In this document: piece after piece, positions 1-64,000 of the stretch
Layout of the letters: the number at the start of each line of letters is the position of its first letter
How positions within the stretch are numbered: the stretch's first letter is position 1
Assembly (NCBI GenBank): GCA_017448355.1
Contig: JAFSLQ010000050.1
Location: 33,161 to 97,160, forward strand
Direction: 5' to 3'
DNA length: 64,000 nucleotides
From: Clostridia bacterium
GTDB lineage: Bacteria; Bacillota; Clostridia; Christensenellales; Borkfalkiaceae
Position numbers and translations under genes: made by a program
Notes under the pieces: model-generated
The model's database searches: none
What the model saw: the letters and a program-made list of their open reading frames with translations, nothing else
What the model was told of the DNA's origin: nothing

Positions 1-272
1 TCGTTAATAAGCCCCGTGACTGTCTGTGTGCCGTTTAAGAACAAAAGAAGTCCCGTAATTACGCCCAAAAACACCAAAAACATTATGGAAAGGCGGTATT
101 TTTCGTATTTTATGAACACAAAAAGCGCGTAAAGCAAACTAAAAGAGCCCGCGACGGCGTACGGCACGGAATATTTAAGCATAGGTAAAATCGAGATGAT
201 AATATACACCATCGTATAAAATATCAACGATACCTGTCCTAATGATAACTTTACTCTATCTGATTTCTGCAC
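1..272 (-). CDS. Polytopic membrane protein, N-terminal part (cut by window edge)
   Basis: A reading frame opens at a GTG at 272-270, preceded by AGGGTGAT at good spacing, and runs off the left edge without a stop (about 90 codons). The product is very hydrophobic. One segment lies around residues 12-35, followed by at least two more closely spaced ones, with a short basic/aromatic loop between. It overlaps the end of the preceding glycosyltransferase gene by 17 bp, so it is probably translationally coupled and the last visible gene of the polysaccharide operon. Position and topology fit an O-antigen ligase/polymerase (Wzy-like) or a flippase, but the diagnostic C-terminal part is missing. 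The reading frame is well supported; the function is inferred. Confidence 0.65.
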   Translation of the reverse strand, partial: MQKSDRVKLSLGQVSLIFYTMVYIIISILPMLKYSVPYAVAGSFSLLYALFVFIKYEKYRLSIMFLVFLGVITGLLLFLNGTQTVTGLIN

Positions 273-1482
273 TCAAATCACCCTGATATATTTTGCGTAA
301 TTTTGCCATATTTTTATTATAATCGAAATCTTCTTCCACGCGCTTTAAGCAAGCGGAAGAATAAAACTCTTTGCCGACGCTCTTGATTTTGCGCACCGCC
401 GCGATAAGACCGTCCGTATTATGCGGCTCTACCTTTTCGCCGCAACCGTCTTTAACAAGTTCCGCACAGGCAGAAACGTCGTACACCACCGCGGGAGTTC
501 CGCAAGCCATCGCCTCCGCTATGACCTTACCGAAAGTATCCGCCACTGAAAAATGCACGTAAACGTCCGCAAAGGAGTACAACTTAGCAAGTTCTTTTAT
601 GTCGCTTATAAAATCTATATAAACGACGTTATCCCCTTTTACGCTTTGCGAATTACGCCCGATGACAACGACCTGACAATCGCCCACCTTTTCGGCAAAA
701 TCTATTATTTCATTATTCTTTTGCGAATCTTCCGCCCACGCGGCGGCAACGCATATCACCGTAAATTTATTTTTGTCCACGCAGTATTTACTGAGAACGG
801 GTAATACGCTTTTTTTATCATACGGCTTGAACACGTCGCGGTTTACCCAGTTATACAACCGCAAAATTTTAAACTTATTCAAAAAAGACTGCTTAGCCAA
901 ATCCGCAACCCAGTCCGAAACGCCTATAACCGCTTTAACGTTAAGCCTTTCGATAAGTTTCTTTTTATCCGAAAACATTTTCTTTGAAAAATCGAAAGTA
1001 TGGCTTTCGGGATACTCCTTTTTTGCGGGACACCTATTGCATCGAGTTTTCCACCTGTCGCACCCCGTTCTCGTCGGATACGTACATTTGCCCGTAAAAA
1101 TCCAGCAATCGTGTAGGTTTATAACAACGGGCGTCTGCGTCTTTCCCAAATATTTAAACAACATAGGAAGGTTAACAAAATGCCCGTGTAAATTCCTTAA
1201 ATGTATAACGTCCGGCTTTATTTTTTTTATATATTTTATAAGCCTTAACGTGCTGAACAAAGAAAAATACCCTTCAAGCCCCGTCAGTTTTGAAAATATA
1301 TTATGAATACAATACCCAAATTTATTTTCTAATCTATACGCATATTTCGAAGAAGATTTATCCCCTACACCGTACGCAGTATAGCACTCGTCGCCGTGAG
1401 CATTTAAATATTTTTCCACTTCAAAGCAGGTTCTTCCCGTACTTTTTTCGTTATACACTACGTTGATTTGTAAAATTCTCAT
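256..1482 (-). CDS. Glycosyltransferase family 4 (GT-B), surface polysaccharide
   Basis: A 408-residue retaining GT-B glycosyltransferase, expected to act at the cytoplasmic face of the membrane by adding a sugar from a nucleotide donor to a lipid-linked oligosaccharide. The C-terminal half has the GT4 signature: a FGKVIAEAMACGTPAVVY stretch followed by a second glutamate about eight residues on (the E-x7-E donor-binding motif). The N-terminal half has a HDCW motif and a Cys-rich loop (TGKC, GCDRW, CNRCP) typical of a GT4 subgroup in capsule and exopolysaccharide clusters. The ATG start overlaps the upstream glycosyltransferase gene by 32 bp. Donor and acceptor cannot be read from the sequence. 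Confidence 0.88.
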   Translation of the reverse strand: MRILQINVVYNEKSTGRTCFEVEKYLNAHGDECYTAYGVGDKSSSKYAYRLENKFGYCIHNIFSKLTGLEGYFSLFSTLRLIKYIKKIKPDVIHLRNLHGHFVNLPMLFKYLGKTQTPVVINLHDCWIFTGKCTYPTRTGCDRWKTRCNRCPAKKEYPESHTFDFSKKMFSDKKKLIERLNVKAVIGVSDWVADLAKQSFLNKFKILRLYNWVNRDVFKPYDKKSVLPVLSKYCVDKNKFTVICVAAAWAEDSQKNNEIIDFAEKVGDCQVVVIGRNSQSVKGDNVVYIDFISDIKELAKLYSFADVYVHFSVADTFGKVIAEAMACGTPAVVYDVSACAELVKDGCGEKVEPHNTDGLIAAVRKIKSVGKEFYSSACLKRVEEDFDYNKNMAKLRKIYQGDLSAEIR

Positions 1483-2791
1483 ACTTTACTCTATCAATCT
1501 TCCCCAATAAAATAATCTCTTCTATCTTTTGCGACACCATATCCGCGTTATGGTTTTTCTCCGCTAACGCCTTTGCGTTTTCGATAGTCCTTTCACGCAA
1601 TTCTTCGGAAAAAAGCGCGCTTTCAAGTCTTTCTTTTAAATCTGTTTTATCCGTCGCGGTGATAGCGGCGGAGTTCTCTGCTAAATATTCTATTGACGCT
1701 ATATTTTTCGGTCCGTACGCAAAAATGCACGTCCCCGCCGCCAGAATATCGGCAATCTTCGTCGACATAGAATAGGCGACTTTGTAAACGTTTTTCTTTC
1801 TGAAAGACTCCACGTGCAAAACCAAAAGACCATCGGCAATTATTTTTTTAACTTCGTCAGCACCTACCGCGCCGTGAAAAACAATGCCGTTTTTTAGGTT
1901 CAGGTGCTTTAACACCTTGCGCCTGTTCTCCGAAGAATACACGTCAAGAGTATATTCTTCCCCCCTTTCTGCCGATATAGTTTTTAACGCCCTACCTATC
2001 TCCGTAAGCGGCTCGTATCTGTTAAACCCGAGATTGCCAAGATATACTACCGACTTGGTTTTATTATCGCAAGACACGCCCGCCGCACTGTACCCCGTAT
2101 AAACGGTGTATATAGGCTTATCGAAAAGTTTTTTATACGCTTCGGCCATTTTATCGCAAATCGTTATAACAGCCGAAGTCTTTTCGGCGCAACGGTTTAC
2201 GCTTTTCATTAGCCGTTTATAGACGGTTTTACTCAAAAGCGAACGCGGATTCACCCTGTTTATATAATAATCGTCGCAGCAATACATTACCACGGGAATA
2301 TTGAATTCTTCCGCGATTTTATAAGTGATATCGTAAGCGAAAGCATAGTCGCCCGCGGCAAAAAATATCACTTCGGGCTTAAAATCGGCTATCCACTTTT
2401 TCAATTCGTCCGAAAACCATCTTGAGTGTTTCCAGATGAAATTACGCGCAATGAAAATAAGCGAAGACCGCTTTCTTCCAAAGGAATAAATTTTATTTTT
2501 TATGCCCGTGTCCGTTCGGGATGTGGTGCGCGTCGCGTCGATATCCGCTATTCCAAAACTTTTCCCCGTGAGTTTGCACCTTTTAACGACGTTATTAAAA
2601 ACGTCGGTATCGGTTATCCTGAAATAATTGCCGCACACTTTTGAAGTCGGCACTTCGGAGTGAAAGTATAATTCCGCAAGGCTGTCTTTCCCCCAGTCCT
2701 TAAAAAAACTGATGAGAGTTTTACCGAAAGCCGTCCTTTCGTCAAGAACGTTATGCCCTATTATCAACACGCGGGTATTACTTTTTTGCAT
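1451..2791 (-). CDS. Glycosyltransferase, GT4-like
   Basis: A 446-residue protein with the GT-B layout. An N-terminal Rossmann-like half starts with VLIIGHNVLDERTAFGK. A central VVYLGNLGFNRYEPL stretch marks the start of the donor-binding domain, followed by DVYSSE and an ADILAAGTCIFAYGP segment, equivalent to the GT4 donor-site region. The second glutamate of E-x7-E is poorly placed, so the fit is looser than for the downstream neighbour. The gene overlaps its upstream neighbour by 14 bp and its downstream neighbour by 32 bp, so it belongs to the same operon. It probably extends the same glycan; specificity is unknown. Confidence 0.78.
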   Translation of the reverse strand: MQKSNTRVLIIGHNVLDERTAFGKTLISFFKDWGKDSLAELYFHSEVPTSKVCGNYFRITDTDVFNNVVKRCKLTGKSFGIADIDATRTTSRTDTGIKNKIYSFGRKRSSLIFIARNFIWKHSRWFSDELKKWIADFKPEVIFFAAGDYAFAYDITYKIAEEFNIPVVMYCCDDYYINRVNPRSLLSKTVYKRLMKSVNRCAEKTSAVITICDKMAEAYKKLFDKPIYTVYTGYSAAGVSCDNKTKSVVYLGNLGFNRYEPLTEIGRALKTISAERGEEYTLDVYSSENRRKVLKHLNLKNGIVFHGAVGADEVKKIIADGLLVLHVESFRKKNVYKVAYSMSTKIADILAAGTCIFAYGPKNIASIEYLAENSAAITATDKTDLKERLESALFSEELRERTIENAKALAEKNHNADMVSQKIEEIILLGKIDRVKYENFTNQRSV

Positions 2792-4007
2792 TTTGCTCCC
2801 CGTTTCGCTTAGAAATTATCTCGTTATAAATCCTTTCGCAATTGTTGTTGTCGTGGAACGCAAAAAATTCTTCCGCCCGCTTTGCGTAAACTTCTTCAAC
2901 GGCAAAATCGGAATTTATAATATTTATGCACTCTTTTTTAAGCGCGCCTTCGTCATAGCAAACCTTTCCGAAACCATCCTGTTCGTCGTCGAAATATCCT
3001 TTATGGTAATGCCCTTCGTGATATTTTTCCAAGTCAAACTGGTAATAAATAAGGGGCTTACGCATATACGCAAAGTCGAAATACACGCTTGAAAAATCGG
3101 TTATCATCATAGCCGCAGTTTTCATAAGCGTTTGCAAATCGTCTTTCCCGTTATCGGAAACTACTATCCTGTCGGATAAGCCGATAAAATGTTTTTCGTA
3201 CTTTTGCATATTCGGATGCAGAAAAAACACTATTTTTAAGTTCTTTTCTTCTAACGCGTTTAAAACTTCGCTATCTGTCAAAAACTCACGCCACGCCTTA
3301 TAATACTCGGTATTTTCAAAGTGATAAATATCGTCGTATTTTTTATATTCTTTGATAGGGCGAGCAAGCCACTCGCGACTGGTCGGAAGAACGAGAATAA
3401 ATTTCTTGTCCGTTTCTTCGTTAAACAAATTATCATACCGCGCAAGCCCCGTAAGTTTCATCACGTTTTCGGGATAGCCAAAAGTTTTTTCACTGTATTC
3501 GAGTTCTCTTTTTGCCGAGCAAACAAATAGCCATACTTTCGTAACATTATAATAAAGCCATTTTAAATCGTCTTTTATTACGCCATGCTGTAAAAATACT
3601 CTTCTGTTTTTTCTTAATCCGTAAATTTCGAGAAAATGGCATACGGCGGCGTTTGGCTTACCTTCTTTTTGCGAACTGATATTTATGTCCGCCGCAAGAT
3701 AATATATCCAGTGTTTAAGTGAGCCGAATTTTATTACCGATTTTTTATCTATATCCGCCACTTTTTTATAGTCGGGCGATTTTTTCTTTATTGCATAAAA
3801 ACATTTTTGTTCGGGATGATTTTCTTTAACGTATTTATAAAACCAGTACCCGTTGTCGCGGGCTTCAGCCGTTCTTTCGCAGACAAGCCAAAGATTTTTA
3901 TGCCTGATTTTAAAAATCCAAGACATAGGCAGCGCTAATAAAAACACGAACCCCGCTAAAATATCTTTAAATTTAACGAATCTTAACTGTTTGAAAAAGT
4001 ATCTCAT
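2778..4007 (-). CDS. CDP-glycerol glycerophosphotransferase family protein (TagB/TagF-like)
   Basis: A 409-residue member of the Glyphos_transf family, which transfers glycerol-phosphate (or ribitol-phosphate) from a CDP-activated donor to make teichoic-acid-like chains. Visible family landmarks are an N-terminal hydrophobic anchor (about residues 17-32), a central QHGVIKDDLKW stretch, and the conserved C-terminal FLHPNM and MITDFSSVYFDFAYMRKPLIYY segments, followed by the YHEGHY.KGYF loop. The length is close to that of single-domain TagB-type enzymes. Its place among glycosyltransferases suggests a phosphate-containing polymer or a glycerol-phosphate decoration. The gene starts 3 bp after the upstream GT2 gene. 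Confidence 0.88.
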   Translation of the reverse strand: MRYFFKQLRFVKFKDILAGFVFLLALPMSWIFKIRHKNLWLVCERTAEARDNGYWFYKYVKENHPEQKCFYAIKKKSPDYKKVADIDKKSVIKFGSLKHWIYYLAADINISSQKEGKPNAAVCHFLEIYGLRKNRRVFLQHGVIKDDLKWLYYNVTKVWLFVCSAKRELEYSEKTFGYPENVMKLTGLARYDNLFNEETDKKFILVLPTSREWLARPIKEYKKYDDIYHFENTEYYKAWREFLTDSEVLNALEEKNLKIVFFLHPNMQKYEKHFIGLSDRIVVSDNGKDDLQTLMKTAAMMITDFSSVYFDFAYMRKPLIYYQFDLEKYHEGHYHKGYFDDEQDGFGKVCYDEGALKKECINIINSDFAVEEVYAKRAEEFFAFHDNNNCERIYNEIISKRNGEQNAKK

Positions 4008-4010
4008 TTA

Positions 4011-4838
4011 TTACTTTACTTTTTTACGCAACGCGGTTCTATAAAAAAATCTTTTAAGAAAAGCGGGCGACATAACGAACACAAAACACTTAAAACAACT
4101 TATAAACGACGTAAACAAACTATGTTTGCCTTTTTGTCTTAAATATTTCTGGTCTTTGCACCAGTCTTTAAAAAGCCTAAATCCACCGCGGCGGGAAACC
4201 ATACCGTTTCCCACTCTCACGTTGACTAAAACTTCCTGAATATTATAAAACCTGCAACCTTCTACCCACATATGCGCGTAGAGTGAATAATCTTCGTTTA
4301 CGGTATCTCTGCCATACCCGCCCGCCTTTTCGACTGCGGACTTTTTTATCATCGCGCTGACATTGTTTATCGGCGTTCTGCTTTTGAAAGCCTTTACTAT
4401 ATCGTCGTGATTTTCGGGCACAACCCTTACGCTATCGGTATCTCCGACCGTCTCTCTGAACTCTTTTATCCAGCCGCCTATAACACTTAAATCGGGATTG
4501 CTTTCAATCACCTTTAACTGTTTACTAAACCTGTCCGAAACGGAAATATCGTCGGAGTCCATACGGGCAAACCACTCGTATTTTAAATACTTAAATCCTT
4601 CCGCGGACGCTTTGCTTTGCCCCTGATTTTCGTCAAGTCTGACTATCTCTAAAATATCGGGAAACAAATTTTTATATCTATTTACAACTTCTTCTAACGA
4701 CTCTTTTACCGCCCCGTCGTAAACTAATACAACCTGAGCGGGCTTTACGGTCTGTTCGGTCAAAATGCTACCGAGTGCCTGCTCGATATTTTCAGCCGTT
4801 TCGCCGATATAAGTCGTCATGAGCACCGAAAACTTCAT
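4011..4838 (-). CDS. Glycosyltransferase family 2 (GT-A)
   Basis: A 275-residue inverting GT2 enzyme. It opens with FSVLMTTYIGE, the first strand of the nucleotide-binding fold. It continues with VVLVYDGAV and carries the metal/donor motif at RMDSDD, then the SDRFSKQL acceptor-side stretch and VIGGWIKEF. The C-terminus ends in a basic, hydrophobic tail that may associate with the membrane. It follows the aminotransferase gene by 1 bp, so translation is probably coupled. Sugar specificity cannot be read. Confidence 0.87.
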   Translation of the reverse strand: MKFSVLMTTYIGETAENIEQALGSILTEQTVKPAQVVLVYDGAVKESLEEVVNRYKNLFPDILEIVRLDENQGQSKASAEGFKYLKYEWFARMDSDDISVSDRFSKQLKVIESNPDLSVIGGWIKEFRETVGDTDSVRVVPENHDDIVKAFKSRTPINNVSAMIKKSAVEKAGGYGRDTVNEDYSLYAHMWVEGCRFYNIQEVLVNVRVGNGMVSRRGGFRLFKDWCKDQKYLRQKGKHSLFTSFISCFKCFVFVMSPAFLKRFFYRTALRKKVK

Positions 4839-4839
4839 A

Positions 4840-5766
4840 TCAATACACCGGCGTAATTTTTATATCGGAATAAATTTTTTCGCCCTTAACGACGGCAAGA
4901 TATTCGCTGTGAACCTTTTCCGTCACAAAGCCCGCTTCTCCGCCGTTCAGTTTTTGACCGTCCACGCTGAGTATCGGGGTTATTTCCATAGCCGAACCGC
5001 ATAAAAACGCTTCGTCCGCGGTATAAAGTTCCGTTTTATCTATCGAACGCTCGATAGCGTTAAACCCAAGTCTCGGCGCAATTTTTATAACCGTATCTCT
5101 CGTTATGCTCTCTAATACCGAATCGGTAAGCAGCGGAGTGATAAGCGTTTTATCCTGAACGATAAACAGGCACGAACCCGGACCTTCGGATAACTTTCCG
5201 AACCGGTTAAGAAAAACGCAGGTGTCGTACCCGTTTTTAAGCGCCTCGCGCTGTCCCATACGGCTGTTTATATAGTTTGCGCCGCATTTAATTCTCGGCG
5301 ACATCATATCTTCCGATATTCTTCTCCAAGAAGACACGCACACGTTTAATCCCGTTTTGTTATATTCTTTACCGGTATTGCGTTTCGGTATAGGTGCAAC
5401 GAACATACCGACAGGCTCTGCTGCCCCCCACGAACCGAAACCGTCCACGAACAACGTTTGCCTTACAGAAAGATTTTCGTCGTATTCGTTAGCCTTGATT
5501 GCGTCGATAAGCGCCTTTTTCATCTCGTCTTTTGAAAACGGACAATTTATTTCCAGCATCTCTGCCGAACGCAACAGTCTTTCGTAATGGTCGTCAAGTC
5601 TAAATGCGTATAACTGTTTCTGTTCTTCGTTAAAGTAGCAAGGTATACCTTCGAATACGTTTAAGCCGAACTGCGCGGTCGGTGCTAAAACGTTTATTTT
5701 CGCGTCGTTAACGTTTACTATTTCGCCGTTATACCAAATAAATCTGTTTTCTACCGTTGTTTTCAT
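4840..5766 (-). CDS. Class IV PLP aminotransferase (branched-chain aminotransferase-like)
   Basis: A 308-residue fold-type IV PLP enzyme, the family of IlvE and D-amino-acid aminotransferase. It has the N-terminal FIWYNGEIV motif, a VFEGIPCY segment and the RIKCGANYINS stretch, where Lys160 is the expected PLP-binding lysine. A GYDTCVFLNRFGKLSEG segment carries the conserved glutamate near residue 194. Length and motifs fit IlvE. Its location between an initiating sugar transferase and a GT2 gene is unusual for amino-acid biosynthesis. It may supply an amino or keto acid used to decorate the polymer, together with the decarboxylase and aldolase upstream. That role is inference. Confidence 0.82.
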   Translation of the reverse strand: MKTTVENRFIWYNGEIVNVNDAKINVLAPTAQFGLNVFEGIPCYFNEEQKQLYAFRLDDHYERLLRSAEMLEINCPFSKDEMKKALIDAIKANEYDENLSVRQTLFVDGFGSWGAAEPVGMFVAPIPKRNTGKEYNKTGLNVCVSSWRRISEDMMSPRIKCGANYINSRMGQREALKNGYDTCVFLNRFGKLSEGPGSCLFIVQDKTLITPLLTDSVLESITRDTVIKIAPRLGFNAIERSIDKTELYTADEAFLCGSAMEITPILSVDGQKLNGGEAGFVTEKVHSEYLAVVKGEKIYSDIKITPVY

Positions 5767-5785
5767 AAAGACGTTATTCCCTTTT

Positions 5786-6478
5786 TTAGATTTCGTCGTC
5801 GGGCAAATGCGCTATTCTTATTATCTCTTCTTCGGCAAGGATTGCGGACTGGTCGTCGCTTAACGCACCGTCTACCTTTTCTTCGTAAATATCCTGTCTT
5901 TTAAATACCTTTACCACCGTGCCGAAAAGTATTCTTATATCGGTAAAAATACCGTGCTTTTTAAATAAGTCGATATATTGATTGTCGTATTCGACTTTTT
6001 CGTCCCAAGAAATTTCGTTTCTGCCCTTTACCTGCGCTAAGCCCGTGATGCCGCCTTTCATTTCGAACCGCTTTTTATAACGTTTGTTTAAGGTATCGAA
6101 GTCGCCGAGTTCGTAAACCACAGACGGCCGCGGCCCGACAATCGAAATGTCGCCCTTAAACACGTTTAGAAGTTGCGGCAGTTCGTCTATACTCGTATTG
6201 CGCATAAACCGCCCGATTTTGGTTACTCGCGGGTCGTCTTTATAATTGAAAAGCCCCGCGCCCTGTTTTTCGGCGTCCACCACCATAGAACGGAATTTAT
6301 ACATTTTGAAAATTCTGCCGTTTTTCGTCCTGCGTTCCTGCTTAAAAATGACAGGACCTTTACTGTCGCATTTTATCGCGATGGCAAAAACGGCAAACAG
6401 CGGGATTAAAAGTATAAGCGCGATACCGCTAATCAATATATCAAAAAATCTTTTTAAGAATTTATTAATTAAATACAT
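5786..6478 (-). CDS. Initiating bacterial sugar transferase (undecaprenyl-phosphate phosphoglycosyltransferase)
   Basis: A monotopic phosphoglycosyltransferase that loads the first sugar-phosphate onto undecaprenyl phosphate. It has the N-terminal KRFFDI and a re-entrant hydrophobic segment (about residues 10-32). These are followed by [23 protein letters not shown], the [14 protein letters not shown] segment and [10 protein letters not shown], all diagnostic of the family. The open frame extends 13 codons further upstream, but the ATG at 6478 is chosen: it gives the usual N-terminus and lies 7 bp after the preceding stop. No strong ribosome binding site is visible, so coupling is likely. It marks this cluster as a lipid-linked glycan pathway. 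Confidence 0.9.
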
Positions 6479-6485
6479 TTCACAA

Positions 6486-7697
6486 CTAAAACGTAAACGT
6501 ATGGAAAATGTCGTCAAAACATTCCCCGCGCTTAATCACTTCAACGCCTTTATCCGTTATTTCCAAAACGGGAAAATTCGGCAATATAAAAGGCGGTTTC
6601 AAAACTACGGAATAAGACCCCGCGTTGCCGAACACGGCAAAATCGCCTACTGCAAGTTTTCCGTTGAAATGTTTATACAAGTAATCCGATTCTATACAGG
6701 TAAACCCGCCGAAATCCAAATTTTCGTATTCTTTTTGCTTTTCGCCCATTGAAACTATTTCTATCGGCGGATTTTTCTTGTTTAAAGTAGGATTGATATT
6801 ATATATACTGCCAAGAAGCGTCGCTATATTTTTACCGCGGATATTTTTAATATTTACGACTTTTGAAACGAATTTCATACAGTCGCCGACCAAAGCACTA
6901 CCCGGCTCGATAACAAGTTCCGGCTTAAAAATTTCGTCTTTATATCTTTCGGCAAAAACCGTCGCAACTTCCTTTGCGTACTCGCGGTAAGTCGGAATAT
7001 ATCCGTCGAACTGCGCTTTTAAACTATCCGCCATTTTCCCGAACAGCCCGCCGCCTAAATCTATCCTTTTCGGCGTTATTTTCAGCGCGTCGATTAGCGC
7101 GAGCATTTTTTCCGCTCTCGGTTTCCACGTTTCCAACTTTCTCGTCGCAAAATGGCATTGAAGCCCTATGAAATTCAAATTCGGGTACGAATCAAAAAGC
7201 GCAAGCGCATTTTTAAAATCATCGGACTCTACGTCGAAACCGAATCGCGAAACAACCCCGTCGCCTATATCAAAGTTGCACCTTATGCCAAGATTAATAG
7301 TGTTTTTCGGATATTTTTCGGCAATTTGCCTGATAAAATCACTTTCATATAACGAATCTATGTTAACGATAACGCCTAAAACTATCAACCGTTCTAATTC
7401 TTTCAGGTTTTTGTACGGTCCGTTCCAAATAATGTTTTGTGGTTTTACGCCGACTTTTAATGCAATTTCGGCTTCCATATCCGAAACTACTTCGGCATAT
7501 CCGCCGAGTTCGTTTACGAGTTTGCAAAACTTAGGCGTATAATTCGTCTTATAAGAATACGCAATATTAAAGTGCGGATATATTTCCGAAAACGCCTTTT
7601 TCAGTTCCGCATAGTTTTGCGCGAACTGTTTACTGTCAAGAAGATAAAACGCGTCACCGAAATTTTTACTTAAATTTTGTAATATTTGTTTATTCAT
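6486..7697 (-). CDS. Fold-type III PLP decarboxylase (diaminopimelate/ornithine decarboxylase family)
   Basis: A 403-residue member of the alanine-racemase-fold decarboxylases (LysA, ODC2, carboxynorspermidine decarboxylase). The PLP lysine is expected at Lys50 in AYSYKTN. A GLQCHFATR stretch, the DLGGGLFG glycine loop and a late GFTCIESDYL segment match family landmarks; the cysteine near residue 338 is the position that completes the active site in dimers. Its position in a glycan operon, 7 bp before the initiating transferase and overlapping the aldolase gene by 8 bp, argues against simple lysine synthesis. It may make an amine or amino acid for the surface polymer. Substrate unknown. Confidence 0.85.
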   Translation of the reverse strand: MNKQILQNLSKNFGDAFYLLDSKQFAQNYAELKKAFSEIYPHFNIAYSYKTNYTPKFCKLVNELGGYAEVVSDMEAEIALKVGVKPQNIIWNGPYKNLKELERLIVLGVIVNIDSLYESDFIRQIAEKYPKNTINLGIRCNFDIGDGVVSRFGFDVESDDFKNALALFDSYPNLNFIGLQCHFATRKLETWKPRAEKMLALIDALKITPKRIDLGGGLFGKMADSLKAQFDGYIPTYREYAKEVATVFAERYKDEIFKPELVIEPGSALVGDCMKFVSKVVNIKNIRGKNIATLLGSIYNINPTLNKKNPPIEIVSMGEKQKEYENLDFGGFTCIESDYLYKHFNGKLAVGDFAVFGNAGSYSVVLKPPFILPNFPVLEITDKGVEVIKRGECFDDIFHTFTF

Positions 7698-8529
7698 TAA
7701 CTCTTACTTTCTTTATGCGTTCGACGATATAGTCAACGCATTGTTCGGTCGCTTTTTTATTTTCCGCAAAATCATTTTTTGTATACTTTTCTACAGTCCG
7801 CTCAAAATCTCTCATCTTTTTTATATTCATTTCGAATAAAAGTTCCACTTCCGTTATAGCACCTATCTCTTCCGCGTCGCAAAAACTTCTCGATAAAATC
7901 ACCATAGTAGAACCCAAACGGTAATGCTCGGCGATTATTCTTTCGGACGGCAACAGCCCGTCGCCTATTTTTGCTATTCCGCCGAATCCGAACGGAATTT
8001 TGTTTTTAAGAAGTTTTTGACAAATCTCTTCAACTAAACCGCTGGTAAGCGGTTCGAACATAAACGTTAACCCATAACTTAAATGCAAGTCGTTAAGTCC
8101 GATATACACTTCGTCTATAAACTCGTTTTTAAGAACTTCGCCAAGGCAGTTTACCGCCTCTTTCGTTTCCAAAAGCAAAGTAGTTTTTACGCGCCCGTGA
8201 ATTAAATTAAGAAAGTTATCCGTCTCTTCCTTACTTTTCCACATAGGAAGCATTATTCGTTGCGCGCCGAAAGCGATTGCCTGTTCGATTTCGTTTACGG
8301 AATTATCGTGCCAAGGGTTTACCCTTACCATAAGTTCGGATTTTGTCAAAACACCCGCCATTATCTTTATATCGCTTATCGTATGATGCGATTTTACGGA
8401 ATTAACACTTTTTTGCCTATCTTCTTTCCCGATGTTTTCAAGGTCAATCCATATTCTATCGACGCCGTTTTTTTCCGCAATCAAAGCGACGGCGGGATTA
8501 TTCGTTATATACATTAGTTGCAATGGCAT
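7690..8529 (-). CDS. HpcH/HpaI aldolase/citrate lyase-type TIM-barrel protein
   Basis: A 279-residue TIM barrel resembling the HpcH/HpaI and citrate lyase beta families. Visible features are DRIWIDLEN near the N-terminus, ELMVRVNPWHD (an arginine and acidic residues at the usual substrate/metal region), AQRIMLPMWKS, TTLLLETKEAV (a metal-binding glutamate position) and VYIGLNDLHLSYG. Such enzymes make or cleave C-C bonds with pyruvate- or acetyl-derived donors using Mg2+ or Mn2+. It is the first gene of the operon, with a promoter about 40 bp upstream. With the PLP decarboxylase and aminotransferase it could build an unusual acid or amino-acid substituent. The family call is firm; the role is inferred. 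Confidence 0.8.
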   Translation of the reverse strand: MPLQLMYITNNPAVALIAEKNGVDRIWIDLENIGKEDRQKSVNSVKSHHTISDIKIMAGVLTKSELMVRVNPWHDNSVNEIEQAIAFGAQRIMLPMWKSKEETDNFLNLIHGRVKTTLLLETKEAVNCLGEVLKNEFIDEVYIGLNDLHLSYGLTFMFEPLTSGLVEEICQKLLKNKIPFGFGGIAKIGDGLLPSERIIAEHYRLGSTMVILSRSFCDAEEIGAITEVELLFEMNIKKMRDFERTVEKYTKNDFAENKKATEQCVDYIVERIKKVRVNE

Positions 8530-8565
8530 AATAAACTCCGTATTTGAATATAATTCGACTAATAA

Positions 8566-8594
8566 ATTATAACACCAAACAAATTTAATATCAA
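8566..8594 (-). promoter_or_regulatory. SigmaA promoter of the polysaccharide operon
   Basis: On the minus strand TTGATA (8594-8589) and TATAAT (8571-8566) are separated by exactly 17 bp. They lie about 37 bp upstream of the aldolase start codon, which has an ACGGAG ribosome binding site. It is the only strong promoter seen for the operon running to the left edge. Confidence 0.75.
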
Positions 8595-8610
8595 GTAATC
8601 TCGGTAAAAT

Positions 8611-8648
8611 AAAAAACGCCGCTTAATATTTATCAAAGCGACGTTTTA
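8611..8648 (-). terminator. Intrinsic terminator after the HtrA-like gene
   Basis: Read on the minus strand, AAAACGTCGCTT and AAGCGGCGTTTT form a stem around an 11-nt loop, followed by TTATTTT. It lies about 20 bp after the HtrA-like stop codon and just upstream of the polysaccharide operon promoter, separating the two units. Confidence 0.75.
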
Positions 8649-8670
8649 ATGATTTTTTAATAATTTATAC

Positions 8671-10020
8671 TCACTTGCCCGTATTACAGAACAAGAAACC
8701 TTCTGCCACCATATCGACGGTTACCGTCTGCATGGACACCCTTCCCCAATACGATTCGGTTCTTCTTTCTACCGACAACTTAACGCTGTCGCCTGCCGCG
8801 AGCTTATCGAACACCGCGCTAAAATCGCTGATTGTCGCAATCTTTTTAGAAACGACGGTCTCATCGCCGCGCTTAACTTCTACCGATAAAACGGTATCTT
8901 TTTGTTTTAAGCCGCTTTTTGCGGAAATACTGCCGCTTGACACCGACGAAACGTACACGTAAGAACTGCCGTTATCCGTCCCTTCCGAAACGGTAAACCC
9001 GAACTTAATCTTTCTGCCTGATACATAGCCGTAATTATTTTCTGTTGCCGTACCCAAAAGTTGCGCCGCAATTTCAGCAAACCCGTTACCGTTTTCAAGA
9101 TAGCAAGGAATAGCAAAATTAATATTCGTGTAACTCGTATTCCCCGCGTTAGTTATGCCGATAAGTTCGCCGTAAAGATTATAAAGCCCGCCGCCGGAAC
9201 TACCGGGATTTGTAGAAACGTCTATCTGCATAAGCGTCATATTCCCGACTTCGGACACGGACGTTTCGCGCGCAAGATAACTTACCACCCCGCGTGCGAC
9301 CGAACCGGGCATAGCCCCCGTAGGATTTCCGATAGAAAACACCGTTTCGCCTTTTTTGACCTTATAACCCGTACTGAAATCAGGCAACTGCGCCTTCCCG
9401 ATTTTGTCCTTGGAAAGTTTTTTACCGGACTTTGCCGCAACGCTCAAATCGAGTTTTAAAAGCGCGATATCCGATTCAAAGTCTCCGCCGACAAGCGTTA
9501 CTGCGTAGCCTTGCTGCTTGTATTCGGACGGCGTTCCGTTCCCGATATAACCGCTGAAAACATAGTCGGAATTATCGTAGGCATAATTTTCGTCCGGAAG
9601 CGTTATCTCTATCTCTCCGATACCTTCCGTGCCGAAAGTGTTTTCTTTTGAGACCATATGATGACAAGTAATAATGTACACTATATTGTCGTCTTGTTTC
9701 CAGGAAACGCCGTTTATCCCCGTACTGTCAACGGAAATATCGACTATAACGCCTGAGCCCGCGCCGCCGTTTACCGTTAAGATTTGCACGGAAGAGCGGT
9801 CGACTTTTTCTACCGCTTCTATAAACGCGTCTTCGATATTGCTTGTTTTTGCAGTCGTGTTAAACTTTACGGACTGTGCGCTGATAATAGAATCCGTATC
9901 CGTATAATCGCCGTAGTTGGTTTTAGAAGAATTGTCGATAAACGAGCAACCGCTTATAAATACCAACGCAAGAATTAAAGATACAACCGAAGTTAAAATC
10001 AAGGAAAATCTTTTTTTCAT
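8671..10020 (-). CDS. HtrA/DegP-like trypsin-fold serine protease, lipoprotein with PDZ domain
   Basis: A 449-residue envelope quality-control protease. It begins with a lipoprotein signal peptide: a basic start, a hydrophobic core to about residue 20 and an ISGC lipobox with lipidated Cys25. It should therefore sit on the outer face of the membrane. The chymotrypsin-like domain (about 65-310) shows the triad His121 (ITCHHMV), Asp184 (SDIALLKL) and Ser275 (NPGSSGGGLY). A single PDZ-like domain follows (about 335-430, with SAKSGLKQKDTVLSV). Anchoring by a lipid rather than by a transmembrane helix is less usual in Firmicutes HtrA. An intrinsic terminator follows the gene; a GGGAG ribosome binding site precedes the ATG. 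Confidence 0.9.
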   Translation of the reverse strand: MKKRFSLILTSVVSLILALVFISGCSFIDNSSKTNYGDYTDTDSIISAQSVKFNTTAKTSNIEDAFIEAVEKVDRSSVQILTVNGGAGSGVIVDISVDSTGINGVSWKQDDNIVYIITCHHMVSKENTFGTEGIGEIEITLPDENYAYDNSDYVFSGYIGNGTPSEYKQQGYAVTLVGGDFESDIALLKLDLSVAAKSGKKLSKDKIGKAQLPDFSTGYKVKKGETVFSIGNPTGAMPGSVARGVVSYLARETSVSEVGNMTLMQIDVSTNPGSSGGGLYNLYGELIGITNAGNTSYTNINFAIPCYLENGNGFAEIAAQLLGTATENNYGYVSGRKIKFGFTVSEGTDNGSSYVYVSSVSSGSISAKSGLKQKDTVLSVEVKRGDETVVSKKIATISDFSAVFDKLAAGDSVKLSVERRTESYWGRVSMQTVTVDMVAEGFLFCNTGK

Positions 10021-10090
10021 AAATATAAATCTCCCATAAAATTCAGTACAATATTATTTTATACAATCAACATTGAAAAAACCTTAAAAA

Positions 10091-10125
10091 TGCAAAAAAC
10101 AACAAAAGGGGCGAAAAGCCCCTTT
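10091..10125 (-). terminator. Intrinsic terminator for the yebC transcription unit
   Basis: On the minus strand AAAGGGGC, a 5-nt loop and GCCCCTTT are followed by the U-rich TGTTGTTTTTT. It stands about 240 bp downstream of yebC and just upstream of the HtrA-like gene. In the 339-bp gap 10021-10359 I see this terminator, the longer hairpin at 10304-10340, and AT-rich sequence with no credible coding frame. Confidence 0.65.
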
Positions 10126-10303
10126 CCCCCGCAAGGCTGCGGGAGAAAAACTGCCGCAATCTGGCGGTATATAAAGCGGCAGCAATTTAACGGTAATTTT
10201 ATATTTAGAAAACCACCTTACCGCCGTCAAAACAAAGTATCGGCAATCTTTACGTTTTTATGTATTTACCCCTTAAATTTATAAAATATACTTAAAGAAA
10301 CGA

Positions 10304-10340
10304 TTTTGCCCCGACGCTATATTTTGGCGTCGGGGCAAAA
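10304..10340. repeat. 14-bp perfect inverted repeat downstream of yebC
   Basis: TTTTGCCCCGACGC (10304-10317) and its exact complement (10327-10340) flank a 9-nt loop, 19 bp after the yebC stop. The stem is strong but has no U-tract on either strand. It may protect the 3' end of the yebC mRNA or cause pausing before the terminator at 10091-10125. Confidence 0.6.
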
Positions 10341-10359
10341 AACAGATTTATCAGATATT

Positions 10360-11097
10360 TTATTCTTCTTCGTCTTCGGGAAGGTCTACGTTATGATAAA
10401 CGTCCGAAACGTCGTCAAGGTCTTCCAAGGCGTCGATAAGTTTTTTAAATTTCACAAGTTCGTCGCCGTCAAGGGTAATTTTCGTTTGCGGAATCATACG
10501 GATTTCCGCTTCGAAAAAGTTAAGTCCCTTTCCTTCCAATTCCTTTCTTATAGAAGAAAAATCCGCGACGGAAGTATGAATTTCAAATGCGTCGTCTTCG
10601 GCGATAAAATCGTCCGCACCTGCGTCAAGCGCCATTTCCATAACGGCGTCTTCCGAAAGTTCGGGCGTGCGTTCTACAACGATTATTCCCATAGTCGTAA
10701 AAGTGAACGATACGCAACCCGCGTTGCCGAGTGAGCCGCCGTGCTTACGCATAGCCGTCCTTATAAAGTCGACGGTACGGTTTTTATTGTCGGTTAAGGC
10801 CTTAATAATGACCGCGCTACCCGCAGGGCCGTACCCTTCGTAAGTAAGTTCTTCGTAAGTAGCGTTAGAAAGTTCGCCCGCCGCCTTTGCGATACAACGC
10901 TTAATGTTATCGTTCGGCATATTGACAGCCTTTGCCTTTGCGATTGCGTCAGCAAGTTTGCTGTTTGTGTTGGGGTCGGGGTTGTTCTTTGCCGCGACCG
11001 CTATTTCTCTGCCGACTTTTGTGAATATTCTGCCCTTAATGGCGTCCGTTTTTGCCTTTTTAACGGCGATATTCGCCGCGTGACTATGTCCTGACAT
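10360..11097 (-). CDS. yebC: YebC/TACO1 family protein
   Basis: A 245-residue YebC-family protein, recognised from the N-terminal SGHSHAANIAVKKAKTDA, the GRIFTKVGREI stretch, the NMPNDNIKRCIAKA helix and the YEGYGPAG segment. The family binds RNA or DNA. Bacterial members have been described as transcription regulators (PmpR), and more recently as ribosome-associated factors that help translate proline-rich stretches. The N-terminal motif usually reads GHSKW; here it is GHSHA, so one otherwise near-invariant position differs. It lies 12 bp after the RNA methyltransferase gene, in a translation-linked neighbourhood. A GGAGAAAAAC site precedes the ATG. Confidence 0.95.
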   Translation of the reverse strand: MSGHSHAANIAVKKAKTDAIKGRIFTKVGREIAVAAKNNPDPNTNSKLADAIAKAKAVNMPNDNIKRCIAKAAGELSNATYEELTYEGYGPAGSAVIIKALTDNKNRTVDFIRTAMRKHGGSLGNAGCVSFTFTTMGIIVVERTPELSEDAVMEMALDAGADDFIAEDDAFEIHTSVADFSSIRKELEGKGLNFFEAEIRMIPQTKITLDGDELVKFKKLIDALEDLDDVSDVYHNVDLPEDEEE

Positions 11098-11109
11098 TGT
11101 TTTTCTCCT

Positions 11110-11841
11110 TTAATTTTTTAGGGTAAGCGCGCACATTATTATTCCTGCGGACACCGCCGCATTTAAACTCTCCATACCGTTTTGCATAGGAATAGATACG
11201 GTAAAACTCGCCCGCGCTTTCAAGTCTTTTGAAACGCCGTGCGCTTCGTTGCCGATAACAAGACAGTATTCGCCGAAAATTTGCGCTTTCGCTATATTTT
11301 CGCCGTTCATATCCGCAACGACAAGCGGCACTTTAATAATGCTTAAAAGTTTTTCTCGCGTACCGGATAAAACCTTTACGCGGAAAATACCGCCCATACT
11401 TGCGCGCACCGCCTTGTTTGAATACGCGTCCGCGCCGTCGGCAATAAGCACCGTGTTAAACCCGAATGCCGCGGCACTTCTTATAATCGCACCGACGTTC
11501 GCGGGGTCAGAAACCCCGTCTAAAAGCACGCACTTTTCTTTTATCTCGAAAAGTTCCGTTTGCGGTTTTTTAACGACTGCAAGCACGCCTTGCGGAGAAA
11601 CTTCTTCGCTTACCGAATTAAAAACGTCGTCCGATAAAAGTTCGGTTTTACAGTTAAGGTCTGCGACAAGTTCAGCGCCCTTTTCCGTCGCCGCAATCAA
11701 CACGAGTTCCGCGCCGAAAGACGCCGCTTCACGAACGGATTTAGCGCCTTCTACAACGTATTCGCCATATTCGTCTCTGTATTTTTTATCGCGCAAAGCA
11801 CGTATTTTTTTTACGAGTGCGTTTTGCCTTGACGTTATCAT
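11110..11841 (-). CDS. SpoU/TrmH-family RNA 2'-O-methyltransferase
   Basis: A SPOUT methyltransferase of about 243 residues that should 2'-O-methylate rRNA or tRNA using SAM. The N-terminal substrate-binding domain begins ITSRQNALVKKIRAL. The three SpoU motifs follow: LDGVSDPANVGAIIRSA (motif 1), VIGNEAHGVSKDL (motif 2) and SIPMQNGMESLNAAVSAGI (motif 3, the knot). The ATG at 11841 is preferred to a TTG three codons upstream because the TTG sits directly against the upstream hairpin. The target nucleotide is unknown. The gene follows rplT after a short terminator-like hairpin and precedes yebC. Confidence 0.9.
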   Translation of the reverse strand: MITSRQNALVKKIRALRDKKYRDEYGEYVVEGAKSVREAASFGAELVLIAATEKGAELVADLNCKTELLSDDVFNSVSEEVSPQGVLAVVKKPQTELFEIKEKCVLLDGVSDPANVGAIIRSAAAFGFNTVLIADGADAYSNKAVRASMGGIFRVKVLSGTREKLLSIIKVPLVVADMNGENIAKAQIFGEYCLVIGNEAHGVSKDLKARASFTVSIPMQNGMESLNAAVSAGIIMCALTLKN

Positions 11842-11850
11842 TTTATCCAA

Positions 11851-11875
11851 ATAAAGCCTACTTGTAGTAGGCTTT
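11851..11875 (-). terminator. Hairpin between rplT and the RNA methyltransferase gene
   Basis: On the minus strand AAAGCCTAC, a 5-nt loop and GTAGGCTTT form a 9-bp stem followed by ATTT, immediately after rplT. The U-tract is short, so it may only partly stop transcription and allow readthrough into the methyltransferase and yebC. Confidence 0.55.
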
Positions 11876-11881
11876 AAAGTT

Positions 11882-12235
11882 TTATTTAAGATTTGCTTTC
11901 GCCTGTTCGCAAAGCGCGGTAAATCCCGCCGCGTCAGAAACCGCTATTTCCGCTAAAACTTTGCGATTAAGGTTTACGCCCGCGTTCTTTAAGCCGAACA
12001 TCAACTTGCTGTAAGAAAGTCCGTTCATCCTTGCCGCCGCATTGATACGGGCAATCCATAAAGCCCTGAAATCACGCTTTTTGTTCTTTCTGCCGATATA
12101 AGCGTAAAGCCCTGCCTTCATAACGGCTTCTCTTGCTACTCTGTATCTTTTGCTTCTTCCGCCAAAATAACCTTTAGCGAGTTTTAATATTTTTCTGCGC
12201 TTTTTAACGCCGTTTACACCTCTTTTAATACGCAT
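11882..12235 (-). CDS. rplT: 50S ribosomal protein L20
   Basis: A 117-residue L20, the normal length. It begins [20 protein letters not shown] and has the basic N-terminal extension, the [14 protein letters not shown] stretch and the [19 protein letters not shown] segment typical of the family. L20 is needed early in 50S assembly and, in Firmicutes, represses its own operon by binding the infC leader. It is last in infC-rpmI-rplT, 12 bp after rpmI, with a good GGAGAA ribosome binding site. Confidence 0.98.
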
Positions 12236-12247
12236 GATAATTCTCCT

Positions 12248-12445
12248 TTATTTGTTATATATGAGTGTTTTCATCGTTTTTTCCTGAGTAGCGTCAACGT
12301 ACGCGCCCTCGCACAAACGGTTCTTTCTCTTTCTGTCTTTCTTGGTTAAAATGTGGTTTTTACCAGAACAAGCCCTTTTAATCTTGCCGGTTGCGGTTAA
12401 TTTAAATCTTTTTTTCGCCGCGCTTTTGGTCTTCATTTTCGGCAT
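12248..12445 (-). CDS. rpmI: 50S ribosomal protein L35
   Basis: A 65-residue L35 with the family pattern [21 protein letters not shown], then a histidine in [17 protein letters not shown]. The length is normal. It sits between infC (30 bp upstream) and rplT (12 bp downstream) in the conserved order; a GGAGGG site precedes the ATG. Confidence 0.98.
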
Positions 12446-12475
12446 AATTTTGCCCTCCGTCAGTTTATTTTTTAA

Positions 12476-12988
12476 TTACGCTTTATTTGGCGCAAGCATC
12501 ATCCAGATGTTTCTGCCTTCCGTAAGCGGTTGTTTCTCTATCTGCCCGAAATCTTTTACCATATCGAAAAAGCGTTTCATAACGTCCACGCCGATTTCCT
12601 GATGCGCCATTTGTCTGCCGCGCATACGTATGGAAACTTTGACTTTATTGCCGCTTTGTAAAAATTTCTGCGTCTGTTTTGCTTTTACCTGCAAATCGCC
12701 GATATCGATGGTCATCGAAAGCCAAACTTCCTTGATTTCGGTAGTTTTTTGATTCTTTTTTGCCTCTTTTGCCTTTTTGGAAAGTTCAAACACGTATTTG
12801 CCGTAGTTCATAATCTTACAAACGGGCGGGACAGCGTTCGGCGAAATTTTCACTAAGTCAAGTTCCGCTTCTTCGGCAAGTCTTAACGCTTCTTTTGACG
12901 AAACGATGCCGAGTTGTTCCCCCGTTTCGCCTATAAGGCGAACTTCTCTGTCGCGAATTTCTTCGTTTAACTGATGTTCTTTTTTAAT
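12476..12988 (-). CDS. infC: Translation initiation factor IF-3, ATT start codon
   Basis: A 170-residue IF-3, which blocks premature subunit joining and proofreads start codons. The first ATG in frame (12853) would remove the N-terminal domain. Upstream in the same frame lies HQLNEEIRDREVRLIGETGE, the family's N-domain start. The frame begins at ATT (12988-12986), preceded by GAGGT at 8-nt spacing. A rare AUU start is the known device by which IF-3 limits its own translation. The linker is KISPNAVPPVCKIMNYGKY and the C-domain contains VKVSIRMRGRQMAHQEIG. Promoter and attenuator lie upstream (13187-12989). Confidence 0.95.
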   Translation of the reverse strand: MKKEHQLNEEIRDREVRLIGETGEQLGIVSSKEALRLAEEAELDLVKISPNAVPPVCKIMNYGKYVFELSKKAKEAKKNQKTTEIKEVWLSMTIDIGDLQVKAKQTQKFLQSGNKVKVSIRMRGRQMAHQEIGVDVMKRFFDMVKDFGQIEKQPLTEGRNIWMMLAPNKA

Positions 12989-13150
12989 GGGTTTGTACCT
13001 CGCAAATTATTTTCCGCTTGCGGAATAAAGGCATAAAAAATCGGGTCTTCTTAAAGACAGAAAACCCGAATATACGCATAAGCGTAATTTTCTTTTATCG
13101 AGCCGTACGCGACGATTTCGGTGCGGCGAGAAGGGTTTCTTCTTCTTTAA
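12989..13150 (-). ncRNA. infC leader RNA (L20-leader type autoregulatory region)
   Basis: About 160 nt of untranslated leader between the promoter and the ATT start of infC. It contains several pairing segments and ends in an intrinsic terminator-like hairpin before the ribosome binding site. In Firmicutes this region usually binds L20 and terminates transcription when L20 is in excess. Position, length and the terminator support the call; the L20-binding fold was not modelled. Confidence 0.6.
13035..13070 (-). terminator. Attenuator hairpin in the infC leader
   Basis: On the minus strand TCGGGT pairs with ACCCGA around a 17-nt A/U-rich loop, followed directly by TTTTTT. It lies about 45 nt before the infC start, inside the leader, so it can act only as a conditional terminator for the infC-rpmI-rplT operon. 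Confidence 0.75.
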
Positions 13151-13158
13151 GCCTTTTA

Positions 13159-13187
13159 ATGATACACTAATTCCCCGCGTTTGTCAA
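13159..13187 (-). promoter_or_regulatory. SigmaA promoter of infC-rpmI-rplT
   Basis: On the minus strand TTGACA (13187-13182), a 17-bp spacer and TATCAT (13164-13159). The -35 box is perfect and the spacing ideal, as expected for a ribosomal-protein operon. Confidence 0.85.
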
Positions 13188-13238
13188 CGGTTTTAAGGTC
13201 GATTTAAAAATTTTTACGTTTTAACTGAAAATTGCATT

Positions 13239-13727
13239 TTATTGCCACTTTTTGTTTAACTCTTCTTTTACTCTGTCGATAAAATTTTCGGGCTTGTCGG
13301 TAGGGGCAAATCTCTCCACGACTTCCCCCTTACGGTTAATTAAAAACTTTGTAAAGTTCCATTTTACCGACTTGGGTTTGCCTTTTTCGTTCTGACAGAT
13401 AAGCCATTTATATAACGGGTCGGCTTTATCGCCCTTAACTTCTATCTTTTTAAATCTCGTAAACTTGGTGTTGAATTTAAGCGTGCAAAACGTGTTTATC
13501 TCTTCGTCGCTGCCGGGGGCTTGACGGAAGAATTGATTGCACGGAAAATCTAAAATCTCAAAGCCTTGGTCTTTTAATTCTTCGTACATTTTCTCCAAAG
13601 CGTCGTACTGCGGGGTAAAGCCGCACTTGGTTGCAGTATTCACGATAAGCAAAACCATGCCTTCGTACTTTTTTAAACTAACTTCTTCGCCGTTTTGAGC
13701 GAGTACTTTAAAATCATAAACCGTCAT
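13239..13727 (-). CDS. Glutathione peroxidase-family thiol peroxidase
   Basis: A 162-residue Cys-type GPx that reduces hydroperoxides, probably with thioredoxin-like donors in this kind of organism. It has the peroxidatic Cys35 in NTATKCGFTPQY, the FPCNQF motif (conserved Gln) and KWNFTKFL (conserved Trp/Asn). The open frame runs 63 codons further upstream, but the ATG at 13727 is chosen because AAAGGAGAAAAAT precedes it and the family's N-terminus starts there. It lies 19 bp after the MBL-rubredoxin gene and is part of an OhrR-like-controlled oxidative stress operon. Confidence 0.92.
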   Translation of the reverse strand: MTVYDFKVLAQNGEEVSLKKYEGMVLLIVNTATKCGFTPQYDALEKMYEELKDQGFEILDFPCNQFFRQAPGSDEEINTFCTLKFNTKFTRFKKIEVKGDKADPLYKWLICQNEKGKPKSVKWNFTKFLINRKGEVVERFAPTDKPENFIDRVKEELNKKWQ

Positions 13728-13746
13728 ATTTTTCTCCTTTTCCCTA

Positions 13747-14688
13747 TTATGCGGAGTTAAACTTTGATTTCGGCTGTTTGCAAAGTGGGCATTTCCAGTC
13801 TTCGGGTAAATCGCTAAACGCCACACCGCCGTTTTCAGCAGGGTCGTAAACGTATCCGCAAATAGAACAAACGTATTTACCGCTCGCTTTTTTATCCGAA
13901 AAATTAACTTCCGCAAGGACGGTAGGCACGGGATTATCTAAATCCATAACGCGCTTTGCTTCCAAATTTTCGTAGCCTTGCGGGGTGTGAGTGCCACAGT
14001 AAACCGTCGGGTGATTTTTTATAAACTCTCTAACCCTATCCATTGTCTCACGTGCGGATTTTTTATCGTCATACACTACGGACAGTTTGTTCAGATACAA
14101 CGCTTCGTCAACGTAAGTAATATCGCCGTGCAGCATATAGAAAAGTCCGCCGTCTTCTACTATTACAATGCTGTTACCGTTGGTGTGTCCCTTCGCTTTG
14201 ATAAAAAAGACGCCGTCCGTTATCTTTTGCGATTCGGGGAAATTATAGTACGCGCCGTCCGTAAACTTTACGGGGATTATATTGTTAAGCCCTTTAAGTT
14301 CTTCCGCGCCCGTTTCTTCTTCGTTTACGTAAATTTTTGCGTTCGGGAAAGATTTAAGTTCGCCGGAGTGGTCGGAATGCCTGTGCGTAAGCAATATCTT
14401 CGTTATTCTGTCGGGTTTATACCCAAGGTTATTCAATGCCTCCATATAACTGCAAATATCGAACCCTGTGAAACCGAAACTGTTTTCATCGGGAGTTTCT
14501 TCGGGTGTTCCCGCTGGTAGTCCCGTATCGACCAAAATAACTTCTTTGCCCGTGTCGATTAGATAATTTTGCAAACTGCCGCGATAACGAACGTTTTTAT
14601 CGAACTTATCAACACCTTCTTCTCCGCCGAACGCGAACGGCTGGGTATAAAACCCGTCTTTTCTGAATTTTACCGCTTTAATAATCAT
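13747..14688 (-). CDS. MBL-fold metallohydrolase with C-terminal rubredoxin domain
   Basis: A 313-residue fusion. The metallo-beta-lactamase domain (about 1-255) carries the metal ligands in THRHSDH (His102, His104, Asp106, His107) and later HTNGNS and HGD. The C-terminal rubredoxin domain (about 268-310) has [10 protein letters not shown] and DWKCPLCK, four cysteines for one Fe. Such fusions suggest a redox-coupled role, for example electron delivery during oxygen or peroxide detoxification. It overlaps the OhrR-like regulator gene by 4 bp (ATGA), so it is in the regulator's operon. Its substrate is unknown. No flavodoxin domain is present, so it is not a complete flavodiiron protein. Confidence 0.88.
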
Positions 14689-15134
14689 TTACTCCAATCT
14701 CCTTTTAATAATTTATATAATAATGACTTGAATTGCATAAATTCTTCGTCGGTAAGCCAATGTTCTTCCGCAAGCGTTTTGGGTACTTGTACCGCTTTTT
14801 CTTTTAAGCGTCTCCCTTCTTCCGTAAGACTTATAACGATATTGCGTTTATCCGCATTATCCTTACGAATATCTACAAAACCTTTTTCTTTGAGTTTTTT
14901 AAGCAAATCCGTAAGGGTATTTGCCTGTAAATACAATGCGCTTACCAAATCTTTTTCGTTTACGGTTTCCTTTTCCCATAAAACCATCATAGTAACGTAT
15001 TGCGTATAGGTAAGATTTAATTCTTTAAGTAGCGGTTGATACCTGCGTAAAATCTTGTTCGCCACCGCATACGTCGGAAAACAAACCTGATTTTTTAGCA
15101 GTAACATAGAATAATCTTCTTTCACAGTCTCCAC
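14685..15134 (-). CDS. MarR-family regulator, OhrR-like peroxide sensor
   Basis: A 149-residue winged-helix regulator. The N-terminal [13 protein letters not shown] segment matches the OhrR/MgrA subgroup, in which that cysteine (Cys18 here) is oxidised by organic peroxides and releases DNA. The wing region reads [20 protein letters not shown]. The frame opens at GTG (15134); an ATG nine codons later is an alternative start and would keep the cysteine. The gene leads an operon with the MBL-rubredoxin and GPx genes, and a perfect palindrome overlaps its promoter, so autorepression relieved by peroxides is likely. Confidence 0.88.
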
Positions 15135-15153
15135 CGTTTCTATTATTGATAAT

Positions 15154-15182
15154 ATTATATCGTGTCCGATATAATTTGTAAA
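15154..15182 (-). promoter_or_regulatory. Promoter with palindromic MarR/OhrR-type operator
   Basis: On the minus strand TTTACA (15182-15177), a 17-bp spacer and TATAAT (15159-15154). A perfect inverted repeat, ATTATATCG-N4-CGATATAAT (15154-15175), covers the spacer and the -10 box. A bound regulator would block polymerase directly. Confidence 0.8.
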
Positions 15183-15328
15183 GAGATTTTATAAATATTT
15201 TTAAAATTGTGATTCAATCACTTTAAGGCGAGAGTAAGCCCCCTTTCCTTTGTCGCGGATTAGTGGTATAATAAGATTACATAACATACTGCTGTAAAAA
15301 ACCGACAAATTTTTGAAAGGAGTATAAT

Positions 15329-15997
15329 ATGTTGTATCTTTCAGCCGACATTATAAAACAACTGCCGTTTTACGATAAACTTACCGATGCCGACAAACAG
15401 TTGATAAGGCAGCGCGCAATAATTAATTTTCTTCCGAAAGGCAAAATAATAAGTTGTTACGAAAAGCAAGGGTTCGGCGTGTTTTACATACTGGACGGCG
15501 AAATCAGACTGTTTTTAAGCGACGGAGAACACCGACCCATTACCCTGTTTTCCGCTTATGCGGGCGAAATGAGCGTGCTTTCCGCGTCTTGTATACTTAC
15601 CCCCATTTCCTTTGAAGCGCATCAAAGGGCGGAAATCGATACCACTATTTACCTTATAGATACGGAGTGCTTTAAAGAAATAGTCGATAGGAACTTACAA
15701 GTCAGATGTTACGTTTATGAACTTCTTGCCGAAAGATTTTCCAGCGTGATAGAAAACATTCAAAGTATTCTCTTTGACGATATCGAACAAAGGCTTATAA
15801 ATTTTCTGTTCAGAAAACATTTTTCTTTAAAAACCGAAGAATTTAAACTTACCCAGACGGAAATTGCTGAAGCCATAAGCACTTCGCGCGAAGTAGTCGG
15901 TCGCGCACTTAAAAAATTGTCTGAAAAAAAGGTAATTTCTTACGAAAAAGGAGTTATTAAGATTTTATCCGTTGAAAAACTAAAAATAAACCGTTAA
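15329..15997 (+). CDS. Crp/Fnr-family transcriptional regulator
   Basis: A 222-residue activator-type regulator with an N-terminal cyclic-nucleotide-binding-like barrel (about 15-125, with FYILDGEIRLFL), a dimerisation helix (about 125-160) and a C-terminal HTH_Crp domain (TQTEIAEAISTSREVVGRAL). No four-cysteine Fe-S pattern is evident, so it is not a classical Fnr, although a few cysteines are present. It is the first plus-strand gene, divergent from the OhrR-like operon. A TATAAT at 15271 has only a weak -35, which suggests an activated promoter. AAAGGAG precedes the ATG and a terminator follows at 16018. Confidence 0.9.
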   Translation: MLYLSADIIKQLPFYDKLTDADKQLIRQRAIINFLPKGKIISCYEKQGFGVFYILDGEIRLFLSDGEHRPITLFSAYAGEMSVLSASCILTPISFEAHQRAEIDTTIYLIDTECFKEIVDRNLQVRCYVYELLAERFSSVIENIQSILFDDIEQRLINFLFRKHFSLKTEEFKLTQTEIAEAISTSREVVGRALKKLSEKKVISYEKGVIKILSVEKLKINR

Positions 15998-16017
15998 CCC
16001 TGCGAAAATTTTAATAA

Positions 16018-16080
16018 AGAGACCATAAGACGTCAAATCGCGATTAAGTTGCACCGAAACGTCTTTCGGTCTCTTTTGTT
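16018..16080 (+). terminator. Terminator after the Crp/Fnr gene
   Basis: AGAGACC..AAGACG and CGTCTT..GGTCTCT pair with a two-base interruption around a 27-nt loop and are followed by TTTTGTTT. The hairpin begins 20 bp after the stop codon. Confidence 0.65.
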
Positions 16081-16138
16081 TATTCGGATTTAATGATAAC
16101 ATCATATAAAGATTGTTATAGTAAAAGGAGATGTTTTT

Positions 16139-16714
16139 ATGAAAAGAATAAAACTTATATCTATTGCTATTACGTTAGCCTTAATCTTAACCGTAGGCGG
16201 TGTATACGCCACTTTTATTTATTCGCAAGCAACCCCCGACGCAGTAAGCGCAAACTGGCAGACCAACGTCCTTTCGGAAGCGGTAACCACGGGAAAGAAA
16301 GGTACAATCACGGTTACGGTGAACACTCTGACGCTTAAAGTGGATAACAAAGGCGACAATAAAACGGGGCTTGATAAAATTACGGGCATATTGCAGGCGA
16401 ACTTTATCCCCGCGACGGGAGCGGACGCAGACGTCGTTACCAACGGCATTACCTGGGGCGTGAAAATAACCTTTACCAACAATACTTTCAGAAATCAGGA
16501 AATACTTACCTCCACTACAACGGGCGCAACCTGGAACAACGTAGCGTTAAATAACGGAGCAAAATCACTCTCGGTTACCATTGACGAAACGGTGCTTTCG
16601 GGACTTATCGACGTAACCGAATTCGAACTTCCGACCTATTCGGATTATCAGGCTTATAAAACCGCATTTGAAGCCGTGGTTATTAATATCGAAGTCGGCG
16701 AGTACGTCTCTTAA
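16139..16714 (+). CDS. Secreted TasA/camelysin-like (SipW-dependent) protein
   Basis: A 191-residue exported protein with an N-terminal signal (basic MKRIK, hydrophobic to about residue 22) ending in GGVYATFIYSQA. This resembles the GGTYAYFSD-type cleavage region of TasA and camelysin precursors, which need a SipW-type peptidase. The mature part is rich in Thr, Asn and beta-type segments with no catalytic motif, as expected for an extracellular fibre or surface protein. A SipW-like peptidase gene follows. AAAGGAG precedes the ATG. The assignment rests on the signal sequence and the neighbour; the mature domain is too divergent to assign by eye. Confidence 0.7.
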   Translation: MKRIKLISIAITLALILTVGGVYATFIYSQATPDAVSANWQTNVLSEAVTTGKKGTITVTVNTLTLKVDNKGDNKTGLDKITGILQANFIPATGADADVVTNGITWGVKITFTNNTFRNQEILTSTTTGATWNNVALNNGAKSLSVTIDETVLSGLIDVTEFELPTYSDYQAYKTAFEAVVINIEVGEYVS

Positions 16715-16723
16715 AGCAAAGAA

Positions 16724-16773
16724 AATCTCCGTTCGGTCGCTTAAATTAATGGCGGAACGGAGATTATTTTTTG
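16724..16773 (+). terminator. Terminator between the TasA-like gene and its signal peptidase
   Basis: AATCTCCGTTC and GAACGGAGATT form an 11-bp stem, followed by ATTTTTT. It lies 10 bp after the stop codon and 23 bp before the peptidase gene. It should make the structural protein much more abundant than its peptidase. Confidence 0.8.
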
Positions 16774-16795
16774 TCCGATAAACAAGGATTATCTT

Positions 16796-17560
16796 ATGAA
16801 GTTTGACACTTATGTTCTCGTACTGTGTCTGGTTGTTCTTATTGCAATTTCCGTTTTCTTCTCCGTGTTAATGTACGCAATAGTGAAAATGAACCTTATA
16901 ATGATTGACGGCGGGCTTTTAGATGACGAAATACAGGCGGAATACGATAAAAGTAGTCGCCGAAAAAATAGGTTCTTTCCACTTCTGTTCGGAAGAATAA
17001 TGCCGAGTATACTATGTTTTTTATTAATCGTTGCTTTTGTCTTTTCTATGACTATGAGAATAGAAGAAAAAAATTCACTTTTGCCGAAAGTGGTTAACAG
17101 CAACTCGATGTCGTGCAAGTCCGAAAAAAACGCCTATCTTTACGTCTACGAACTAAACGACCAAATAAAACGTTTCGATATTATTTTTTTGTCGGAAATG
17201 CCAAAGGAAACTGATATAAAACTTTACGATATAGTTGCATACGAAACGGTAGAAGGCTTTCTTATTATTCACCGAATAATCGGAATTAGTGAAGAAATGA
17301 ATAAAAAAACTTACATATTGCGCGGCGACGCTAACCCGTATAGCGACCCTATGGAGATAAATTATTCTCAAATGAAAGGCATTTATAAAGGAAACCGTAT
17401 AGCTCATATAGGCAGTTTTGTAATATTTCTCCAAACGCCCGTCGGTTGGCTATGCATAATTTTAATCGTGTTTTACACGATTGCGCTTCCGCTTGTGCGC
17501 CGAAAAATACAACGTGCAATTAATAAACGCGTCTTGATTATTTATCCTGAAATACAATAA
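16796..17560 (+). CDS. Signal peptidase I, SipW (ER/archaeal) type
   Basis: A 254-residue membrane-bound S26 peptidase. It has an N-terminal transmembrane helix (about 5-30), a second one (about 68-86) just before the catalytic Ser104 in NSNSMS, and a C-terminal helix (about 215-236). Box D reads FLIIHRIIGI, where His159 replaces the lysine general base of ordinary bacterial signal peptidases; this defines the SipW type. The conserved RGDAN segment (Asp178) follows. It probably processes the protein encoded just upstream. Confidence 0.87.
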   Translation: MKFDTYVLVLCLVVLIAISVFFSVLMYAIVKMNLIMIDGGLLDDEIQAEYDKSSRRKNRFFPLLFGRIMPSILCFLLIVAFVFSMTMRIEEKNSLLPKVVNSNSMSCKSEKNAYLYVYELNDQIKRFDIIFLSEMPKETDIKLYDIVAYETVEGFLIIHRIIGISEEMNKKTYILRGDANPYSDPMEINYSQMKGIYKGNRIAHIGSFVIFLQTPVGWLCIILIVFYTIALPLVRRKIQRAINKRVLIIYPEIQ

Positions 17561-17789
17561 AACCTTACGAGATTTTACAGGCGTTTGATTTTTGATTTTG
17601 CGAAAACTTGCGTGATTTTGCGGCCCCGCTAGGGGGTGTTTTACCGGGGTTTTTACCCCCCTACCCCCGTAGGCGTTCTCACTTTCTCACCAAATCAAAA
17701 ATCTTTTATATACAAAAAGTTCTTTCTAGCGAAAAAACTGAATAATCAAAATTAAATTGTTTTTATAATCAAATATAAATCTTTAAGGG

Positions 17790-18524
17790 TTAGTTAACGT
17801 CAAATATACCTTTGTGGGTTCTCAGTCGGTAACTACCGCCTGTTAACGTTATTACCTGACAGTTCTCTACGACTCTGTCAAGTAAGGTCTCGGCTGTTTG
17901 TTCATCGTAAAAGATGTCGCCCCAGCCTTCAAATGTTCTGTTCGTCGCAAGGATAAGCGACTTTCTTTTGTTTAAGGCGTCAATCTTCTTGTAAAGGGTA
18001 AGCGTCTCTTCTCGGCTTAACGGCGTATAACCTAGTTCGTCTATTATAACCACGTCGCAGTCTTCTACGTAGTCTAACTTGATTTTACTTTTCTTAACTT
18101 CCTGCTGTGTCTTTATAAGAAACAGCAATTCGTTAACCGTCGTATATACCACCTTTTTGCTGTTGCCTATCGCTTTTAGCCCGATTGCAATAGAGAGATG
18201 CGTTTTGCCCGTTCCCGCACTGCCTATTAAAAGCACGTTATATTTGTCTTCTATCCATTTCGTTTCCGATAATTTAGTTAAGTGCCACTTGGTCAGTTTT
18301 TCCTGTGCGTCCAGTTCAAACTCTTCCATCGTTTTTATAACGGGGAACTTGGCTCTTTTTATTAGCGTCTGTTCCTTATTACCGTCCCGTATCTCCTGTT
18401 CCGTCCGCAATACCTTTTCCAAAAACCGCCACTCTTTTTCCGTGCCATGTATCTCGTTTAAGCTTCTCGCAAGGTTAGTCAGACTTAACCTGTTCGCCAA
18501 ATCTTTTATTCTAGATAAGTCCAT
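17790..18524 (-). CDS. istB: IS21 ATPase helper protein IstB
   Basis: A 244-residue AAA+ ATPase of the DnaC/IstB type, which selects target DNA and activates the IstA transposase. Walker A is GSAGTGKTH (residues 101-109). Walker B lies in DVVIIDELGYTPLS, and sensor 1 in LILATNRTFEGWGDIF. It appears complete, which suggests a recently active copy. Confidence 0.95.
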   Translation of the reverse strand: MDLSRIKDLANRLSLTNLARSLNEIHGTEKEWRFLEKVLRTEQEIRDGNKEQTLIKRAKFPVIKTMEEFELDAQEKLTKWHLTKLSETKWIEDKYNVLLIGSAGTGKTHLSIAIGLKAIGNSKKVVYTTVNELLFLIKTQQEVKKSKIKLDYVEDCDVVIIDELGYTPLSREETLTLYKKIDALNKRKSLILATNRTFEGWGDIFYDEQTAETLLDRVVENCQVITLTGGSYRLRTHKGIFDVN

Positions 18525-20004
18525 CGTCAGCCTCCGTCAAAAGATTGTAGTTAGCGAGTTTTCTATACCTAGACGCAGTCCGTTTAGGCGCTATCTCTTT
18601 AAGGTTTCTTTCGCCCACCTGAATCAAGAGTTCCGAAAGCACTTCGGTAAAGCAGAACCTATTTTCACTCGAACAAGTCACTATTGCGGAAATTATATCG
18701 TCCTTTGAATACTGCTTTTCTATCTTATGCAACAGCCGTGCCTGTTCCTTTAAGTACCTAGGTTTTGTCATCTCTATCCTTTCGATAAACTTGACCACCA
18801 CACTGCTTGACTCGTACTTTTCCTTGGCTTTGTTAAAGTAGTTTTTGTCAATAGGTATCTCCCTTTCGATGTTCGCCTTGCCTTTACCTTGCAATAATCG
18901 ATGAGTAATAATCTTTTTGTCGGTCGCCACATCGATAATATTGAGTGCGTTGCCTTCGATTTCCAACTTTACTTTGTCCCCGATTTTGCATTTACTCGGC
19001 GGAACGGAATATCTGTTGTTTTTGTAGGTGATATAGTATAGGTCAGATACTCTTGCCACTCTCGTTTTGTTCAGGTCGATTTCTACGGGGTGGTGCTTTA
19101 TAAGTTTCGGCTGTTCTTTAACGAACAACTCCCGCGGCGTCTTTTTAGTCGCTTGGTGTATCTTGCCGTTGCCCGTTCTGTCCAGCCACGCTAGGCATTG
19201 ATTGTTTAGCGCATCTATCCCGCAATACTCTCTACCTTCAAGGAAGTTTTGCTTTACGAACTTTACGACGTTTTCCACCTTGCCTTTGCTGTCCGGGTCG
19301 TAAGGTTTACAAACCATCGCTTCAAACCCCGCCGTCCGTCTATAAGCGTCAAACTCTTTCGTGAATATTATATTCCCGCAGTTTTCACTTACCACCATCG
19401 TCCTGTCTTGGTCGTAAAGTATCCGTTTAGGCCTGCCGTCGAAATACTTAAAGGCAAGTTCGTGTGCATAGGCAAAAGTCAGCGAGTCGAACGGTTCTGA
19501 TAAAAAGTAAACGTATTTCATTCGACTGTAAGATAGCACCATACAGAAGAAATACACCCTGTTTACGCCTCCGTACATATTCGGCATTTGATACTGCCCG
19601 AAGTCTACCTGTGCTTCTTCGCCCATCGGCGTTTCTTCTACCATCTGCCGAACGGAAACTTTTTTGTCGGATAGCCCCATCCTTTGCTTTAGGCTTTTTA
19701 AGTACCGATAAAAAGAATTCATCGACGCAAGGTTTTCCGCGCCGACCCGTTCTTTCAGCCTATCGTGAATCACGTTTGCCGGGAGCGTACTGTTCTCGTT
19801 TATTATCTCGACGATAACGTCTCGGTACTTGCTGTATTCCGACTTGGTCTGGTCTTTTTCTTTAAGGAACACGTCTTCGGGCATATCCCAGTATTTATAT
19901 ATTACGTACTGCGTGTATTTCATTTTTAGGACCGCCTCGTTTCTCGTTATTCCCTGCTTTCTTAACTTCTGGATTTCCAAAAAATCCTTATACGTTATTT
20001 TCAC
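18511..20004 (-). CDS. istA: IS21 transposase IstA
   Basis: A 497-residue DDE/RNase H-fold transposase. It has an N-terminal helix-turn-helix (about 5-40, with RKQGITRNEAV) and catalytic residues in EAQVDFGQ, the ILYDQDRTMV strand and DSKGKVENVVKFVK. The C-terminal DNA-binding region is basic. The frame is intact and slightly overlaps istB. Its codon use is closer to the core genes than to the island. Confidence 0.95.
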   Translation of the reverse strand: MKITYKDFLEIQKLRKQGITRNEAVLKMKYTQYVIYKYWDMPEDVFLKEKDQTKSEYSKYRDVIVEIINENSTLPANVIHDRLKERVGAENLASMNSFYRYLKSLKQRMGLSDKKVSVRQMVEETPMGEEAQVDFGQYQMPNMYGGVNRVYFFCMVLSYSRMKYVYFLSEPFDSLTFAYAHELAFKYFDGRPKRILYDQDRTMVVSENCGNIIFTKEFDAYRRTAGFEAMVCKPYDPDSKGKVENVVKFVKQNFLEGREYCGIDALNNQCLAWLDRTGNGKIHQATKKTPRELFVKEQPKLIKHHPVEIDLNKTRVARVSDLYYITYKNNRYSVPPSKCKIGDKVKLEIEGNALNIIDVATDKKIITHRLLQGKGKANIEREIPIDKNYFNKAKEKYESSSVVVKFIERIEMTKPRYLKEQARLLHKIEKQYSKDDIISAIVTCSSENRFCFTEVLSELLIQVGERNLKEIAPKRTASRYRKLANYNLLTEADDGLI

Positions 20005-20078
20005 ATAAATACCTCCGTTTTATAATTTAATTGTTTTGATTTTCCCGTCCACTAGTTGTCCCCAACCGTGAACGCCTA

Positions 20079-20442
20079 TGCAATCATAGCCCCACCTCCT
20101 TTTGTACCATTTTATTTTACCAAAATATTTAAAAAAAGAAAACCGCACCGATTATTTTTTTAGTGCGATTTTTGATAAAATTATTTGGTTTCTCTAATAC
20201 CCTTTGCACTCTTGCATCCTTAAACCTATTTTTTGCCCAAAACAGTCAGTTTTGACGAATTTTTATCTCTTTTTTAACATTTTCTCGTATTTTAAGGTTG
20301 TAATCACTTTTGTAAAATCCTGCAACCTTGACCACTTTTTTGCAACCTTGAATAGACCAAAACCTACTGCTTTTAATTCTATAACCTAATAGTTTCTTTA
20401 CAATTTGAAACTATTAGTTTATAGTTTCAATATATAAAATTA
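20079..20442. other. Non-coding junction between IS21 and the defence island
   Basis: I see no credible gene here. It holds an imperfect hairpin (around 20145-20175), two copies of TGCAACCTTGA with an inverted AAGGTTG nearby (20297-20352), and a perfect 11-bp inverted repeat, CTAATAGTTTC-N10-GAAACTATTAG (20386-20417). That repeat lies 26 bp beyond the stop of the next gene and could end its transcript, though no U-tract follows. Confidence 0.5.
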
Positions 20443-20772
20443 TTATAATCCCAACATATCACATACTTCTTCCATTTCTCTAACTTCTGCACTATTATAA
20501 TCTATATGATCAAAGTAATCGACTGCCAACGCTCCATGTTTACAAAGGTTAAGCACTTTCTCCTCTTCTCCAGATAATAGTAGGTCTAACAAATATCCTA
20601 ATCGATTAAAACCAAATCGATTTATTTTTTCCATCTCTTTGTTACCTATTGGACAACCTGTTTCATGATAATTCTCTATTGGTCCTTCTCTAAATGCTAA
20701 GTTATAGAAACCCTTTGCTATTATATCAAGTTGCTTATAGTATGTTTTACCCTTTTTCATGTTATCGTTCAT
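20443..20772 (-). CDS. Hypothetical protein (109 aa)
   Basis: A 109-residue soluble, mostly helical, acidic protein that I cannot assign to a family. Visible features are GFYNLAFREGPIENYHETG, a cysteine in CPIGN, and a C-terminus rich in acidic residues with DYFDHIDYNSAEVREMEEVC. It is the last gene of the island and has AT-rich codon use like its neighbours. AAGGATTT precedes the ATG. An inverted repeat at 20831-20875 lies upstream, so the gene probably has its own regulated promoter. It could be a small regulator or a toxin/antitoxin partner, but nothing in the sequence shows this. Confidence 0.7.
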   Translation of the reverse strand: MNDNMKKGKTYYKQLDIIAKGFYNLAFREGPIENYHETGCPIGNKEMEKINRFGFNRLGYLLDLLLSGEEEKVLNLCKHGALAVDYFDHIDYNSAEVREMEEVCDMLGL

Positions 20773-20830
20773 AAATCCTTACCAACAATTTTCCCTATAA
20801 TATTAACACATTATATATGAAAGCATATAA

Positions 20831-20875
20831 CAACTTGTTTGTAATCTCACCTAATAAATTACAAACAAAGTTGTA
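20831..20875. repeat. Long inverted repeat upstream of the 109-aa gene
   Basis: ACAACTTGTTTGTAA (20831-20845) and TTACAAACAAAGTTGT (20860-20875) are complementary over 15 bp with one inserted base, around a 14-bp centre. It lies about 60-100 bp upstream of the 109-aa gene start, where an operator would be expected. No U-tract makes it a terminator. Confidence 0.6.
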
Positions 20876-20944
20876 ATTTTTGAAAAAAGTCGCCAACCAA
20901 GGTCTTTTTTAATTCTTTTAACCCCCTACCCATTGTATTGTCAT

Positions 20945-20976
20945 AAAAAAACGAGAAGAATTACATCTCCCCGCTT
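20945..20976 (-). terminator. Terminator of the defence operon
   Basis: On the minus strand AGCGGGGAGA pairs with TCTTCTCGTT (three G-U pairs) around a 6-nt loop, followed by TTTTT. It starts 26 bp after the SF1 helicase stop and ends the long defence transcript. Confidence 0.6.
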
Positions 20977-21001
20977 TTTTGTTTTATAAATTTTCAATTT
21001 A

Positions 21002-23713
21002 TCAACGTACCCTTTTTAATTTATATTTATTCGCTAATATTATTGCATCTTCTTTGTTATACATATAATGCATATTATCCAAAACATACTGCTCAGCCTT
21101 TTTAGTCCAATAAATGTGAAGTTTATTCTTGGCGCGAGTAATCGCTGTATAAAAAACATTATGTGAAATCATTTCTTCAATTCCATCAGTAATTACTATT
21201 TTGACCGAATCATATTCTAACCCTTGTGCCTTATGTATTGACGTGGCATAAGCAACTTGAAATGGAACAACATTAAAATCCTCTTTATCGTCATCATCTT
21301 TATTATTGAACTTGCCAACATAGAAACTAATAACGGATTTGCCTTGCTCTCTTTGTTCTTCTAAGTCAAATGCGGCTTGTTCGGCATCCAATTCATTAAA
21401 TACTTTATTTACTTCAATAACAAATTTAACTTTCCTGTCCTCTTCTATAATATCAACTATTTCTCCTTTTAAATTATTATAGATAAAAGGTGCAAACCTA
21501 TTGGTTCCATTAAAAATAATCGGATCTCCAACTTTATATCGTTCAACACCAAGTTGTATCATTTTCCCTTGATTATTATCTTGCAAAAATTTATTAATGT
21601 TATTTATCCCATATAAACCATCATAATTCAAACATAACACTATTTCATCTTTAGATAAATTATCAAAAATTGTTTTATCCATTGAAGAACAATAATGATT
21701 TATCTCCATAAAATCATACATCCTAGGATCCAAATCCCTTACCATCTTCCAAAGTTTTTTTAGTTCATTGTCTGCGCTTCTATATGTATAAGTTAACTCC
21801 GATGTTGCACTCTTTGGAATATATGAATATGCTATATTGAACCAATTACCAAATTTAATAGATTCAATTTGAAAAACATCACCCACTAGTACCAATAGCT
21901 TATATCTCGCTTTTGCAAGAATACTAGCCATGTCATAATTGCTTACCGTACTACATTCATCAATAAAAAGAATGTCGCATTCTACATAGTCTTTATCTAT
22001 GAAACTCTTTATTGTTGAATATTGTGCAAAGTTACTTTCTCCGATATTTCTTTTAAGGTTTTCTAGTGCGGAATGTGTATTTGTTAAATACAATTTACGC
22101 TTGTCCGCAAAAAACATCGAAATGTGCTTTATCATTGTTGATTTCCCAGTTCCTGCCGAACCAAATATTAAAGCGACTCTCGATGAAATGAACATGTTTT
22201 TTAGAGCATTCTCTTTTATTTCATCATCAATTTTATAAGAACTTGTTTTTAACCAATATTTAACTGAATTTCTATATCCGTCAAGTCCGCTTTTGGTTAA
22301 TTCAATTAATTCTTCTATTATATATTTTGCATCATTTTCATACCCAGATATATAATAAAAATTATTGTCTTTAACAATACTTCCATCTATTTGATGCTTA
22401 TAGTATAAAGTTGAGTTATATCTTTTAATCAAGTCTTCCTTTTTACTAAAACTTGGTAATTCTTTTTCTTTACTATATAGTTTTGCTTCTAGTTCGGTTT
22501 TATTTTTTATGATTCTCCCCAATAGTTCATGCTCTCTCCCGTATGCTCCAAAACATTCATACAGCTCAAATAAATTTGAAGAATGTCCTAATAAGTTTGA
22601 TGCAAAAGGCATTTTATCAAAAGGGATGCATCCATATTTCAGAAATAAATTTGATAATTTTTCATTTTGATGTAAAGCCAATTGTTCTCTAATAACCTTA
22701 TTATTTAATCTAAACAATAAATATTTGATAGTATTATATCCGGGCAGCCCATCCAATGCTCTACATGTTTTTATTCCATTAAGAATTGGAGTTGAATTTG
22801 CACCATTCCAAACTGTTCTAGTGATTACATCAAAATCCTCATCGTCTAATTCTAAAAAATCAATGAGATTTCTCCCCGTTTTTGTTAAATATAACATCAA
22901 CTTGGAATATTCAACATCATACGTAGAAACCTTTGTTGTATAGCCCAAAATCTTAAAAAAATTATTAAATTCACATGGTCTTATAGACACTTTAAATCCT
23001 ACAATGATTTGAATCATCATGCTGTGTTCAATAATATTAATATTGCTTTGCGTCGTCCTTAAATGTACTGCATAATATGTAGGTATATTTAGTTTTGAAA
23101 ATGCAATTATTCTATCAAATTTGCTTGCTTTATTGTCCGCTTCTAACAAAGTATATTCATAATATTTTTCGCCATCAACTCTAAATATTTTTTTCTTAAT
23201 AATGTAGAATCTATGTGTAGGGCTTTCGTTAATTGAAACAATTTGTTTCTCTTGTATTCTAACAGATATTTTTTGATAATATTCTTTTAAGGTTTCATCT
23301 TCATCTAATGGCAAATCTTCTATATTACTTAACACATCTAAATTGAATTCTTTTTTTAAAAATTTTTTACATTCAGTTAAAAAATCATAATACCTCCAAA
23401 GCAACCTAATACAGGCGTCTGGCTCAGCAGTTAAGTGAGAATCTGACACTTCTAAATAATTATGAAATTTCCTTAAAAAAGAATATTCATCTCGTCCTTT
23501 GATAAAAGAAATCGCTTTTTTAGTACAATCATGTGAAAATTCAGCTTCATAATTTATGCTATAAACTTTTAAAATTATAGCTTCAACAAAATTTCTCAAC
23601 TGTGCAACAACATTTTGTGCAAGTAAACCATCATCATTGAGTATTTCTCTTTTACTGATATTGGTACATATTGTTCTATCAACTTTTATTATATTCTCAT
23701 CAAATTTATCCAC
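21002..23713 (-). CDS. SF1 (RecD2/UvrD-like) DNA helicase of a defence system
   Basis: A 903-residue protein. About the first 500 residues are of unknown fold. A superfamily 1 helicase follows: Walker A FGSAGTGKST (about 517-526), Walker B DILFIDECST (about 583-592), a GDVFQIE motif III and TYTYRSADNE motif IV. C-terminal motifs are the AYATSIHKAQGLEYD (motif V) and VFYTAITRAKNKLHIYW (motif VI) typical of RecD2-type helicases. It starts at GTG, 89 bp after the ABC ATPase gene, and precedes a terminator. Helicases of this type accompany some ABC-three-component systems, so it may process DNA for the effector nuclease. The long N-terminus may sense the target. Confidence 0.85.
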   Translation of the reverse strand: MDKFDENIIKVDRTICTNISKREILNDDGLLAQNVVAQLRNFVEAIILKVYSINYEAEFSHDCTKKAISFIKGRDEYSFLRKFHNYLEVSDSHLTAEPDACIRLLWRYYDFLTECKKFLKKEFNLDVLSNIEDLPLDEDETLKEYYQKISVRIQEKQIVSINESPTHRFYIIKKKIFRVDGEKYYEYTLLEADNKASKFDRIIAFSKLNIPTYYAVHLRTTQSNINIIEHSMMIQIIVGFKVSIRPCEFNNFFKILGYTTKVSTYDVEYSKLMLYLTKTGRNLIDFLELDDEDFDVITRTVWNGANSTPILNGIKTCRALDGLPGYNTIKYLLFRLNNKVIREQLALHQNEKLSNLFLKYGCIPFDKMPFASNLLGHSSNLFELYECFGAYGREHELLGRIIKNKTELEAKLYSKEKELPSFSKKEDLIKRYNSTLYYKHQIDGSIVKDNNFYYISGYENDAKYIIEELIELTKSGLDGYRNSVKYWLKTSSYKIDDEIKENALKNMFISSRVALIFGSAGTGKSTMIKHISMFFADKRKLYLTNTHSALENLKRNIGESNFAQYSTIKSFIDKDYVECDILFIDECSTVSNYDMASILAKARYKLLVLVGDVFQIESIKFGNWFNIAYSYIPKSATSELTYTYRSADNELKKLWKMVRDLDPRMYDFMEINHYCSSMDKTIFDNLSKDEIVLCLNYDGLYGINNINKFLQDNNQGKMIQLGVERYKVGDPIIFNGTNRFAPFIYNNLKGEIVDIIEEDRKVKFVIEVNKVFNELDAEQAAFDLEEQREQGKSVISFYVGKFNNKDDDDKEDFNVVPFQVAYATSIHKAQGLEYDSVKIVITDGIEEMISHNVFYTAITRAKNKLHIYWTKKAEQYVLDNMHYMYNKEDAIILANKYKLKRVR

Positions 23714-23802
23714 TGTATGTTTTTACCCTATATTACCTATTAATTTTGCTAAGTTTATGTCCAACATGCTTTGCTTTTCATATTACTTTATTTTATTATC
23801 AA

Positions 23803-25533
23803 TTAATTACGTTTATTGTGCATCTTGTTAAACCCGTTTGAAAGATCAACAAATTTTTCTCCATCATCACCAATCTTAAGATTTCGTGTTGACACTATAA
23901 ATAATTGAACACCTAAATCTTTTGATATATTTTTTAGCAATTCACAAACGTTTGGATAACATGTCTCAGTATCGTCAAATGGTTGATTTAAACCATCAAT
24001 AAATATAAATTGCATTAATGGAAAACCTTGAAAATGCTCATTAACAACTTTAAATAAACCCAAATAAGCAAGAATTTGCCATGTTGTCATCCGAGCATTA
24101 CTACCTGGATAATAAGATACAACTTCTTTTTTATCTCCCTTATTAATATTCTTTTCGCCTGATATAGAAACAGCTATAGGGTTAAACTTAATTTTAAACC
24201 CTGATATATTTGAATCTTCTTCCGAAAATTTTATATCTTGTAATTTTGCATACACATCATTAATCCAATGATTAAATTCATTTACTAATGTGTCTGCAAA
24301 CTCTTTATTTAACCTTTTAATTTCTTTTTTGTTTTCATTAACCTTTTCTTCATAATTCTTAATTTCATTAATGTTAGCAATTTTAGATATTTCGGAAAAG
24401 TATTGTTCTATTACCCCTATTTTTTTTAGTATTTCCCCGTATTCAAACCTGTTTAAGCCAACACTGCATTCTTTAATTTGCTTATCGATTTTATATTTTT
24501 TTGCTTCTATTGCATCAATTGTTCTAGTAAAATCCTTTACCGACAATATATCATTTTCTTGAGCCTGCTTTTCTAGAATAGAATTAATTTCTTCAAGATA
24601 TTTTGCATAACTACCATCATATTCTAAAATCTCCTTAAAAGCCCCCAATAACTTATTTGATCTTTCATTTCTTGATTTTAGTTTTTGAGACTGTTGTTCT
24701 AAACTCCTTTGATATTTTATTTCTTCAGCCAAAGCACAAGATATTCTCATTAATACAGCCAAATCACTATTTGATGTTTTTGAATTATCTTTATCTCTCA
24801 AGAAATTTTCTTTAAATTTAATAAAAGCCTTTTTATTTTCTTCTAGGCTTCCAGTTGAATCCAGTTGTAAATCAAGCATATTATTTTTTATTAAACTAAT
24901 AAAATAATTGTATCTTGCAACTTGATCTGCATGCATTTTTATTTCTTGTTCAAAGTTTTCATTTTCCTTTTCTAATTCAGAAATCCTTTTAATATTTTTA
25001 TAATTAAATATAAATGAAATTAATTTTCTAATACGTGTTTGATTATAATATGTATCAGTGCTTAAAAATAAATTAGAAATATTCCCCAAATCTTTTTCAT
25101 TTAAAAAATTTAAAAATGAGAACGCTCTACATGTTAAATGTTCATCAGCATATTGGTAAAAATCTTCTAAATATCTATTATCTCCTCTATTTATAAAGTA
25201 TGTTAGTTCTTTTTTATAAAGTTCACTTGACGTTTCAACAAACATACTGCCAGAAGATTTTTTATATGAATAAATATTGTCTACACTTCTCTTTAAGTAT
25301 AAATAGTCATTATCGTGTATCAAACAAATTTCTATGGCCTGAACATTGTCTAGCCCCTCATATGCACCCAAATTAAAATCATCTTTAGCTAGAACAAAAT
25401 CAATCGCTTTGACCATAGCAGTTTTACCAACATTATTTGTCCCATAAATATAATTTACCTTATCAAAAGAATAAATTGTTGGGGCAACATCACTATACGA
25501 ATAAATAAGTTTAACATCATTAATTTTAAACAT
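23803..25533 (-). CDS. ABC/SMC-type ATPase of an ABC-three-component (ABC-3C) system
   Basis: A Rad50/RecN-like ATPase of 576 residues. Walker A is GTNNVGKT (about 31-38). A long coiled coil with lysine/glutamate-rich heptads occupies about 180-400, and a signature-like SNARMTTWQILAYLGLF lies near the C-terminus. Walker B is FIFIDGLNQPF and an LFIVSTRN switch segment follows. Such ATPases clamp DNA and activate a linked effector. The ATG at 25533 is preferred to a TTG two codons earlier because of ribosome binding site spacing (GAGG, 9 nt). It overlaps the middle-component gene by 8 bp, so the proteins are probably made together as a complex. Confidence 0.8.
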   Translation of the reverse strand: MFKINDVKLIYSYSDVAPTIYSFDKVNYIYGTNNVGKTAMVKAIDFVLAKDDFNLGAYEGLDNVQAIEICLIHDNDYLYLKRSVDNIYSYKKSSGSMFVETSSELYKKELTYFINRGDNRYLEDFYQYADEHLTCRAFSFLNFLNEKDLGNISNLFLSTDTYYNQTRIRKLISFIFNYKNIKRISELEKENENFEQEIKMHADQVARYNYFISLIKNNMLDLQLDSTGSLEENKKAFIKFKENFLRDKDNSKTSNSDLAVLMRISCALAEEIKYQRSLEQQSQKLKSRNERSNKLLGAFKEILEYDGSYAKYLEEINSILEKQAQENDILSVKDFTRTIDAIEAKKYKIDKQIKECSVGLNRFEYGEILKKIGVIEQYFSEISKIANINEIKNYEEKVNENKKEIKRLNKEFADTLVNEFNHWINDVYAKLQDIKFSEEDSNISGFKIKFNPIAVSISGEKNINKGDKKEVVSYYPGSNARMTTWQILAYLGLFKVVNEHFQGFPLMQFIFIDGLNQPFDDTETCYPNVCELLKNISKDLGVQLFIVSTRNLKIGDDGEKFVDLSNGFNKMHNKRN

Positions 25534-25942
25534 ATTCAATTACCTCTTTTATAAAATCTTCATCGCTTATCTTTTGAATGTCACTCAATGCTCTTTTTAT
25601 TAGTTGGGTTTTTAACAAACAATTATCGCCTTCATAGTTGGGGGTTTTTATCTGCTTAATCAACCCATTACTAATGTCAATCATATTTCCTTTTTCCAAA
25701 CACTTAAAACAATCAAGTATATAAGTTAATTCTGTTCGTTTTCGTTCGAGCCCCAATTTTACACCCGATAGAATAAGATCAATTAAGCCATGTTTTCTTG
25801 ATGTCCCCTCGTAAAAATCTTCTAGATTAATTAACGAAAGAGAAATAAATATGACTTTTATAATTGAATATTCGTTATATTCAAATATTAATTGACAAAT
25901 TACTTCGTAATATTTCGCTCTTTTTTCTATTTCAGTCTTCAT
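25526..25942 (-). CDS. ABC-3C middle component-like protein
   Basis: A 138-residue helical protein between the effector and the ABC ATPase, with overlaps of 11 bp and 8 bp on its two sides. It has no catalytic motif. The size, helix content (for example a GLIDLILSGVKLGLERKRTEL stretch cut by short loops) and position match the middle component of ABC-3C systems, thought to bridge effector and ATPase. The ATG at 25942 is chosen because GGGGAG lies 6 nt upstream. The family call rests mainly on context. Confidence 0.65.
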   Translation of the reverse strand: MKTEIEKRAKYYEVICQLIFEYNEYSIIKVIFISLSLINLEDFYEGTSRKHGLIDLILSGVKLGLERKRTELTYILDCFKCLEKGNMIDISNGLIKQIKTPNYEGDNCLLKTQLIKRALSDIQKISDEDFIKEVIEYV

Positions 25943-27059
25943 GAACATCTCCCCATTTAATTTTTATTTCATCGGGCACATCGTTATCTGTAAGATGGAT
26001 ATAACAGCCTCTACTGTAAAAATTAATACTAGAACTATTAGATTTAAAAAGAGCAGATTTTAGTTCCTTATTTGTGGTTTTAATAAAAATGGTTTTTGGT
26101 GATGCATGTTCACTCTCAAGTTCAAACATTACATCATTATAATTTGCAAATGCTAAGAACTCTAAATCATTTATTTCTTTTGTTTTCTCAATTGAATCAA
26201 AATGAGATTTAAAATCTTCATAAAAAACTTGCTCAGTTAAAAAATCTAAAATTTTAGAAGGATCACTGGTTATTAACTTTAACTGTTTTACAGAATCTCC
26301 ATTTTTAGACAATAACTTATCTACCTTTTGATCGCTACTAGCCTTAAATTCAGTATATGATATATCATATTGATCAGCATTAATTCTACTTCTCACATCC
26401 TCAATTAAATTAAACAAATTTCGCCAAGTTAAAACAAACGGACGTCTTTCTAAAATTTTATCAGCTATTTCCGAGCGGATCAATCTTAAATAATCTTCAA
26501 ATCGTTCTTGATTAAGAATTTCATTATCATCTGGAGAATAAAATGTTTTAAATAAAGAAAAAGATTCTTCTTTTACTTGATCTATGCTGTAATTTTCTAT
26601 TACAAATTTTTCTATTATTTCTTTAAGATTGTCCTGTAAAGTTTTTGTAGCATTTTCAAATTTATTTTTAGCTTGCCTAATAATTGATTTACAGCTTGCT
26701 TTAGTCGTAAGCACGTCATTTATTAATTCGTCTAAAAAACTTTCTTCTTTATAGTTAATAACAAGGGGGTTTTCTAAAAAAAGAGTGAACTTTTTATTAG
26801 GATCAAAAACTAATAGCCAATTTACAAATACTCTTTTTAATGTCTCCTTATCCACATCTCCACTTTTAACTTGTATAAGAGTATTAGGTTGAGTATTGTC
26901 AATGATAGAAAATAATGGAAAATAGCTGTTACTAATTTCAACATCATCACAGCTTTCATATGTAACCTCATTGTAATGTCCCATTTTTAATGAAAAAAAT
27001 GTGAAAACTAACTTTTGATACTCAAATCCGCTTTGTGCATATAATCCTGCTTTATTCAT
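25932..27059 (-). CDS. ABC-3C effector: PD-(D/E)XK-like nuclease plus C-terminal adaptor region
   Basis: A 375-residue protein. The first ~100 residues resemble restriction-like folds of the DUF4297/Cap4 type: a GFEYQ motif (Glu13), CDDVEIS (Asp39, Glu41) and a later LIQVKSG strand (Gln63-x-Lys65). This forms an E...D...QxK active site. A variant PD-(D/E)XK fold is therefore likely and would cut DNA. The rest is helical with no motif and should hold the ABC-3C C-terminal domain that contacts the middle component. It begins 11 bp after the DUF2971 gene and leads the three-component set. Confidence 0.7.
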   Translation of the reverse strand: MNKAGLYAQSGFEYQKLVFTFFSLKMGHYNEVTYESCDDVEISNSYFPLFSIIDNTQPNTLIQVKSGDVDKETLKRVFVNWLLVFDPNKKFTLFLENPLVINYKEESFLDELINDVLTTKASCKSIIRQAKNKFENATKTLQDNLKEIIEKFVIENYSIDQVKEESFSLFKTFYSPDDNEILNQERFEDYLRLIRSEIADKILERRPFVLTWRNLFNLIEDVRSRINADQYDISYTEFKASSDQKVDKLLSKNGDSVKQLKLITSDPSKILDFLTEQVFYEDFKSHFDSIEKTKEINDLEFLAFANYNDVMFELESEHASPKTIFIKTTNKELKSALFKSNSSSINFYSRGCYIHLTDNDVPDEIKIKWGDVHED

Positions 27060-27070
27060 TATTTTCTTCC

Positions 27071-28036
27071 TTATAAAAGATTACTATTTATTAAATAAAA
27101 ACCAATCTTGTACGCAAATTGTTGCATTTTGATTTTATTTTGTTCCGAACAATTTTTACCAAGATAGACCGCTTTAATCTTAGGAGAAAGCAAGTTCTCC
27201 TTTGCACCACCTATAATGCGCCATTCTTTTTGATAAGCCCATTTCGTGTTTTTAGTTAAAAATAGGCGAAGAAACTGTGACTTGTCTGCATCTATTTGTC
27301 CATTAGAAAACCCGAATATCATTTGTCCGATAAAATTATATACTATTTGTTCAAGAATGTTCGTGTTTCTATCATCTTGATAAACGACTGGAAAAATCGC
27401 CGAGTTAAATTCATAATCTGAAACGTCATATTCTATACAATAACCCGAATAATTATCAGTGTAGTTTTCCCACATGTAAGGATTGTCTTTTAATTCACTG
27501 AGAGAACAAATCCCCGTTTCATTTTTTGCATTATAGCCTATTGCAAACAACTTTTCTATCTGCTGTTTTATGTCCGGATCTTCCAATTTTTGCGGAATGC
27601 CTACTATCCAATTCACAAACGGTGCGATATCTGTATTTGGAACTAAATCCTGCAACTCAAAGGACGCATCAAGCAGATAATTCGGTCTTACCGTACCATC
27701 TCTATTTTGTATACCATGTAAAATTGCTTGCGCTCTTTCATAATTCTCAGACGTCGTGTATGGTCTTAATTGCTCGACAATTTGTTCGACACATTTTCTT
27801 TTTAATCCGCCACTTTTTATATCAAAAACATCTTGCAAGTCAAAGCTCACATCGCATTCGGTAGGATCATCAAGATTTTTAGCTGGGCAAAGATAAACAT
27901 AGCCTTTTTCAAGCATATCGAAAGCAAATTTATCGAACGGTCTGTATTTAAACAAAGGCCTTGGCCCATGATATATAAAGCTTTCTTTTTGATTAAAAAA
28001 ATCATTGAGATATTGTACTTTTTCTTCGTTTGTCAT
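27071..28036 (-). CDS. DUF2971 family protein
   Basis: A 321-residue member of the DUF2971 family, recognised by FKYRPFDKFAFDMLEKGYVYL, the LDDPTECD stretch, the ICSLSELKDNPYMWENYTDNYSG segment split by short turns, and WAYQKEWRIIG near the C-terminus. Members occur widely in defence islands and their biochemical activity is not established. It lies 8 bp after the SF2 helicase gene and 11 bp before the ABC-3C effector, so it physically joins the two defence modules in one transcript. Confidence 0.85.
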   Translation of the reverse strand: MTNEEKVQYLNDFFNQKESFIYHGPRPLFKYRPFDKFAFDMLEKGYVYLCPAKNLDDPTECDVSFDLQDVFDIKSGGLKRKCVEQIVEQLRPYTTSENYERAQAILHGIQNRDGTVRPNYLLDASFELQDLVPNTDIAPFVNWIVGIPQKLEDPDIKQQIEKLFAIGYNAKNETGICSLSELKDNPYMWENYTDNYSGYCIEYDVSDYEFNSAIFPVVYQDDRNTNILEQIVYNFIGQMIFGFSNGQIDADKSQFLRLFLTKNTKWAYQKEWRIIGGAKENLLSPKIKAVYLGKNCSEQNKIKMQQFAYKIGFYLINSNLL

Positions 28037-28044
28037 TTCATGTT

Positions 28045-30933
28045 TTATTTTGAAACAGTAAGAAAACCATCAATAAAGGCGTTTGGAAACGCAAATTGTT
28101 TTTCAACTTCTATCCCATTAATAATAAAAGAAACACGGAAATACTTTTTACCGCTATCCATCCAAATAATTTTACCATCTCCAAACTTTTTGTGGTTTAC
28201 TTTAATACCTAAATCAACATTAGCAAGAATCTTTTCCCAATCAGGCCCTTCATCTTTTTTCTCTTCAACAATCTGGTGCGGTTTATTTATAATTTCTCTC
28301 TTAACTTGAATACTCTCTACTTTTGGAACAATTATATCAACAAAATCCGGGGCTTCCATCGATGCTTGTTGCCTAGCATAAAGAGCCTCATATTCTTCAC
28401 GGCGAAGAACAGTATCCCAACCGCCGACATCTTCACATTCGTGCATATCAATGCCAGTATAGGATAAACTTGAGTTTTCATATTTACGGAAACCGAAAAT
28501 ACCTTGATTCATCTTTTCTGGATCAAAAAGACCAATTTCGTTAAGAATCTCAAAATCTTTCACATTTAACCCCGTAACCTTTTTGAAGAGCTCAGGTTCT
28601 ATCTGTGTTATAACATCTTTAATTGTATATTCACGGAAATCCGTAAGATACATAAAAGCAGGAATACGTGCGGCAAGCTTTAATAGTTTTTCTTGCACTT
28701 GTTTACGGAGAGATTTTGCCTCTTTATCCGCTTCACTCATTTCTTTCTTTTCTTTATCGGTTATATCGTCACCCTTTTCTTTTTTAAGTTTTTTAACCTT
28801 TTCAGAACGATTTATAATGGTATCAATTTCTGCATTTAAAGCTCTGAATCCTTCAATATTCATAAGAGCCGCCATAGCATCAGGATTATCTCTTAACTTT
28901 TTAAGGGTGTCGTTATCAACATGAACAAGCAGTGCTGTCTGCCAACGTTTTGCAAGCAATGTAGCCGATGTTCCCGCGTAGGTTATGTCCAAAATATCCT
29001 GTGCATCAATTTGATTCATTGATGCACCATCAAAAGCCAAAACTGGAAGAAACTGAATAAACTCACTTACCTTTGATTCGGGACTTATATCATCAACTTT
29101 TAACCTGCAAGAATAATCTGCAATCTGATGTAAAGCTCTTTCTAATGCAAAGTCAAAAATATAGCACTCTTTTTTAATGATAACTCGATTTCCACAATCG
29201 TCAATTGTTTCCCATGGCGATTGCACGCGGAATGCAGCTTGGAAATATGATTCTGGAGACTTAAGGTTACGGAGCATAAAAATCCCTGTCCAAGGACGAA
29301 CAGTTACACCCGTGGTAAGTTTACCACAAGTCAGTGTAATCGTTTTTGTTTTAAGCGGGTCACCCATTGCGTGCTGAACTGGATATAGTGCATCAAGCCC
29401 GATACCTGCTTTAGCCCCGGCACAAACTATGACCTTATAACTACCATAAGTGACACTATTCTGTTTTTGTGCAAGTAGATTGGCCATTGCATAACACGAT
29501 GCGACATTAGGCAAGTACCAAAGCGTATGAGTTAAAACATTAAGTAGCGTTGTGTCAGAAAAAGGCATAGGCGGTTTTTCGCTACCAAGTTTTAAATCAT
29601 CGGTTGTTGTAAACCTACCCCTTATAAGTTCCAACCATTTCTGAACATCGCTTTCATAAATAAAACGTGCTGTTTCCGGTTTGCCTTTTACTTGAGGTTC
29701 CGCTTTGAAAAACTCATTTATATCAAACTCATCAAACCCTTCCATAACGGCATTATGAACAATTTCGTCTGGTACTTTGTAGGTAAGCATTATCATTTTA
29801 GGAAGAGCGGCATAAGGATTATCCCCGTTACCTTTCCAGTTTTCTTTTGCAAATTGTTCATCCGAATAGGTCCAATTAAAAACCTGATCTTCTAAAAACT
29901 CGCCGCTATTTAACGCCCTGAAAGGCGTTCCCGACAAATAAAGATAATGTCCTGCAGTTATAGGAAGGAACGTTTCGTTAATGGCATTGCCCGCTTCCTC
30001 TCTCTGATATTTTTCAATGTCAAAATCGTTATCTTCTTCGTCAAATTTCTCAAAAAGATTTTTTGCATTTTCACGCCATGCGCCAAAATGATATTCGTCA
30101 AAAGCGACCAAATCCCAATTGGTTGTATGTATAAATTCGTTTTTTGCCTTTATCCCACCTGCTTCGTTTGTGCCAAGCATATCCTGAAAAGAACCAAAAA
30201 CGACTATGGGCCGAGATTTATCACAAGTTTCAAATTGTTCGTCAAGTTTTTTTGCGTCAAACTTAGCTTCTTTATTAGAAACAAATTGCCATCCATCAAA
30301 ATCAATATGGTGAGAAATGTCTTCTTGCCAAGCAGATTCAACGGCAGGCTTAAATGTAAGAATAAGGATTTTCTTAAACCCCATCTCTTTTGCAAGCTGA
30401 TATGTGGCAAATGTCTTCCCAAAACGCATTTTTGCATTCCATAAAAACTTCGGCGGTCTATTTGGATCTTCTGATAAAGCCTTGCGAAAATATTTTGCTG
30501 TCATGTCCACAGCATAAGTCTGTTCCTCACGCATTGAAAAAGTCCATGTGCGCTGTCCCTCAAGACGAATGCCAGTAATCAGCTCATTAACAGCATCTTT
30601 AATATCTTCAACGGTACAATTAAACCATTCGTTTCTATCTATACCTTCGTTAAACTGTTTGATACGTTTACGACGTAAAATCCTATGCACATCTTTATCA
30701 GTAAAAGAAGTACCGTCTGAACGCATCGCAGATGATTTAAAAACAATTTTGTAGTTTGAAATACCAGCGGTATGAAGTTGCTCTTTAATACGCTGTTCTG
30801 TATCTTCACGTTCTGTGTAGCCAACTTTTATGTATCCGTTATGATCAGCAAGATCAGGCAATATATATCCGTAAATTGTTGAAACAATAAACGGACGATT
30901 ATGCAGTATTTCTGATAAACTAATACCTGCCAT
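28045..30933 (-). CDS. GIY-YIG (T5orf172-like) nuclease fused to SF2 helicase, restriction subunit
   Basis: A 962-residue protein. Residues about 15-115 look like a T5orf172/GIY-YIG nuclease (IYGYILP..., GYIKVGYTEREDTEQRI, then NEWFNC). A superfamily 2 helicase follows with Walker A AKMRFGKT (about 166-174), Walker B AFDEYHFG (about 278), a LYLSGTPFRAL motif III and a SYFQAAFRVQSPWE motif VI-like stretch. The C-terminus ends in a small beta-rich segment (VNHKKFGDGKIIWMDSG) of UvrD/PcrA-tail or Tudor type. The methylase genes directly upstream (1-bp overlap) make this the restriction arm of a restriction-modification system. Cleavage site and cofactor are unknown. Confidence 0.82.
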   Translation of the reverse strand: MAGISLSEILHNRPFIVSTIYGYILPDLADHNGYIKVGYTEREDTEQRIKEQLHTAGISNYKIVFKSSAMRSDGTSFTDKDVHRILRRKRIKQFNEGIDRNEWFNCTVEDIKDAVNELITGIRLEGQRTWTFSMREEQTYAVDMTAKYFRKALSEDPNRPPKFLWNAKMRFGKTFATYQLAKEMGFKKILILTFKPAVESAWQEDISHHIDFDGWQFVSNKEAKFDAKKLDEQFETCDKSRPIVVFGSFQDMLGTNEAGGIKAKNEFIHTTNWDLVAFDEYHFGAWRENAKNLFEKFDEEDNDFDIEKYQREEAGNAINETFLPITAGHYLYLSGTPFRALNSGEFLEDQVFNWTYSDEQFAKENWKGNGDNPYAALPKMIMLTYKVPDEIVHNAVMEGFDEFDINEFFKAEPQVKGKPETARFIYESDVQKWLELIRGRFTTTDDLKLGSEKPPMPFSDTTLLNVLTHTLWYLPNVASCYAMANLLAQKQNSVTYGSYKVIVCAGAKAGIGLDALYPVQHAMGDPLKTKTITLTCGKLTTGVTVRPWTGIFMLRNLKSPESYFQAAFRVQSPWETIDDCGNRVIIKKECYIFDFALERALHQIADYSCRLKVDDISPESKVSEFIQFLPVLAFDGASMNQIDAQDILDITYAGTSATLLAKRWQTALLVHVDNDTLKKLRDNPDAMAALMNIEGFRALNAEIDTIINRSEKVKKLKKEKGDDITDKEKKEMSEADKEAKSLRKQVQEKLLKLAARIPAFMYLTDFREYTIKDVITQIEPELFKKVTGLNVKDFEILNEIGLFDPEKMNQGIFGFRKYENSSLSYTGIDMHECEDVGGWDTVLRREEYEALYARQQASMEAPDFVDIIVPKVESIQVKREIINKPHQIVEEKKDEGPDWEKILANVDLGIKVNHKKFGDGKIIWMDSGKKYFRVSFIINGIEVEKQFAFPNAFIDGFLTVSK

Positions 30934-32525
30934 TATTCATCTCCTTCACCAAACGATGCAATCATATTCTCAATGAAATCAATTTCTTCTTGATTTAAAT
31001 TATACTTATTATATAATTCTTTGTCCGTCCATTTTTTGCTGAAATCTTGTAAAGGAACGAACGAATAAGTCGCCTGGGTCATATTCTTATTCTTTCTAGC
31101 ACCGACTAATGCTCTAAAAAATTTCGTTTCCATATAGCTTTTAACGTTTTCAGCGATAGTTTCGTTCTTAAAAGGACCAACTCGTAAAAAAGTTTCGGTA
31201 CAAGCCGTATTTGGCCCACAAATAACTGCTTTACCTATAATCCTGGCAGGTATAGGAAATCCTATTTGTCCCGCAGCACCATCAGCTTTGGAAATAAAAA
31301 TTTTATATTTTGGCAATTCTTCTAATCCCCTACCTAATAATTTCAATCCGATATCCTTATAAACTCTTTTCGCTGCTTCAACTCCTAACATTTTACAAGT
31401 CTTGTCACCAGTTTTATCATCCTTATACTCTGCCCTAAAGGCATAAGGATTCCTAGTGCTAACTATTTCAGAAAAACTCTTTTCTCCAAATTGCTTAACC
31501 TTCCTTATGATTGAAATTATTTCATTATACCTTATAAACACATCAGCTCCATCTTCCAATAAAGGTCTTTCAGAAATAGCAGTGATGTTGTCTTTACTGT
31601 GTGAAAAAACCTTACACATCCCTGTCTGATCACGATTCCAAAGAAAATAACAAACACCACCTTCAATTGCCACACCAGGAAAGCAATCATTCGCATTGCA
31701 AAAATCATGTATTTCTCTTATTCTGTTATCATGCAACATTTCATCTCTAAATTCGTCAAGGCCTTTACCGCCTGAAAACCATCTAGAAGGTATTATCATA
31801 GTTATAAAGCGCGGATTAAGTTTTTTAGACTGTTGTATAAATTTATGATAAATAGGCATAGCACTTGAACCAGTGCCACCACCATCACTTAATTGGTAAG
31901 GCGGATTACCTATAATAACATCAAATTTCATATTAAAAATCTCCTCAAGGTTATTTGTGTGTATAAATTCGTATGCATAAGATTCTAATTCAGCCGATCT
32001 ATCATATTCATCTCTGGATGCACCACAATAGATACATTTGCCTATTTTTTTACCATTTACATCATACATGAGTTTTTTCGTATCCCATGTATGCTGTATT
32101 TTTCTAAATCTAATATTGCCTTCAGGACTATCAAAAAGAGAAACCGAGTATCTACCGTCTGGTGATTTAGAACAATACACACTCCGTCTAGACAATAAAC
32201 TTGTTAATTCCGTAATAGCTATTCCATATAGTTGCTTATGAAAAATGTGGTCAATACGTTCTTGTAAATTAGGTATTTGTTTTTCTAGACCAACAAGCAA
32301 TCTTTTTGCGATTTCCCTTAAAAACACGCCTGTTTTACAAGCTGGATCAAGAAACTTAGTGTCCGGGCTTTCAAACAAGTCTTGCGGTAACATATTTAGC
32401 ATCTTGTTCACAACTTCAGGTGGAGTAAAAACCTCATCGTTAGATAAATTTGCCAAACAAGATAAAACGTCTGGGGTATGTAGTGTTTTATTCTTATTTA
32501 TCCTGTCAAAAAAAGATTCAGTCAT
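30933..32525 (-). CDS. Eco57I-type N6-adenine DNA methyltransferase
   Basis: A 530-residue Eco57I/TaqI-class methyltransferase. The SAM-binding motif is [12 protein letters not shown] (about 58-69) and the catalytic NPPY occurs in [12 protein letters not shown] (about 201-212). [11 protein letters not shown] zinc-knuckle-like insertion precedes it, and the C-terminal half should recognise the target. It methylates adenine in a specific site, protecting host DNA from the neighbouring GIY-YIG/helicase protein. It overlaps the shorter methylase-like gene by 8 bp. Confidence 0.9.
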
Positions 32526-33225
32526 TTTCTTGCACTCTCCTATATGGTAATTGCGGATACTCTTTTATCGGTTTAGCGATATATTCTCCTGTTACTGGAT
32601 TTAAGGTCAAATATTTTGTAATATCTTCCTCGTTATCAAAGATTGATTTTTGTTTCTTATCTTGTGGTTTTTCTCCAACCTTCAATAGAACATCAAGTCT
32701 GAAATCTCGTCTTTTAAGGCTTGTGCCTCCTATAACGCTCCATTCTGGGAAAATTATCGGCTTGTCCGTATCTTGCTGATTTTCATCAACGCGCATAAGT
32801 GTGAGTGCATTACCACAAAGGATATTTTTGCTGAGAATATATTTAACCGCTTCACGGGTTTGTTCGTTACAATCCTTTTTGCAAACGTTTTTATATTCTT
32901 TATCCCAAATAGCGAATAACCTTTTACGGCATTCAATCACGTTATCCATTAAAAGCTCAACCCCGTATATGCTTGAAACAGCAAACACAGAGAATCTTTC
33001 AAAATCATAACTACTGCGCCTATAATTCTTTTTTATATTTGCAAGTTTACGTGATAGAATTTCCGCTAAAAAGTTCCCGTCTCCACATGCGGGTTCTAAA
33101 AAACGCTTGCTGTAATCTTCGCACATGTTACTTACAAGGTCGCACATTGCCTTTACTTCTCTTTCGGCAGTAAAAACCTCACCGTGTTCGGCAACGCGCT
33201 CTTTTGATTTAACTTGTTTTGTCAT
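32518..33225 (-). CDS. Second N6-methylase-like protein, lacking NPPY
   Basis: A 235-residue protein with a clear N-terminal [19 protein letters not shown] and SAM-binding motif [12 protein letters not shown] (about residues 42-53), very like the start of the Eco57I-type neighbour. No NPPY/DPPY motif follows, and the C-terminal part ([18 protein letters not shown]) differs. It looks like a truncated or non-catalytic methylase, perhaps a subunit of the active enzyme. It opens the enzyme part of the operon, 64 bp after the XRE regulator. Confidence 0.75.
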
Positions 33226-33289
33226 CTATACCTCAATCAAATCTATTGTATTTTAGCATATAAATATGTCAATATTTGTCATATAAAAA

Positions 33290-33502
33290 TTATTCTTTAT
33301 TTTTTTCCGTTGCATCCATTATATCTCCTACATTGCACTCTAAAACATCACAAATACGGAAGATTACATCCATGGATACTATTTCATTATTACTTATTTT
33401 AGCAAGAGTAGATGTGGATATACCCGTTTTAAGACGTAAATCAGTTTTATTCATTCCTTTATCAATCAGTAATTTCCACAACTTATTATAATTCGCTACC
33501 AT
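33290..33502 (-). CDS. XRE-family regulator of the restriction-modification operon (C-protein-like)
   Basis: A 70-residue Cro/C1-type helix-turn-helix protein (NKLWKLLIDKGMNKTDLRLKT, then STSTLAKISNNEIVSMDVI). The open frame extends 26 codons upstream, but the ATG at 33502 gives the usual length and matches the start of a paralogue at 37517-37723, which shares most of its sequence. A perfect 20-bp palindrome lies about 60-80 bp upstream of the start, so it probably controls its own operon, as C proteins do to time methylase before nuclease. Confidence 0.85.
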   Translation of the reverse strand: MVANYNKLWKLLIDKGMNKTDLRLKTGISTSTLAKISNNEIVSMDVIFRICDVLECNVGDIMDATEKNKE

Positions 33503-33564
33503 ATCAAACACATCTGTAAAAGAGATCCCATATATTTTATTATTTTTATTAAAAAAACACAATA

Positions 33565-33584
33565 TTATTTGACTTATCAAATAA
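33565..33584. promoter_or_regulatory. Palindromic operator-like site
   Basis: TTATTTGA-CTTA-TCAAATAA is a perfect 8-bp inverted repeat with a 4-bp centre. It lies between the 518-aa gene and the XRE regulator. An XRE dimer would fit such a site. The motif ATTTGATAA also occurs upstream of the paralogous regulator (around 37794). Confidence 0.6.
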
Positions 33585-33618
33585 AAAATTTAGTAAACAA
33601 GAAATACTGCCCTGTTTT

Positions 33619-35175
33619 TCAATCAACATGCCATTTATCAATCATAGGTATTGACAGTAACTGTGTTTTTTTACTATATATTTCTTTTAATTCTTTATTT
33701 TTATTCCTTAAAACATTTATTATTGTTTTATATTTTTTGCTATTTTCAACTCCGCGATGACAAGCAAAAACGGTATGCATTCTTTCGACAATTATCCCTA
33801 AACACATATCAATACCAATAAAAATATTATTTGTGTCCTTAAATGCTCCTGAATTTGCAAACCACATATAACCATTTGCATGCGAAAGCATCTGACTTTC
33901 CATGTAGTCCAAATACATAGCTCGTCCTATGGAAATCCCTTCTTTAGCATCAGTCTCAAATGGTTTTATGAACTCTAAAACAACTTGCGTTAATGATGGC
34001 ACTTGTCCATTTTCATCAATAAGGTAACCTAATGCATTTATAAAATTTTTACCAAAAATATCTTTATTACAAGGGTTTTTATATATTTTGCAATAAATTT
34101 GATATGCTTGATCTAAATCAAATTCTTGTTTAAGATTACGTTGCGTCTGTATTATCTGATGAACATCTAACAACTTATATCTTAAATCTTCTCCAAAGTT
34201 CTTAAAATAAACATGAGAAAATGTAGCAAATAACTCTAATAGTATTTTCCATTTGCATTTTATCTGTTCCGTTAATCCTAACTGCTTCTCTATTGCAAGA
34301 TTAGGCAATAAACATCCAATTGTTCTAAAAGTATTTGAAACATAGTTATTTTGAAAATGTTGTTCAAACACATCCGCTATCGCGTTTAATAAGGCTTGTT
34401 CTCGTCTCATTAATTCAAAAAATAAATCAGAAAAAGGTCCTCTTGTTGTAACAATATCCATGCTTAACTTTGATTCAGATTTACCCAAACGCCCATATTC
34501 TTTCTCTATCAAATTAAAAATCGGCATAACTATTGTAAAAAAATCATTTTTATATGAATCATTCAAAGAAGGATGAATCATTGAGCTACACAAGCCGTAT
34601 AGACTTCCGACACTTTCTCCTAATGTTTCTGCTATGATTTTTCTATAATTTGTTTTAGGAATACATAAAAAAGGAATTTTGGAGTTTATTATTGTGTTAA
34701 TCTGACTTTGTGTAAAATCATCTTTTAATTTCTTATTATAAAATTCGCATGCGTCTTCCCAGTCTCTTCGCAATTTTTCTGGTAACAGTATTTTATCTGC
34801 TATATCTTCAAATTCCTTATAATACTTATACTCAATTAAAAAAACTTGTCTTTGTAGTAATTCTTCTTTAACAGAGTTAATTACTCCTTTTTTGCAAAGT
34901 TCTTTTAATGCAAAGCCCTCTAAAATACATCTGGAACTTAAAAAAATTGATGTATTATGTAAATCTTCCAAGTACAAGTCTTTAAGATAAGCCAACGCAT
35001 GTGAGCTAATATAAAAGTCGAAAATATCCAAACATGAATATTTTTCTCCTTCTGCAAGCAGTTTCTCCGAACGTTGTAAAAGTATATCATTTAAACAATA
35101 GAGTTTGCCATACAAATCATCTATTTGTTTTTTTACTTCTGTTATACTATCTTGGCTCACGCCTTTTCTCCCCAT
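33619..35175 (-). CDS. Uncharacterised protein paired with a KAP NTPase (518 aa)
   Basis: A 518-residue, largely helical soluble protein that I cannot assign with confidence. An LSSRCILEGFALKEL segment (about residues 79-93) resembles the conserved Arg/Glu stretch of DUF5677-like helical proteins; this is a weak resemblance. There is no signal peptide, membrane segment or clear catalytic motif. It begins 11 bp after the KAP NTPase gene, so the two are surely co-transcribed and may form a two-gene defence unit in which this is the effector or sensor. The AT-rich codon use matches the island. Confidence 0.75.
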   Translation of the reverse strand: MGRKGVSQDSITEVKKQIDDLYGKLYCLNDILLQRSEKLLAEGEKYSCLDIFDFYISSHALAYLKDLYLEDLHNTSIFLSSRCILEGFALKELCKKGVINSVKEELLQRQVFLIEYKYYKEFEDIADKILLPEKLRRDWEDACEFYNKKLKDDFTQSQINTIINSKIPFLCIPKTNYRKIIAETLGESVGSLYGLCSSMIHPSLNDSYKNDFFTIVMPIFNLIEKEYGRLGKSESKLSMDIVTTRGPFSDLFFELMRREQALLNAIADVFEQHFQNNYVSNTFRTIGCLLPNLAIEKQLGLTEQIKCKWKILLELFATFSHVYFKNFGEDLRYKLLDVHQIIQTQRNLKQEFDLDQAYQIYCKIYKNPCNKDIFGKNFINALGYLIDENGQVPSLTQVVLEFIKPFETDAKEGISIGRAMYLDYMESQMLSHANGYMWFANSGAFKDTNNIFIGIDMCLGIIVERMHTVFACHRGVENSKKYKTIINVLRNKNKELKEIYSKKTQLLSIPMIDKWHVD

Positions 35176-35186
35176 TATGATTTAAC

Positions 35187-37022
35187 TTATAATCTGCTGA
35201 TATAATTATCTAAGTTGGAAATAAACCATTTTAACTGCAACTTTTGTATTTTATCAATCGTTGTACTTTGGTTTAATAACATTTCTATCCTTTGTTTTAA
35301 ATCAATTAAAGATTCCTTATCATCAGCAAAAAAATCACCTATATTGGAAAAAGAATAAACCGTATTAAAAATTGATCTAACTTCATAAATCTGCTTTGCC
35401 GAACAATTTTCAAGCATATTTACAAGGTTATAATTGTTAAGTTCTTTAGCAAATACTCTTTCATTTACAAATCTATCTTTATTTTTTTGAATAAAACTTT
35501 TAAATTCTGGCAACGTGTCTACTTTGTAGTCAAAATTAAAAGTTGTTTTATTTTTATGAGATATATTTGTCATTTCTTGTATAAAGGAATTAAACTCATC
35601 TATTTGTTCTTGTGTCTCAAGTTGGATACCATAATTGTATCCTAAATCTTCATTTATATCAGATTTTTTTAATGATAGATTATCAATCATTATTTTCTTA
35701 CATTCCTGATATAAATCATTACAATCAAGCGCATACCTAATTGCAACTAAATAATTTGCAAGCGTTTTATAGTCTGAAAATTGTATATCATTATTTTGTA
35801 ACTTTATTTTTATATTGTTTAACGCCGATATTACTTCGCTTTCCTTTTTATAATAAAAATTGAAAATTGTTTTTAATTGTACATCTACATTTAATTTCTT
35901 TTTTTCTTCATCTTTCTGAATAATATATAAACTATTTGCTTGTTTTAATTTGTTTTCATCAAAAAATTGTTTACATATATAATCATAGCAAAATTTAGGT
36001 AAAGGATAAGTAAACGTTCCCAAAAAATTTGAAAATTCGCCTTCTTGTTCTTCCCACTTGATATTATCATTTTTACTTTTTCTAAAGGAAAAAATAACTA
36101 TTGACAAGAACAAATACTTTAAGAAATTAACATCATATTCGTTATTTACATATCTAAATATTTCTGCAGTTTTTTGACAAGCATAAATAAAGGCTCTTAA
36201 ATTATGTGATGATATACCTTTTAGGTTCATCACATTTGTTTCTATTTCATTTGTTATCCATGATTCCCCATTGCTATCTTTTTCTTCTAAAAACTTATTG
36301 AAATACTTATTGTCAAAAGATTCCATTATTTTTTGTAAGGCTTGTTTCGTTTGACAATAAAATGGAATGGTATCTGAGACCGTTTTTTCTTTAATCTTTA
36401 AGTATTCTTTACTTTTTTCAGTTAATGGTTTCTCTTTTTTTGCCTTTTCTGCAATAGCATCTATTGATTTATCAATCGGTGTTTCTTCTTTATGTTTTAT
36501 ATCTTCATGTTTTATAATTTCTTTTTCGTTTGCCACTAAGAGCACTTTAACTCCGTCTTGTTCACATAAATTATTCACAAAGCCCATTATTGATACAATA
36601 TCAATACTAGACCGCTCTAAATCTTCTAATACGAGCAGTTTATTACTTAAGTTAATGGAAGAATATAACTTCTGCAAATCCTTTTTATTTATAGACAAGT
36701 CTATACCAAAATGTCCAGCAATATTTTTAGCTATTGATTTGGCAATAATTTTACCTATATTGCCCTTTTCAATTTTAGCATTTAGAAATTTCGCCCTCGC
36801 TTCAATATAAATATTTTTGCTTAATTCAGATAACTCTGTTAAACCATATAATGAAACCACCACGCAATCAATGTCGTTATAATCAATCAAAAATGGTGAC
36901 AGTTCATTCTTAACATAATAACTTTTTCCTGCGCCCCACTCTGCCGTAAGCATAATTGCACGGTTTGTTTTATCATCTATAACATAATTTTTAATATAAT
37001 CATTTAACTCTTTTGTATTCAT
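35187..37022 (-). CDS. KAP-family P-loop NTPase
   Basis: A 611-residue STAND-like NTPase of the KAP family. Walker A is EWGAGKSY (about 28-35) and Walker B is LLVLEDLERS (about 134-143), followed by a sensor-like VLLVANEKEI. The remaining ~450 residues are helical and charged. No transmembrane pair is obvious within the NTPase domain, unlike many KAP proteins. KAP NTPases include the phage-exclusion protein PifA. The 518-aa partner gene follows 11 bp later. No strong ribosome binding site precedes the ATG. Confidence 0.82.
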   Translation of the reverse strand: MNTKELNDYIKNYVIDDKTNRAIMLTAEWGAGKSYYVKNELSPFLIDYNDIDCVVVSLYGLTELSELSKNIYIEARAKFLNAKIEKGNIGKIIAKSIAKNIAGHFGIDLSINKKDLQKLYSSINLSNKLLVLEDLERSSIDIVSIMGFVNNLCEQDGVKVLLVANEKEIIKHEDIKHKEETPIDKSIDAIAEKAKKEKPLTEKSKEYLKIKEKTVSDTIPFYCQTKQALQKIMESFDNKYFNKFLEEKDSNGESWITNEIETNVMNLKGISSHNLRAFIYACQKTAEIFRYVNNEYDVNFLKYLFLSIVIFSFRKSKNDNIKWEEQEGEFSNFLGTFTYPLPKFCYDYICKQFFDENKLKQANSLYIIQKDEEKKKLNVDVQLKTIFNFYYKKESEVISALNNIKIKLQNNDIQFSDYKTLANYLVAIRYALDCNDLYQECKKIMIDNLSLKKSDINEDLGYNYGIQLETQEQIDEFNSFIQEMTNISHKNKTTFNFDYKVDTLPEFKSFIQKNKDRFVNERVFAKELNNYNLVNMLENCSAKQIYEVRSIFNTVYSFSNIGDFFADDKESLIDLKQRIEMLLNQSTTIDKIQKLQLKWFISNLDNYISRL

Positions 37023-37122
37023 ATGATCTTATCTGTAATAATTTTTACTTGTTTTCGACTTAATTTTATGCGAACTTATACAATCTAAAACTTTATATTG
37101 ACTTTACAAATGCATTGCCTTA

Positions 37123-37515
37123 TCAAAATTTTATTGTTTTCGGCGGTTCGGTGAATGATGAAAGCGTGGCGGTGGCGTTTTTGAAATAGAACACTTCCGT
37201 GTTGCCATCGTCTTCGTTATACATAGAGCGCAGTTCGGGATAATTATCCAGCATATGCTTTTTCGCTTCTCGTCTATCGTCGGAAACGAGTTTGCCCGAA
37301 AGCCTTAACCACTTACCATCCATAAACGCACAAATCTCGACATTCGGGTTAACGTGAATCTGCTTGCTCGTCGGCTTAACTTTGCCCGTTTGGATATAGA
37401 GTTTGTCTTCAAAAATATCTACCGTACCGAATGGCCTGACTTTCGGTTTATCGCCGTCAACCGTCGCCAAATAATAAGTTCCGCATTTTTTCAAAAAATC
37501 ATATACTTCTTGCAT
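37123..37515 (-). CDS. Pyridoxamine 5'-phosphate oxidase-like flavin-binding protein
   Basis: A 130-residue split-barrel protein of the PNPOx-like superfamily (YDFLKKCGTYYLATVDGDKP, RPFGTVDIFEDKLYI, KPTSKQIHVNPNVEICAF). Members bind FMN, F420 or heme; the substrate is unknown. The ATG at 37515 is chosen because AAGGAG lies just before it. The gene starts 1 bp after the XRE regulator's stop, so they form a two-gene operon. Codon use is GC-richer than in the island. Confidence 0.88.
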   Translation of the reverse strand: MQEVYDFLKKCGTYYLATVDGDKPKVRPFGTVDIFEDKLYIQTGKVKPTSKQIHVNPNVEICAFMDGKWLRLSGKLVSDDRREAKKHMLDNYPELRSMYNEDDGNTEVFYFKNATATLSSFTEPPKTIKF

Positions 37516-37516
37516 C

Positions 37517-37723
37517 CTAGTTCTCCTTAGTGACATCAATTATATCTTCAAACCCGCAGTCCAACACTTTACATATCCTTAGCATTACATCCATAGAAAC
37601 AGTTTCATTTTTACCAAGTTTTGCTAAAGTGGTAGAAGACATCTCCGCCGCCTTTTGCAACTGAGTTCTTGTCATGCCTTTGTCGATTAAAAGTTTCCAT
37701 AATTTATTATAACTTATAGCCAT
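37517..37723 (-). CDS. XRE-family regulator, paralogue of the restriction regulator
   Basis: A 68-residue helix-turn-helix protein (YNKLWKLLIDKGMTRTQLQK, then STTLAKLGKNETVSMDVMLR). It is similar over its full length to the regulator at 33290-33502, so the two flank the KAP module as diverged copies. AAAGAGGTG precedes the ATG. It is coupled to the PNPOx-like gene, which it may regulate. Confidence 0.88.
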   Translation of the reverse strand: MAISYNKLWKLLIDKGMTRTQLQKAAEMSSTTLAKLGKNETVSMDVMLRICKVLDCGFEDIIDVTKEN

Positions 37724-37840
37724 ATTTACACCTCTTTCAGGTTATTATATTAAGTTTATCACATTTTATCTTAAAACACAAGTATATTATGTGATTTGAT
37801 AAAGAACAACTTTAAGGAAATAAAGGTGCTTTCCACATAA

Positions 37841-37875
37841 ATAAAATCGGTAGCTTATCCAAATAAACTACCGAA
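37841..37875 (-). terminator. Terminator after the small XRE regulator
   Basis: On the minus strand TTCGGTAG and CTACCGAT pair around a loop of about 14 nt, followed by TTTATTT. It lies about 35 bp after the 80-aa regulator gene. Confidence 0.6.
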
Positions 37876-37910
37876 TTAAACAATTTTTTACAAAAAAAAC
37901 TCTCTTACTG

Positions 37911-38153
37911 TTATTCAAATTCAACTTCATGTGACAAGAAAATATCATCGTTTAAAAATTCGATTATAGTCATATCAAACCCACGAGCCAACATATATAT
38001 TGTACTCAATGTTACTGTTTTGTTTCTGCCATTTAGTATACATGCCATGCTTCCATGTAATATACCCGATTTTTGCTCTAACCTATACTGTGTCATATCT
38101 TTTTCAATAAGTAATTCTCTTATCCTTTTAGCAGCCGCTTCGCTAACATTCAT
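37911..38153 (-). CDS. XRE-family transcriptional repressor (80 aa)
   Basis: An 80-residue Cro/C1-type helix-turn-helix protein (AKRIRELLIEKDMTQYRLEQKS, with GSMACILNGRNKTVTLSTI as recognition region). It is distinct from the other two XRE proteins. It is transcribed away from the SLOG-like gene, and the shared 147-bp intergenic region contains two TATGTAG-N6-CTAC-type palindromes. This suggests it represses both itself and the divergent gene. Confidence 0.88.
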   Translation of the reverse strand: MNVSEAAAKRIRELLIEKDMTQYRLEQKSGILHGSMACILNGRNKTVTLSTIYMLARGFDMTIIEFLNDDIFLSHEVEFE

Positions 38154-38165
38154 ATCTTCACCTCT

Positions 38166-38290
38166 TATGTAGATTTAACTACATAATCAGTTTATCAATA
38201 TAATGTGCAAAATATGGGTAGGTATACCTTCATATTTGTTTGCTTGTTAGTTATTAATAGATTATAATGTTATGTAGGTATAACTACTTA
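38166..38290. promoter_or_regulatory. Divergent promoter region with paired operators
   Basis: Site 1, TATGTAG-N6-CTACATA (38166-38185), is a perfect inverted repeat next to the 80-aa repressor start. Site 2, TATGTAG-N6-CTACTTA (38271-38290), has the same spacing and one mismatched base, and lies just after a plus-strand promoter TTGCTT (38240-38245)-N17-TATAAT (38263-38268). A repressor bound there would block the start of the SLOG-like transcript. A GGTATACC palindrome lies between (38221). Confidence 0.72.
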
Positions 38291-38300
38291 TAGGTGTATT

Positions 38301-38744
38301 ATGATTATAACTTTTTGTGGACATGGAAATATAAATATCGACCAAAGCGTCGCCGACGAAATTAAAGAGTTCCTTATTGAAAAAATTAAGCAATACCCTA
38401 ATGCGAAATTTTACCTTGGCGGGTATGGTGATTTTGATAGTCTTGCTTTTTCCATATTGAGAAAACTTAAAAAAGACTTTCCGAATATTGAATTGATTTT
38501 TATTTCTCCGTATCTAGATTCGTCTTACAGTAAATTGCAAATAGCAAATGAAATATATGATTGCACGCTTTATCCCCCACTAGAAACTGTGCCGAAAAAA
38601 TATGCAATATTAAAACGAAACGAGTGGATGGTTGAAAACTGCGACCTGTTAGTGGCTTACGTAAAGTATTCCTGGGGTGGTGCTAGGAAAACTTTAGATT
38701 ATGCGATTCGTAAAAAGAAACCGTATATAAACTTTGCTGAATAA
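38301..38744 (+). CDS. SLOG-superfamily (DUF1273/YpsA-like) protein
   Basis: A 147-residue Rossmann-like protein (MIITFCGHG at the start, LGGYGDFDSLAFSILRKL in the middle, LLVAYVKYSWGGARKTLDYA near the C-terminus). The GGYGDFD and GGARKT glycine-rich stretches correspond to the nucleotide-ligand-binding positions of SLOG proteins. SLOG domains bind nucleotide-derived ligands and occur in several conflict systems. It is the only plus-strand gene in this part of the window and is controlled by a divergent repressor. Confidence 0.78.
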   Translation: MIITFCGHGNINIDQSVADEIKEFLIEKIKQYPNAKFYLGGYGDFDSLAFSILRKLKKDFPNIELIFISPYLDSSYSKLQIANEIYDCTLYPPLETVPKKYAILKRNEWMVENCDLLVAYVKYSWGGARKTLDYAIRKKKPYINFAE

Positions 38745-38776
38745 GAAAAACGGCTGAGATAATCTCAACCGCGTTC
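38745..38776. terminator. Shared hairpin between convergent genes
   Basis: ACGGCTGAGAT and ATCTCAACCG pair imperfectly in the 32-bp gap between the SLOG-like and MATE genes, flanked by A- and T-rich sequence. It may end both transcripts. Confidence 0.45.
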
Positions 38777-40099
38777 TTATTCGTCTAAATTTAGTATGTT
38801 TATTTTTCTTTTCTTAAGCAAATATATGTAAACGCCAAGCGATACAATACCGTCAAAAGCATTGCCGATGCCGAACATCAAGGCTATACCTATAAGCGAA
38901 GGCGTCCACACACCTGTTACGTATAGTATAAAGCAAATTCCGTAATAGACCGTATTCGTTACTATTGACTCAAACAGCATATAACTTGTTTTACCTATAC
39001 CGTAGAAAATTGCGTCGAATACGTTTTGAAAAGCAAATATCACGTAAAACCCGAGTAAAACCATAACCAGTTCAAAGAGTTTATCTACGTCGTTAAATTG
39101 TAAAACATTTGCCATAAACGGCTTCCATAACGGAATCGTTATACACCATAATAAACACACTATTGCCGTAATTCCGAAATATCCAAGCGACTTGTTCTGT
39201 ATTGCTTTCTCATCTTCGGCACAATCCTTTTTAATGAGTTCGCCGAGTTGTAATATGGGCAGTAATAACCAACCCCAGATAAAGTTGTTTGCAACCCAGT
39301 ACGTTCCCTGTTCGCCTACAACGTTGACCATACGGCAAATCATAAGCATATAGGCAATATTCCGAACGAAAGACTCTAACCCCGATATTCCGCCTATTTT
39401 AGCAAACTCTTTCATCCACGAGAAATCGAGTTTGCTTTTTGCAAATATTTTAATGTTTTCTTTATTTACTAAAATCAAAGAAATAACAAACAACACTACG
39501 TTTACGATAATGTTTGTTGTCCCTATTCCGTCCACGCCGAGTTTTGCCGACACGCTTAAATTTGAAACTAAAAACGTATCAAGTACAACGCACATAACAA
39601 GTTTTAACGCGGTTAAACAGTATAAGTGCTTTTGTTTGCCTATTTGCACCAAAACAACGAGTAAAAAACTTGAAAGTATGCCAACTAAACTTGCAACCGT
39701 TTCAATTCTTATGTAAGTTGCCGACTGCCCGATAATATCAGGACTTGTCGCCATTAAAGACAATAACGGTTCGGCAAAAATAAAGATTATGAGCGACAAA
39801 ACAAAGTAGATCGCAAATGAAACTATCAAACCCGTTTTTACTCTATTTGTCAATTTTGCTTTATCGCTTATCACTTTACCCATAAAGAAGTAAAGCGGTA
39901 AAATAATGCCTTCCTGTATTATTTCGTAAAACAAATTTACCCACGATAACTGTCCTGCTATCGAAAACGAATATTCGCTCGGGAAACTACCCAAAAAGAA
40001 AACTCTGACCGTTGTATAAATCGTCGGGACAAGTCCTAAAACGATAAGGGCGAAGAATAATTTATAATCGATTTTCTTTAACGATTTTATAAGTTTCAT
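38777..40099 (-). CDS. MATE-family multidrug/oligosaccharide-lipid flippase-type transporter
   Basis: A 440-residue polytopic protein with about twelve hydrophobic segments. It has the MATE-type arrangement, including FLGSFPSEYSFSIAGQLSW in the first loop region, GVDGIGTTNIIVNVV mid-protein and a second half that starts around residue 230. It probably exports a drug or toxic compound using an ion gradient. It is third in an operon with two small unassigned genes; the gap to the preceding gene is 6 bp. Codon use is closer to the core genome than to the defence island. Confidence 0.85.
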   Translation of the reverse strand: MKLIKSLKKIDYKLFFALIVLGLVPTIYTTVRVFFLGSFPSEYSFSIAGQLSWVNLFYEIIQEGIILPLYFFMGKVISDKAKLTNRVKTGLIVSFAIYFVLSLIIFIFAEPLLSLMATSPDIIGQSATYIRIETVASLVGILSSFLLVVLVQIGKQKHLYCLTALKLVMCVVLDTFLVSNLSVSAKLGVDGIGTTNIIVNVVLFVISLILVNKENIKIFAKSKLDFSWMKEFAKIGGISGLESFVRNIAYMLMICRMVNVVGEQGTYWVANNFIWGWLLLPILQLGELIKKDCAEDEKAIQNKSLGYFGITAIVCLLWCITIPLWKPFMANVLQFNDVDKLFELVMVLLGFYVIFAFQNVFDAIFYGIGKTSYMLFESIVTNTVYYGICFILYVTGVWTPSLIGIALMFGIGNAFDGIVSLGVYIYLLKKRKINILNLDE

Positions 40100-40105
40100 A
40101 TTTTA

Positions 40106-40573
40106 CTATTTTATATCCCTATATTTTTCGTTAATTGTTATATAACTACCTTGACCTTCGCTTTTATGTATTGTTGCAATTCCAGCTTTTTCCAATACAC
40201 CTGAAAAATATGTCGAGCGACTTAAAACGGTTTCTCCATATTGTTGCCCCAAGCAAACAAGTGGCACTAACCCATCTATCTGGTTTTCATTTAACTTGTC
40301 TCCAAGCCTTTCCCCACTCCTTGCTAAAACATCTCCCCTGTAAATCTTTCCACCATTATTATTTGCTTGTTTCACAATAATACAAAACTCTTCCCACTTT
40401 AAAACGTTTATTTGGGGCAATTTGTTTGTTTTAACGCCGTCACCATCTTCAGAAAGCCAAATATATGTCGGAACTTTTAATTGTTTTAAACTACTTATCT
40501 CTATTTTTTCATCACCATTTGGGAACAACTGCACTATAGCATTTTTTATAATATCATTTTGACTGTTTATCAT
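40106..40573 (-). CDS. Hypothetical protein (155 aa)
   Basis: A 155-residue soluble protein of unknown family. Its N-terminal part has an LFPNGDEKIEISSLKQL stretch that recalls the FRNGEKKVELTYKEIE stretch of the neighbouring 124-aa protein, so the two may share a domain. The C-terminal half has a winged-helix-like pattern (TYFSGVLEKAGIATIHKSEGQGSYITI). AAAGGAG precedes the ATG. It may be a regulator of the MATE transporter, but that is only inferred from position. Confidence 0.7.
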   Translation of the reverse strand: MINSQNDIIKNAIVQLFPNGDEKIEISSLKQLKVPTYIWLSEDGDGVKTNKLPQINVLKWEEFCIIVKQANNNGGKIYRGDVLARSGERLGDKLNENQIDGLVPLVCLGQQYGETVLSRSTYFSGVLEKAGIATIHKSEGQGSYITINEKYRDIK

Positions 40574-40585
40574 TTTATTACTCCT

Positions 40586-40960
40586 TTAATATATATTTTT
40601 TTCAAAAATGACTTTCTTTTCGGCTATATTCGTCCTCGCTCTATAATCAACTTTAAGCCAAGCGGAAGAATATGAGTGCGTCTCTGTGTTCGCCCAAAAA
40701 GATTGCGGATAATTATAAGCGGTTGACGGTAAGGTAAAACCAAGTATATTTTCAATTTCTTTATATGTTAACTCTACTTTTTTTTCACCATTCCTAAAAA
40801 GATACTCCGCTAATGGCTTATACTTGTTTCCTATCTCTCTATTCGGGAAAACCCTTTCCACCACAGAGTCGCCGCTTATTTGACTTTCTAAAAACTCTAC
40901 TTTTCTTTCTAGAACTTGTATTCTATTCATAAGTTCTAAAACAATATTGTTTAATTCCAT
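40586..40960 (-). CDS. Small coiled-coil protein with a DUF7662-like domain
   Basis: A 124-residue protein with an N-terminal coiled coil (about 1-28, NRIQVLERKVEFLESQI). The domain that follows reads YKPLAEYLFRNGEKKVELTYKEIENILG, split by short loops, then LPSTAYNYPQSFWAN and a terminal strand ending in KVIFEKN. This pattern (EIE, LP-SA, W-N) resembles a small domain, DUF7662, seen in defence-associated and regulatory proteins. Function is unknown. It is first in the operon, with a perfect -35 promoter upstream and GGAGAAGG before the ATG. Confidence 0.65.
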   Translation of the reverse strand: MELNNIVLELMNRIQVLERKVEFLESQISGDSVVERVFPNREIGNKYKPLAEYLFRNGEKKVELTYKEIENILGFTLPSTAYNYPQSFWANTETHSYSSAWLKVDYRARTNIAEKKVIFEKNIY

Positions 40961-40989
40961 GACCTTCTCCTTACTTTTTTATTGACCTA

Positions 40990-41018
40990 ATAATAACACA
41001 ACGAAAACACCCTGTCAA
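40990..41018 (-). promoter_or_regulatory. SigmaA promoter of the MATE operon
   Basis: On the minus strand TTGACA (41018-41013), a 17-bp spacer and TATTAT (40995-40990), about 30 bp before the first gene of the operon. Confidence 0.8.
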
Positions 41019-41113
41019 GTATTTTTTACAAGAAATTACAATTTTTTAATATTTTTTACATTGTATTTATTTTTACAAAAAAACAAGTGTCACCTTTTTT
41101 GTTGTAAAAATAT

Positions 41114-41170
41114 AGGTTCAAATCCCACCCCAGCCTAGTTTTTGTCTAACTGGATTAAAGTGTGTTAGAA
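41114..41170 (+). repeat. 57-bp direct repeat, left copy (att-like, tRNA 3'-end-like)
   Basis: It begins AGGTTCAAATCCCACC, which looks like the T-loop and 3' T-stem of a tRNA, then continues CAGCCTAG and an inverted repeat TCTAAC...GTTAGA. It matches the copy at 42279-42335 at 55 of 57 positions. The sequence upstream cannot complete a tRNA, so this is not a tRNA gene. Confidence 0.85.
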
Positions 41171-41182
41171 GTGATTTTTTAA

Positions 41183-41213
41183 AATTAAAAAAGACCTGTG
41201 AAAACCACAGGTC
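41183..41213 (-). terminator. Terminator of the TIR gene
   Basis: On the minus strand GACCTGTG, a 5-nt loop and CACAGGTC are followed by TTTTTTAATTTT. It is a textbook intrinsic terminator lying inside the repeat-bounded interval. In the 375-bp gap 40961-41335 I otherwise see only the MATE operon promoter and the left repeat. Confidence 0.85.
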
Positions 41214-41335
41214 ATCAAAAATGCGATTTCTTTTTTTAAACAATTAAAACAACTTTTTGCCCACATACTTTATATCCATGTGTATCTATATACCCAGTTC
41301 GCTAGTTGTCTGATTGTATTAAACTACATTTAAAT

Positions 41336-42166
41336 TTATTCTCCATCTGAAGAATTTATGCGACGACGACGAACAGGAAGTCTCCTTCCAATTAGGTGTC
41401 GAAACCTGTCATTCCAAGTAGGAATCCTGTAAGTTAATCTGTCTGCTAAAATACTATACTCTTCCATCAACTGTTCTGGATTTTCGCTTCTAGACAACGA
41501 CATTCTCATATAATCATATATAGTGTCCATAATTTCGTCAATCCTTCTTTGCGCTTCTTCAAATGTAATATAATTATTCCTTCTTGAATCATTTAATAAA
41601 ACGTTTTGATTTCGTACTAATTGCAGTATTTCGTCGATAGAGTCTCTTATCTCATCTTTCTTAGTCAACTTTTCTTTACTACTTTTAGCCAGTTCTGATT
41701 TTGTGTTTTCAATCATATCTTGAAATTGCGGCCAAAAAGCATTAAATGTCGTTTCTAATTTTTTTTCTTCAAGCGGTCTATCTTGTGCATTATTAATAGA
41801 TTTAAGTAACTTTAATATGTCGTCACGATCTAGTTTAGTTGCTTGAAAAGAGTTTAATGGCCCTTTTATTTCTGCAAAATTTATATTTATAGCAAGTGTT
41901 GCAACCTTTGAGTCCAACATTTTAGCCAATGCCCCTGCTTCAAAATGAATCCAAGGCGCATTAATGTTCTCAGAAGTTAAACAAACTATTCCAAAACTTG
42001 CGTCCTGTAATTCTGTTGACAGCCTGTCGTGCCAATGTTCTCCCTTTTCTATATCGTCTTCAGAATAAAATACTTCTGTGGATTGTAGGCACTGTTCAAT
42101 CCATTCTTTCAGAAATTTAGCATAATTTTTACTCGTTTCTCCAGACCAACTAACAAAAATTTTCAT
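41336..42166 (-). CDS. TIR-domain protein, probable NAD-consuming defence effector
   Basis: A 276-residue protein. An N-terminal TIR domain (about 1-140) begins KIFVSWSGETSKNYAKFLKE and has the FGIVCLTSENINAPWIHFEAGAL segment, cut here by short turns; Glu76 falls where TIR NADases have their catalytic glutamate. The C-terminal half (about 150-276) is helical and ends in a very basic stretch (RRLPVRRRR) that may bind nucleic acid. No cyclase or Thoeris-type partner is adjacent. The gene has its own promoter and terminator and lies between two 57-bp repeats, so it appears to be a self-contained unit. Confidence 0.87.
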   Translation of the reverse strand: MKIFVSWSGETSKNYAKFLKEWIEQCLQSTEVFYSEDDIEKGEHWHDRLSTELQDASFGIVCLTSENINAPWIHFEAGALAKMLDSKVATLAININFAEIKGPLNSFQATKLDRDDILKLLKSINNAQDRPLEEKKLETTFNAFWPQFQDMIENTKSELAKSSKEKLTKKDEIRDSIDEILQLVRNQNVLLNDSRRNNYITFEEAQRRIDEIMDTIYDYMRMSLSRSENPEQLMEEYSILADRLTYRIPTWNDRFRHLIGRRLPVRRRRINSSDGE

Positions 42167-42191
42167 CTTGTGTCACCTTCTTTTATTAAAT

Positions 42192-42221
42192 ATTATACTC
42201 TTAGACGAGAATCAAAGTCAA
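42192..42221 (-). promoter_or_regulatory. Promoter of the TIR gene
   Basis: On the minus strand TTGACT (42221-42216), an 18-bp spacer and TATAAT (42197-42192), 25 bp before the start codon. AGAAGGTG serves as ribosome binding site. Confidence 0.8.
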
Positions 42222-42278
42222 GCCAAATTTAATTTTTAACAAAACACTTGTTTATAAAATTTTCAACAAATAACTTAC

Positions 42279-42335
42279 AGGTTCAAATCCCACCACAGCC
42301 TAGTTTTTGTCTAACTGGATTAAAGTCTGTTAGAA
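42279..42335 (+). repeat. 57-bp direct repeat, right copy (att-like, tRNA 3'-end-like)
   Basis: The second copy of the repeat at 41114-41170, in the same orientation and with two differences (A for C, C for G). The TIR gene, its promoter and its terminator are the only features between the copies. Confidence 0.85.
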
Positions 42336-42418
42336 AGTACTTTTTGGTTTTTTTAAAAAACTCTTAAAAACTAAAAGTGTCAAAAAACGCGTATTTTTAC
42401 CCCAAAACAATAGAAAAT

Positions 42419-42446
42419 GGACGAAAAACCAAAAGACTTTTCGTCC
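42419..42446 (-). terminator. Hairpin downstream of the metallophosphoesterase gene
   Basis: GGACGAAAA and TTTTCGTCC form a 9-bp stem around a 10-nt loop. It probably ends the accessory operon, although the U-tract after it on the minus strand (ATTTTC) is short. The 422-bp gap 42167-42588 also holds the TIR promoter and the right 57-bp repeat; nothing else is evident. Confidence 0.5.
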
Positions 42447-42588
42447 AACTGATTTGCGTGTATTTGACTAAATCTATTCTTTAATTATAGAAAGGGCAGC
42501 GTGTTTAACCATATCTATCCTTTATTGTGTATATCACATTTATAACAAAATCTATTTAAGCGGCTTAAATAGATTACTCATACTATCA

Positions 42589-43275
42589 TTATTTTAATTC
42601 TATTATCTCATTATATAAAACTGTTTTTCTATCTGTTAAATCGCCATCCAAATGGTAATGTCCAAAATACCAGTGTTTATATTCAACCTTTTTCTCAAAT
42701 TCTGAAAGGATCGCATTTTCGGGATATTTATCCGTCTGAAACGTTCTACCAACGAGCGGTGGATAGTATAATGCTCTTTCGTCGCAAGAGTGCGTAATAA
42801 TATAATCAACCTTAAAATTTACTTTTTGTAAATTACCCTGTGCTTCTCGCATATCTTTATCTGAAGGCACTTCTTCTTGCCACCAACTTATATTTTCCGT
42901 CCGATAAATCTTATCTATGCTTGTTGCTCCGCCAAACGTAAAGAAGGTTTTACCTTCGATTTCATAAACCTGTCCCCGCATCAGGTGAATAATATTATTT
43001 CTGATTCTATGAATTTTACCGCCGTTCCAAATTTCAATCGGAAAAGAGTTTAATAAATCAAAATTTTCGTGATTGCCGTCAACAAAAAGCACCGTAAAAG
43101 GTAAACTCTCATACGGCTTTAAATCATCTTCAAGTGTCTTCTCGCTCCAAACAGCACCGAAATCTCCTGTTATAATTACATAATCATCTTTTCCGGCAAT
43201 ATTTATCTCATTTGCAAAAAATCTTAATTTTGCAAAATCATGTTGTCCGTGCGTATCCCCTGTAACAAATATCAT
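42589..43275 (-). CDS. Metallophosphoesterase
   Basis: A 228-residue calcineurin-like phosphoesterase with the two-metal motifs in order: VTGDTHGQHD (Asp7, His9), ITGDFGAVW (Asp), VDGNHENFD (Asn-His), THSCDE (His) and FGHYHLDGD (His-x-His). Substrates of this family range from phosphoproteins to nucleotides and cannot be inferred. It is the most downstream gene of a run of accessory genes and lies 39 bp after the GNAT gene. Confidence 0.93.
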   Translation of the reverse strand: MIFVTGDTHGQHDFAKLRFFANEINIAGKDDYVIITGDFGAVWSEKTLEDDLKPYESLPFTVLFVDGNHENFDLLNSFPIEIWNGGKIHRIRNNIIHLMRGQVYEIEGKTFFTFGGATSIDKIYRTENISWWQEEVPSDKDMREAQGNLQKVNFKVDYIITHSCDERALYYPPLVGRTFQTDKYPENAILSEFEKKVEYKHWYFGHYHLDGDLTDRKTVLYNEIIELK

Positions 43276-43314
43276 TGTTTTCCCGTCCTTTTAGATAAAT
43301 ATTTTTTATCTTAG

Positions 43315-43803
43315 TCATAATAATTTTTTCTTGTAAAACAATATCAGTTCATTATCTTCAATCATACTGGTTATAAACTCTGTATAACCCCAATGTAGAT
43401 ATATTGCTAAATTGCGACTTTCTTTTGCTTCACACCCTATTGTTAAATAAGAAACTCCCTTATTTTTAGCAAATGATTCCGCCATTTTTACAAGCTTTGA
43501 TATATGTCCTTGTCCTTCATGTTTCTTATCAATTCTAAAAGCGTTCAAATTTGCTATATCTGTGCCGTTACATAGCATTGATTTGCCATTTACCGCAGAA
43601 CATTCAGGCGAGAACAATACTGTAATTTGCCCTACAGGTTCGTTATTGTCCAACACAACAAAAGTCGTTGCTTTACCGCTTTGATTATATTCTAAATACT
43701 GTTGTTTCCAGCGAATCCATTGTGCTTCGCCATTGTTGTTAGAAATATCTTTGTTCCAAATGGTTTCAAGATCTTCTTTTGTGGCAATTCTATATTCAAT
43801 CAT
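43315..43803 (-). CDS. GNAT-family N-acetyltransferase
   Basis: A 162-residue acetyltransferase. It has the acetyl-CoA-binding segment around FRIDKKHEGQGHISKLVKM (a Q/R-x-x-G-x-G/A-like loop) and a terminal TIGCEAKESRNLAIYLHWGY stretch cut by one loop. The substrate is unknown. Its start overlaps the zeta-like kinase stop by 4 bp (ATGA), so the two may work together, for example as a modified toxin-antitoxin-like pair. That pairing is inference. Confidence 0.88.
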   Translation of the reverse strand: MIEYRIATKEDLETIWNKDISNNNGEAQWIRWKQQYLEYNQSGKATTFVVLDNNEPVGQITVLFSPECSAVNGKSMLCNGTDIANLNAFRIDKKHEGQGHISKLVKMAESFAKNKGVSYLTIGCEAKESRNLAIYLHWGYTEFITSMIEDNELILFYKKKLL

Positions 43804-44498
43804 ATTATCTTATTGATCCAATTTGCTATATTATCTGATTTGAAGAAACCTGATTTCCCTTTATAATAACATAATTCAGGCGATTTATTGTCTATTGAAT
43901 TGTCAAAAACAAGTACTTCGTCAGCAAAAGCAAAAAGCGGTTTTGCGTTCTCTATGCTCTTATAATATCGTGATATTATTTTGTCTTGCGGAACACCGTG
44001 TCCGCCTTGACTAACTCTTTTTGCAACTCTTTTTATATTTATTTCGGGAGAATCTGTTGCAATAAAAATAACCATCATTTTATAACCGCTTTCTTTAGAG
44101 CGCTTGTAAAAATCAAAATTCTTATCCGAAGAATTTACCGTTTCCATAATAAAATTGCGGTTTTCTTTTAATGCGTTTTCTTTTCTAATTATTTCAATTT
44201 CAAAGGCTTTCAGATATTTTTCTTTTTCATCCTGTATATCGAAAAACAAATTACGAGCATAAATATCCGAGTTTACATATTCATAATCAAATAAATTAAA
44301 GTATTCTATATATTGCTTAATAAGTGTGCTTTTACCGCTACCGTTAGGACCTGCTATAACTATAAGATTCTTCTCTGCCGCTTTATTTTTATTTGAATCC
44401 GCATATTTTGAGAGCGCATTAAAATCGGTAGAAAAATCTATCACTTTTATACTGTCTATAAAATCTTTTATCGTCTTAGGTAATCCATTCACAAGCAT
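43800..44498 (-). CDS. Zeta-toxin-like P-loop kinase
   Basis: A 232-residue P-loop kinase. Walker A is AGPNGSGKSTL (about 48-58). A VNSDIYARN segment follows, then METVNSSDKNFDFYKR and IFIATDSPEINIKRVAKRV with VSQGGHGVPQDKI (lid arginines). This is the zeta/UMP-kinase-like family arrangement; zeta toxins phosphorylate UDP-N-acetylglucosamine. No epsilon-type antitoxin is adjacent, and many chromosomal members may have other substrates. The gene overlaps the GNAT gene. Confidence 0.87.
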   Translation of the reverse strand: MLVNGLPKTIKDFIDSIKVIDFSTDFNALSKYADSNKNKAAEKNLIVIAGPNGSGKSTLIKQYIEYFNLFDYEYVNSDIYARNLFFDIQDEKEKYLKAFEIEIIRKENALKENRNFIMETVNSSDKNFDFYKRSKESGYKMMVIFIATDSPEINIKRVAKRVSQGGHGVPQDKIISRYYKSIENAKPLFAFADEVLVFDNSIDNKSPELCYYKGKSGFFKSDNIANWINKII

Positions 44499-44499
44499 C

Positions 44500-45132
44500 T
44501 TATTTTTCCAAATTTATTGCTTTTATTTTATTATAGCAGACTTCGGCAACCTTTTTGTGTCCTTCTTCATTAAGATGCACCCCATCGTCACCGAAACAAA
44601 TTATCGGCATATGCATATATATTTCGGGATACTCTAATCGCATACTCGCTTCAAAGTGCATAAAACGACTTTCCGAATTATCAAACATCTTGTCGTCGCT
44701 GCCGACGAAAAGCCCTTCCCCGATTATGAAAAACTTTTTTGGTTCTCCGCTTACTTTTGAACGGTAGTTTTTAAGAGCGTCTATATATTTTTTATAATAC
44801 CCGAATATATCTTCTGCCGAGTTGTTAAAACAACGCTTAAAGTCGTTCACACCAAGCATTAAGATAAACACGTCAAACTCGTCATGCGTATCCATACAAG
44901 GCTTTAACGATAAAAATCCGTTTTTCTCTCGTTCTTCTTCTATATCTATTTTTCCCGAACAAAGAGTGCGTGAACACAAGCCTTCTTCAATCACCTCATA
45001 ATTGTCACCAAGTTTTTTCTGTAATAACTTAGTCCAACGGGTTTCCTCGTCATATCTTTGATGATTGCTATTCGGAATATACCCCCAAACGTTGGAATCT
45101 CCATAGCATAATATACGAATTTTTCTAATCAT
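44500..45132 (-). CDS. SGNH/GDSL-family hydrolase
   Basis: A 210-residue SGNH esterase. Block I is LCYGDSNVWGY (nucleophile Ser in GDSN), block III is LMLGVNDFKRC (Asn), and block V is DDGVHLNEEGH (Asp and His). No signal peptide is present, so it acts in the cytoplasm, perhaps as an acyl-esterase or deacetylase. It lies 1 bp before the zeta-like gene in the accessory operon. Confidence 0.92.
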   Translation of the reverse strand: MIRKIRILCYGDSNVWGYIPNSNHQRYDEETRWTKLLQKKLGDNYEVIEEGLCSRTLCSGKIDIEEEREKNGFLSLKPCMDTHDEFDVFILMLGVNDFKRCFNNSAEDIFGYYKKYIDALKNYRSKVSGEPKKFFIIGEGLFVGSDDKMFDNSESRFMHFEASMRLEYPEIYMHMPIICFGDDGVHLNEEGHKKVAEVCYNKIKAINLEK

Positions 45133-45150
45133 TTTTGTAAATCGTTATTA

Positions 45151-45612
45151 TTAACAAAACGCTCTTAACTGTTCTAATGTATCAATGAATTCTTTTTCAG
45201 TTAAAATGGTCTTTCTTTTGTCGTGTTTTCCTATTGAATGAATAAGTGTTTTAGTTCCGGTTTTATTTAATGCTATCGCAAACGTATCATCCTGTATATG
45301 CATTTGAATATAAAAATTGTAAATCAAAAACATATAACTATCTTCAAGGCGTTTCCATTTTTTACCTTTCCAATATACATTACCTGTTATTTTCCAAAGA
45401 AATTTTTTACTGCCTTTCTTCTTTGCCGTTTTAGCATCGAGCGCGCATATCTTTATTTGCTTTTTAGGGTTTTTGAATTTTAAAGACTGTAGAAAACTTT
45501 CCGCACTAGCAATTTTGATACCATCATAAACAAAATTATCCCGCGGATAAAAGTTCGATAAAACATTCGCGGGATATTCGCCTTTACTATAAATATCTAT
45601 AATCTCTTCCAT
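45151..45612 (-). CDS. NADAR-family (RibX-like) N-glycosidase
   Basis: A 153-residue NADAR-superfamily protein (VLSNFYPRDNFVYDGIKIASAE, then SFLQSLKFKNPKKQIKICAL and AKKKGSKK). The family hydrolyses N-glycosidic bonds in riboflavin intermediates. Some members reverse ADP-ribosylation of guanine in DNA or RNA and act as antitoxins. The conserved SNFYP and SAESFLQ pattern is clear. A role in NAD or ADP-ribose metabolism is plausible near a TIR gene, but they are not in the same transcript. Confidence 0.85.
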   Translation of the reverse strand: MEEIIDIYSKGEYPANVLSNFYPRDNFVYDGIKIASAESFLQSLKFKNPKKQIKICALDAKTAKKKGSKKFLWKITGNVYWKGKKWKRLEDSYMFLIYNFYIQMHIQDDTFAIALNKTGTKTLIHSIGKHDKRKTILTEKEFIDTLEQLRAFC

Positions 45613-45616
45613 ATCG

Positions 45617-45901
45617 TTAAAACCAAGTTATTTTCTGATAATCTATATTGTTGGCTTTGCAAAAATCGTTAAATTTGCTGTCGCTGAAATTTTTTGTAAA
45701 TGCCGCAATTACCATTTCTTCAAGTGTTCCGTTATATAGTTTACCTAATTCACTACGAAACTTATCTGAATTCTCTTTGTCAAATTTATAGGTACACTCG
45801 TAATCGTGTCCGCCGAACTCTTCCACACCAAAATCACAGAAAAACAGCTCTATTGTCCCGTCTTCTTTTTCCGTAACCATAATTCCGCTAGTATCTAACA
45901 T
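45617..45901 (-). CDS. Hypothetical protein (94 aa)
   Basis: A 94-residue acidic protein of mixed structure that I do not recognise. It has a beta-rich N-terminus (GIMVTEKEDGTIELFFCDFG) and a helical C-terminus ending ANNIDYQKITWF. A GGAGAAATAAAG site precedes its ATG, and it lies 4 bp before the NADAR gene. It may be a small partner of that protein. Confidence 0.75.
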   Translation of the reverse strand: MLDTSGIMVTEKEDGTIELFFCDFGVEEFGGHDYECTYKFDKENSDKFRSELGKLYNGTLEEMVIAAFTKNFSDSKFNDFCKANNIDYQKITWF

Positions 45902-45913
45902 CTTTATTTCTCC

Positions 45914-46465
45914 TTATTCTCTATCAATAGAATAACATACTTTATCTTCTCTTTTACCTGTGTTCTTGTCAATAAGATAGCCTTTAAGAACGGCATCAAA
46001 TTTCATTCCTGTTTTCTGCATAACCCTGCCGGATGCAGGATTTGTAGAAATGTGATCGGCAAAAATCTTATCTACGCAAACCTTATCAAACATAAAAGAT
46101 ATGAATGCTTTTAACGCTTCCGTGCCGTATCCTTTGCCCCAAAAATCATCTCCATAGCAATAACCCACTTCAACGGCATTATCCATTAAAAATATTTCTA
46201 TGGCTTCAATTTCGCCGATAGGCTCGCCCGAACTTTTAAGCGTTACTACCCAATCATAACAATATGGAACGTTGCCATATCTATTGACTTTATAATTGAC
46301 GTATTTTTCTGTATCGGCAAGAGTTTTATGAACGTTCCACCTTGTATAGCGACTAACTTTTGGTCTGCTTGTCCAATTTTGAAACATTTTATTCGCATCG
46401 TCTTTTTCAATTCGCCTTAATATCAGGCGTTCGGTTTCTATTTTTATTGTTCCTATATCAATCAT
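45914..46465 (-). CDS. RimJ/RimL-type GNAT acetyltransferase
   Basis: A 183-residue N-acetyltransferase of the RimJ/RimL group (ETERLILRRIEKDDANKMFQN, VEVGYCYGDDFWGKGYGTEAL, then NPASGRVMQKTGM split from it). The acetyl-CoA loop WGKGYGTEA is well preserved. Targets in this group are protein N-termini, amino acids or antibiotics. It is 12 bp upstream of the 94-aa gene, in the accessory operon. Confidence 0.92.
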   Translation of the reverse strand: MIDIGTIKIETERLILRRIEKDDANKMFQNWTSRPKVSRYTRWNVHKTLADTEKYVNYKVNRYGNVPYCYDWVVTLKSSGEPIGEIEAIEIFLMDNAVEVGYCYGDDFWGKGYGTEALKAFISFMFDKVCVDKIFADHISTNPASGRVMQKTGMKFDAVLKGYLIDKNTGKREDKVCYSIDRE

Positions 46466-46511
46466 AATTCTATCAAATATCCCCTTAACAAAAATTAATT
46501 ATAATAACCCT

Positions 46512-46919
46512 TTAATCTTTCATCGCTTTCATAAGCGTTAACATATCGGAAGTCTTGCCGTCCCTTAATTCTTTTTTTATAGTTTTTATCGCTTCGTCAA
46601 GCCGAGAATTCTCTCCATTGGCTTCTGATTGTTCTTCTGTTACGACAACATTGTGAATACTTTCTTCTGCAAATTCTTCAGTGAGTATTACGCATACGGT
46701 ATCTTCGCTTATGTTTTTAATTTTCACACTATCTTTACAAGCAAGTCTCATCCTAATATCATCTGCATATATAGTAACCTTTTCAACTTTAATTTTCTCT
46801 TTTATCCTAAACACAAAATTAGCTTGACCGTCTTTTTTTTCACAAGACAGATATTCAAGTGTAAGTTTAAATGGCTTTAATGCGTTTATAATTATATTAA
46901 TTGTTTTTTCTTTTATCAT
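46512..46919 (-). CDS. Stand-alone FtsK-alpha-like domain protein (tentative)
   Basis: A 135-residue protein whose central part reads ALKPFKLTLEYLSC, FVFRIKEKIKVEKVTIYADDI, RMRLACKDSVKIKNIS and TVCVILTEE. This arrangement (strand, KVEKV, helix, short strands) resembles the alpha domain that precedes the motor of FtsK/SpoIIIE translocases. The rest of the motor is missing: the C-terminus is a short charged helical tail. It could be a regulator that occupies the alpha site, or a remnant. The resemblance is by eye only. Confidence 0.5.
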   Translation of the reverse strand: MIKEKTINIIINALKPFKLTLEYLSCEKKDGQANFVFRIKEKIKVEKVTIYADDIRMRLACKDSVKIKNISEDTVCVILTEEFAEESIHNVVVTEEQSEANGENSRLDEAIKTIKKELRDGKTSDMLTLMKAMKD

Positions 46920-46942
46920 TTAAGATTTTCTCCGCAAAATTC

Positions 46943-47365
46943 TTATTCATACAAACAATCTAATGCTCGTTTATAAATTTCTTCTTTATAAAAATGCTTC
47001 TCGTCTATTCGTGTAAAATCTAAATTATGTTTTAAATCGGCAATCTTTATCTTCGTTGCAATACTATTTGTTTTAATTATTTTTATATAGTCCATATAAG
47101 GAGTATCTTTTTCGTGAGTTAATAACTTTAACGCATTTATTATGTTATCGTTAAATCCTACTTGTTTTATATAATCAAACGAATACTTATCTGGGTGATC
47201 TTCTATCACATCGTGCAGTAGTGCTACACACACTGAATCTTCATCTTCCATTTGAAAAGCAAGATATAACGGGTGCATAATATATGGGTATCCGCCTTTA
47301 TCCATGTCATTCTTATGTGCATCAAATGCTATTTGACTTGCTTTTTTTATTATTTCTGAATATAA
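46943..47365 (-). CDS. HD-domain hydrolase, RelA/SpoT-hydrolase-like
   Basis: A 140-residue metal-dependent phosphohydrolase similar to the hydrolase domain of RelA/SpoT and to small alarmone hydrolases. It has YIMHPLYLAF (first His), ALLHDVIEDHPDK (the HD-x-x-ED pair) and a later IKIADLKHNLDF (N/D metal and base site). The motifs fit (p)ppGpp hydrolysis or a related nucleotide. The ATG at 47365 is chosen because GGAGAG lies 5 nt upstream; the frame extends 14 codons further without a ribosome binding site. No synthetase domain is present. Confidence 0.87.
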   Translation of the reverse strand, partial: LYSEIIKKASQIAFDAHKNDMDKGGYPYIMHPLYLAFQMEDEDSVCVALLHDVIEDHPDKYSFDYIKQVGFNDNIINALKLLTHEKDTPYMDYIKIIKTNSIATKIKIADLKHNLDFTRIDEKHFYKEEIYKRALDCLYE

Positions 47366-47391
47366 CATAAAGCTCTCCAATACACATTTAA

Positions 47392-47418
47392 ATACGCCCA
47401 AAAACATATAGGGCGTAT
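47392..47418 (-). terminator. Hairpin at the end of the secretion/effector operon
   Basis: On the minus strand ATACGCCC, an 11-nt loop and GGGCGTAT are followed by TTAAATG. It lies about 27 bp after the last gene of the 16-kb operon. The U-tract is weak, so some readthrough into the accessory genes is possible. Confidence 0.55.
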
Positions 47419-47444
47419 CTCTTTTAACGTTTATTAGGTATTAT

Positions 47445-47930
47445 TCAAGTATCACATTTCCTGAAACAATTAACACTTTTAATCCATTCAAAAAATTTTA
47501 TGTTTTCTTTTTCATGAACAGGTAACAGCGTTCCGCTTATTTTTATTATATCTATGTATTCATAAATGTCTAATATCGCTTTTTTAGTTAATGTATTATT
47601 GAATACAAAATCATAAAAACTTAATAGTTTTATAAAATATTTTTTTTGATATTCAATATTGTTTAATATTATCAAATCTGCCCGATCAATTACATAATCA
47701 TGTTTACATAATGACATTTCGTGTTCTAAATTAGTCCAAAAATGATGTTGTAATACACATATTTTATTGTTGGCAGCATTTATACTAAAGACAAAAGTAA
47801 AGAAACATTTTTCCCCATTATGCTGAATAATAGTAGGTAAAGACATAAGTTGATTATCTTCTAATAAATAACAACTAGTTTTCTTTATTGTTTCTTGCCA
47901 ATTATTAAAATCTAATAAATTATTTTCCAT
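47445..47930 (-). CDS. Probable immunity protein for the papain-like effector (161 aa)
   Basis: A 161-residue soluble protein of unknown family with aromatic/acidic composition (for example LLDFNNWQETIKK, FSINAANNKICVLQHHFW, ADLIILNNIEYQKKYF). It overlaps the end of the papain-like gene by 11 bp and has its own AGAGG site. This is the toxin-then-immunity arrangement also seen twice upstream. The immunity role is inferred only from position. It is the last gene of the operon. Confidence 0.6.
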   Translation of the reverse strand: MENNLLDFNNWQETIKKTSCYLLEDNQLMSLPTIIQHNGEKCFFTFVFSINAANNKICVLQHHFWTNLEHEMSLCKHDYVIDRADLIILNNIEYQKKYFIKLLSFYDFVFNNTLTKKAILDIYEYIDIIKISGTLLPVHEKENIKFFEWIKSVNCFRKCDT

Positions 47931-48915
47931 CTTTACCTCTTATAGCAAATTGTGTAATATTAATGCCCCTTTCAAAGTTAGACATTTTTGCATAATCGTC
48001 ACACGAAATTATTCGTTTCATATCTCCTGAACCCGTATCGCAAGCCACAAAACCCAATAATTTTCCTGTACTTGCTTCTCTAATTGTCCCATATAAAACT
48101 ACAGCATGTCCAATACCTAATTCACTTTCTCTGTTCCAAAGTATTCCTGAATCTACCGAAACAATAATTCCAAAACCATGTTCTATATAGTAGGCAATTT
48201 GTTCTTGTCCTAATTGTTCAATTTTAGATTTAATATCAAATCTCCCTAACAATTCGGCTCTGTTATATACAGAAGTAGCACCATTAGCTCGCATTGAATG
48301 CTCCATTATATGGCATAAACCTTCGCTTATTGCCACTCTTGCAACATCATTTTCAGTAACCTGTTTGCCTGCTAAAATTAATATTTGTGTCACACATGCT
48401 ATTCCGCAATCGTTTTGCATCCCAAAAACGTTATTCCCCTGCTTGCCTGTAAACGCTTTCTCAATGTCATTTTCCGTTCCGAAAACATAACACGTTTTAT
48501 TAAAATATTTTTTTAGTGAACCAGCAATACATCCATCATCTTCTTCTTGAATCTCTTCTAAAAGATAATCGTCAAGTCCCTCGTTCTGATTAATTAAATT
48601 TAATAAATATAAGGTTTGGACATGTTTTTGTAATGTTTTGCTTAACTTTCCTGTTTTAAAATCATATTCTTTCTTCAAATAGTTATAATAAGCAAATATA
48701 TCATATTTAACGTTTTCTGTAAGTTTAATAATCTTCTTAACTTTAGAAATATTATCTCCAAGAAAACAATCTTCATTTTTTTTTAGATTATAAACAATGG
48801 TATTAAGACTATCACATGTTTTATTCCTTAATAATTTAAGATTTTCTAATGATAGTCTTTCTTCATTAACAAATTGTTTTATAATTTTATTTATATTGTT
48901 TATTGTATCTTGCAT
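47920..48915 (-). CDS. Papain-fold (C39-like) cysteine peptidase effector
   Basis: A 331-residue protein. The first ~150 residues are helical and charged, with no W-x-D motif. The C-terminal domain (about 160-331) is papain-like: Cys170 in MQNDCGIACVTQ, His270 in GIGHAVVLYG and Asp293 in FVACDTGSGD form a plausible triad. This type occurs as a toxin domain in polymorphic toxins and as the bacteriocin-processing peptidase C39. There is no ABC transporter here, so an effector delivered by the adjacent secretion system is more likely. The gene lies 15 bp after the preceding small gene and overlaps a candidate immunity gene. Confidence 0.75.
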   Translation of the reverse strand: MQDTINNINKIIKQFVNEERLSLENLKLLRNKTCDSLNTIVYNLKKNEDCFLGDNISKVKKIIKLTENVKYDIFAYYNYLKKEYDFKTGKLSKTLQKHVQTLYLLNLINQNEGLDDYLLEEIQEEDDGCIAGSLKKYFNKTCYVFGTENDIEKAFTGKQGNNVFGMQNDCGIACVTQILILAGKQVTENDVARVAISEGLCHIMEHSMRANGATSVYNRAELLGRFDIKSKIEQLGQEQIAYYIEHGFGIIVSVDSGILWNRESELGIGHAVVLYGTIREASTGKLLGFVACDTGSGDMKRIISCDDYAKMSNFERGINITQFAIRGKDGK

Positions 48916-48930
48916 GTATTATTTTTAAAA

Positions 48931-49422
48931 TTACATTCTAAAACTATGAGCTTCTTTATCATTAAAAATATACTCCAAATCAAGTATTGCCTCTGACAAC
49001 ATTTTCTCTGCTGTATATTTAAATAAACTACTAACTTTAGCAAAATGATATTTTAGTTCTTTTAAATAGTCTTCCTTTCTTTTTTGCAAATTAACCGTGT
49101 TACCATTTTTCTTTAATCTTGCAATCTGTTCAAGTTCAAGAGAAATGTTTTCTAAAGCTATATATTCTTTATCTGGAAATAACATAGCCTCTTTTTCAAT
49201 TTCTGTTTTATTAATATTAGTTATCTTTTCTCGTGAAACACACATGTTTGCAATATTATTAAAGCCGCTCTCTTCATTTTCATTAAAGTATTTGTCATAT
49301 TGATTATGCAAATATTTCCTATATGCTTCACTAAATTTTGATTGCTTATCTGCAGTTACATTTTTAATAAAAACTTTAATTATAGCATTATATACTTCTT
49401 CTATACGATCAAATCTCTCCAT
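48931..49422 (-). CDS. Probable immunity/chaperone protein for the metallopeptidase effector (163 aa)
   Basis: A 163-residue helical, charged protein of unknown family (NAIIKVFIKNVTADKQSKFSE at the start, LARLKKNGNTVNLQKRKEDY-like coiled region in the middle). It starts at an ATG inside the last codons of the metallopeptidase gene (22-bp overlap) with a very strong GGAGGAAG site, so it is made together with that effector. It could neutralise the peptidase or act as its chaperone. Confidence 0.6.
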   Translation of the reverse strand: MERFDRIEEVYNAIIKVFIKNVTADKQSKFSEAYRKYLHNQYDKYFNENEESGFNNIANMCVSREKITNINKTEIEKEAMLFPDKEYIALENISLELEQIARLKKNGNTVNLQKRKEDYLKELKYHFAKVSSLFKYTAEKMLSEAILDLEYIFNDKEAHSFRM

Positions 49423-50447
49423 GAACTTCCTCCTCCATTTCTATTATTTACCGCCATAATATATCTATTAATTATATAATCTCTATTCGCGCGTCCCATC
49501 TCTCTTTCATAAGATGTCCCGGAAAGGCTACTTTCAAACGCATCTGATAATGCAACCCAATGCCCAAACCCAAGAGTTCTATCCACTTCATGTTCAAGAA
49601 TTTCAGGCTGATTTTGAAAATATGCCTGATAAATCATATCATTACCCATTGCATTTCCCAACACTGCCATAGCGTCTCTATTATTTGAATAGGCTGAGTA
49701 GTCTGCACCATAATCACTTCCAAGAGTTCTTTGTGTTAACAATTCAGTAATAGCCTCATTAACTTGGCGATTTCTTTCATTACCATTTGAATCAGTAGTA
49801 ATAACACCCATTCGTCCATTATTATACGATAATTGATGCAAGTTTTCATGTACGGTCGTCTGCAGCTCGTGACCTGTCCCAACCACAATACGCGACCTAT
49901 GCCCATCATTATATCCCAAAACATCACTATCTTCACCTCGTGCAGTAAACGACTCTCTGGTTTCATATCGTACTGTTGCACTAAGCGGTCGATTTAAATT
50001 TCTTTCCGATATGTAACTTCCAAAATTCTCACGATTAAAAGATTGTACACGGTTTGATATATCATTTATTTGTGATCTCCATTCTCGTACTTCTGATGAG
50101 CATGAATTTAAGGTATAAAGAATAGCATCTCCTAAAATAGAAGAACTTGTATCACCATTTGATCTACTATTTGAAAAATGTATTTTATCATATTCTGAAA
50201 TTATTCTAAACAGTTGCTGTAAAAAGGTCTCACATTGTTTCAGCTCTATTAATGGTTGCTTTAATACATTGCAGCACTTATCAATAATGTCCCCAAAATC
50301 TTTGTATTTTTTATCTTTCCATGTGCTTCCCAATTCTTTATATTGCTTTTGAAGATTTGTAGTCGTTTTCTCTAATTCCGATTGGGATGCTATACATAAT
50401 TTTATAAGTTTTGATATAGATTCCGAATTTACTTCTACTTCACTCAT
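49401..50447 (-). CDS. W-x-D helical domain fused to HExxH metallopeptidase, secreted effector candidate
   Basis: A 348-residue protein with two parts. Residues 1-95 match the stand-alone small protein at 61756-62025, with the same spacing of GSTWKDKKYKDFGDII, later cysteines and a terminal IISEYDK. The C-terminal domain (about 145-348) has a zinc-peptidase motif HENLH (His200, Glu201, His204) and a downstream NEAITE (Glu231, a possible third ligand), in an RIVVGTGHELQTTV context. It is probably a toxin carried by the neighbouring type VII-like system through its N-terminal domain. AGAGGA precedes the ATG. Confidence 0.78.
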   Translation of the reverse strand: MSEVEVNSESISKLIKLCIASQSELEKTTTNLQKQYKELGSTWKDKKYKDFGDIIDKCCNVLKQPLIELKQCETFLQQLFRIISEYDKIHFSNSRSNGDTSSSILGDAILYTLNSCSSEVREWRSQINDISNRVQSFNRENFGSYISERNLNRPLSATVRYETRESFTARGEDSDVLGYNDGHRSRIVVGTGHELQTTVHENLHQLSYNNGRMGVITTDSNGNERNRQVNEAITELLTQRTLGSDYGADYSAYSNNRDAMAVLGNAMGNDMIYQAYFQNQPEILEHEVDRTLGFGHWVALSDAFESSLSGTSYEREMGRANRDYIINRYIMAVNNRNGGGSSWRDLIV

Positions 50448-50464
50448 TTGTATTCCTCTTTAGT

Positions 50465-50845
50465 TTATAAAATAATATCCTGTGCCCCTATTAAAAATTC
50501 TTTTTCGTTCTTTATTATAATTGCCAGTCCATGTTCTAAATCAAACTTAAAACTACATAATAACGCTATTACCCTTTCTTGTGTAACACTTCTTTTTATG
50601 TACACATATTGCGGCTTAATGTACCTAAAAATATTATCAACATCATTTCCAATTTGTGCTTTATAATTAATACTTAAATACTCTTTTAGCTTCTGCTGTG
50701 CTTTTTCCAAAAGAATATTTTTTTGTGAAATAAAGTTTAAAAATGTATCTCTTTGAATCTCAGTTATTTTTTCATTGTCAAAACAGTCATAAATAATATC
50801 TAAATTAAATTTTCTACCAAATATTTCAATTTCTAAATTATTCAT
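50465..50845 (-). CDS. Probable immunity protein for the HNH-like effector, DUF6985-like
   Basis: A 126-residue acidic protein. The pattern of an N-terminal IFGRKFNLDIIYDCFDNEKIT, a helix, then ALLCSFKFDLEHGLAIIIKN and a final FLIGAQDIIL resembles DUF6985/DUF2004-type proteins that occur beside polymorphic toxins. The ATG at 50845 is chosen over one three codons earlier because GGAG sits at 9-nt spacing. It overlaps the toxin gene by 8 bp (ATGAATAA), which implies coupled synthesis. Confidence 0.65.
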   Translation of the reverse strand: MNNLEIEIFGRKFNLDIIYDCFDNEKITEIQRDTFLNFISQKNILLEKAQQKLKEYLSINYKAQIGNDVDNIFRYIKPQYVYIKRSVTQERVIALLCSFKFDLEHGLAIIIKNEKEFLIGAQDIIL

Positions 50846-51599
50846 CGAAAACATCTCCGTTCATTCTACTACACTCGCTCACGCCCCCTAAATGCCCAAA
50901 AGTACTATTAATGACAATTGGTATCTTCATACAAGTTCGCATATCATTACACTCGTGCCATGTATAATGATTATTTTCTCTCCACTCGGCAACATCACGT
51001 GGCGTACACCCTCTTCTTTGCGACAGTTGCTCATCCGCTAAACGAAAGTTTAAATATCGCCTTACTGACATTCCATTTATTTCGACTGTTCCCTTTGATA
51101 CTATCCCAAAATCTGGAATACAATTTGTATATTGAACACCCACTTGGCCTACGTCATTTAAATATCTGTTGGCCTCATTATTTGTGGAGACAAATATTGA
51201 CTCTCCCCTATCTCCAAGCCAATTTCCTTCACTTATTGGAGTTTGTCTATAACGATCCTGATAGGAACTATTATAATTGTTGCCCTGATTAATTACATAA
51301 CTGGTTGTTGCTTCTCTGTGACTATTAAACCCAATACCTTCATATTCATTGATAATCGCCAGTATGTTATGGAGATATTCTTTACATCTATTAATATCGC
51401 CATCGGCTTTTCCTAATATAGATTTACAAGAATCAACTATTTCTTTAAAATCATTTCTCTTATTATCTCTCCAATATTTTGAGACTTCGTCATTGCTTTT
51501 ATTGATTTTTCCAACTGTTTGCTTTAACTCCTCTGAAAGCTTATTACACAATAAAATTAAAGAAGAAATCATTTTGGAATCCACAGAGACATTAGACAT
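50838..51599 (-). CDS. W-x-D helical domain fused to HNH/WHH-like nuclease, secreted effector candidate
   Basis: A 253-residue protein. Residues 1-92 form the same helical domain as the other effector (Trp43 and Asp45 in YWRDNKRNDF, then IINEYEGIGF). A linker of about 50 residues leads to a C-terminal domain with YLNFRLADEQLSQRRG, YTWHECNDMRTCMKIP (Trp214, His215) and FGHLGGVS (His236). This layout matches HNH/Endo VII nuclease toxins of the TWHH...H..H.GG type. Two usual histidines are Glu and Asn here, so activity is not assured. An immunity-like gene overlaps its end. Confidence 0.72.
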   Translation of the reverse strand: MSNVSVDSKMISSLILLCNKLSEELKQTVGKINKSNDEVSKYWRDNKRNDFKEIVDSCKSILGKADGDINRCKEYLHNILAIINEYEGIGFNSHREATTSYVINQGNNYNSSYQDRYRQTPISEGNWLGDRGESIFVSTNNEANRYLNDVGQVGVQYTNCIPDFGIVSKGTVEINGMSVRRYLNFRLADEQLSQRRGCTPRDVAEWRENNHYTWHECNDMRTCMKIPIVINSTFGHLGGVSECSRMNGDVFDE

Positions 51600-51603
51600 A
51601 ATA

Positions 51604-52602
51604 TTACCTCAATACAACAGGGAAAAAAGGAATTGACATATTTATTGCTGTTGCTATTATTTCCTCACCCGAACTAATTGAACACGTATCTTCTCCAAGA
51701 TTATGTAATTCAACTTGATTATTACCGAAAACTATTTCTGCCGCATTCGGATAATATCTATAACAATCTTCAATACTCATACCCGAACCGTAATTATTTA
51801 ATAATTGTTGAACTTCTATGACTGCACTTTCTATTTCAGGATTATGAATATTTGAATTAATATGTAAATTTGAAATATCAATCATTCTAACATCTTGATT
51901 ATCTCTTACAAATGCTTCATTGCAACGATCTCTCCTCTCAACATGTAATTCAAGGCTAGAAATTCGTTGACCATTTGCATCAACAAATGGAAACATATTA
52001 TTTACCTGTTGTTCAACACGATTTCCTTGAGTTAAATATATAAAAGAACTTGATCGTTCGCAAAAATTCATAAATGATGGAAACAATGTCTGTACCATAT
52101 TTACAAATGATTCTTTTACATATGATGGACTTACATGTCCATCACTAGGCAATATGGAGTTAAAAATAGTAAATAAAATATTACCAACACCTGCCGAAAT
52201 CTCACGACCTTCTTCTGTAAAAAAATAACTATTTCCTTGCTCTAAAAAGCCCTCCACGTGACTGCTTATATTATTTATAATGCTATTGACTTTATCTTTC
52301 AAAAACGTATTAGGAGTCTTATTTCCTTTTGAAAATGTTATGGATTGATATTCCAAAGCAATGGCATATAAATTGTCTAACTTTTTTATACAGTCTAAAA
52401 GATTTCTTTTAGTATGATTCAAAGCCTCTTCACAAGTAAAAACCACATCCTGAAATTCCTTAACTTTTTTATCCTGCCATTTTGTCATATTTTGTCTGAC
52501 ATTTTTTAAAGTACTATTTATCTTAGAAATTTCAGTCAATATTTGATTACAACGTGAAAAAACAGTTTCAATTGTTTCTATATCAACAGAAATATTAGGC
52601 AT
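51604..52602 (-). CDS. W-x-D helical domain protein with unknown C-terminal domain
   Basis: A 332-residue protein. The N-terminal ~93 residues match the other W-x-D proteins (TKWQDKKVKEFQDVVFTCEE, then LYAIALEYQSITF). Residues 95-332 do not match a toxin family I know; they contain AEIVFGNNQVELHNLGEDT and a hydrophobic end, SIPFFPVVLR. It is followed within 5 bp by the next W-x-D effector and has no gene that could be immunity. It may be a secreted structural or adaptor protein rather than a toxin. AAGGGG precedes the ATG. Confidence 0.65.
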   Translation of the reverse strand: MPNISVDIETIETVFSRCNQILTEISKINSTLKNVRQNMTKWQDKKVKEFQDVVFTCEEALNHTKRNLLDCIKKLDNLYAIALEYQSITFSKGNKTPNTFLKDKVNSIINNISSHVEGFLEQGNSYFFTEEGREISAGVGNILFTIFNSILPSDGHVSPSYVKESFVNMVQTLFPSFMNFCERSSSFIYLTQGNRVEQQVNNMFPFVDANGQRISSLELHVERRDRCNEAFVRDNQDVRMIDISNLHINSNIHNPEIESAVIEVQQLLNNYGSGMSIEDCYRYYPNAAEIVFGNNQVELHNLGEDTCSISSGEEIIATAINMSIPFFPVVLR

Positions 52603-52611
52603 AAAGACCCC

Positions 52612-53103
52612 TTAAAATTTTTTATTTTTGGACTTTAATGCAAAATCACCTGTTGCACTTTTATCATTATTATTTCTATTTACGTTCCCATTAAGATTTG
52701 TTATCGTTCCTGAAACCGGACCAGAATTACCACATACTGCACAGGTAAAATGCGTCTCTTTTTGCCTTGCACAAGTCAATTCTCCGCAAACATTACATTT
52801 TATAAAGTTTGTATTACCACAATTGGGGCATTTTAGAGTCCCCGAAAAAAACTCTCCATTCACATCCGCATCACTTTTAATAGGCGCTATGTTAATGTTA
52901 ATTAAAGAGATTGATTTAAAAATTGAAGGCTTGTTTTTATGTTGCATTTTTGATTTAAGTCTTTTTTTCTCAAAAAAAGACATATCTGGTAATCTTTCAG
53001 ATTTTATTCCTACCCATTGCCCCGGTGTTTTTTCTTCAAAATATGCTAAATATCTGCCTTTTGAGTTTGCACAATATATTGTTTTTGAAATAATACGCCC
53101 CAT
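52612..53103 (-). CDS. Zinc-ribbon protein of the secretion locus (163 aa)
   Basis: A 163-residue protein with a central-to-C-terminal array of zinc-binding cysteine pairs: LKCPNCGN, IKCNVCGE, LTCARQK and FTCAVCGN, with a histidine between the last two. The spacing resembles the TerY-C type of binuclear zinc module. The N-terminal half is basic (KKRLKSKMQHKNK) and the tail is Asn/Lys-rich. It lies 2 bp after the FtsK-type ATPase gene and 9 bp before the first effector, so it probably acts as an adaptor, but no direct role can be read. Confidence 0.7.
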   Translation of the reverse strand: MGRIISKTIYCANSKGRYLAYFEEKTPGQWVGIKSERLPDMSFFEKKRLKSKMQHKNKPSIFKSISLININIAPIKSDADVNGEFFSGTLKCPNCGNTNFIKCNVCGELTCARQKETHFTCAVCGNSGPVSGTITNLNGNVNRNNNDKSATGDFALKSKNKKF

Positions 53104-53105
53104 AT

Positions 53106-56100
53106 TTACCTTCTTTCAATAATTGTTTTAATTTCATCCGCTCCTTTTATAACATATGGTTTGAATTGAAAAGTGTTTTTTATACCATCAGTAAAATAAA
53201 CAGTATTATCTTTCATTTGAGAAACTGAAACACCGTCGATAAGATTATCCGCATCATTATCACTTAAAGAAAAGATAATGCGTTCAGGAATTTTTGACAA
53301 AATATTTTCGGAATAATACATTGATTCTTTTACTACCGTATATTCTGTTGAACTGAAAATAAAATATATCCCGCAAGATGACCCCTCATCAATCATGCGT
53401 CTTAACATATATGAAACAGATTCGTTTGATGTTGCATCATCTAGACCCCAATCAAAAGGATTAGATTCTGTTTCTACTTTATCTTCTTTTTTCTCAATAT
53501 AAGCGCTTTCGTCTATTGTCTCATCTTTTAACATCTTTTGAACTATATCAAGCCATTGCAAATTTTTAATGAACACGAAAATGCTGTCATCACTGTTCGT
53601 TTTTTTCTTCACATTAAATTTTTCGTAAATATTACGAACAATTGTAATTATATCTCCACGATTTTCTGCCAAGTTAAAGGTTGAACAGTTTGCAGCAAAA
53701 ACATCATAAATTGCTTGATAACTTCTATCGCCAACAATTACATCTCCATCAATACAGTACATTTCTGTTTTACAATTCAATGCAACTGACAACATATATT
53801 GATTTAAAAGATTTTCAGCCATACGCTCATTACTTCCACATATTAACGTATTATGCTTTCTTCTTCTATCAACATCAATTACAAATGGCGGAGCAACTTT
53901 AATTTTGTCTCCAAGATATATTTTTGTTATAGATGATTCATACTTTCCAATATTGTTATTAAGCAAATAGTCAACCATATTAGTTGTTCTATTACCTTCA
54001 AAAATTTGTGCATGAGAATCTATATCTTTAAACTTATCTGCTATCAATTGTAAATATTTTTGTTGCAAGTCAGAATTGCAATATGCCGCTCTAAATCCGA
54101 TATTAGAATCTTCTATGTATTCTCTATTTAAAACAGCTGTTCCGATAGGACCTTTCATCATTTCGAGTGCTTTTGCATCATTTTTATCAGAAAACAAATA
54201 TCTCGCATCATCTTCACCGCATTTCAGGCCAATTCTAATGCGCATTTGCTCTATTGTTCCCTGTTGTAAAGTCAAGTCTCTTATTACCTTTGTTGATTGA
54301 GTTGCCATTAATAAATGAATGCCAAAGGCACGTCCCTCTGTAACAATACGCTTAGTCAATTCGGCACAGTTTAACGCTATTTTTCTATTCGTCGAATCGT
54401 TAAATAAAATCTGGAATTCATCCATCACTACTAAAATTCTTGGTAACGATTTCCCTGTGTTTTCAGAATATCCTTTTAAACTTGTTTGTCCTACAGATTT
54501 AAATAACTCACCTCTACGTTCCATTTCACTAACAAGGTTTTCAAGAATACTCTCCCCAAACTCTTGCATAGCATCTAACGCTAATAATTTAATGTGCGGC
54601 AATTTAACTGACTCGTAAATTTTAAATTCTGTACCACTCTTAAAGTCCATCAGATATAGATTTAATTTATCAGGCGTATAATTAAGCATCGAACTCATAA
54701 TTATCGTATGCAACAAAGTAGATTTCCCCGACCCTGTTGCGCCGGCAATTAGTCCATGATGTGATGACCCTTCTCCCATTACAAGACTGATAATTGAATT
54801 ACCATCGCCAACCCCCATAGGAATTGTAAGATTCTTCGACGAATCCATCTTGAACATATCCTTTGAAAAAATATCTTCAAATGATAATCCTTTACTTTTC
54901 TTTTTATCCATTATTTTTACATATTCGTCACCAAAATCCTGTAATTCTTTTGACGACAATAAATTATTTATACTTACTTGTAAATTGTATGGACTTAAAG
55001 TATAACAACTATTTGCATATTCAACGCATGTGCTAATTTTCTTTATTTGTTCTAAATACTCTTCATGATTATCATATCTTGATACCGTTATATCTGTGTT
55101 ATAATATATAAACGTATATATCCCACATTTGTTACCGTTTTTCAAAATATTTATAAGTAAATCATATGAACGATTATCAAAACCTTTAGGAAAATCATAA
55201 AACATTAACACATGTATCGGCTCTTGTTTGCTGGTTGAATCCATGTTGTATTCAACAATATTAGCATAACGATTACCTAATTTTTCTTGAATAAACTCGT
55301 CAATGTAACCATTAAAATAATTTAATCTTTCATAAATCAAATCCTGCGTAGTATATATTTGTGAATCAAATATAGCAGGAGCTTTTTTTCTAAAATCAAG
55401 GTATGGAATTATGCTATTTCCTCTTTTTTCCGGATCAAAAACTGAAAAACTTATATCACCATATGGAACAAAAGATAAAAAGTTCATCATAAGGACATGA
55501 CTAAACTTTAATGCATATTCTTGGTCATCATCGTTTGACGTCATTAATACATTAAATCTTTCATTAAAATCACAGGTAAATGGTATTTGCAACACTTTAT
55601 TGTTATGCTTATCCGAAAAACCTTTATTAACTAATTGCGTCGACGCTTCTTTAGGAAAAATCTCCACAGGATACTGAACGCTGCCAAGCATAATTCTCTC
55701 TGGGAACATGAAACTATCTTCAGATATTTTCCCATAATATAAAACATATTGCTTTTGTAACTTAATTATTTCGTCTATATACTTATTGATTTTTGTCTCA
55801 TCTTTTATTTTTATTAAATTTTTAACAATAGACGGTAAAACAATGCCCTCATTGTTTTTACCCTCCATAATTAACATGTATTTATCAGCAAAAGAATTAA
55901 CATCTTGACTTGAAGGTATATTCTTTGCTATAAGTTCAAGACCGTTCATGCAAAATACACCTTGAACATATTTAATTATTGAGCATCTTTCCTTGATTGC
56001 ATTAATGTGTTCTTCTAAATTATAATATCCAGTTTGCTCAACTTTTTTATTATGAATTATTAAAGTAAATATTCCGCACTTACTACCATTTTTAAGGATG

Positions 56101-57464
56101 TTTTTAAGCTCAACTATATTACCCTCATCAAACCCTTTCGGAAAATCATATAACACCATTAAAGTTGTAGGTGCAACATCTTTAGGATTATTTGAATTGT
56201 ATTCAAATATATTCTGATATTTGTTTCCCAACTTGTTTTGAATGAAATCGTCAATATAATTGTTTAAATTATATAATCTCTCTCTAACTTCTTCTTGAGA
56301 TGTTAGAACTTTTTCATAAAACATTTCTGGACATCTTTTCTTAAATTCCAAAAATGGTAGTACACTATTACCTCTATTTTCAACATCAACAATGCTAAAT
56401 TTTATTTTTGCAATTGGCGAAAAAGATAAGAAACTAAACATCAAAGAATGAGTAAACTTTTCAACGTTAGATGAAGTCATTTCATCATTTTCTATCATCC
56501 AATTAAATTCACTATTTAAAGCACACATAATTGGAAGCCTTATAACATTGTCCGCAATTAATTTTTCACATTTACTTTTAATTAAACTTAATAACACGCT
56601 TGATTCTATAAAATCAACAAAAGGATATACTAAATATCCGATAATAACAAAATTAGCAAATTGTGTTCTTTGTGCATCAATTTTGCCATAATTATTATTA
56701 TAGTTATCTATAACATCAACAAGTTCGCCTACTAATTCGTCAGGAAGAATTTCATCCAACTTATTACAAATATTATTAGCCACTTGTTCTATATTGTTAT
56801 TAAAACTATTTTGAAGCTGTTGTGTCTGAGAAGTAAAACTTTGCTCAATATTGTCTCTTTTAATTAAAAAATCCTTGTCAAAATCCGCTAAAGAGTCATT
56901 CGTAACCGAAGGAACTTCATTATTTATTTCTTCAATTACCTTTTTTACTGTATTTTTTAAAACAATTAGGGAAACATAGTCTTTTTTCCTCTTTGAAGAC
57001 ATCATATAATTGATGCCATCAACTATGCCCTTGTGTTTTCTATTGGAATATTTAACGACTATCGATTGGAATTGTTCTTTGACATCTTCTAAAATTTTAA
57101 AATAATCATTCGTATCGTTATATGTATCGACTGTTTGATTTAGGAGTTCCTGCTCAGTCTTTGATCTGGTCTTAATAAAATACTTATCGCAACTAGATAA
57201 ATCTTCTTCTAATTTAATTATCTCGTCATATATTTTTTGAGCATCTTCTATTATTTTTTCAGCTTGTTTTTTAACGTTTTTATGTTGCGCATTATATTGT
57301 TGCGTCAATTGTTCAACAGCACCTGCATGTTTATTTTTTAATGCATTTTGTGTTGCATAAAAGTCTGAATATAATTTTTTGATTTGAATTTCAGACTCGT
57401 CTATAAACGAATGTAAATTTGAAATAATGTCAATCATATATTGATAATTAAGAATCTTGTTCAT
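53106..57464 (-). CDS. FtsK/SpoIIIE-family ATPase (EssC-like) with duplicated module
   Basis: A 1452-residue motor. It has an N-terminal coiled coil (about 1-260), one possible membrane segment near 267-290, and then two homologous ~240-residue modules (about 310-545 and 625-868). The active FtsK domain follows, with Walker A AGATGSGKSTLL (about 904-915) and Walker B ILVVMDEFQIL (about 1010-1020). A degenerate nucleotide-binding domain without Walker A ends the protein (about 1190-1450). It is the energy component expected for export of W-x-D proteins. The FHA domains of EssC are absent. The ATG at 57464 is chosen over a TTG two codons upstream because of ribosome binding site spacing. Confidence 0.85.
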   Translation of the reverse strand: MNKILNYQYMIDIISNLHSFIDESEIQIKKLYSDFYATQNALKNKHAGAVEQLTQQYNAQHKNVKKQAEKIIEDAQKIYDEIIKLEEDLSSCDKYFIKTRSKTEQELLNQTVDTYNDTNDYFKILEDVKEQFQSIVVKYSNRKHKGIVDGINYMMSSKRKKDYVSLIVLKNTVKKVIEEINNEVPSVTNDSLADFDKDFLIKRDNIEQSFTSQTQQLQNSFNNNIEQVANNICNKLDEILPDELVGELVDVIDNYNNNYGKIDAQRTQFANFVIIGYLVYPFVDFIESSVLLSLIKSKCEKLIADNVIRLPIMCALNSEFNWMIENDEMTSSNVEKFTHSLMFSFLSFSPIAKIKFSIVDVENRGNSVLPFLEFKKRCPEMFYEKVLTSQEEVRERLYNLNNYIDDFIQNKLGNKYQNIFEYNSNNPKDVAPTTLMVLYDFPKGFDEGNIVELKNILKNGSKCGIFTLIIHNKKVEQTGYYNLEEHINAIKERCSIIKYVQGVFCMNGLELIAKNIPSSQDVNSFADKYMLIMEGKNNEGIVLPSIVKNLIKIKDETKINKYIDEIIKLQKQYVLYYGKISEDSFMFPERIMLGSVQYPVEIFPKEASTQLVNKGFSDKHNNKVLQIPFTCDFNERFNVLMTSNDDDQEYALKFSHVLMMNFLSFVPYGDISFSVFDPEKRGNSIIPYLDFRKKAPAIFDSQIYTTQDLIYERLNYFNGYIDEFIQEKLGNRYANIVEYNMDSTSKQEPIHVLMFYDFPKGFDNRSYDLLINILKNGNKCGIYTFIYYNTDITVSRYDNHEEYLEQIKKISTCVEYANSCYTLSPYNLQVSINNLLSSKELQDFGDEYVKIMDKKKSKGLSFEDIFSKDMFKMDSSKNLTIPMGVGDGNSIISLVMGEGSSHHGLIAGATGSGKSTLLHTIIMSSMLNYTPDKLNLYLMDFKSGTEFKIYESVKLPHIKLLALDAMQEFGESILENLVSEMERRGELFKSVGQTSLKGYSENTGKSLPRILVVMDEFQILFNDSTNRKIALNCAELTKRIVTEGRAFGIHLLMATQSTKVIRDLTLQQGTIEQMRIRIGLKCGEDDARYLFSDKNDAKALEMMKGPIGTAVLNREYIEDSNIGFRAAYCNSDLQQKYLQLIADKFKDIDSHAQIFEGNRTTNMVDYLLNNNIGKYESSITKIYLGDKIKVAPPFVIDVDRRRKHNTLICGSNERMAENLLNQYMLSVALNCKTEMYCIDGDVIVGDRSYQAIYDVFAANCSTFNLAENRGDIITIVRNIYEKFNVKKKTNSDDSIFVFIKNLQWLDIVQKMLKDETIDESAYIEKKEDKVETESNPFDWGLDDATSNESVSYMLRRMIDEGSSCGIYFIFSSTEYTVVKESMYYSENILSKIPERIIFSLSDNDADNLIDGVSVSQMKDNTVYFTDGIKNTFQFKPYVIKGADEIKTIIERR

Positions 57465-57693
57465 ACCCAACCTCTTCTAATAACTGCTCAATTTTTTTAA
57501 TTTCATCAACAATATTTAATGCTTTTCTGTTAGTTTTTTTATGCTCATTCATAACAGCGTCTAACAAGTTTACAATTGGAAGCACTTTTCGTTTTTCCAA
57601 TGAAACCAACTCTTGTTCAATTAAACTATGATAATGAACTCCTCTAGATGTTCTCTCGCATAGATAATTATCAAATTCTTTGCTAATTTTCAT
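57448..57693 (-). CDS. Small helical protein between E1-like and ATPase genes
   Basis: An 81-residue, mostly helical protein, unassigned (YHSLIEQELVSLEKRK, NEHKKTNRKALNIVDEIKK, IEQLLEEVGYEQ). It overlaps the E1-like gene by 11 bp and the ATPase gene by 17 bp. The frame opens 12 codons earlier, inside the E1-like coding region, but the ATG at 57693 is the more natural start. It has no beta-grasp pattern and no terminal Gly-Gly, so it is not an obvious ubiquitin-like modifier. It may be a small adaptor of the ATPase. Confidence 0.6.
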   Translation of the reverse strand: MKISKEFDNYLCERTSRGVHYHSLIEQELVSLEKRKVLPIVNLLDAVMNEHKKTNRKALNIVDEIKKIEQLLEEVGYEQDS

Positions 57694-58822
57694 TTTTGCA
57701 TTTCCCGTTGCACTTTGAATTAAAACCAACTTTTAATGATGTTGTAACCTGCAAAGGGTAGCTAAAAATACTTACCATTTCTCCTGCGATTTCCGAATTA
57801 CTTGTATTGCAAACTAACGTATATTGCTTTAAGTCATTTAATAATCTTGGGATATAACTCTTTTCGTTAGAATTTAGAATGTCTATTATTAGTTTAATGC
57901 CGATACATGTTATAAAATTTATATCAACTGAAATACCCGGCTCAAATTTTACACCCTCTATATTTTCTTGGTTAGAATATATATGGTGATTAGCTTCAAC
58001 TCTACCTGATAAATCCCCCCCGTCGCCTAAAGCACAAGAATAACACGGCATATTTCGACCGGGTATATGATAAAAAATTTCTCCTGCGTAAGCACGCTCC
58101 CAAAAACCAATAGAAAGAAACGACGCATCGAAATAAGAAGCAATCCTATTTGCATAAACATCCGCAGAACGATTATCCGCGCAACCAACAAAAACTGTAT
58201 CGTCCTTTTGACAAAATTCACGAAACATTGCTTCTGGCACGTTTTGCACAACTCCGCCAAATTTCACTATTTCAGCAGTTGGGTTTATATTAAGAATTTT
58301 TCGTTCTAATGCATTAACTTTTAAATCTCCCACATCTTCTATTCCGCATTGATGACGACAAATATTGTGATACTCTATAATATCTGCATCTACAAAAAAG
58401 AAATGTCCAACACCAGATCTCGCTAATTCCATAGCAACTAAACTTCCAACAGAGCCGCATCCCAAGACAACAACCCTTTTATTTGCCATTATGTTTGTTT
58501 CTAATATGCCTTTATTACGTGAAAATATATTTTGATACAAATTATAGGTTTCGTATTGTATCCTTTTCCCGTAACTATAAAACTCTATTGTGTCGTTATA
58601 TCGTAAACAACAAAGCTGTAATTTATTGCTTAATTTGCTTCTATCGTTAACAACTTTACCCAACAGTTTTCCCTCTTTTTCTTTTCCTTTGGGAAAAACA
58701 TTGAAAATGGCTGTTTCTTTATAATACCTTCCAAATATACTTCTCTCGGTAGTATCATCCGCTTGCTCTTGCGATATAAAAACTGTTTTCTCGATTTTAT
58801 CACCGAATATATTTTTACTCAT
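57683..58822 (-). CDS. ThiF/E1-like adenylating enzyme
   Basis: A 379-residue E1-like protein. The Rossmann nucleotide-binding loop is VVVLGCGSVGS (about 117-127), followed by FVDADIIEYHNICRHQ (Asp145, Arg156) and DLKVNALERKI (Lys168). FVGCADNRSADVYANR (Cys214, Asp216, Arg218) is the ThiF-type catalytic region, and MPCYSC (Cys260, Cys263) is a zinc or thioester cysteine pair. About 115 residues precede the ThiF fold, longer than in MoeB/ThiF. It would activate the C-terminus of a modifier with ATP. The ATG at 58822 has GGAGAAG 9 nt upstream, and the gene overlaps the JAMM gene by 8 bp. Context points to protein conjugation rather than cofactor sulfur transfer. Confidence 0.85.
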   Translation of the reverse strand: MSKNIFGDKIEKTVFISQEQADDTTERSIFGRYYKETAIFNVFPKGKEKEGKLLGKVVNDRSKLSNKLQLCCLRYNDTIEFYSYGKRIQYETYNLYQNIFSRNKGILETNIMANKRVVVLGCGSVGSLVAMELARSGVGHFFFVDADIIEYHNICRHQCGIEDVGDLKVNALERKILNINPTAEIVKFGGVVQNVPEAMFREFCQKDDTVFVGCADNRSADVYANRIASYFDASFLSIGFWERAYAGEIFYHIPGRNMPCYSCALGDGGDLSGRVEANHHIYSNQENIEGVKFEPGISVDINFITCIGIKLIIDILNSNEKSYIPRLLNDLKQYTLVCNTSNSEIAGEMVSIFSYPLQVTTSLKVGFNSKCNGKCKNEN

Positions 58823-59774
58823 TTGATTCATCTTCTCCAATAAAAAATTTTCTAATATTATTTAAAAACCCTTTTGCTTTTTTCGGCGGCTCCGATAAAA
58901 TATCCTTTATCAATCCCTTCCTGTATTTATAACAATTGTTTTGATATATAAAAACACATTGTTTAAGACTTCTTATGTATGAGAAATATATTTTTGCTTC
59001 ATTATCATCTTTATCGAGCAAACAAATAAAATTATATTCTTTTTGCATATTAAGATTAAGTCTTACATCATTTGCTAAAAATTCTAAATCATCAAAAGTA
59101 ACATCTGAAATAATATCATAATAGTCCTCATCTTTAACCGCCTGAAGGATTTCACCTTCATACTTTTCGCCTGAAAACTCCCCTATTGTTTTACATACAC
59201 GCGATATGATTTCGTTAAAAGTAATTGAAGGCTTGACATTTACGCGTTTAAATATCTCTTTATCATTATTATTGATAAATGAAATATAATCATCAATGTT
59301 ATGCAAACAAAGAATATCCCTTGGAAACATTGCATCATTCACTTCGTATTGGATTTTTCTATACCTTAGAGGGTTAGATACATGATACATTGTTAATCTA
59401 AATTTAGGATCTATATTTACTAATGCAGAAATAGCACCTTGCGGCGCAAGCTGTGCATATTTTGAATTTGTTCCGTCGTCTGTTGTAGAAAACACATCAA
59501 AAGACCCCGGATGCCGATGCCATAATCCTAAAAGAGATAAATTCCTTTTATATATCCTTGCCACCTTATTTATAAGATGTTGCACATATTTTTCGTCATA
59601 CTCAAAATATGCAACTTCAAAAATCGATTTAGGTCCTGGATCTAAACATTCAACTATATACCAAGTCTCATTTTCGTAGTATCCTAAAAAAACACCGCCA
59701 GTCTCAGTCGATATTTTTTCATAAGTTTCAGCCAACAGTTCTATAAATGCACGTTCTGAAAAAACAACCCTCAT
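58815..59774 (-). CDS. JAB/MPN (JAMM) metallopeptidase, deubiquitinase-like
   Basis: A 319-residue protein with a complete JAMM active site: Glu24 in TETGGVFLG, then His86-x-His88-x7-Ser96-x2-Asp99 in GLWHRHPGSFDVFSTTD. The zinc peptidase domain covers about 1-160. The ~160 residues that follow are unassigned, with an acidic helical part and a basic linker before the end. In ubiquitin-like systems such enzymes mature the modifier's C-terminus or remove it from targets. AAAGGGG precedes the ATG, and an intrinsic terminator lies between this gene and the E2-like gene. Confidence 0.9.
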   Translation of the reverse strand: MRVVFSERAFIELLAETYEKISTETGGVFLGYYENETWYIVECLDPGPKSIFEVAYFEYDEKYVQHLINKVARIYKRNLSLLGLWHRHPGSFDVFSTTDDGTNSKYAQLAPQGAISALVNIDPKFRLTMYHVSNPLRYRKIQYEVNDAMFPRDILCLHNIDDYISFINNNDKEIFKRVNVKPSITFNEIISRVCKTIGEFSGEKYEGEILQAVKDEDYYDIISDVTFDDLEFLANDVRLNLNMQKEYNFICLLDKDDNEAKIYFSYIRSLKQCVFIYQNNCYKYRKGLIKDILSEPPKKAKGFLNNIRKFFIGEDESNE

Positions 59775-59790
59775 AGATGCTTACCCCTTT

Positions 59791-59831
59791 AAAAAAAACA
59801 TTCGAGCCATTATGTGAAAGACTCGAATGTT
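59791..59831 (-). terminator. Intrinsic terminator inside the operon, between E2-like and JAMM genes
   Basis: On the minus strand AACATTCGAG, a 15-nt loop and CTCGAATGTT form a perfect 10-bp stem followed by TTTTTT. It lies about 12 bp after the E2-like stop and 17 bp before the JAMM start. It must be partly read through, because no promoter is visible for the downstream genes. Confidence 0.82.
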
Positions 59832-59842
59832 TCTATCAAAAA

Positions 59843-60391
59843 TTAATAATTACCTTCAAGCGCAACATCATCGCTTATTTCGCCGTTCATCCACATCTCA
59901 CACAGCATCATCCATTTACATGCCCAACTTAATGCCGTAGCAGCCGAAGTTGAATGAGCTTGATTTGTTTTAAAATACTTTGGATCAGCTGTACAAATAA
60001 AGTACTCTTCGTTTCTGCCAAAGTTTTCTCTGTAAATATGTGGCAATCCTAAACCAAACCCTCGTTGCGCACACTTATCATATGTTCCGTAAGTTTTAAT
60101 CAAATCTGGCATTGTTTGCTCGGCAATATCTTTCAGTCTTGGTGAAATAGGCAATATTTGTACTGAGCCACCGTATTCATTAACGCCTGCATGTGGATGG
60201 TCATTTTTATAAATAAGCATAACATCCCAAGTTAAGCCGCCAGGTATCGGTTGCACCTTTCCTCTCCAATATAATCTACCCGAACCGTCTTGTAATTGAT
60301 TAATCTTGAATTGGGGGAAAAATTTTTGCATTGCCATAACTTCTGCCTGATAAAGTTCAGGATCATTCTGATACCAATAATAAAAAGCCAT
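59843..60391 (-). CDS. E2-like (UBC-fold) ubiquitin-conjugating-type protein
   Basis: A 182-residue protein with the layout of prokaryotic E2s: strands around LYWRGKVQPIPGG and WDVMLIYKNDHP, then GLPHIYRENFGRNEEYFICTADP, with His118 and the likely catalytic Cys133 where E2s have their P-H...C pattern. A terminal helix SWACKWMMLCEMWMNGE, equivalent to the W...W(L)..YE.W..G element, follows. It would carry the activated modifier from E1. Cys107 is another possible nucleophile. GGAGGG sits at 4-nt spacing before the ATG. It follows a 56-aa gene by 17 bp. Confidence 0.78.
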   Translation of the reverse strand: MAFYYWYQNDPELYQAEVMAMQKFFPQFKINQLQDGSGRLYWRGKVQPIPGGLTWDVMLIYKNDHPHAGVNEYGGSVQILPISPRLKDIAEQTMPDLIKTYGTYDKCAQRGFGLGLPHIYRENFGRNEEYFICTADPKYFKTNQAHSTSAATALSWACKWMMLCEMWMNGEISDDVALEGNY

Positions 60392-60408
60392 CTTACCCTC
60401 CCAATTAA

Positions 60409-60579
60409 TTAAGCCAGTTTTCCACTTGGAACTTGAATTGCCGACTGTCCGTCAGCCTGAGCTTCTTCTTTAAATTCAACCTCTCCAGAAGGAGCGACCA
60501 CAACATCTTGACCGTTTTTCAACGCTTCGGCTAACGCCCTACGTCTTGCAACTACTGCATCATTGTTCTGATTATCCAT
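60409..60579 (-). CDS. 56-aa protein before the E2-like gene, candidate modifier
   Basis: A 56-codon gene with a strong AAAGGAGAG ribosome binding site 7 nt before its ATG, between the B-box membrane protein (18 bp upstream) and the E2-like gene. The N-terminal third is a likely short helix (AVVARRRALAEALKNGQ); the rest is Ser/Gly/Glu/Gln-rich and probably disordered, ending VPSGKLA. It contains no cysteine. It occupies the place where conjugation operons often carry the modifier. Removal of KLA by the JAMM enzyme would expose a C-terminal glycine. It is too short for a beta-grasp fold, so if it is a modifier it would be Pup-like in size. The gene is well supported; its role is a hypothesis. 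Confidence 0.7.
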   Translation of the reverse strand: MDNQNNDAVVARRRALAEALKNGQDVVVAPSGEVEFKEEAQADGQSAIQVPSGKLA

Positions 60580-60597
60580 AATATCTCTCCTTTATCC

Positions 60598-61431
60598 TTA
60601 AGCTGCAAAGCTTCTAATTATTTCACCGTTTTCATTAATGCTCGTTACGCAGTTTCTAATTCTACTCTCAGCATTTTCTTCACCATTTGCCGCAACAGCT
60701 TGTGCATAAGAGTTGTTATATAATTCGCTTCCTTCGTTCATAAGAGTCGCCAGATCTACACCAACATTACGGCTACGAACCATAGTGTATTCCATATAGT
60801 CTTTCATCTCTTGTAAACAGTTTGAATCTGATTTTATAAAGCCAGAGGTTTTTATTATATATTTTGTATAATAGAATAGTTTTCTTATTGTTCCCCAAAC
60901 AGCTAGAAAAATTGATTTAAAAAACCCTAAAACCAAGCCAAATACTGCACCTAACCATTCTCCGTTAGACATCGCTTCAAGCGTGTATTTCGCAACTCTC
61001 AAAACATTAAGTGCAAAAGTCCAAGCACAACCGCCAATAAAAACGCACAAAAGAACTATTAATGTCGGATCAAACGTATGCGTCGTCGAAGACGATACAA
61101 TTGAGCCTCCAATAATTCCGCCCAACGCCATACCTAAAGCAGTAAAAATGTAGTTAAAAATAATCGTTCTACGTTGCTTTTTAAGTTCTTTAACGTTTTC
61201 TGCGACAATTTCTTGACAGCAGTCGTAACACAATGCTTTACCTGCATATTCGCCAGATGTAACCTGATATGTATCATAGCAATCTTGACAAATAGGCTTG
61301 CCACATTTAGCACATTTTGCTACTGCTTGCTCGTTTTGATGATAATAGCAAGAATTGCCATTACTCGACGACTGTTGCGGCGGAACAAATGTTGGCGCCG
61401 GCGGGGTGAAAGTTGGGATCTCATTACTCAT
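60598..61431 (-). CDS. Membrane protein with B-box-like zinc finger
   Basis: A 277-residue protein. A proline-rich start (about 6-19, TFTPPAPTFVPP) is followed by a binuclear zinc finger with B-box-like spacing: Cys28, His31, Cys40, Cys43, Cys48, Cys51, Cys68, Cys71. Three to four membrane segments lie about 89-108, 121-145 and 160-185, and a cytoplasmic helical tail ends the protein. B-box/RING-type fingers act with E2s in eukaryotes, so it could recruit the E2-like protein to the membrane or be a channel component. It is the only clear polytopic protein of the locus. It follows the W-x-D genes by 43 bp. Confidence 0.78.
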   Translation of the reverse strand: MSNEIPTFTPPAPTFVPPQQSSSNGNSCYYHQNEQAVAKCAKCGKPICQDCYDTYQVTSGEYAGKALCYDCCQEIVAENVKELKKQRRTIIFNYIFTALGMALGGIIGGSIVSSSTTHTFDPTLIVLLCVFIGGCAWTFALNVLRVAKYTLEAMSNGEWLGAVFGLVLGFFKSIFLAVWGTIRKLFYYTKYIIKTSGFIKSDSNCLQEMKDYMEYTMVRSRNVGVDLATLMNEGSELYNNSYAQAVAANGEENAESRIRNCVTSINENGEIIRSFAA

Positions 61432-61474
61432 TTGTTTATTCTCCTTATTTGAGTTATTTTATTATATAAAAGCG

Positions 61475-61744
61475 TTAAAACTTAACACTACTATACCTAT
61501 CTAATGTTTCAGCAATTTTATTAAGCCTCGGTATTGCCGCTTCTAACGTTTGTATGGGCGATTGAGTTAAGGTTGATATTCTATTTACTACTTCTTTAAA
61601 TTGCACACCTTGCGCATCGTTCCAATCGCCAACATTACCAGCACTTTTTACTTGACTGCTAATATCTCTTAAATTATTTATTGTCGCTTTTAAATCACTT
61701 GCCAATTGTCTAACAACTTCTGAAGATGCTTTTATTTGAGACAT
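61475..61744 (-). CDS. Small WXG100-fold-like helical protein, W-x-D type (89 aa, first copy)
   Basis: An 89-residue two-helix protein with a loop motif DWNDAQ (Trp41, Asp43) at the position of the WXG turn, and a terminal ETLDRYSSVKF. The length fits WXG100 proteins, secreted substrates of type VII systems that dimerise as helical hairpins. AAAGGAG precedes the ATG. The second 89-aa gene lies 11 bp upstream. It has no cysteines, unlike its neighbour. Confidence 0.82.
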   Translation of the reverse strand: MSQIKASSEVVRQLASDLKATINNLRDISSQVKSAGNVGDWNDAQGVQFKEVVNRISTLTQSPIQTLEAAIPRLNKIAETLDRYSSVKF

Positions 61745-61755
61745 AATTAACTCCT

Positions 61756-62025
61756 TTATGCGTTTTGATATTCTATAATAATGCTTTCTAATTCAGCTAA
61801 CGTTTGATGACATTCTTGTAGCTGGGCCATTGGAGACTTCATCGCATCATTACAGGTTTTTACAATATCACCCAATTCCCTATACTTAGAATCTTTCCAA
61901 CCATTACCAGCCGCTGCATACTTTTCTGCTAGATTCTTCGCAGCGGCATTAAGCTCTTTCGCAGCATCAACACAGGACTTCTTTGCTTTTTGAACAGCAC
62001 CCAATGTTACATCTACATTTGCCAT
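61756..62025 (-). CDS. Small WXG100-fold-like helical protein, W-x-D type (89 aa, second copy)
   Basis: An 89-residue helical hairpin with GNGWKDSKYRELGDIVKTC (Trp43, Asp45) and three cysteines. It is clearly homologous to the N-terminal domains of the effectors at 49401-50447, 50838-51599 and 51604-52602, including the terminal IIIEYQN. It probably forms dimers or heterodimers with them as an export partner. GGAGG precedes the ATG. Confidence 0.85.
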   Translation of the reverse strand: MANVDVTLGAVQKAKKSCVDAAKELNAAAKNLAEKYAAAGNGWKDSKYRELGDIVKTCNDAMKSPMAQLQECHQTLAELESIIIEYQNA

Positions 62026-62039
62026 ATTCTACCTCCGAT

Positions 62040-62768
62040 TTATGCACTTAAATATTCGTTCAAATATTGAAGACATTGATCAACCCCTGACAATCCACGG
62101 CCTGCAACATTTTCAGAACTTGATTCCAAACTTTTACTTTGTTCCGATAAAGCCCTGCCTTTATCATATATAGATTGTTTTAATGACTTCATTTGATTTA
62201 ATTTTTCTACTTCTTTATCTATTTCCTGATTTAGCTTTTCTATTTCTTCTTTATATCGATTAATAGACTCTCTAATTGCATTCAAATCCGTTTTAATCTT
62301 ATCTCTCTTAACGCTTATCTCCGAAATCTTATCATCAAGTTTGGATGCTTCATTTTCTAATGCACTAATTATTGCATCGTATTGCCCAACGTCCTCCGAA
62401 GAATCTTCTTCCTCCGATTGCCTATTAACGGCTTGACACCTAGCAGCCCTTGCACGACTTATTTCGGCTGAAATTTCTCTTTCCCTTTGCTCTAAAACCG
62501 ATTTTTCATTTTCTAATTGCTTTAATTCTTTAACCTTTTTTCCTTCCTCTTCTTCGGCAGCATGTAAAGAATTTTTCAATTTTTCTCTATCTTCTTTTAA
62601 TTTGTTGACTTTTTCTGTTTGTTTTTGAACCGCAGTATTGCACTCTTCATTTATCACAGAAACATCTTTATTAATTTTTGACGAAAAACCATTTATGTTT
62701 TGTTTAAAAGTCCCAAGCGAAGTTTTAACTTTTTCAAATGCCGATATGGAAACATCTACCTCTGCCAA
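62040..62768 (-). CDS. Long coiled-coil protein of the secretion locus
   Basis: A 242-residue protein made almost entirely of coiled coil, with long Glu/Lys heptad stretches from about 35 to 205 broken by a short SEEEDSSEDVG loop near 120. The N- and C-terminal 25 residues may fold back together. It starts at TTG (62768) with GGAGTTAGG upstream; no ATG is available in a suitable place. It is about twice the length of a WXG100 protein and could act as a filament, spacer or LXG-like helical module. It is coupled to the small gene upstream (12 bp). Confidence 0.78.
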   Translation of the reverse strand: MAEVDVSISAFEKVKTSLGTFKQNINGFSSKINKDVSVINEECNTAVQKQTEKVNKLKEDREKLKNSLHAAEEEEGKKVKELKQLENEKSVLEQREREISAEISRARAARCQAVNRQSEEEDSSEDVGQYDAIISALENEASKLDDKISEISVKRDKIKTDLNAIRESINRYKEEIEKLNQEIDKEVEKLNQMKSLKQSIYDKGRALSEQSKSLESSSENVAGRGLSGVDQCLQYLNEYLSA

Positions 62769-62780
62769 AACACCTAACTC

Positions 62781-63008
62781 CTATCCTTGATCTGAAAGTG
62801 ACTGAAAACGTTTTACATCTGCTGAAAAATCTTCCGCACTACTTATTACACCTTTAGAATTATTTGCTATTGTGCTTATTAGCGACGAAAGTTGTGCATA
62901 TTTATCATCATGCCAGTTTATCCCAACACTTGCAACATCACCACTCAAACGTTTAACTTCATTTTTAAATTTATCTATTTCTGCATTAATAGAATTGATA
63001 CCACTCAT
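62781..63008 (-). CDS. Small WXG100-fold-like helical protein, W-x-D type (75 aa)
   Basis: A 75-residue helical hairpin with GINWHDDKYAQLSS (Trp32, Asp34), the shortest of the W-x-D proteins. It lies 15 bp after the zinc-ribbon protein gene and precedes the coiled-coil gene. The ribosome binding site is weak, so translation is probably coupled. It is most likely another secreted or structural partner. Confidence 0.75.
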   Translation of the reverse strand: MSGINSINAEIDKFKNEVKRLSGDVASVGINWHDDKYAQLSSLISTIANNSKGVISSAEDFSADVKRFQSLSDQG

Positions 63009-63023
63009 ATTACAAAAAGATTT

Positions 63024-63779
63024 TTAATATTTATCCCACTCATCATTTGCAACTACACTATATTTATCATCGACATAAGCCAATCGTATTTTTTCAAAAT
63101 CTCTAATTAAACATTGCCTTTGTTCTAAAGATATTAACTTAACAAACGAGCATTTTTTGCTTTGATTTTTTAAATAAATTGTGTTACAAATAACTGTTGT
63201 AAACTTCAAAAATGCATTTTCGACAGCTTTATAAAGCTTATCGCAATTAATAACCAATTCGTTTTGAAGACACTTTCTTAACTCGCCTATATAAGAAAAA
63301 ATATAACCATAATTATCAAGATTTTGCTTCCTGTATTTTGCAATATTTAAATTTCTATCTGCTTTTGAGCTTAACATATTGCAAAAGCCATTGATTTCAA
63401 TAATAAATCTTTGCGCTATATTATCGTTAATAACGGTTATTACAGCAAGCATTTTAAGGTAATTGCCGAAATTATTAGTTAAAAAACAATTACACTCATT
63501 TTCTAATTCTAAAAGCGATCTATCATCTGGTGAATATAATAGTGCTTTTTGAACCAACTTTTTTGCACTCTGATAATCTCCCAAATATAACAATCTACCA
63601 ACCCTTAGAACAACTTTGCACGTTTCAAAATGCTCGATATTTTCTACGATGTTTATATTTTCTATTGTTGGCTGTCTTAAACGAATTCGTGTATTGCAAT
63701 ACCTACATACTACCTCATTTAAATCATTTGGAGAATCTATTATTCCCGCTCCGCAGTTGGGACATTTATAAGCTTCCAA
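63024..63779 (-). CDS. Zinc-ribbon and TPR-like helical protein, first gene of the operon
   Basis: A 251-residue protein. The N-terminal zinc ribbon has YKCPNCGAG and VVCRYCNTR (four cysteines, residues about 5-30), and TPR-like helices follow (for example LLYLGDYQSAKKLVQKALLYSPDD, interrupted by turns). The C-terminal 120 residues are helical. Translation starts at TTG (63779), preceded by AAAGGG at suitable spacing. Being first in the operon with no catalytic motif, it is likely an adaptor or assembly factor. A promoter and operator-like palindromes lie 45-220 bp upstream. Confidence 0.75.
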   Translation of the reverse strand: MEAYKCPNCGAGIIDSPNDLNEVVCRYCNTRIRLRQPTIENINIVENIEHFETCKVVLRVGRLLYLGDYQSAKKLVQKALLYSPDDRSLLELENECNCFLTNNFGNYLKMLAVITVINDNIAQRFIIEINGFCNMLSSKADRNLNIAKYRKQNLDNYGYIFSYIGELRKCLQNELVINCDKLYKAVENAFLKFTTVICNTIYLKNQSKKCSFVKLISLEQRQCLIRDFEKIRLAYVDDKYSVVANDEWDKY

Positions 63780-63824
63780 CAGTTTTTATCCCTTTAAAAC
63801 ACTCATTTATTGCTACCTAATTTT

Positions 63825-63875
63825 TAATAGGTGAACTAATTTATTATGTATTTGTTCGCCTATTAGTGTAATAGG
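63825..63875. promoter_or_regulatory. Operator-like palindromes in the leader of the secretion operon
   Basis: CCTATTA-gtg-TAATAGG (63859-63875) is a perfect inverted repeat about 10 nt after the expected transcription start. TAATAGGTGAAC (63825-63836) and GTTCGCCTATTA (63854-63865) form a second inverted repeat with one mismatch. A further copy, GTTCACCTAT, lies at 63991-64000 upstream of the -35. Repeated half-sites on both sides of the promoter suggest repression by a dimeric regulator, not identified here. Confidence 0.7.
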
Positions 63876-63893
63876 TGGCTTTATAATGTATAA

Positions 63894-63922
63894 ATTATAT
63901 AAGAAATGTCGAAAAATGTCAA
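63894..63922 (-). promoter_or_regulatory. Consensus sigmaA promoter of the 16-kb secretion/ubiquitin-like operon
   Basis: On the minus strand TTGACA (63922-63917), 17 bp, and TATAAT (63899-63894) match consensus at all twelve positions. It drives 63024 and everything downstream to about 47445; no other clear promoter was seen within the operon. Confidence 0.9.
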
Positions 63923-64000
63923 CTATTATTTAAGCGAAAATTATAAAAAATGTTAAATTTCTTATATTAGATGAACAATTATAATTCAATGTTCACCTAT

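What the first reader, a model, noticed from the sequence alone, without database searches (positions are those of the whole stretch)
47445..63922. A type VII-like secretion operon that contains a full ubiquitin-like enzyme set
One promoter reads through W-x-D helical proteins, a B-box membrane protein, E2-like, JAMM and E1-like genes, an FtsK-type ATPase and toxin-immunity pairs. The E2-JAMM-E1 order recalls the BilB-BilC-BilD order of bacterial ISG15-like operons, but here it sits inside a secretion system rather than standing alone. Two roles can be imagined: modifying effectors or secretion components before export, or controlling them by removable tags. To my knowledge YukD-type ubiquitin-like proteins belong to some type VII systems, but a complete E1/E2/JAMM set here would be unusual.
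Basis: partly seen in the sequence, partly recalled or inferred. Interest (0 to 1): 0.92.

Follow-up and report, generated by a model that had tools for sequence, protein, structure and literature searches.

The report
Secretion operon carrying protein-tagging kit
A predicted toxin-export gene cluster from gut bacteria carries its own ubiquitin-style tagging enzymes plus an overlooked tiny protein that looks like the tag itself, suggesting that some bacteria may control a secretion machine with a removable protein label.

Summary
One same-strand operon (63779-47445, gaps of at most 68 nt, perfect sigma-70-like promoter upstream) encodes WXG100-like proteins, a B-box membrane protein, E2, JAB, E1, an EccC-like FtsK ATPase and WxD-headed effectors. 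The order recurs in 27 other loci as far as contigs reach; one (L021) lacks wxgA and the coiled-coil gene.

It ends in invariant GKLA; 18 stop there, 11 have variable 3-4-aa tails. I propose it is a non-beta-grasp modifier, trimmed and removed by JAB and activated by an E1 whose best solved match is MccB, a peptide-adenylating enzyme.

One relative (L051) keeps the secretion genes but lacks the cassette. Its C-terminal ATPase domains are equally similar, but its FtsK N-terminal half has diverged, most sharply in segment 91-180 (4 of 23 conserved positions kept; 80-100% elsewhere), and the B-box C-tail is lost. This points to the machine, not the WXG proteins, as target.

No paper found describes this.

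The parts
63894..63922 (-). promoter-like TTGACA-17-TATAAT, 12 of 12 positions
   Evidence: consensus match only
63024..63779 (-). zinc-ribbon/TPR-like first gene; weak Pfam matches below cut-off; homologue found in only one of 27 other loci (L004)
62781..63008 (-). wxgA, small W-x-D protein
   Evidence: (sequence), conserved order; no WXG100 hit in Pfam
62040..62768 (-). CC, coiled-coil-like protein
   Evidence: only generic coiled-coil matches; conserved order
61756..62025 (-). wxgB, WXG100-like (W-K-D)
   Evidence: Pfam WXG100 E=0.002, below cut-off
61475..61744 (-). wxgC, WXG100-like (W-N-D)
   Evidence: Pfam WXG100 E=4e-5, below cut-off
60598..61431 (-). B-box zinc-finger membrane protein with PTFxPP-like repeats at the N-terminus and a cassette-linked C-tail ENGEIIRxF...A
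60409..60579 (-).
59843..60391 (-). E2 (UBC-like); invariant C133, C158, C164; C133 proposed catalytic
58815..59774 (-). JAB/JAMM peptidase with intact H86xH88...S96xxD99 and E24
57683..58840 (-). E1 (ThiF family), best solved match MccB
57448..57729 (-). 93-aa protein, homologue found in only one of 27 other loci (L005)
53106..57470 (-). EccC/EssC-like FtsK ATPase with an N-terminal part poor in Pro and Gly (probably helical); residues 91-180 are cassette-linked
52612..53103 (-). TerY_C-type zinc-ribbon protein
   Evidence: Pfam 7.9e-7, 29.7 bits against a cut-off of 28.4
51604..52602 (-). predicted effector: W-x-D N-terminus, unknown C-terminal domain
50838..51599 (-). predicted effector: W-x-D N-terminus with WHH/colicin-type nuclease domain
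   Evidence: Pfam 8.1e-9
50465..50854 (-). DUF6985, likely immunity protein of the WHH nuclease
   Evidence: Pfam 2.3e-13; role inferred from position
49401..50447 (-). predicted effector: W-x-D N-terminus, HExxH (HENLH) read by eye
   Evidence: no Pfam domain
48931..49422 (-). possible immunity protein
   Evidence: position only; no domain above cut-off
47920..48915 (-). C39-like cysteine peptidase, possible effector
   Evidence: Pfam 8.5e-4, below cut-off
47445..47930 (-). possible immunity protein
   Evidence: position only

Best explanation
The operon encodes a type-VII-like secretion system with its own small-protein conjugation cassette. Inferred chain: JAB trims the 56-aa protein to ...GKLA; the MccB-like E1 adenylates the terminal alanine; E2 takes it on C133 and attaches it to a part of the secretion machine, most likely the N-terminal part of the FtsK ATPase (around residues 91-180) or the C-terminal tail of the B-box membrane protein; JAB removes it again. 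The tag would gate, assemble or membrane-anchor the ATPase. Shown: the genes, their order, intact JAB and adenylation motifs, the conserved 56-aa ORF, and the change of two machine elements in the one cassette-free relative. Inferred: every biochemical step and the target.
For: E2 profiles match 27 of 27 members scanned. JAB motif invariant in 27 of 27 rows. E1: GxGxxG and R162/K174/D222 conserved in 26 or 27 of 27 rows, one row being a fragment (equivalence to MoeB R73/K86/D130 is by eye, the MoeB residues from a passage of PMC12355090). 56-aa ORF with a Shine-Dalgarno-like motif in 28 of 28 loci (where several starts were possible the script used that motif to choose) and the ORF again in L050; GKLA invariant in 29 of 29, 11 of 29 with 3-4-aa tails; codon-position mismatch 0.29/0.185/0.678, i.e. 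coding. Single copy in 27 of 27 genomes searched. E1 best PDB match MccB 2e-11. Precedent: CBASS cGAS, not beta-grasp, is conjugated through C-terminal Gly or Ala and released by JAB Cap3 at that end (PMC10097602, passages). Cassette-free L051: FtsK 91-180 keeps 4 of 23 conserved positions against 263 of 290 in 276-1454 (Fisher 2.1e-14); 25 cassette-bearing FtsKs keep 80-100% of 91-180 in leave-one-out counts. B-box tail 7 of 25 kept against 85-100% in 28 cassette-bearing rows; zinc-finger region 14 of 18 with all zinc-ligand Cys/His kept. WXG proteins in L051 as similar as elsewhere. No E2 or modifier elsewhere in the L051 genome.
Against: No structure could be predicted, so neither the UBC fold nor the modifier fold is tested; the E2 profile has no PDB match at E<=1, and hhalign of it to two single E2-containing sequences found nothing. 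The E1 has no invariant Cys between its two zinc pairs (C344 in 24 of 27), so an E1 thioester is uncertain. Only one cassette-free locus is known. Its FtsK has diverged over the whole N-terminal half, not in 91-180 alone (identity to cassette-bearing FtsKs against their own pairs: 1-90 14 v 23%, 181-275 15 v 25%, 276-560 27 v 39%; 22 of 31 conserved positions kept in 276-560), so the drop may partly be general drift. Its nested place in the tree is supported 94/96, and the AU test does not reject one clade of cassette-bearing loci (p=0.050), so loss against never having had the cassette is open. B-box C-termini also end in Ala (24 of 28), so the modifier could be that protein instead. Secretion itself is not shown.
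Confidence: 0.55

Rival explanations
1. The conjugated end is the C-terminus of the B-box membrane protein itself (as CD-NTase in CBASS), covalently tying it to the ATPase or another partner; the 56-aa protein is a cofactor.
For: B-box proteins end in Ala in 24 of 28 cassette-bearing loci although the linker after GEIIRxF varies from 1 to 11 residues; the cassette-free L051 ends in Lys; C-termini of JAB, FtsK and CC are variable.
Against: The last residues are less constant than GKLA (V or E in 4 of 28); the 56-aa protein sits in the BilA place and GKLA is invariant in 29 of 29. Shared ancestry alone keeps other C-termini constant: E2 ends in Y in 28 of 28, wxgC in F in 20 of 24, E1 in K in 16 of 26.
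Confidence: 0.15
2. The cassette tags effectors or WXG proteins before export.
For: Effectors and WXG partners lie in the same operon.
Against: WXG proteins show no cassette-linked change in L051, while machine parts do. Effectors of L051 were not compared.
Confidence: 0.14
3. The cassette is an anti-phage Bil- or CBASS-like module that hitch-hikes in the operon.
For: Order E2-JAB-E1 as in Bil (recalled); the window has a defence island at 21-43 kb; the E2 profiles that match come from a defence library.
Against: No cassette seen without secretion genes in 28 loci as far as contigs reach; co-change with FtsK and B-box elements; no CD-NTase hit among the operon proteins scanned.
Confidence: 0.08
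4. The 56-aa protein is a peptide natural-product precursor modified by the MccB-like enzyme and exported.
For: Best solved match of the E1 is MccB.
Against: E2 and JAB are present too in every locus whose contig reaches them; the C-terminus is invariant, unlike a diversified toxin core.
Confidence: 0.05

Closest known systems
Type VII secretion subtypes T7SSa-T7SSj (PMC11217815, abstract, outline and passages seen)
   Same: WXG100-family small proteins; EccC/EssC-type FtsK ATPase; adjacent WxD-headed toxins
   Different: That paper gives every subtype the canonical ATPase (called membrane-bound in the passages seen on a, b, f, g, h) and all but T7SSd a YukD-like protein; here 18 of 26 ATPases have no hydropathy-predicted membrane helix, there is no YukD hit in the operon, and E1/E2/JAB plus a small GKLA protein are present; ThiF, JAB, B-box and 'deubiquit' are not found in its text
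Bil operons BilABCD (recalled; not read)
   Same: modifier-E2-JAB-E1 gene order
   Different: BilA is beta-grasp and Bil stands alone (recalled); here the first gene is a 56-aa protein with no ubiquitin-fold match in PDB sequences, inside a secretion operon
CBASS type II Cap2/Cap3 (PMC10097602, passages read)
   Same: E1/E2 and JAB act on a non-beta-grasp protein through a C-terminal Gly or Ala
   Different: no CD-NTase hit; the proposed modifier is a dedicated 56-aa protein; E1 and E2 are separate genes
MccB (PDB 6om4, 3h5n)
   Same: best solved match of the E1; activates the C-terminus of a short peptide (recalled)
   Different: no E2 or JAB partner (recalled)
Pup and the proteasomal ATPase Mpa (starts of abstracts in the listing; Mpa coiled coil recalled)
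   Same: small non-ubiquitin-fold tag; ATPase with helical stalk (here inferred from composition)
   Different: Pup uses glutamine-synthetase-like ligases (recalled), not E1/E2

Membership tests
Type VII secretion system | WXG100-family protein | tested here: met
   Best Pfam family for wxgC (4e-5) and wxgB (0.002), though below cut-off; motif is W-x-D
Type VII secretion system | EccC/EssC-type ATPase by homology | tested here: met
   PDB 4nh0 (named FtsK/SpoIIIE; EccC from memory) 5.6e-29, EccC5 1.6e-23, YukB 3.5e-16
Type VII secretion system | EccC/EssC curated cut-offs | tested here: not met
   EccCa 123.5 of 509 bits; EssCb 107.7 of 778
Type VII secretion system | membrane-bound ATPase | tested here: inconclusive
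   hydropathy only: no helix in 18 of 26 sequences (two of the 26 are fragments); 8 have weak peaks (mean 1.62-1.81), four of them near residue 340-360
Type VII secretion system | YukD/EsaB, EsaA, EssA, EssB | tested here: not met
   no Pfam or NCBIfam hit in the operon proteins scanned; the rest of the genome was not searched for them
Type VII secretion system | protein export | not testable with these tools
   needs secretion assay
Bil system | E2-JAB-E1 order and motifs | tested here: met
   (Bil order recalled)
Bil system | beta-grasp BilA | tested here: inconclusive
   no ubiquitin-fold match in PDB or Pfam for the 56-aa protein; no fold prediction possible
Bil system | stand-alone operon | tested here: not met
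   beside the secretion genes in 28 of 28 loci as far as contigs reach
CBASS type II | CD-NTase and effector | tested here: not met
   no hit among the operon proteins scanned
Pupylation | Pup family and PafA/Dop ligase | tested here: not met
   no Pup match; no PafA-like hit among the operon proteins scanned
E1-activated protein modifiers | C-terminal adenylation and E2 thioester of the 56-aa protein | not testable with these tools
   needs biochemistry

The most novel reading that the evidence does not exclude
The 56-aa GKLA protein founds a new class of E1/E2-conjugated modifier that is neither ubiquitin-fold, Pup nor CD-NTase, and its reversible attachment to the ATPase N-terminal stalk or B-box tail is a licensing switch for a type-VII-like secretion machine whose ATPase is itself perhaps soluble.
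Probability: 0.35. Interest if true: 0.95.

Novelty: new variant of a known kind. Interest (0 to 1): 0.86.

Why it matters
It would be, as far as the searches made here show, the first dedicated ubiquitin-style conjugation system built into a bacterial secretion machine, and would add a new kind of small protein tag. It bears on why type VII systems so often carry a ubiquitin-fold protein that is itself not conjugated (YukD; PMC1779556, passage). It is directly testable: four short genes suffice for a thioester and conjugation assay, and one carrier record is a named strain of a gut commensal (Faecalibacterium prausnitzii ATCC 27768, L014).

Tried and rejected
Beta-grasp modifier elsewhere in the operon: gene families shared by at least 4 of 27 loci were listed: B-box, JAB, E1, FtsK, WXG, CC, E2, an M48-type gene, the 56-aa protein, a cluster of antisense shadow ORFs and a 4-locus cluster whose L021 member looks by eye like an integrase. 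None had a ubiquitin-fold hit in the scans made, which covered the window's genes and a few others, not every locus. YdfZ as relative of the 56-aa protein: E=0.0016, 19.2 bits against a cut-off of 27, in one of four members scanned; not accepted. PDB hits of the 56-aa profile are repeat or helix matches, the best ones designed TIM barrels; judged artefacts. B-box as the dedicated E3: weakened, since its zinc region survives in cassette-free L051. Phage, plasmid or viral origin: no E2 relative found in 50,697 phage records, 72,556 plasmid records or IMG/VR. Distant FtsK hits G1083 and G923 lack the cassette and lie among other genes; G1501 has a short FtsK (1216-aa frame) and no E2 or modifier match, its neighbours (L059) were fetched but not read. 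JAB length against tail presence: no clear link seen (by eye).

Rows dropped: L006 was left out of A2; L015 and L030, whose FtsK is in two ORFs or cut, were left out of the stalk comparison; genes at contig ends were left out of the C-terminus count; L032/G341 is the genome of L020 and is not counted twice.
Full report
What is there. The window is part of a 97-kb contig in a 1.94-Mb genome and ends at the contig end. From 63779 down to 47445 all genes lie on the - strand with gaps of at most 68 nt, behind a perfect sigma-70-like promoter at 63922-63894 (the region has no excess of matches, 102 against 96.2). The order is: zinc/TPR gene, wxgA, coiled-coil (CC), wxgB, wxgC, B-box membrane protein, a 56-aa gene, E2, JAB, E1, 93-aa gene, FtsK, TerY_C zinc ribbon, then W-x-D-headed effectors with putative immunity genes. 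Profiles: ThiF 3.4e-25, Prok-JAB 2.5e-7, B-box 9.2e-5 just under its cut-off, WXG100 4e-5 and 0.002 under theirs; FtsK 6.8e-30, WHH nuclease 8.1e-9, DUF6985 2.3e-13. The E2 has no credible Pfam or any NCBIfam match but matches PADLOC E2 models at 2.9e-11 over residues 15-169, as do 27 of 27 members scanned.

Conservation. One scan with the E2 gave 27 loci in other genomes, 66-86% identical, mostly labelled Clostridia or their families, including Faecalibacterium prausnitzii ATCC 27768 and three MAGs labelled Spirochaetes, Defluviitaleaceae and Phycisphaerales. The neighbouring secretion genes are present as far as each contig reaches: L004 ends after E2 and L006 before FtsK, and L012, L022 and L025 begin after the WXG genes. 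The exception is L021, which has two WXG genes but no CC and no separate wxgA although the contig covers the place. The system is rare: modifier profile in 2 of 391 genomes of the class, four further weak hits being judged chance matches inside long frames; E2 in 1 of 398 of the phylum, the window's own. It was not found on plasmids, in phages or in viral contigs.

The missed gene. Between B-box and E2 every locus has a short ORF with a Shine-Dalgarno-like motif (28 of 28, the motif also used to choose among starts), and so has L050. It encodes 54-70 aa: a variable N-terminus, a basic ARRRALAEAL stretch, VVVTPSGEVE and a C-terminal IxVPxGKLA. Mismatches per codon position (0.29, 0.185, 0.678 over 406 pairs) show that it is coding; GKLA is invariant in 29 of 29; 18 end there and 11 carry tails such as GED, KED, RRG or FKEA. 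It is single copy in 27 of 27 genomes. In four members scanned no Pfam model reaches its cut-off, the window's copy has no PHROG match, and the profile finds only helix or repeat matches in PDB; NCBIfam and PADLOC were not tried for it. Position, size, constant small C-terminal residue and variable tails beside a JAB gene are what one expects of a modifier precursor. The E1's best solved relative is MccB (2e-11), then UBA5 and Cap2. CBASS shows that a protein without ubiquitin fold can be conjugated through C-terminal Gly or Ala and freed by JAB (PMC10097602, passages).

Catalytic parts. JAB E24, H86, H88, S96, D99 are invariant in 27 of 27 rows; E1 R162, K174 and D222 are in 27, 26 and 26 of 27, one row being a fragment. 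E2 C133, C158 and C164 are invariant in 28 of 28; I favour C133 because of its setting PH...C, seen by eye also in a Bradyrhizobium CBASS-like E2, which hhalign did not confirm. The E1 has CxxC/CxxxC zinc pairs but no invariant Cys between them (C344 in 24 of 27). Hence an E1 thioester is uncertain.

Natural experiment. FtsK searches at E<=1e-60 found the ATPase in 2 of 391 (class), 1 of 28 (order of G341), 6 of 397 (family of the L013 genome) and 2 of 297 genomes (family of the L014 genome). Three of these hits (G1083, G923, G1501) are distant, shorter ATPases. Close hits that were neither the window's genome nor the centre of the search that first found them are G341 (the L020 genome), G798 (the L017 genome), G837 (L050) and G1198 (L051): three carry the cassette, G1198 does not, and neither modifier nor E2 is found elsewhere in G1198. 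In L051 wxgA, CC, wxgB, wxgC, B-box and FtsK are open and B-box is followed directly by FtsK, about 50 nt on. Its C-terminal FtsK blocks are about as similar to cassette-bearing ones as those are to each other (median identities: 561-860 39 v 41%, 861-1130 67 v 72%, 1131-1454 44 v 47%). The N-terminal half is lower throughout (1-90 14 v 23%, 181-275 15 v 25%, 276-560 27 v 39%), and segment 91-180 falls most, 20 v 52.5%, below the lowest cassette-bearing pair, 32%. Of positions conserved in at least 90% of 25 cassette-bearing FtsKs, L051 keeps 4 of 23 in 91-180, 22 of 31 in 276-560 and 263 of 290 in 276-1454 (Fisher 91-180 against 276-1454 2.1e-14); leave-one-out controls keep 80-100% of 91-180, the window itself 22 of 27. 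The B-box keeps its zinc ligands but only 7 of 25 conserved tail positions; the 28 cassette-bearing rows keep 85-100%. wxgA, wxgB, wxgC are unchanged (31 v 32, 43 v 38, 41 v 37%) and CC slightly lower (19 v 23%). The simplest reading is that the stalk segment and the tail interact with, or are substrates of, the cassette. Limits: one such locus; general drift of its N-terminal half is possible; its nested position has support 94/96 and the AU test gives p=0.050, so loss is not proven.

A second Ala end. B-box proteins end in Ala in 24 of 28 cassette-bearing loci at 1-11 residues after GEIIRxF, while L051 ends in Lys. Other C-termini: JAB, FtsK and CC vary, E1 ends in K in 16 of 26, wxgC in F in 20 of 24, E2 in Y in 28 of 28, so a constant last residue alone is no proof. 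This keeps alive the rival that the B-box C-terminus is itself conjugated, or that both ends are substrates.

Mechanism. Most likely the modifier is trimmed, activated, transferred and attached to the ATPase stalk or B-box tail, and JAB reverses this, so that the ATPase is tethered or licensed at the membrane through the B-box protein. By hydropathy 18 of 26 ATPase sequences have no membrane helix; 8 have weak peaks, four of them near residue 340-360, which I take for the core of a degenerate ATPase domain (inference). Steps shown: gene content, motifs, co-conservation, co-change in L051. Steps inferred: adenylation, thioester, target, effect on export.

Known systems. The widest T7SS survey seen in the library (PMC11217815; abstract, outline and passages) lists subtypes a-j; ThiF, JAB, B-box and 'deubiquit' do not occur in its text, and it says a YukD-like protein without GlyGly is present in all the new ones but T7SSd. 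Iyer 2006 (PMC1779556, passages) places YukD with ESAT-6 systems and states it is not conjugated. The 2012 polymorphic-toxin survey (PMC3482391, passages) has no hit for E2-like, E1-like or ThiF in the 300,000 characters held. Literature searches listed no paper that I recognise as describing E1/E2/JAB in a type VII system; the listings were capped, and subscription papers, most Bil papers and preprints are not held, so absence from print is not established.

Noticed in passing
window 20000-43000: AT-rich defence island next to the operon (about 27-37% GC against about 41% at 1-20 kb): PDC-S53, LmuB-like, PDC-S31, type IIG restriction, PDC-S49, TIR-TM matches, with an istA/istB-like transposase pair (named by eye) at 17790-20004 at its edge.
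   Followed up: partly
L027, L028, L029 upstream of the 56-aa gene: A second small ORF with a similar RRxxL...VxV stretch but no GKLA end in these three loci (labelled Spirochaetes, Defluviitaleaceae, Phycisphaerales).
   Followed up: no
downstream of FtsK in 13 of 27 loci (cluster 7), also L050:14387-15364: A gene of about 290 aa; the three members scanned (L027, L013, L050) match peptidase M48. Not seen next to FtsK in the window.
   Followed up: partly
L021:7219-8145 (- strand): An integrase-like gene (by eye) on the opposite strand sits where wxgA and CC would be; this locus lacks both.
   Followed up: no
L057 (Caballeronia plasmid) and L058 (Helicobacter plasmid): FtsK genes with distant similarity to this ATPase in Gram-negative bacteria, beside WXG100, VWA, PP2C and kinase genes (L057) or HNH nuclease with SMI1/KNR4 (L058).
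   Followed up: no
L038 (Bradyrhizobium barranii plasmid): Separate JAB, E2-like and E1 genes with what looks by eye like a CD-NTase, plus dsDNA-nuclease-domain and TIR genes: a CBASS-like layout with split enzymes.
   Followed up: partly
window 53106-57470, residues 96, 100, 140, 162 of FtsK: Conserved lysines in the cassette-linked stalk segment, not kept in L051; possible acceptor sites.
   Followed up: no
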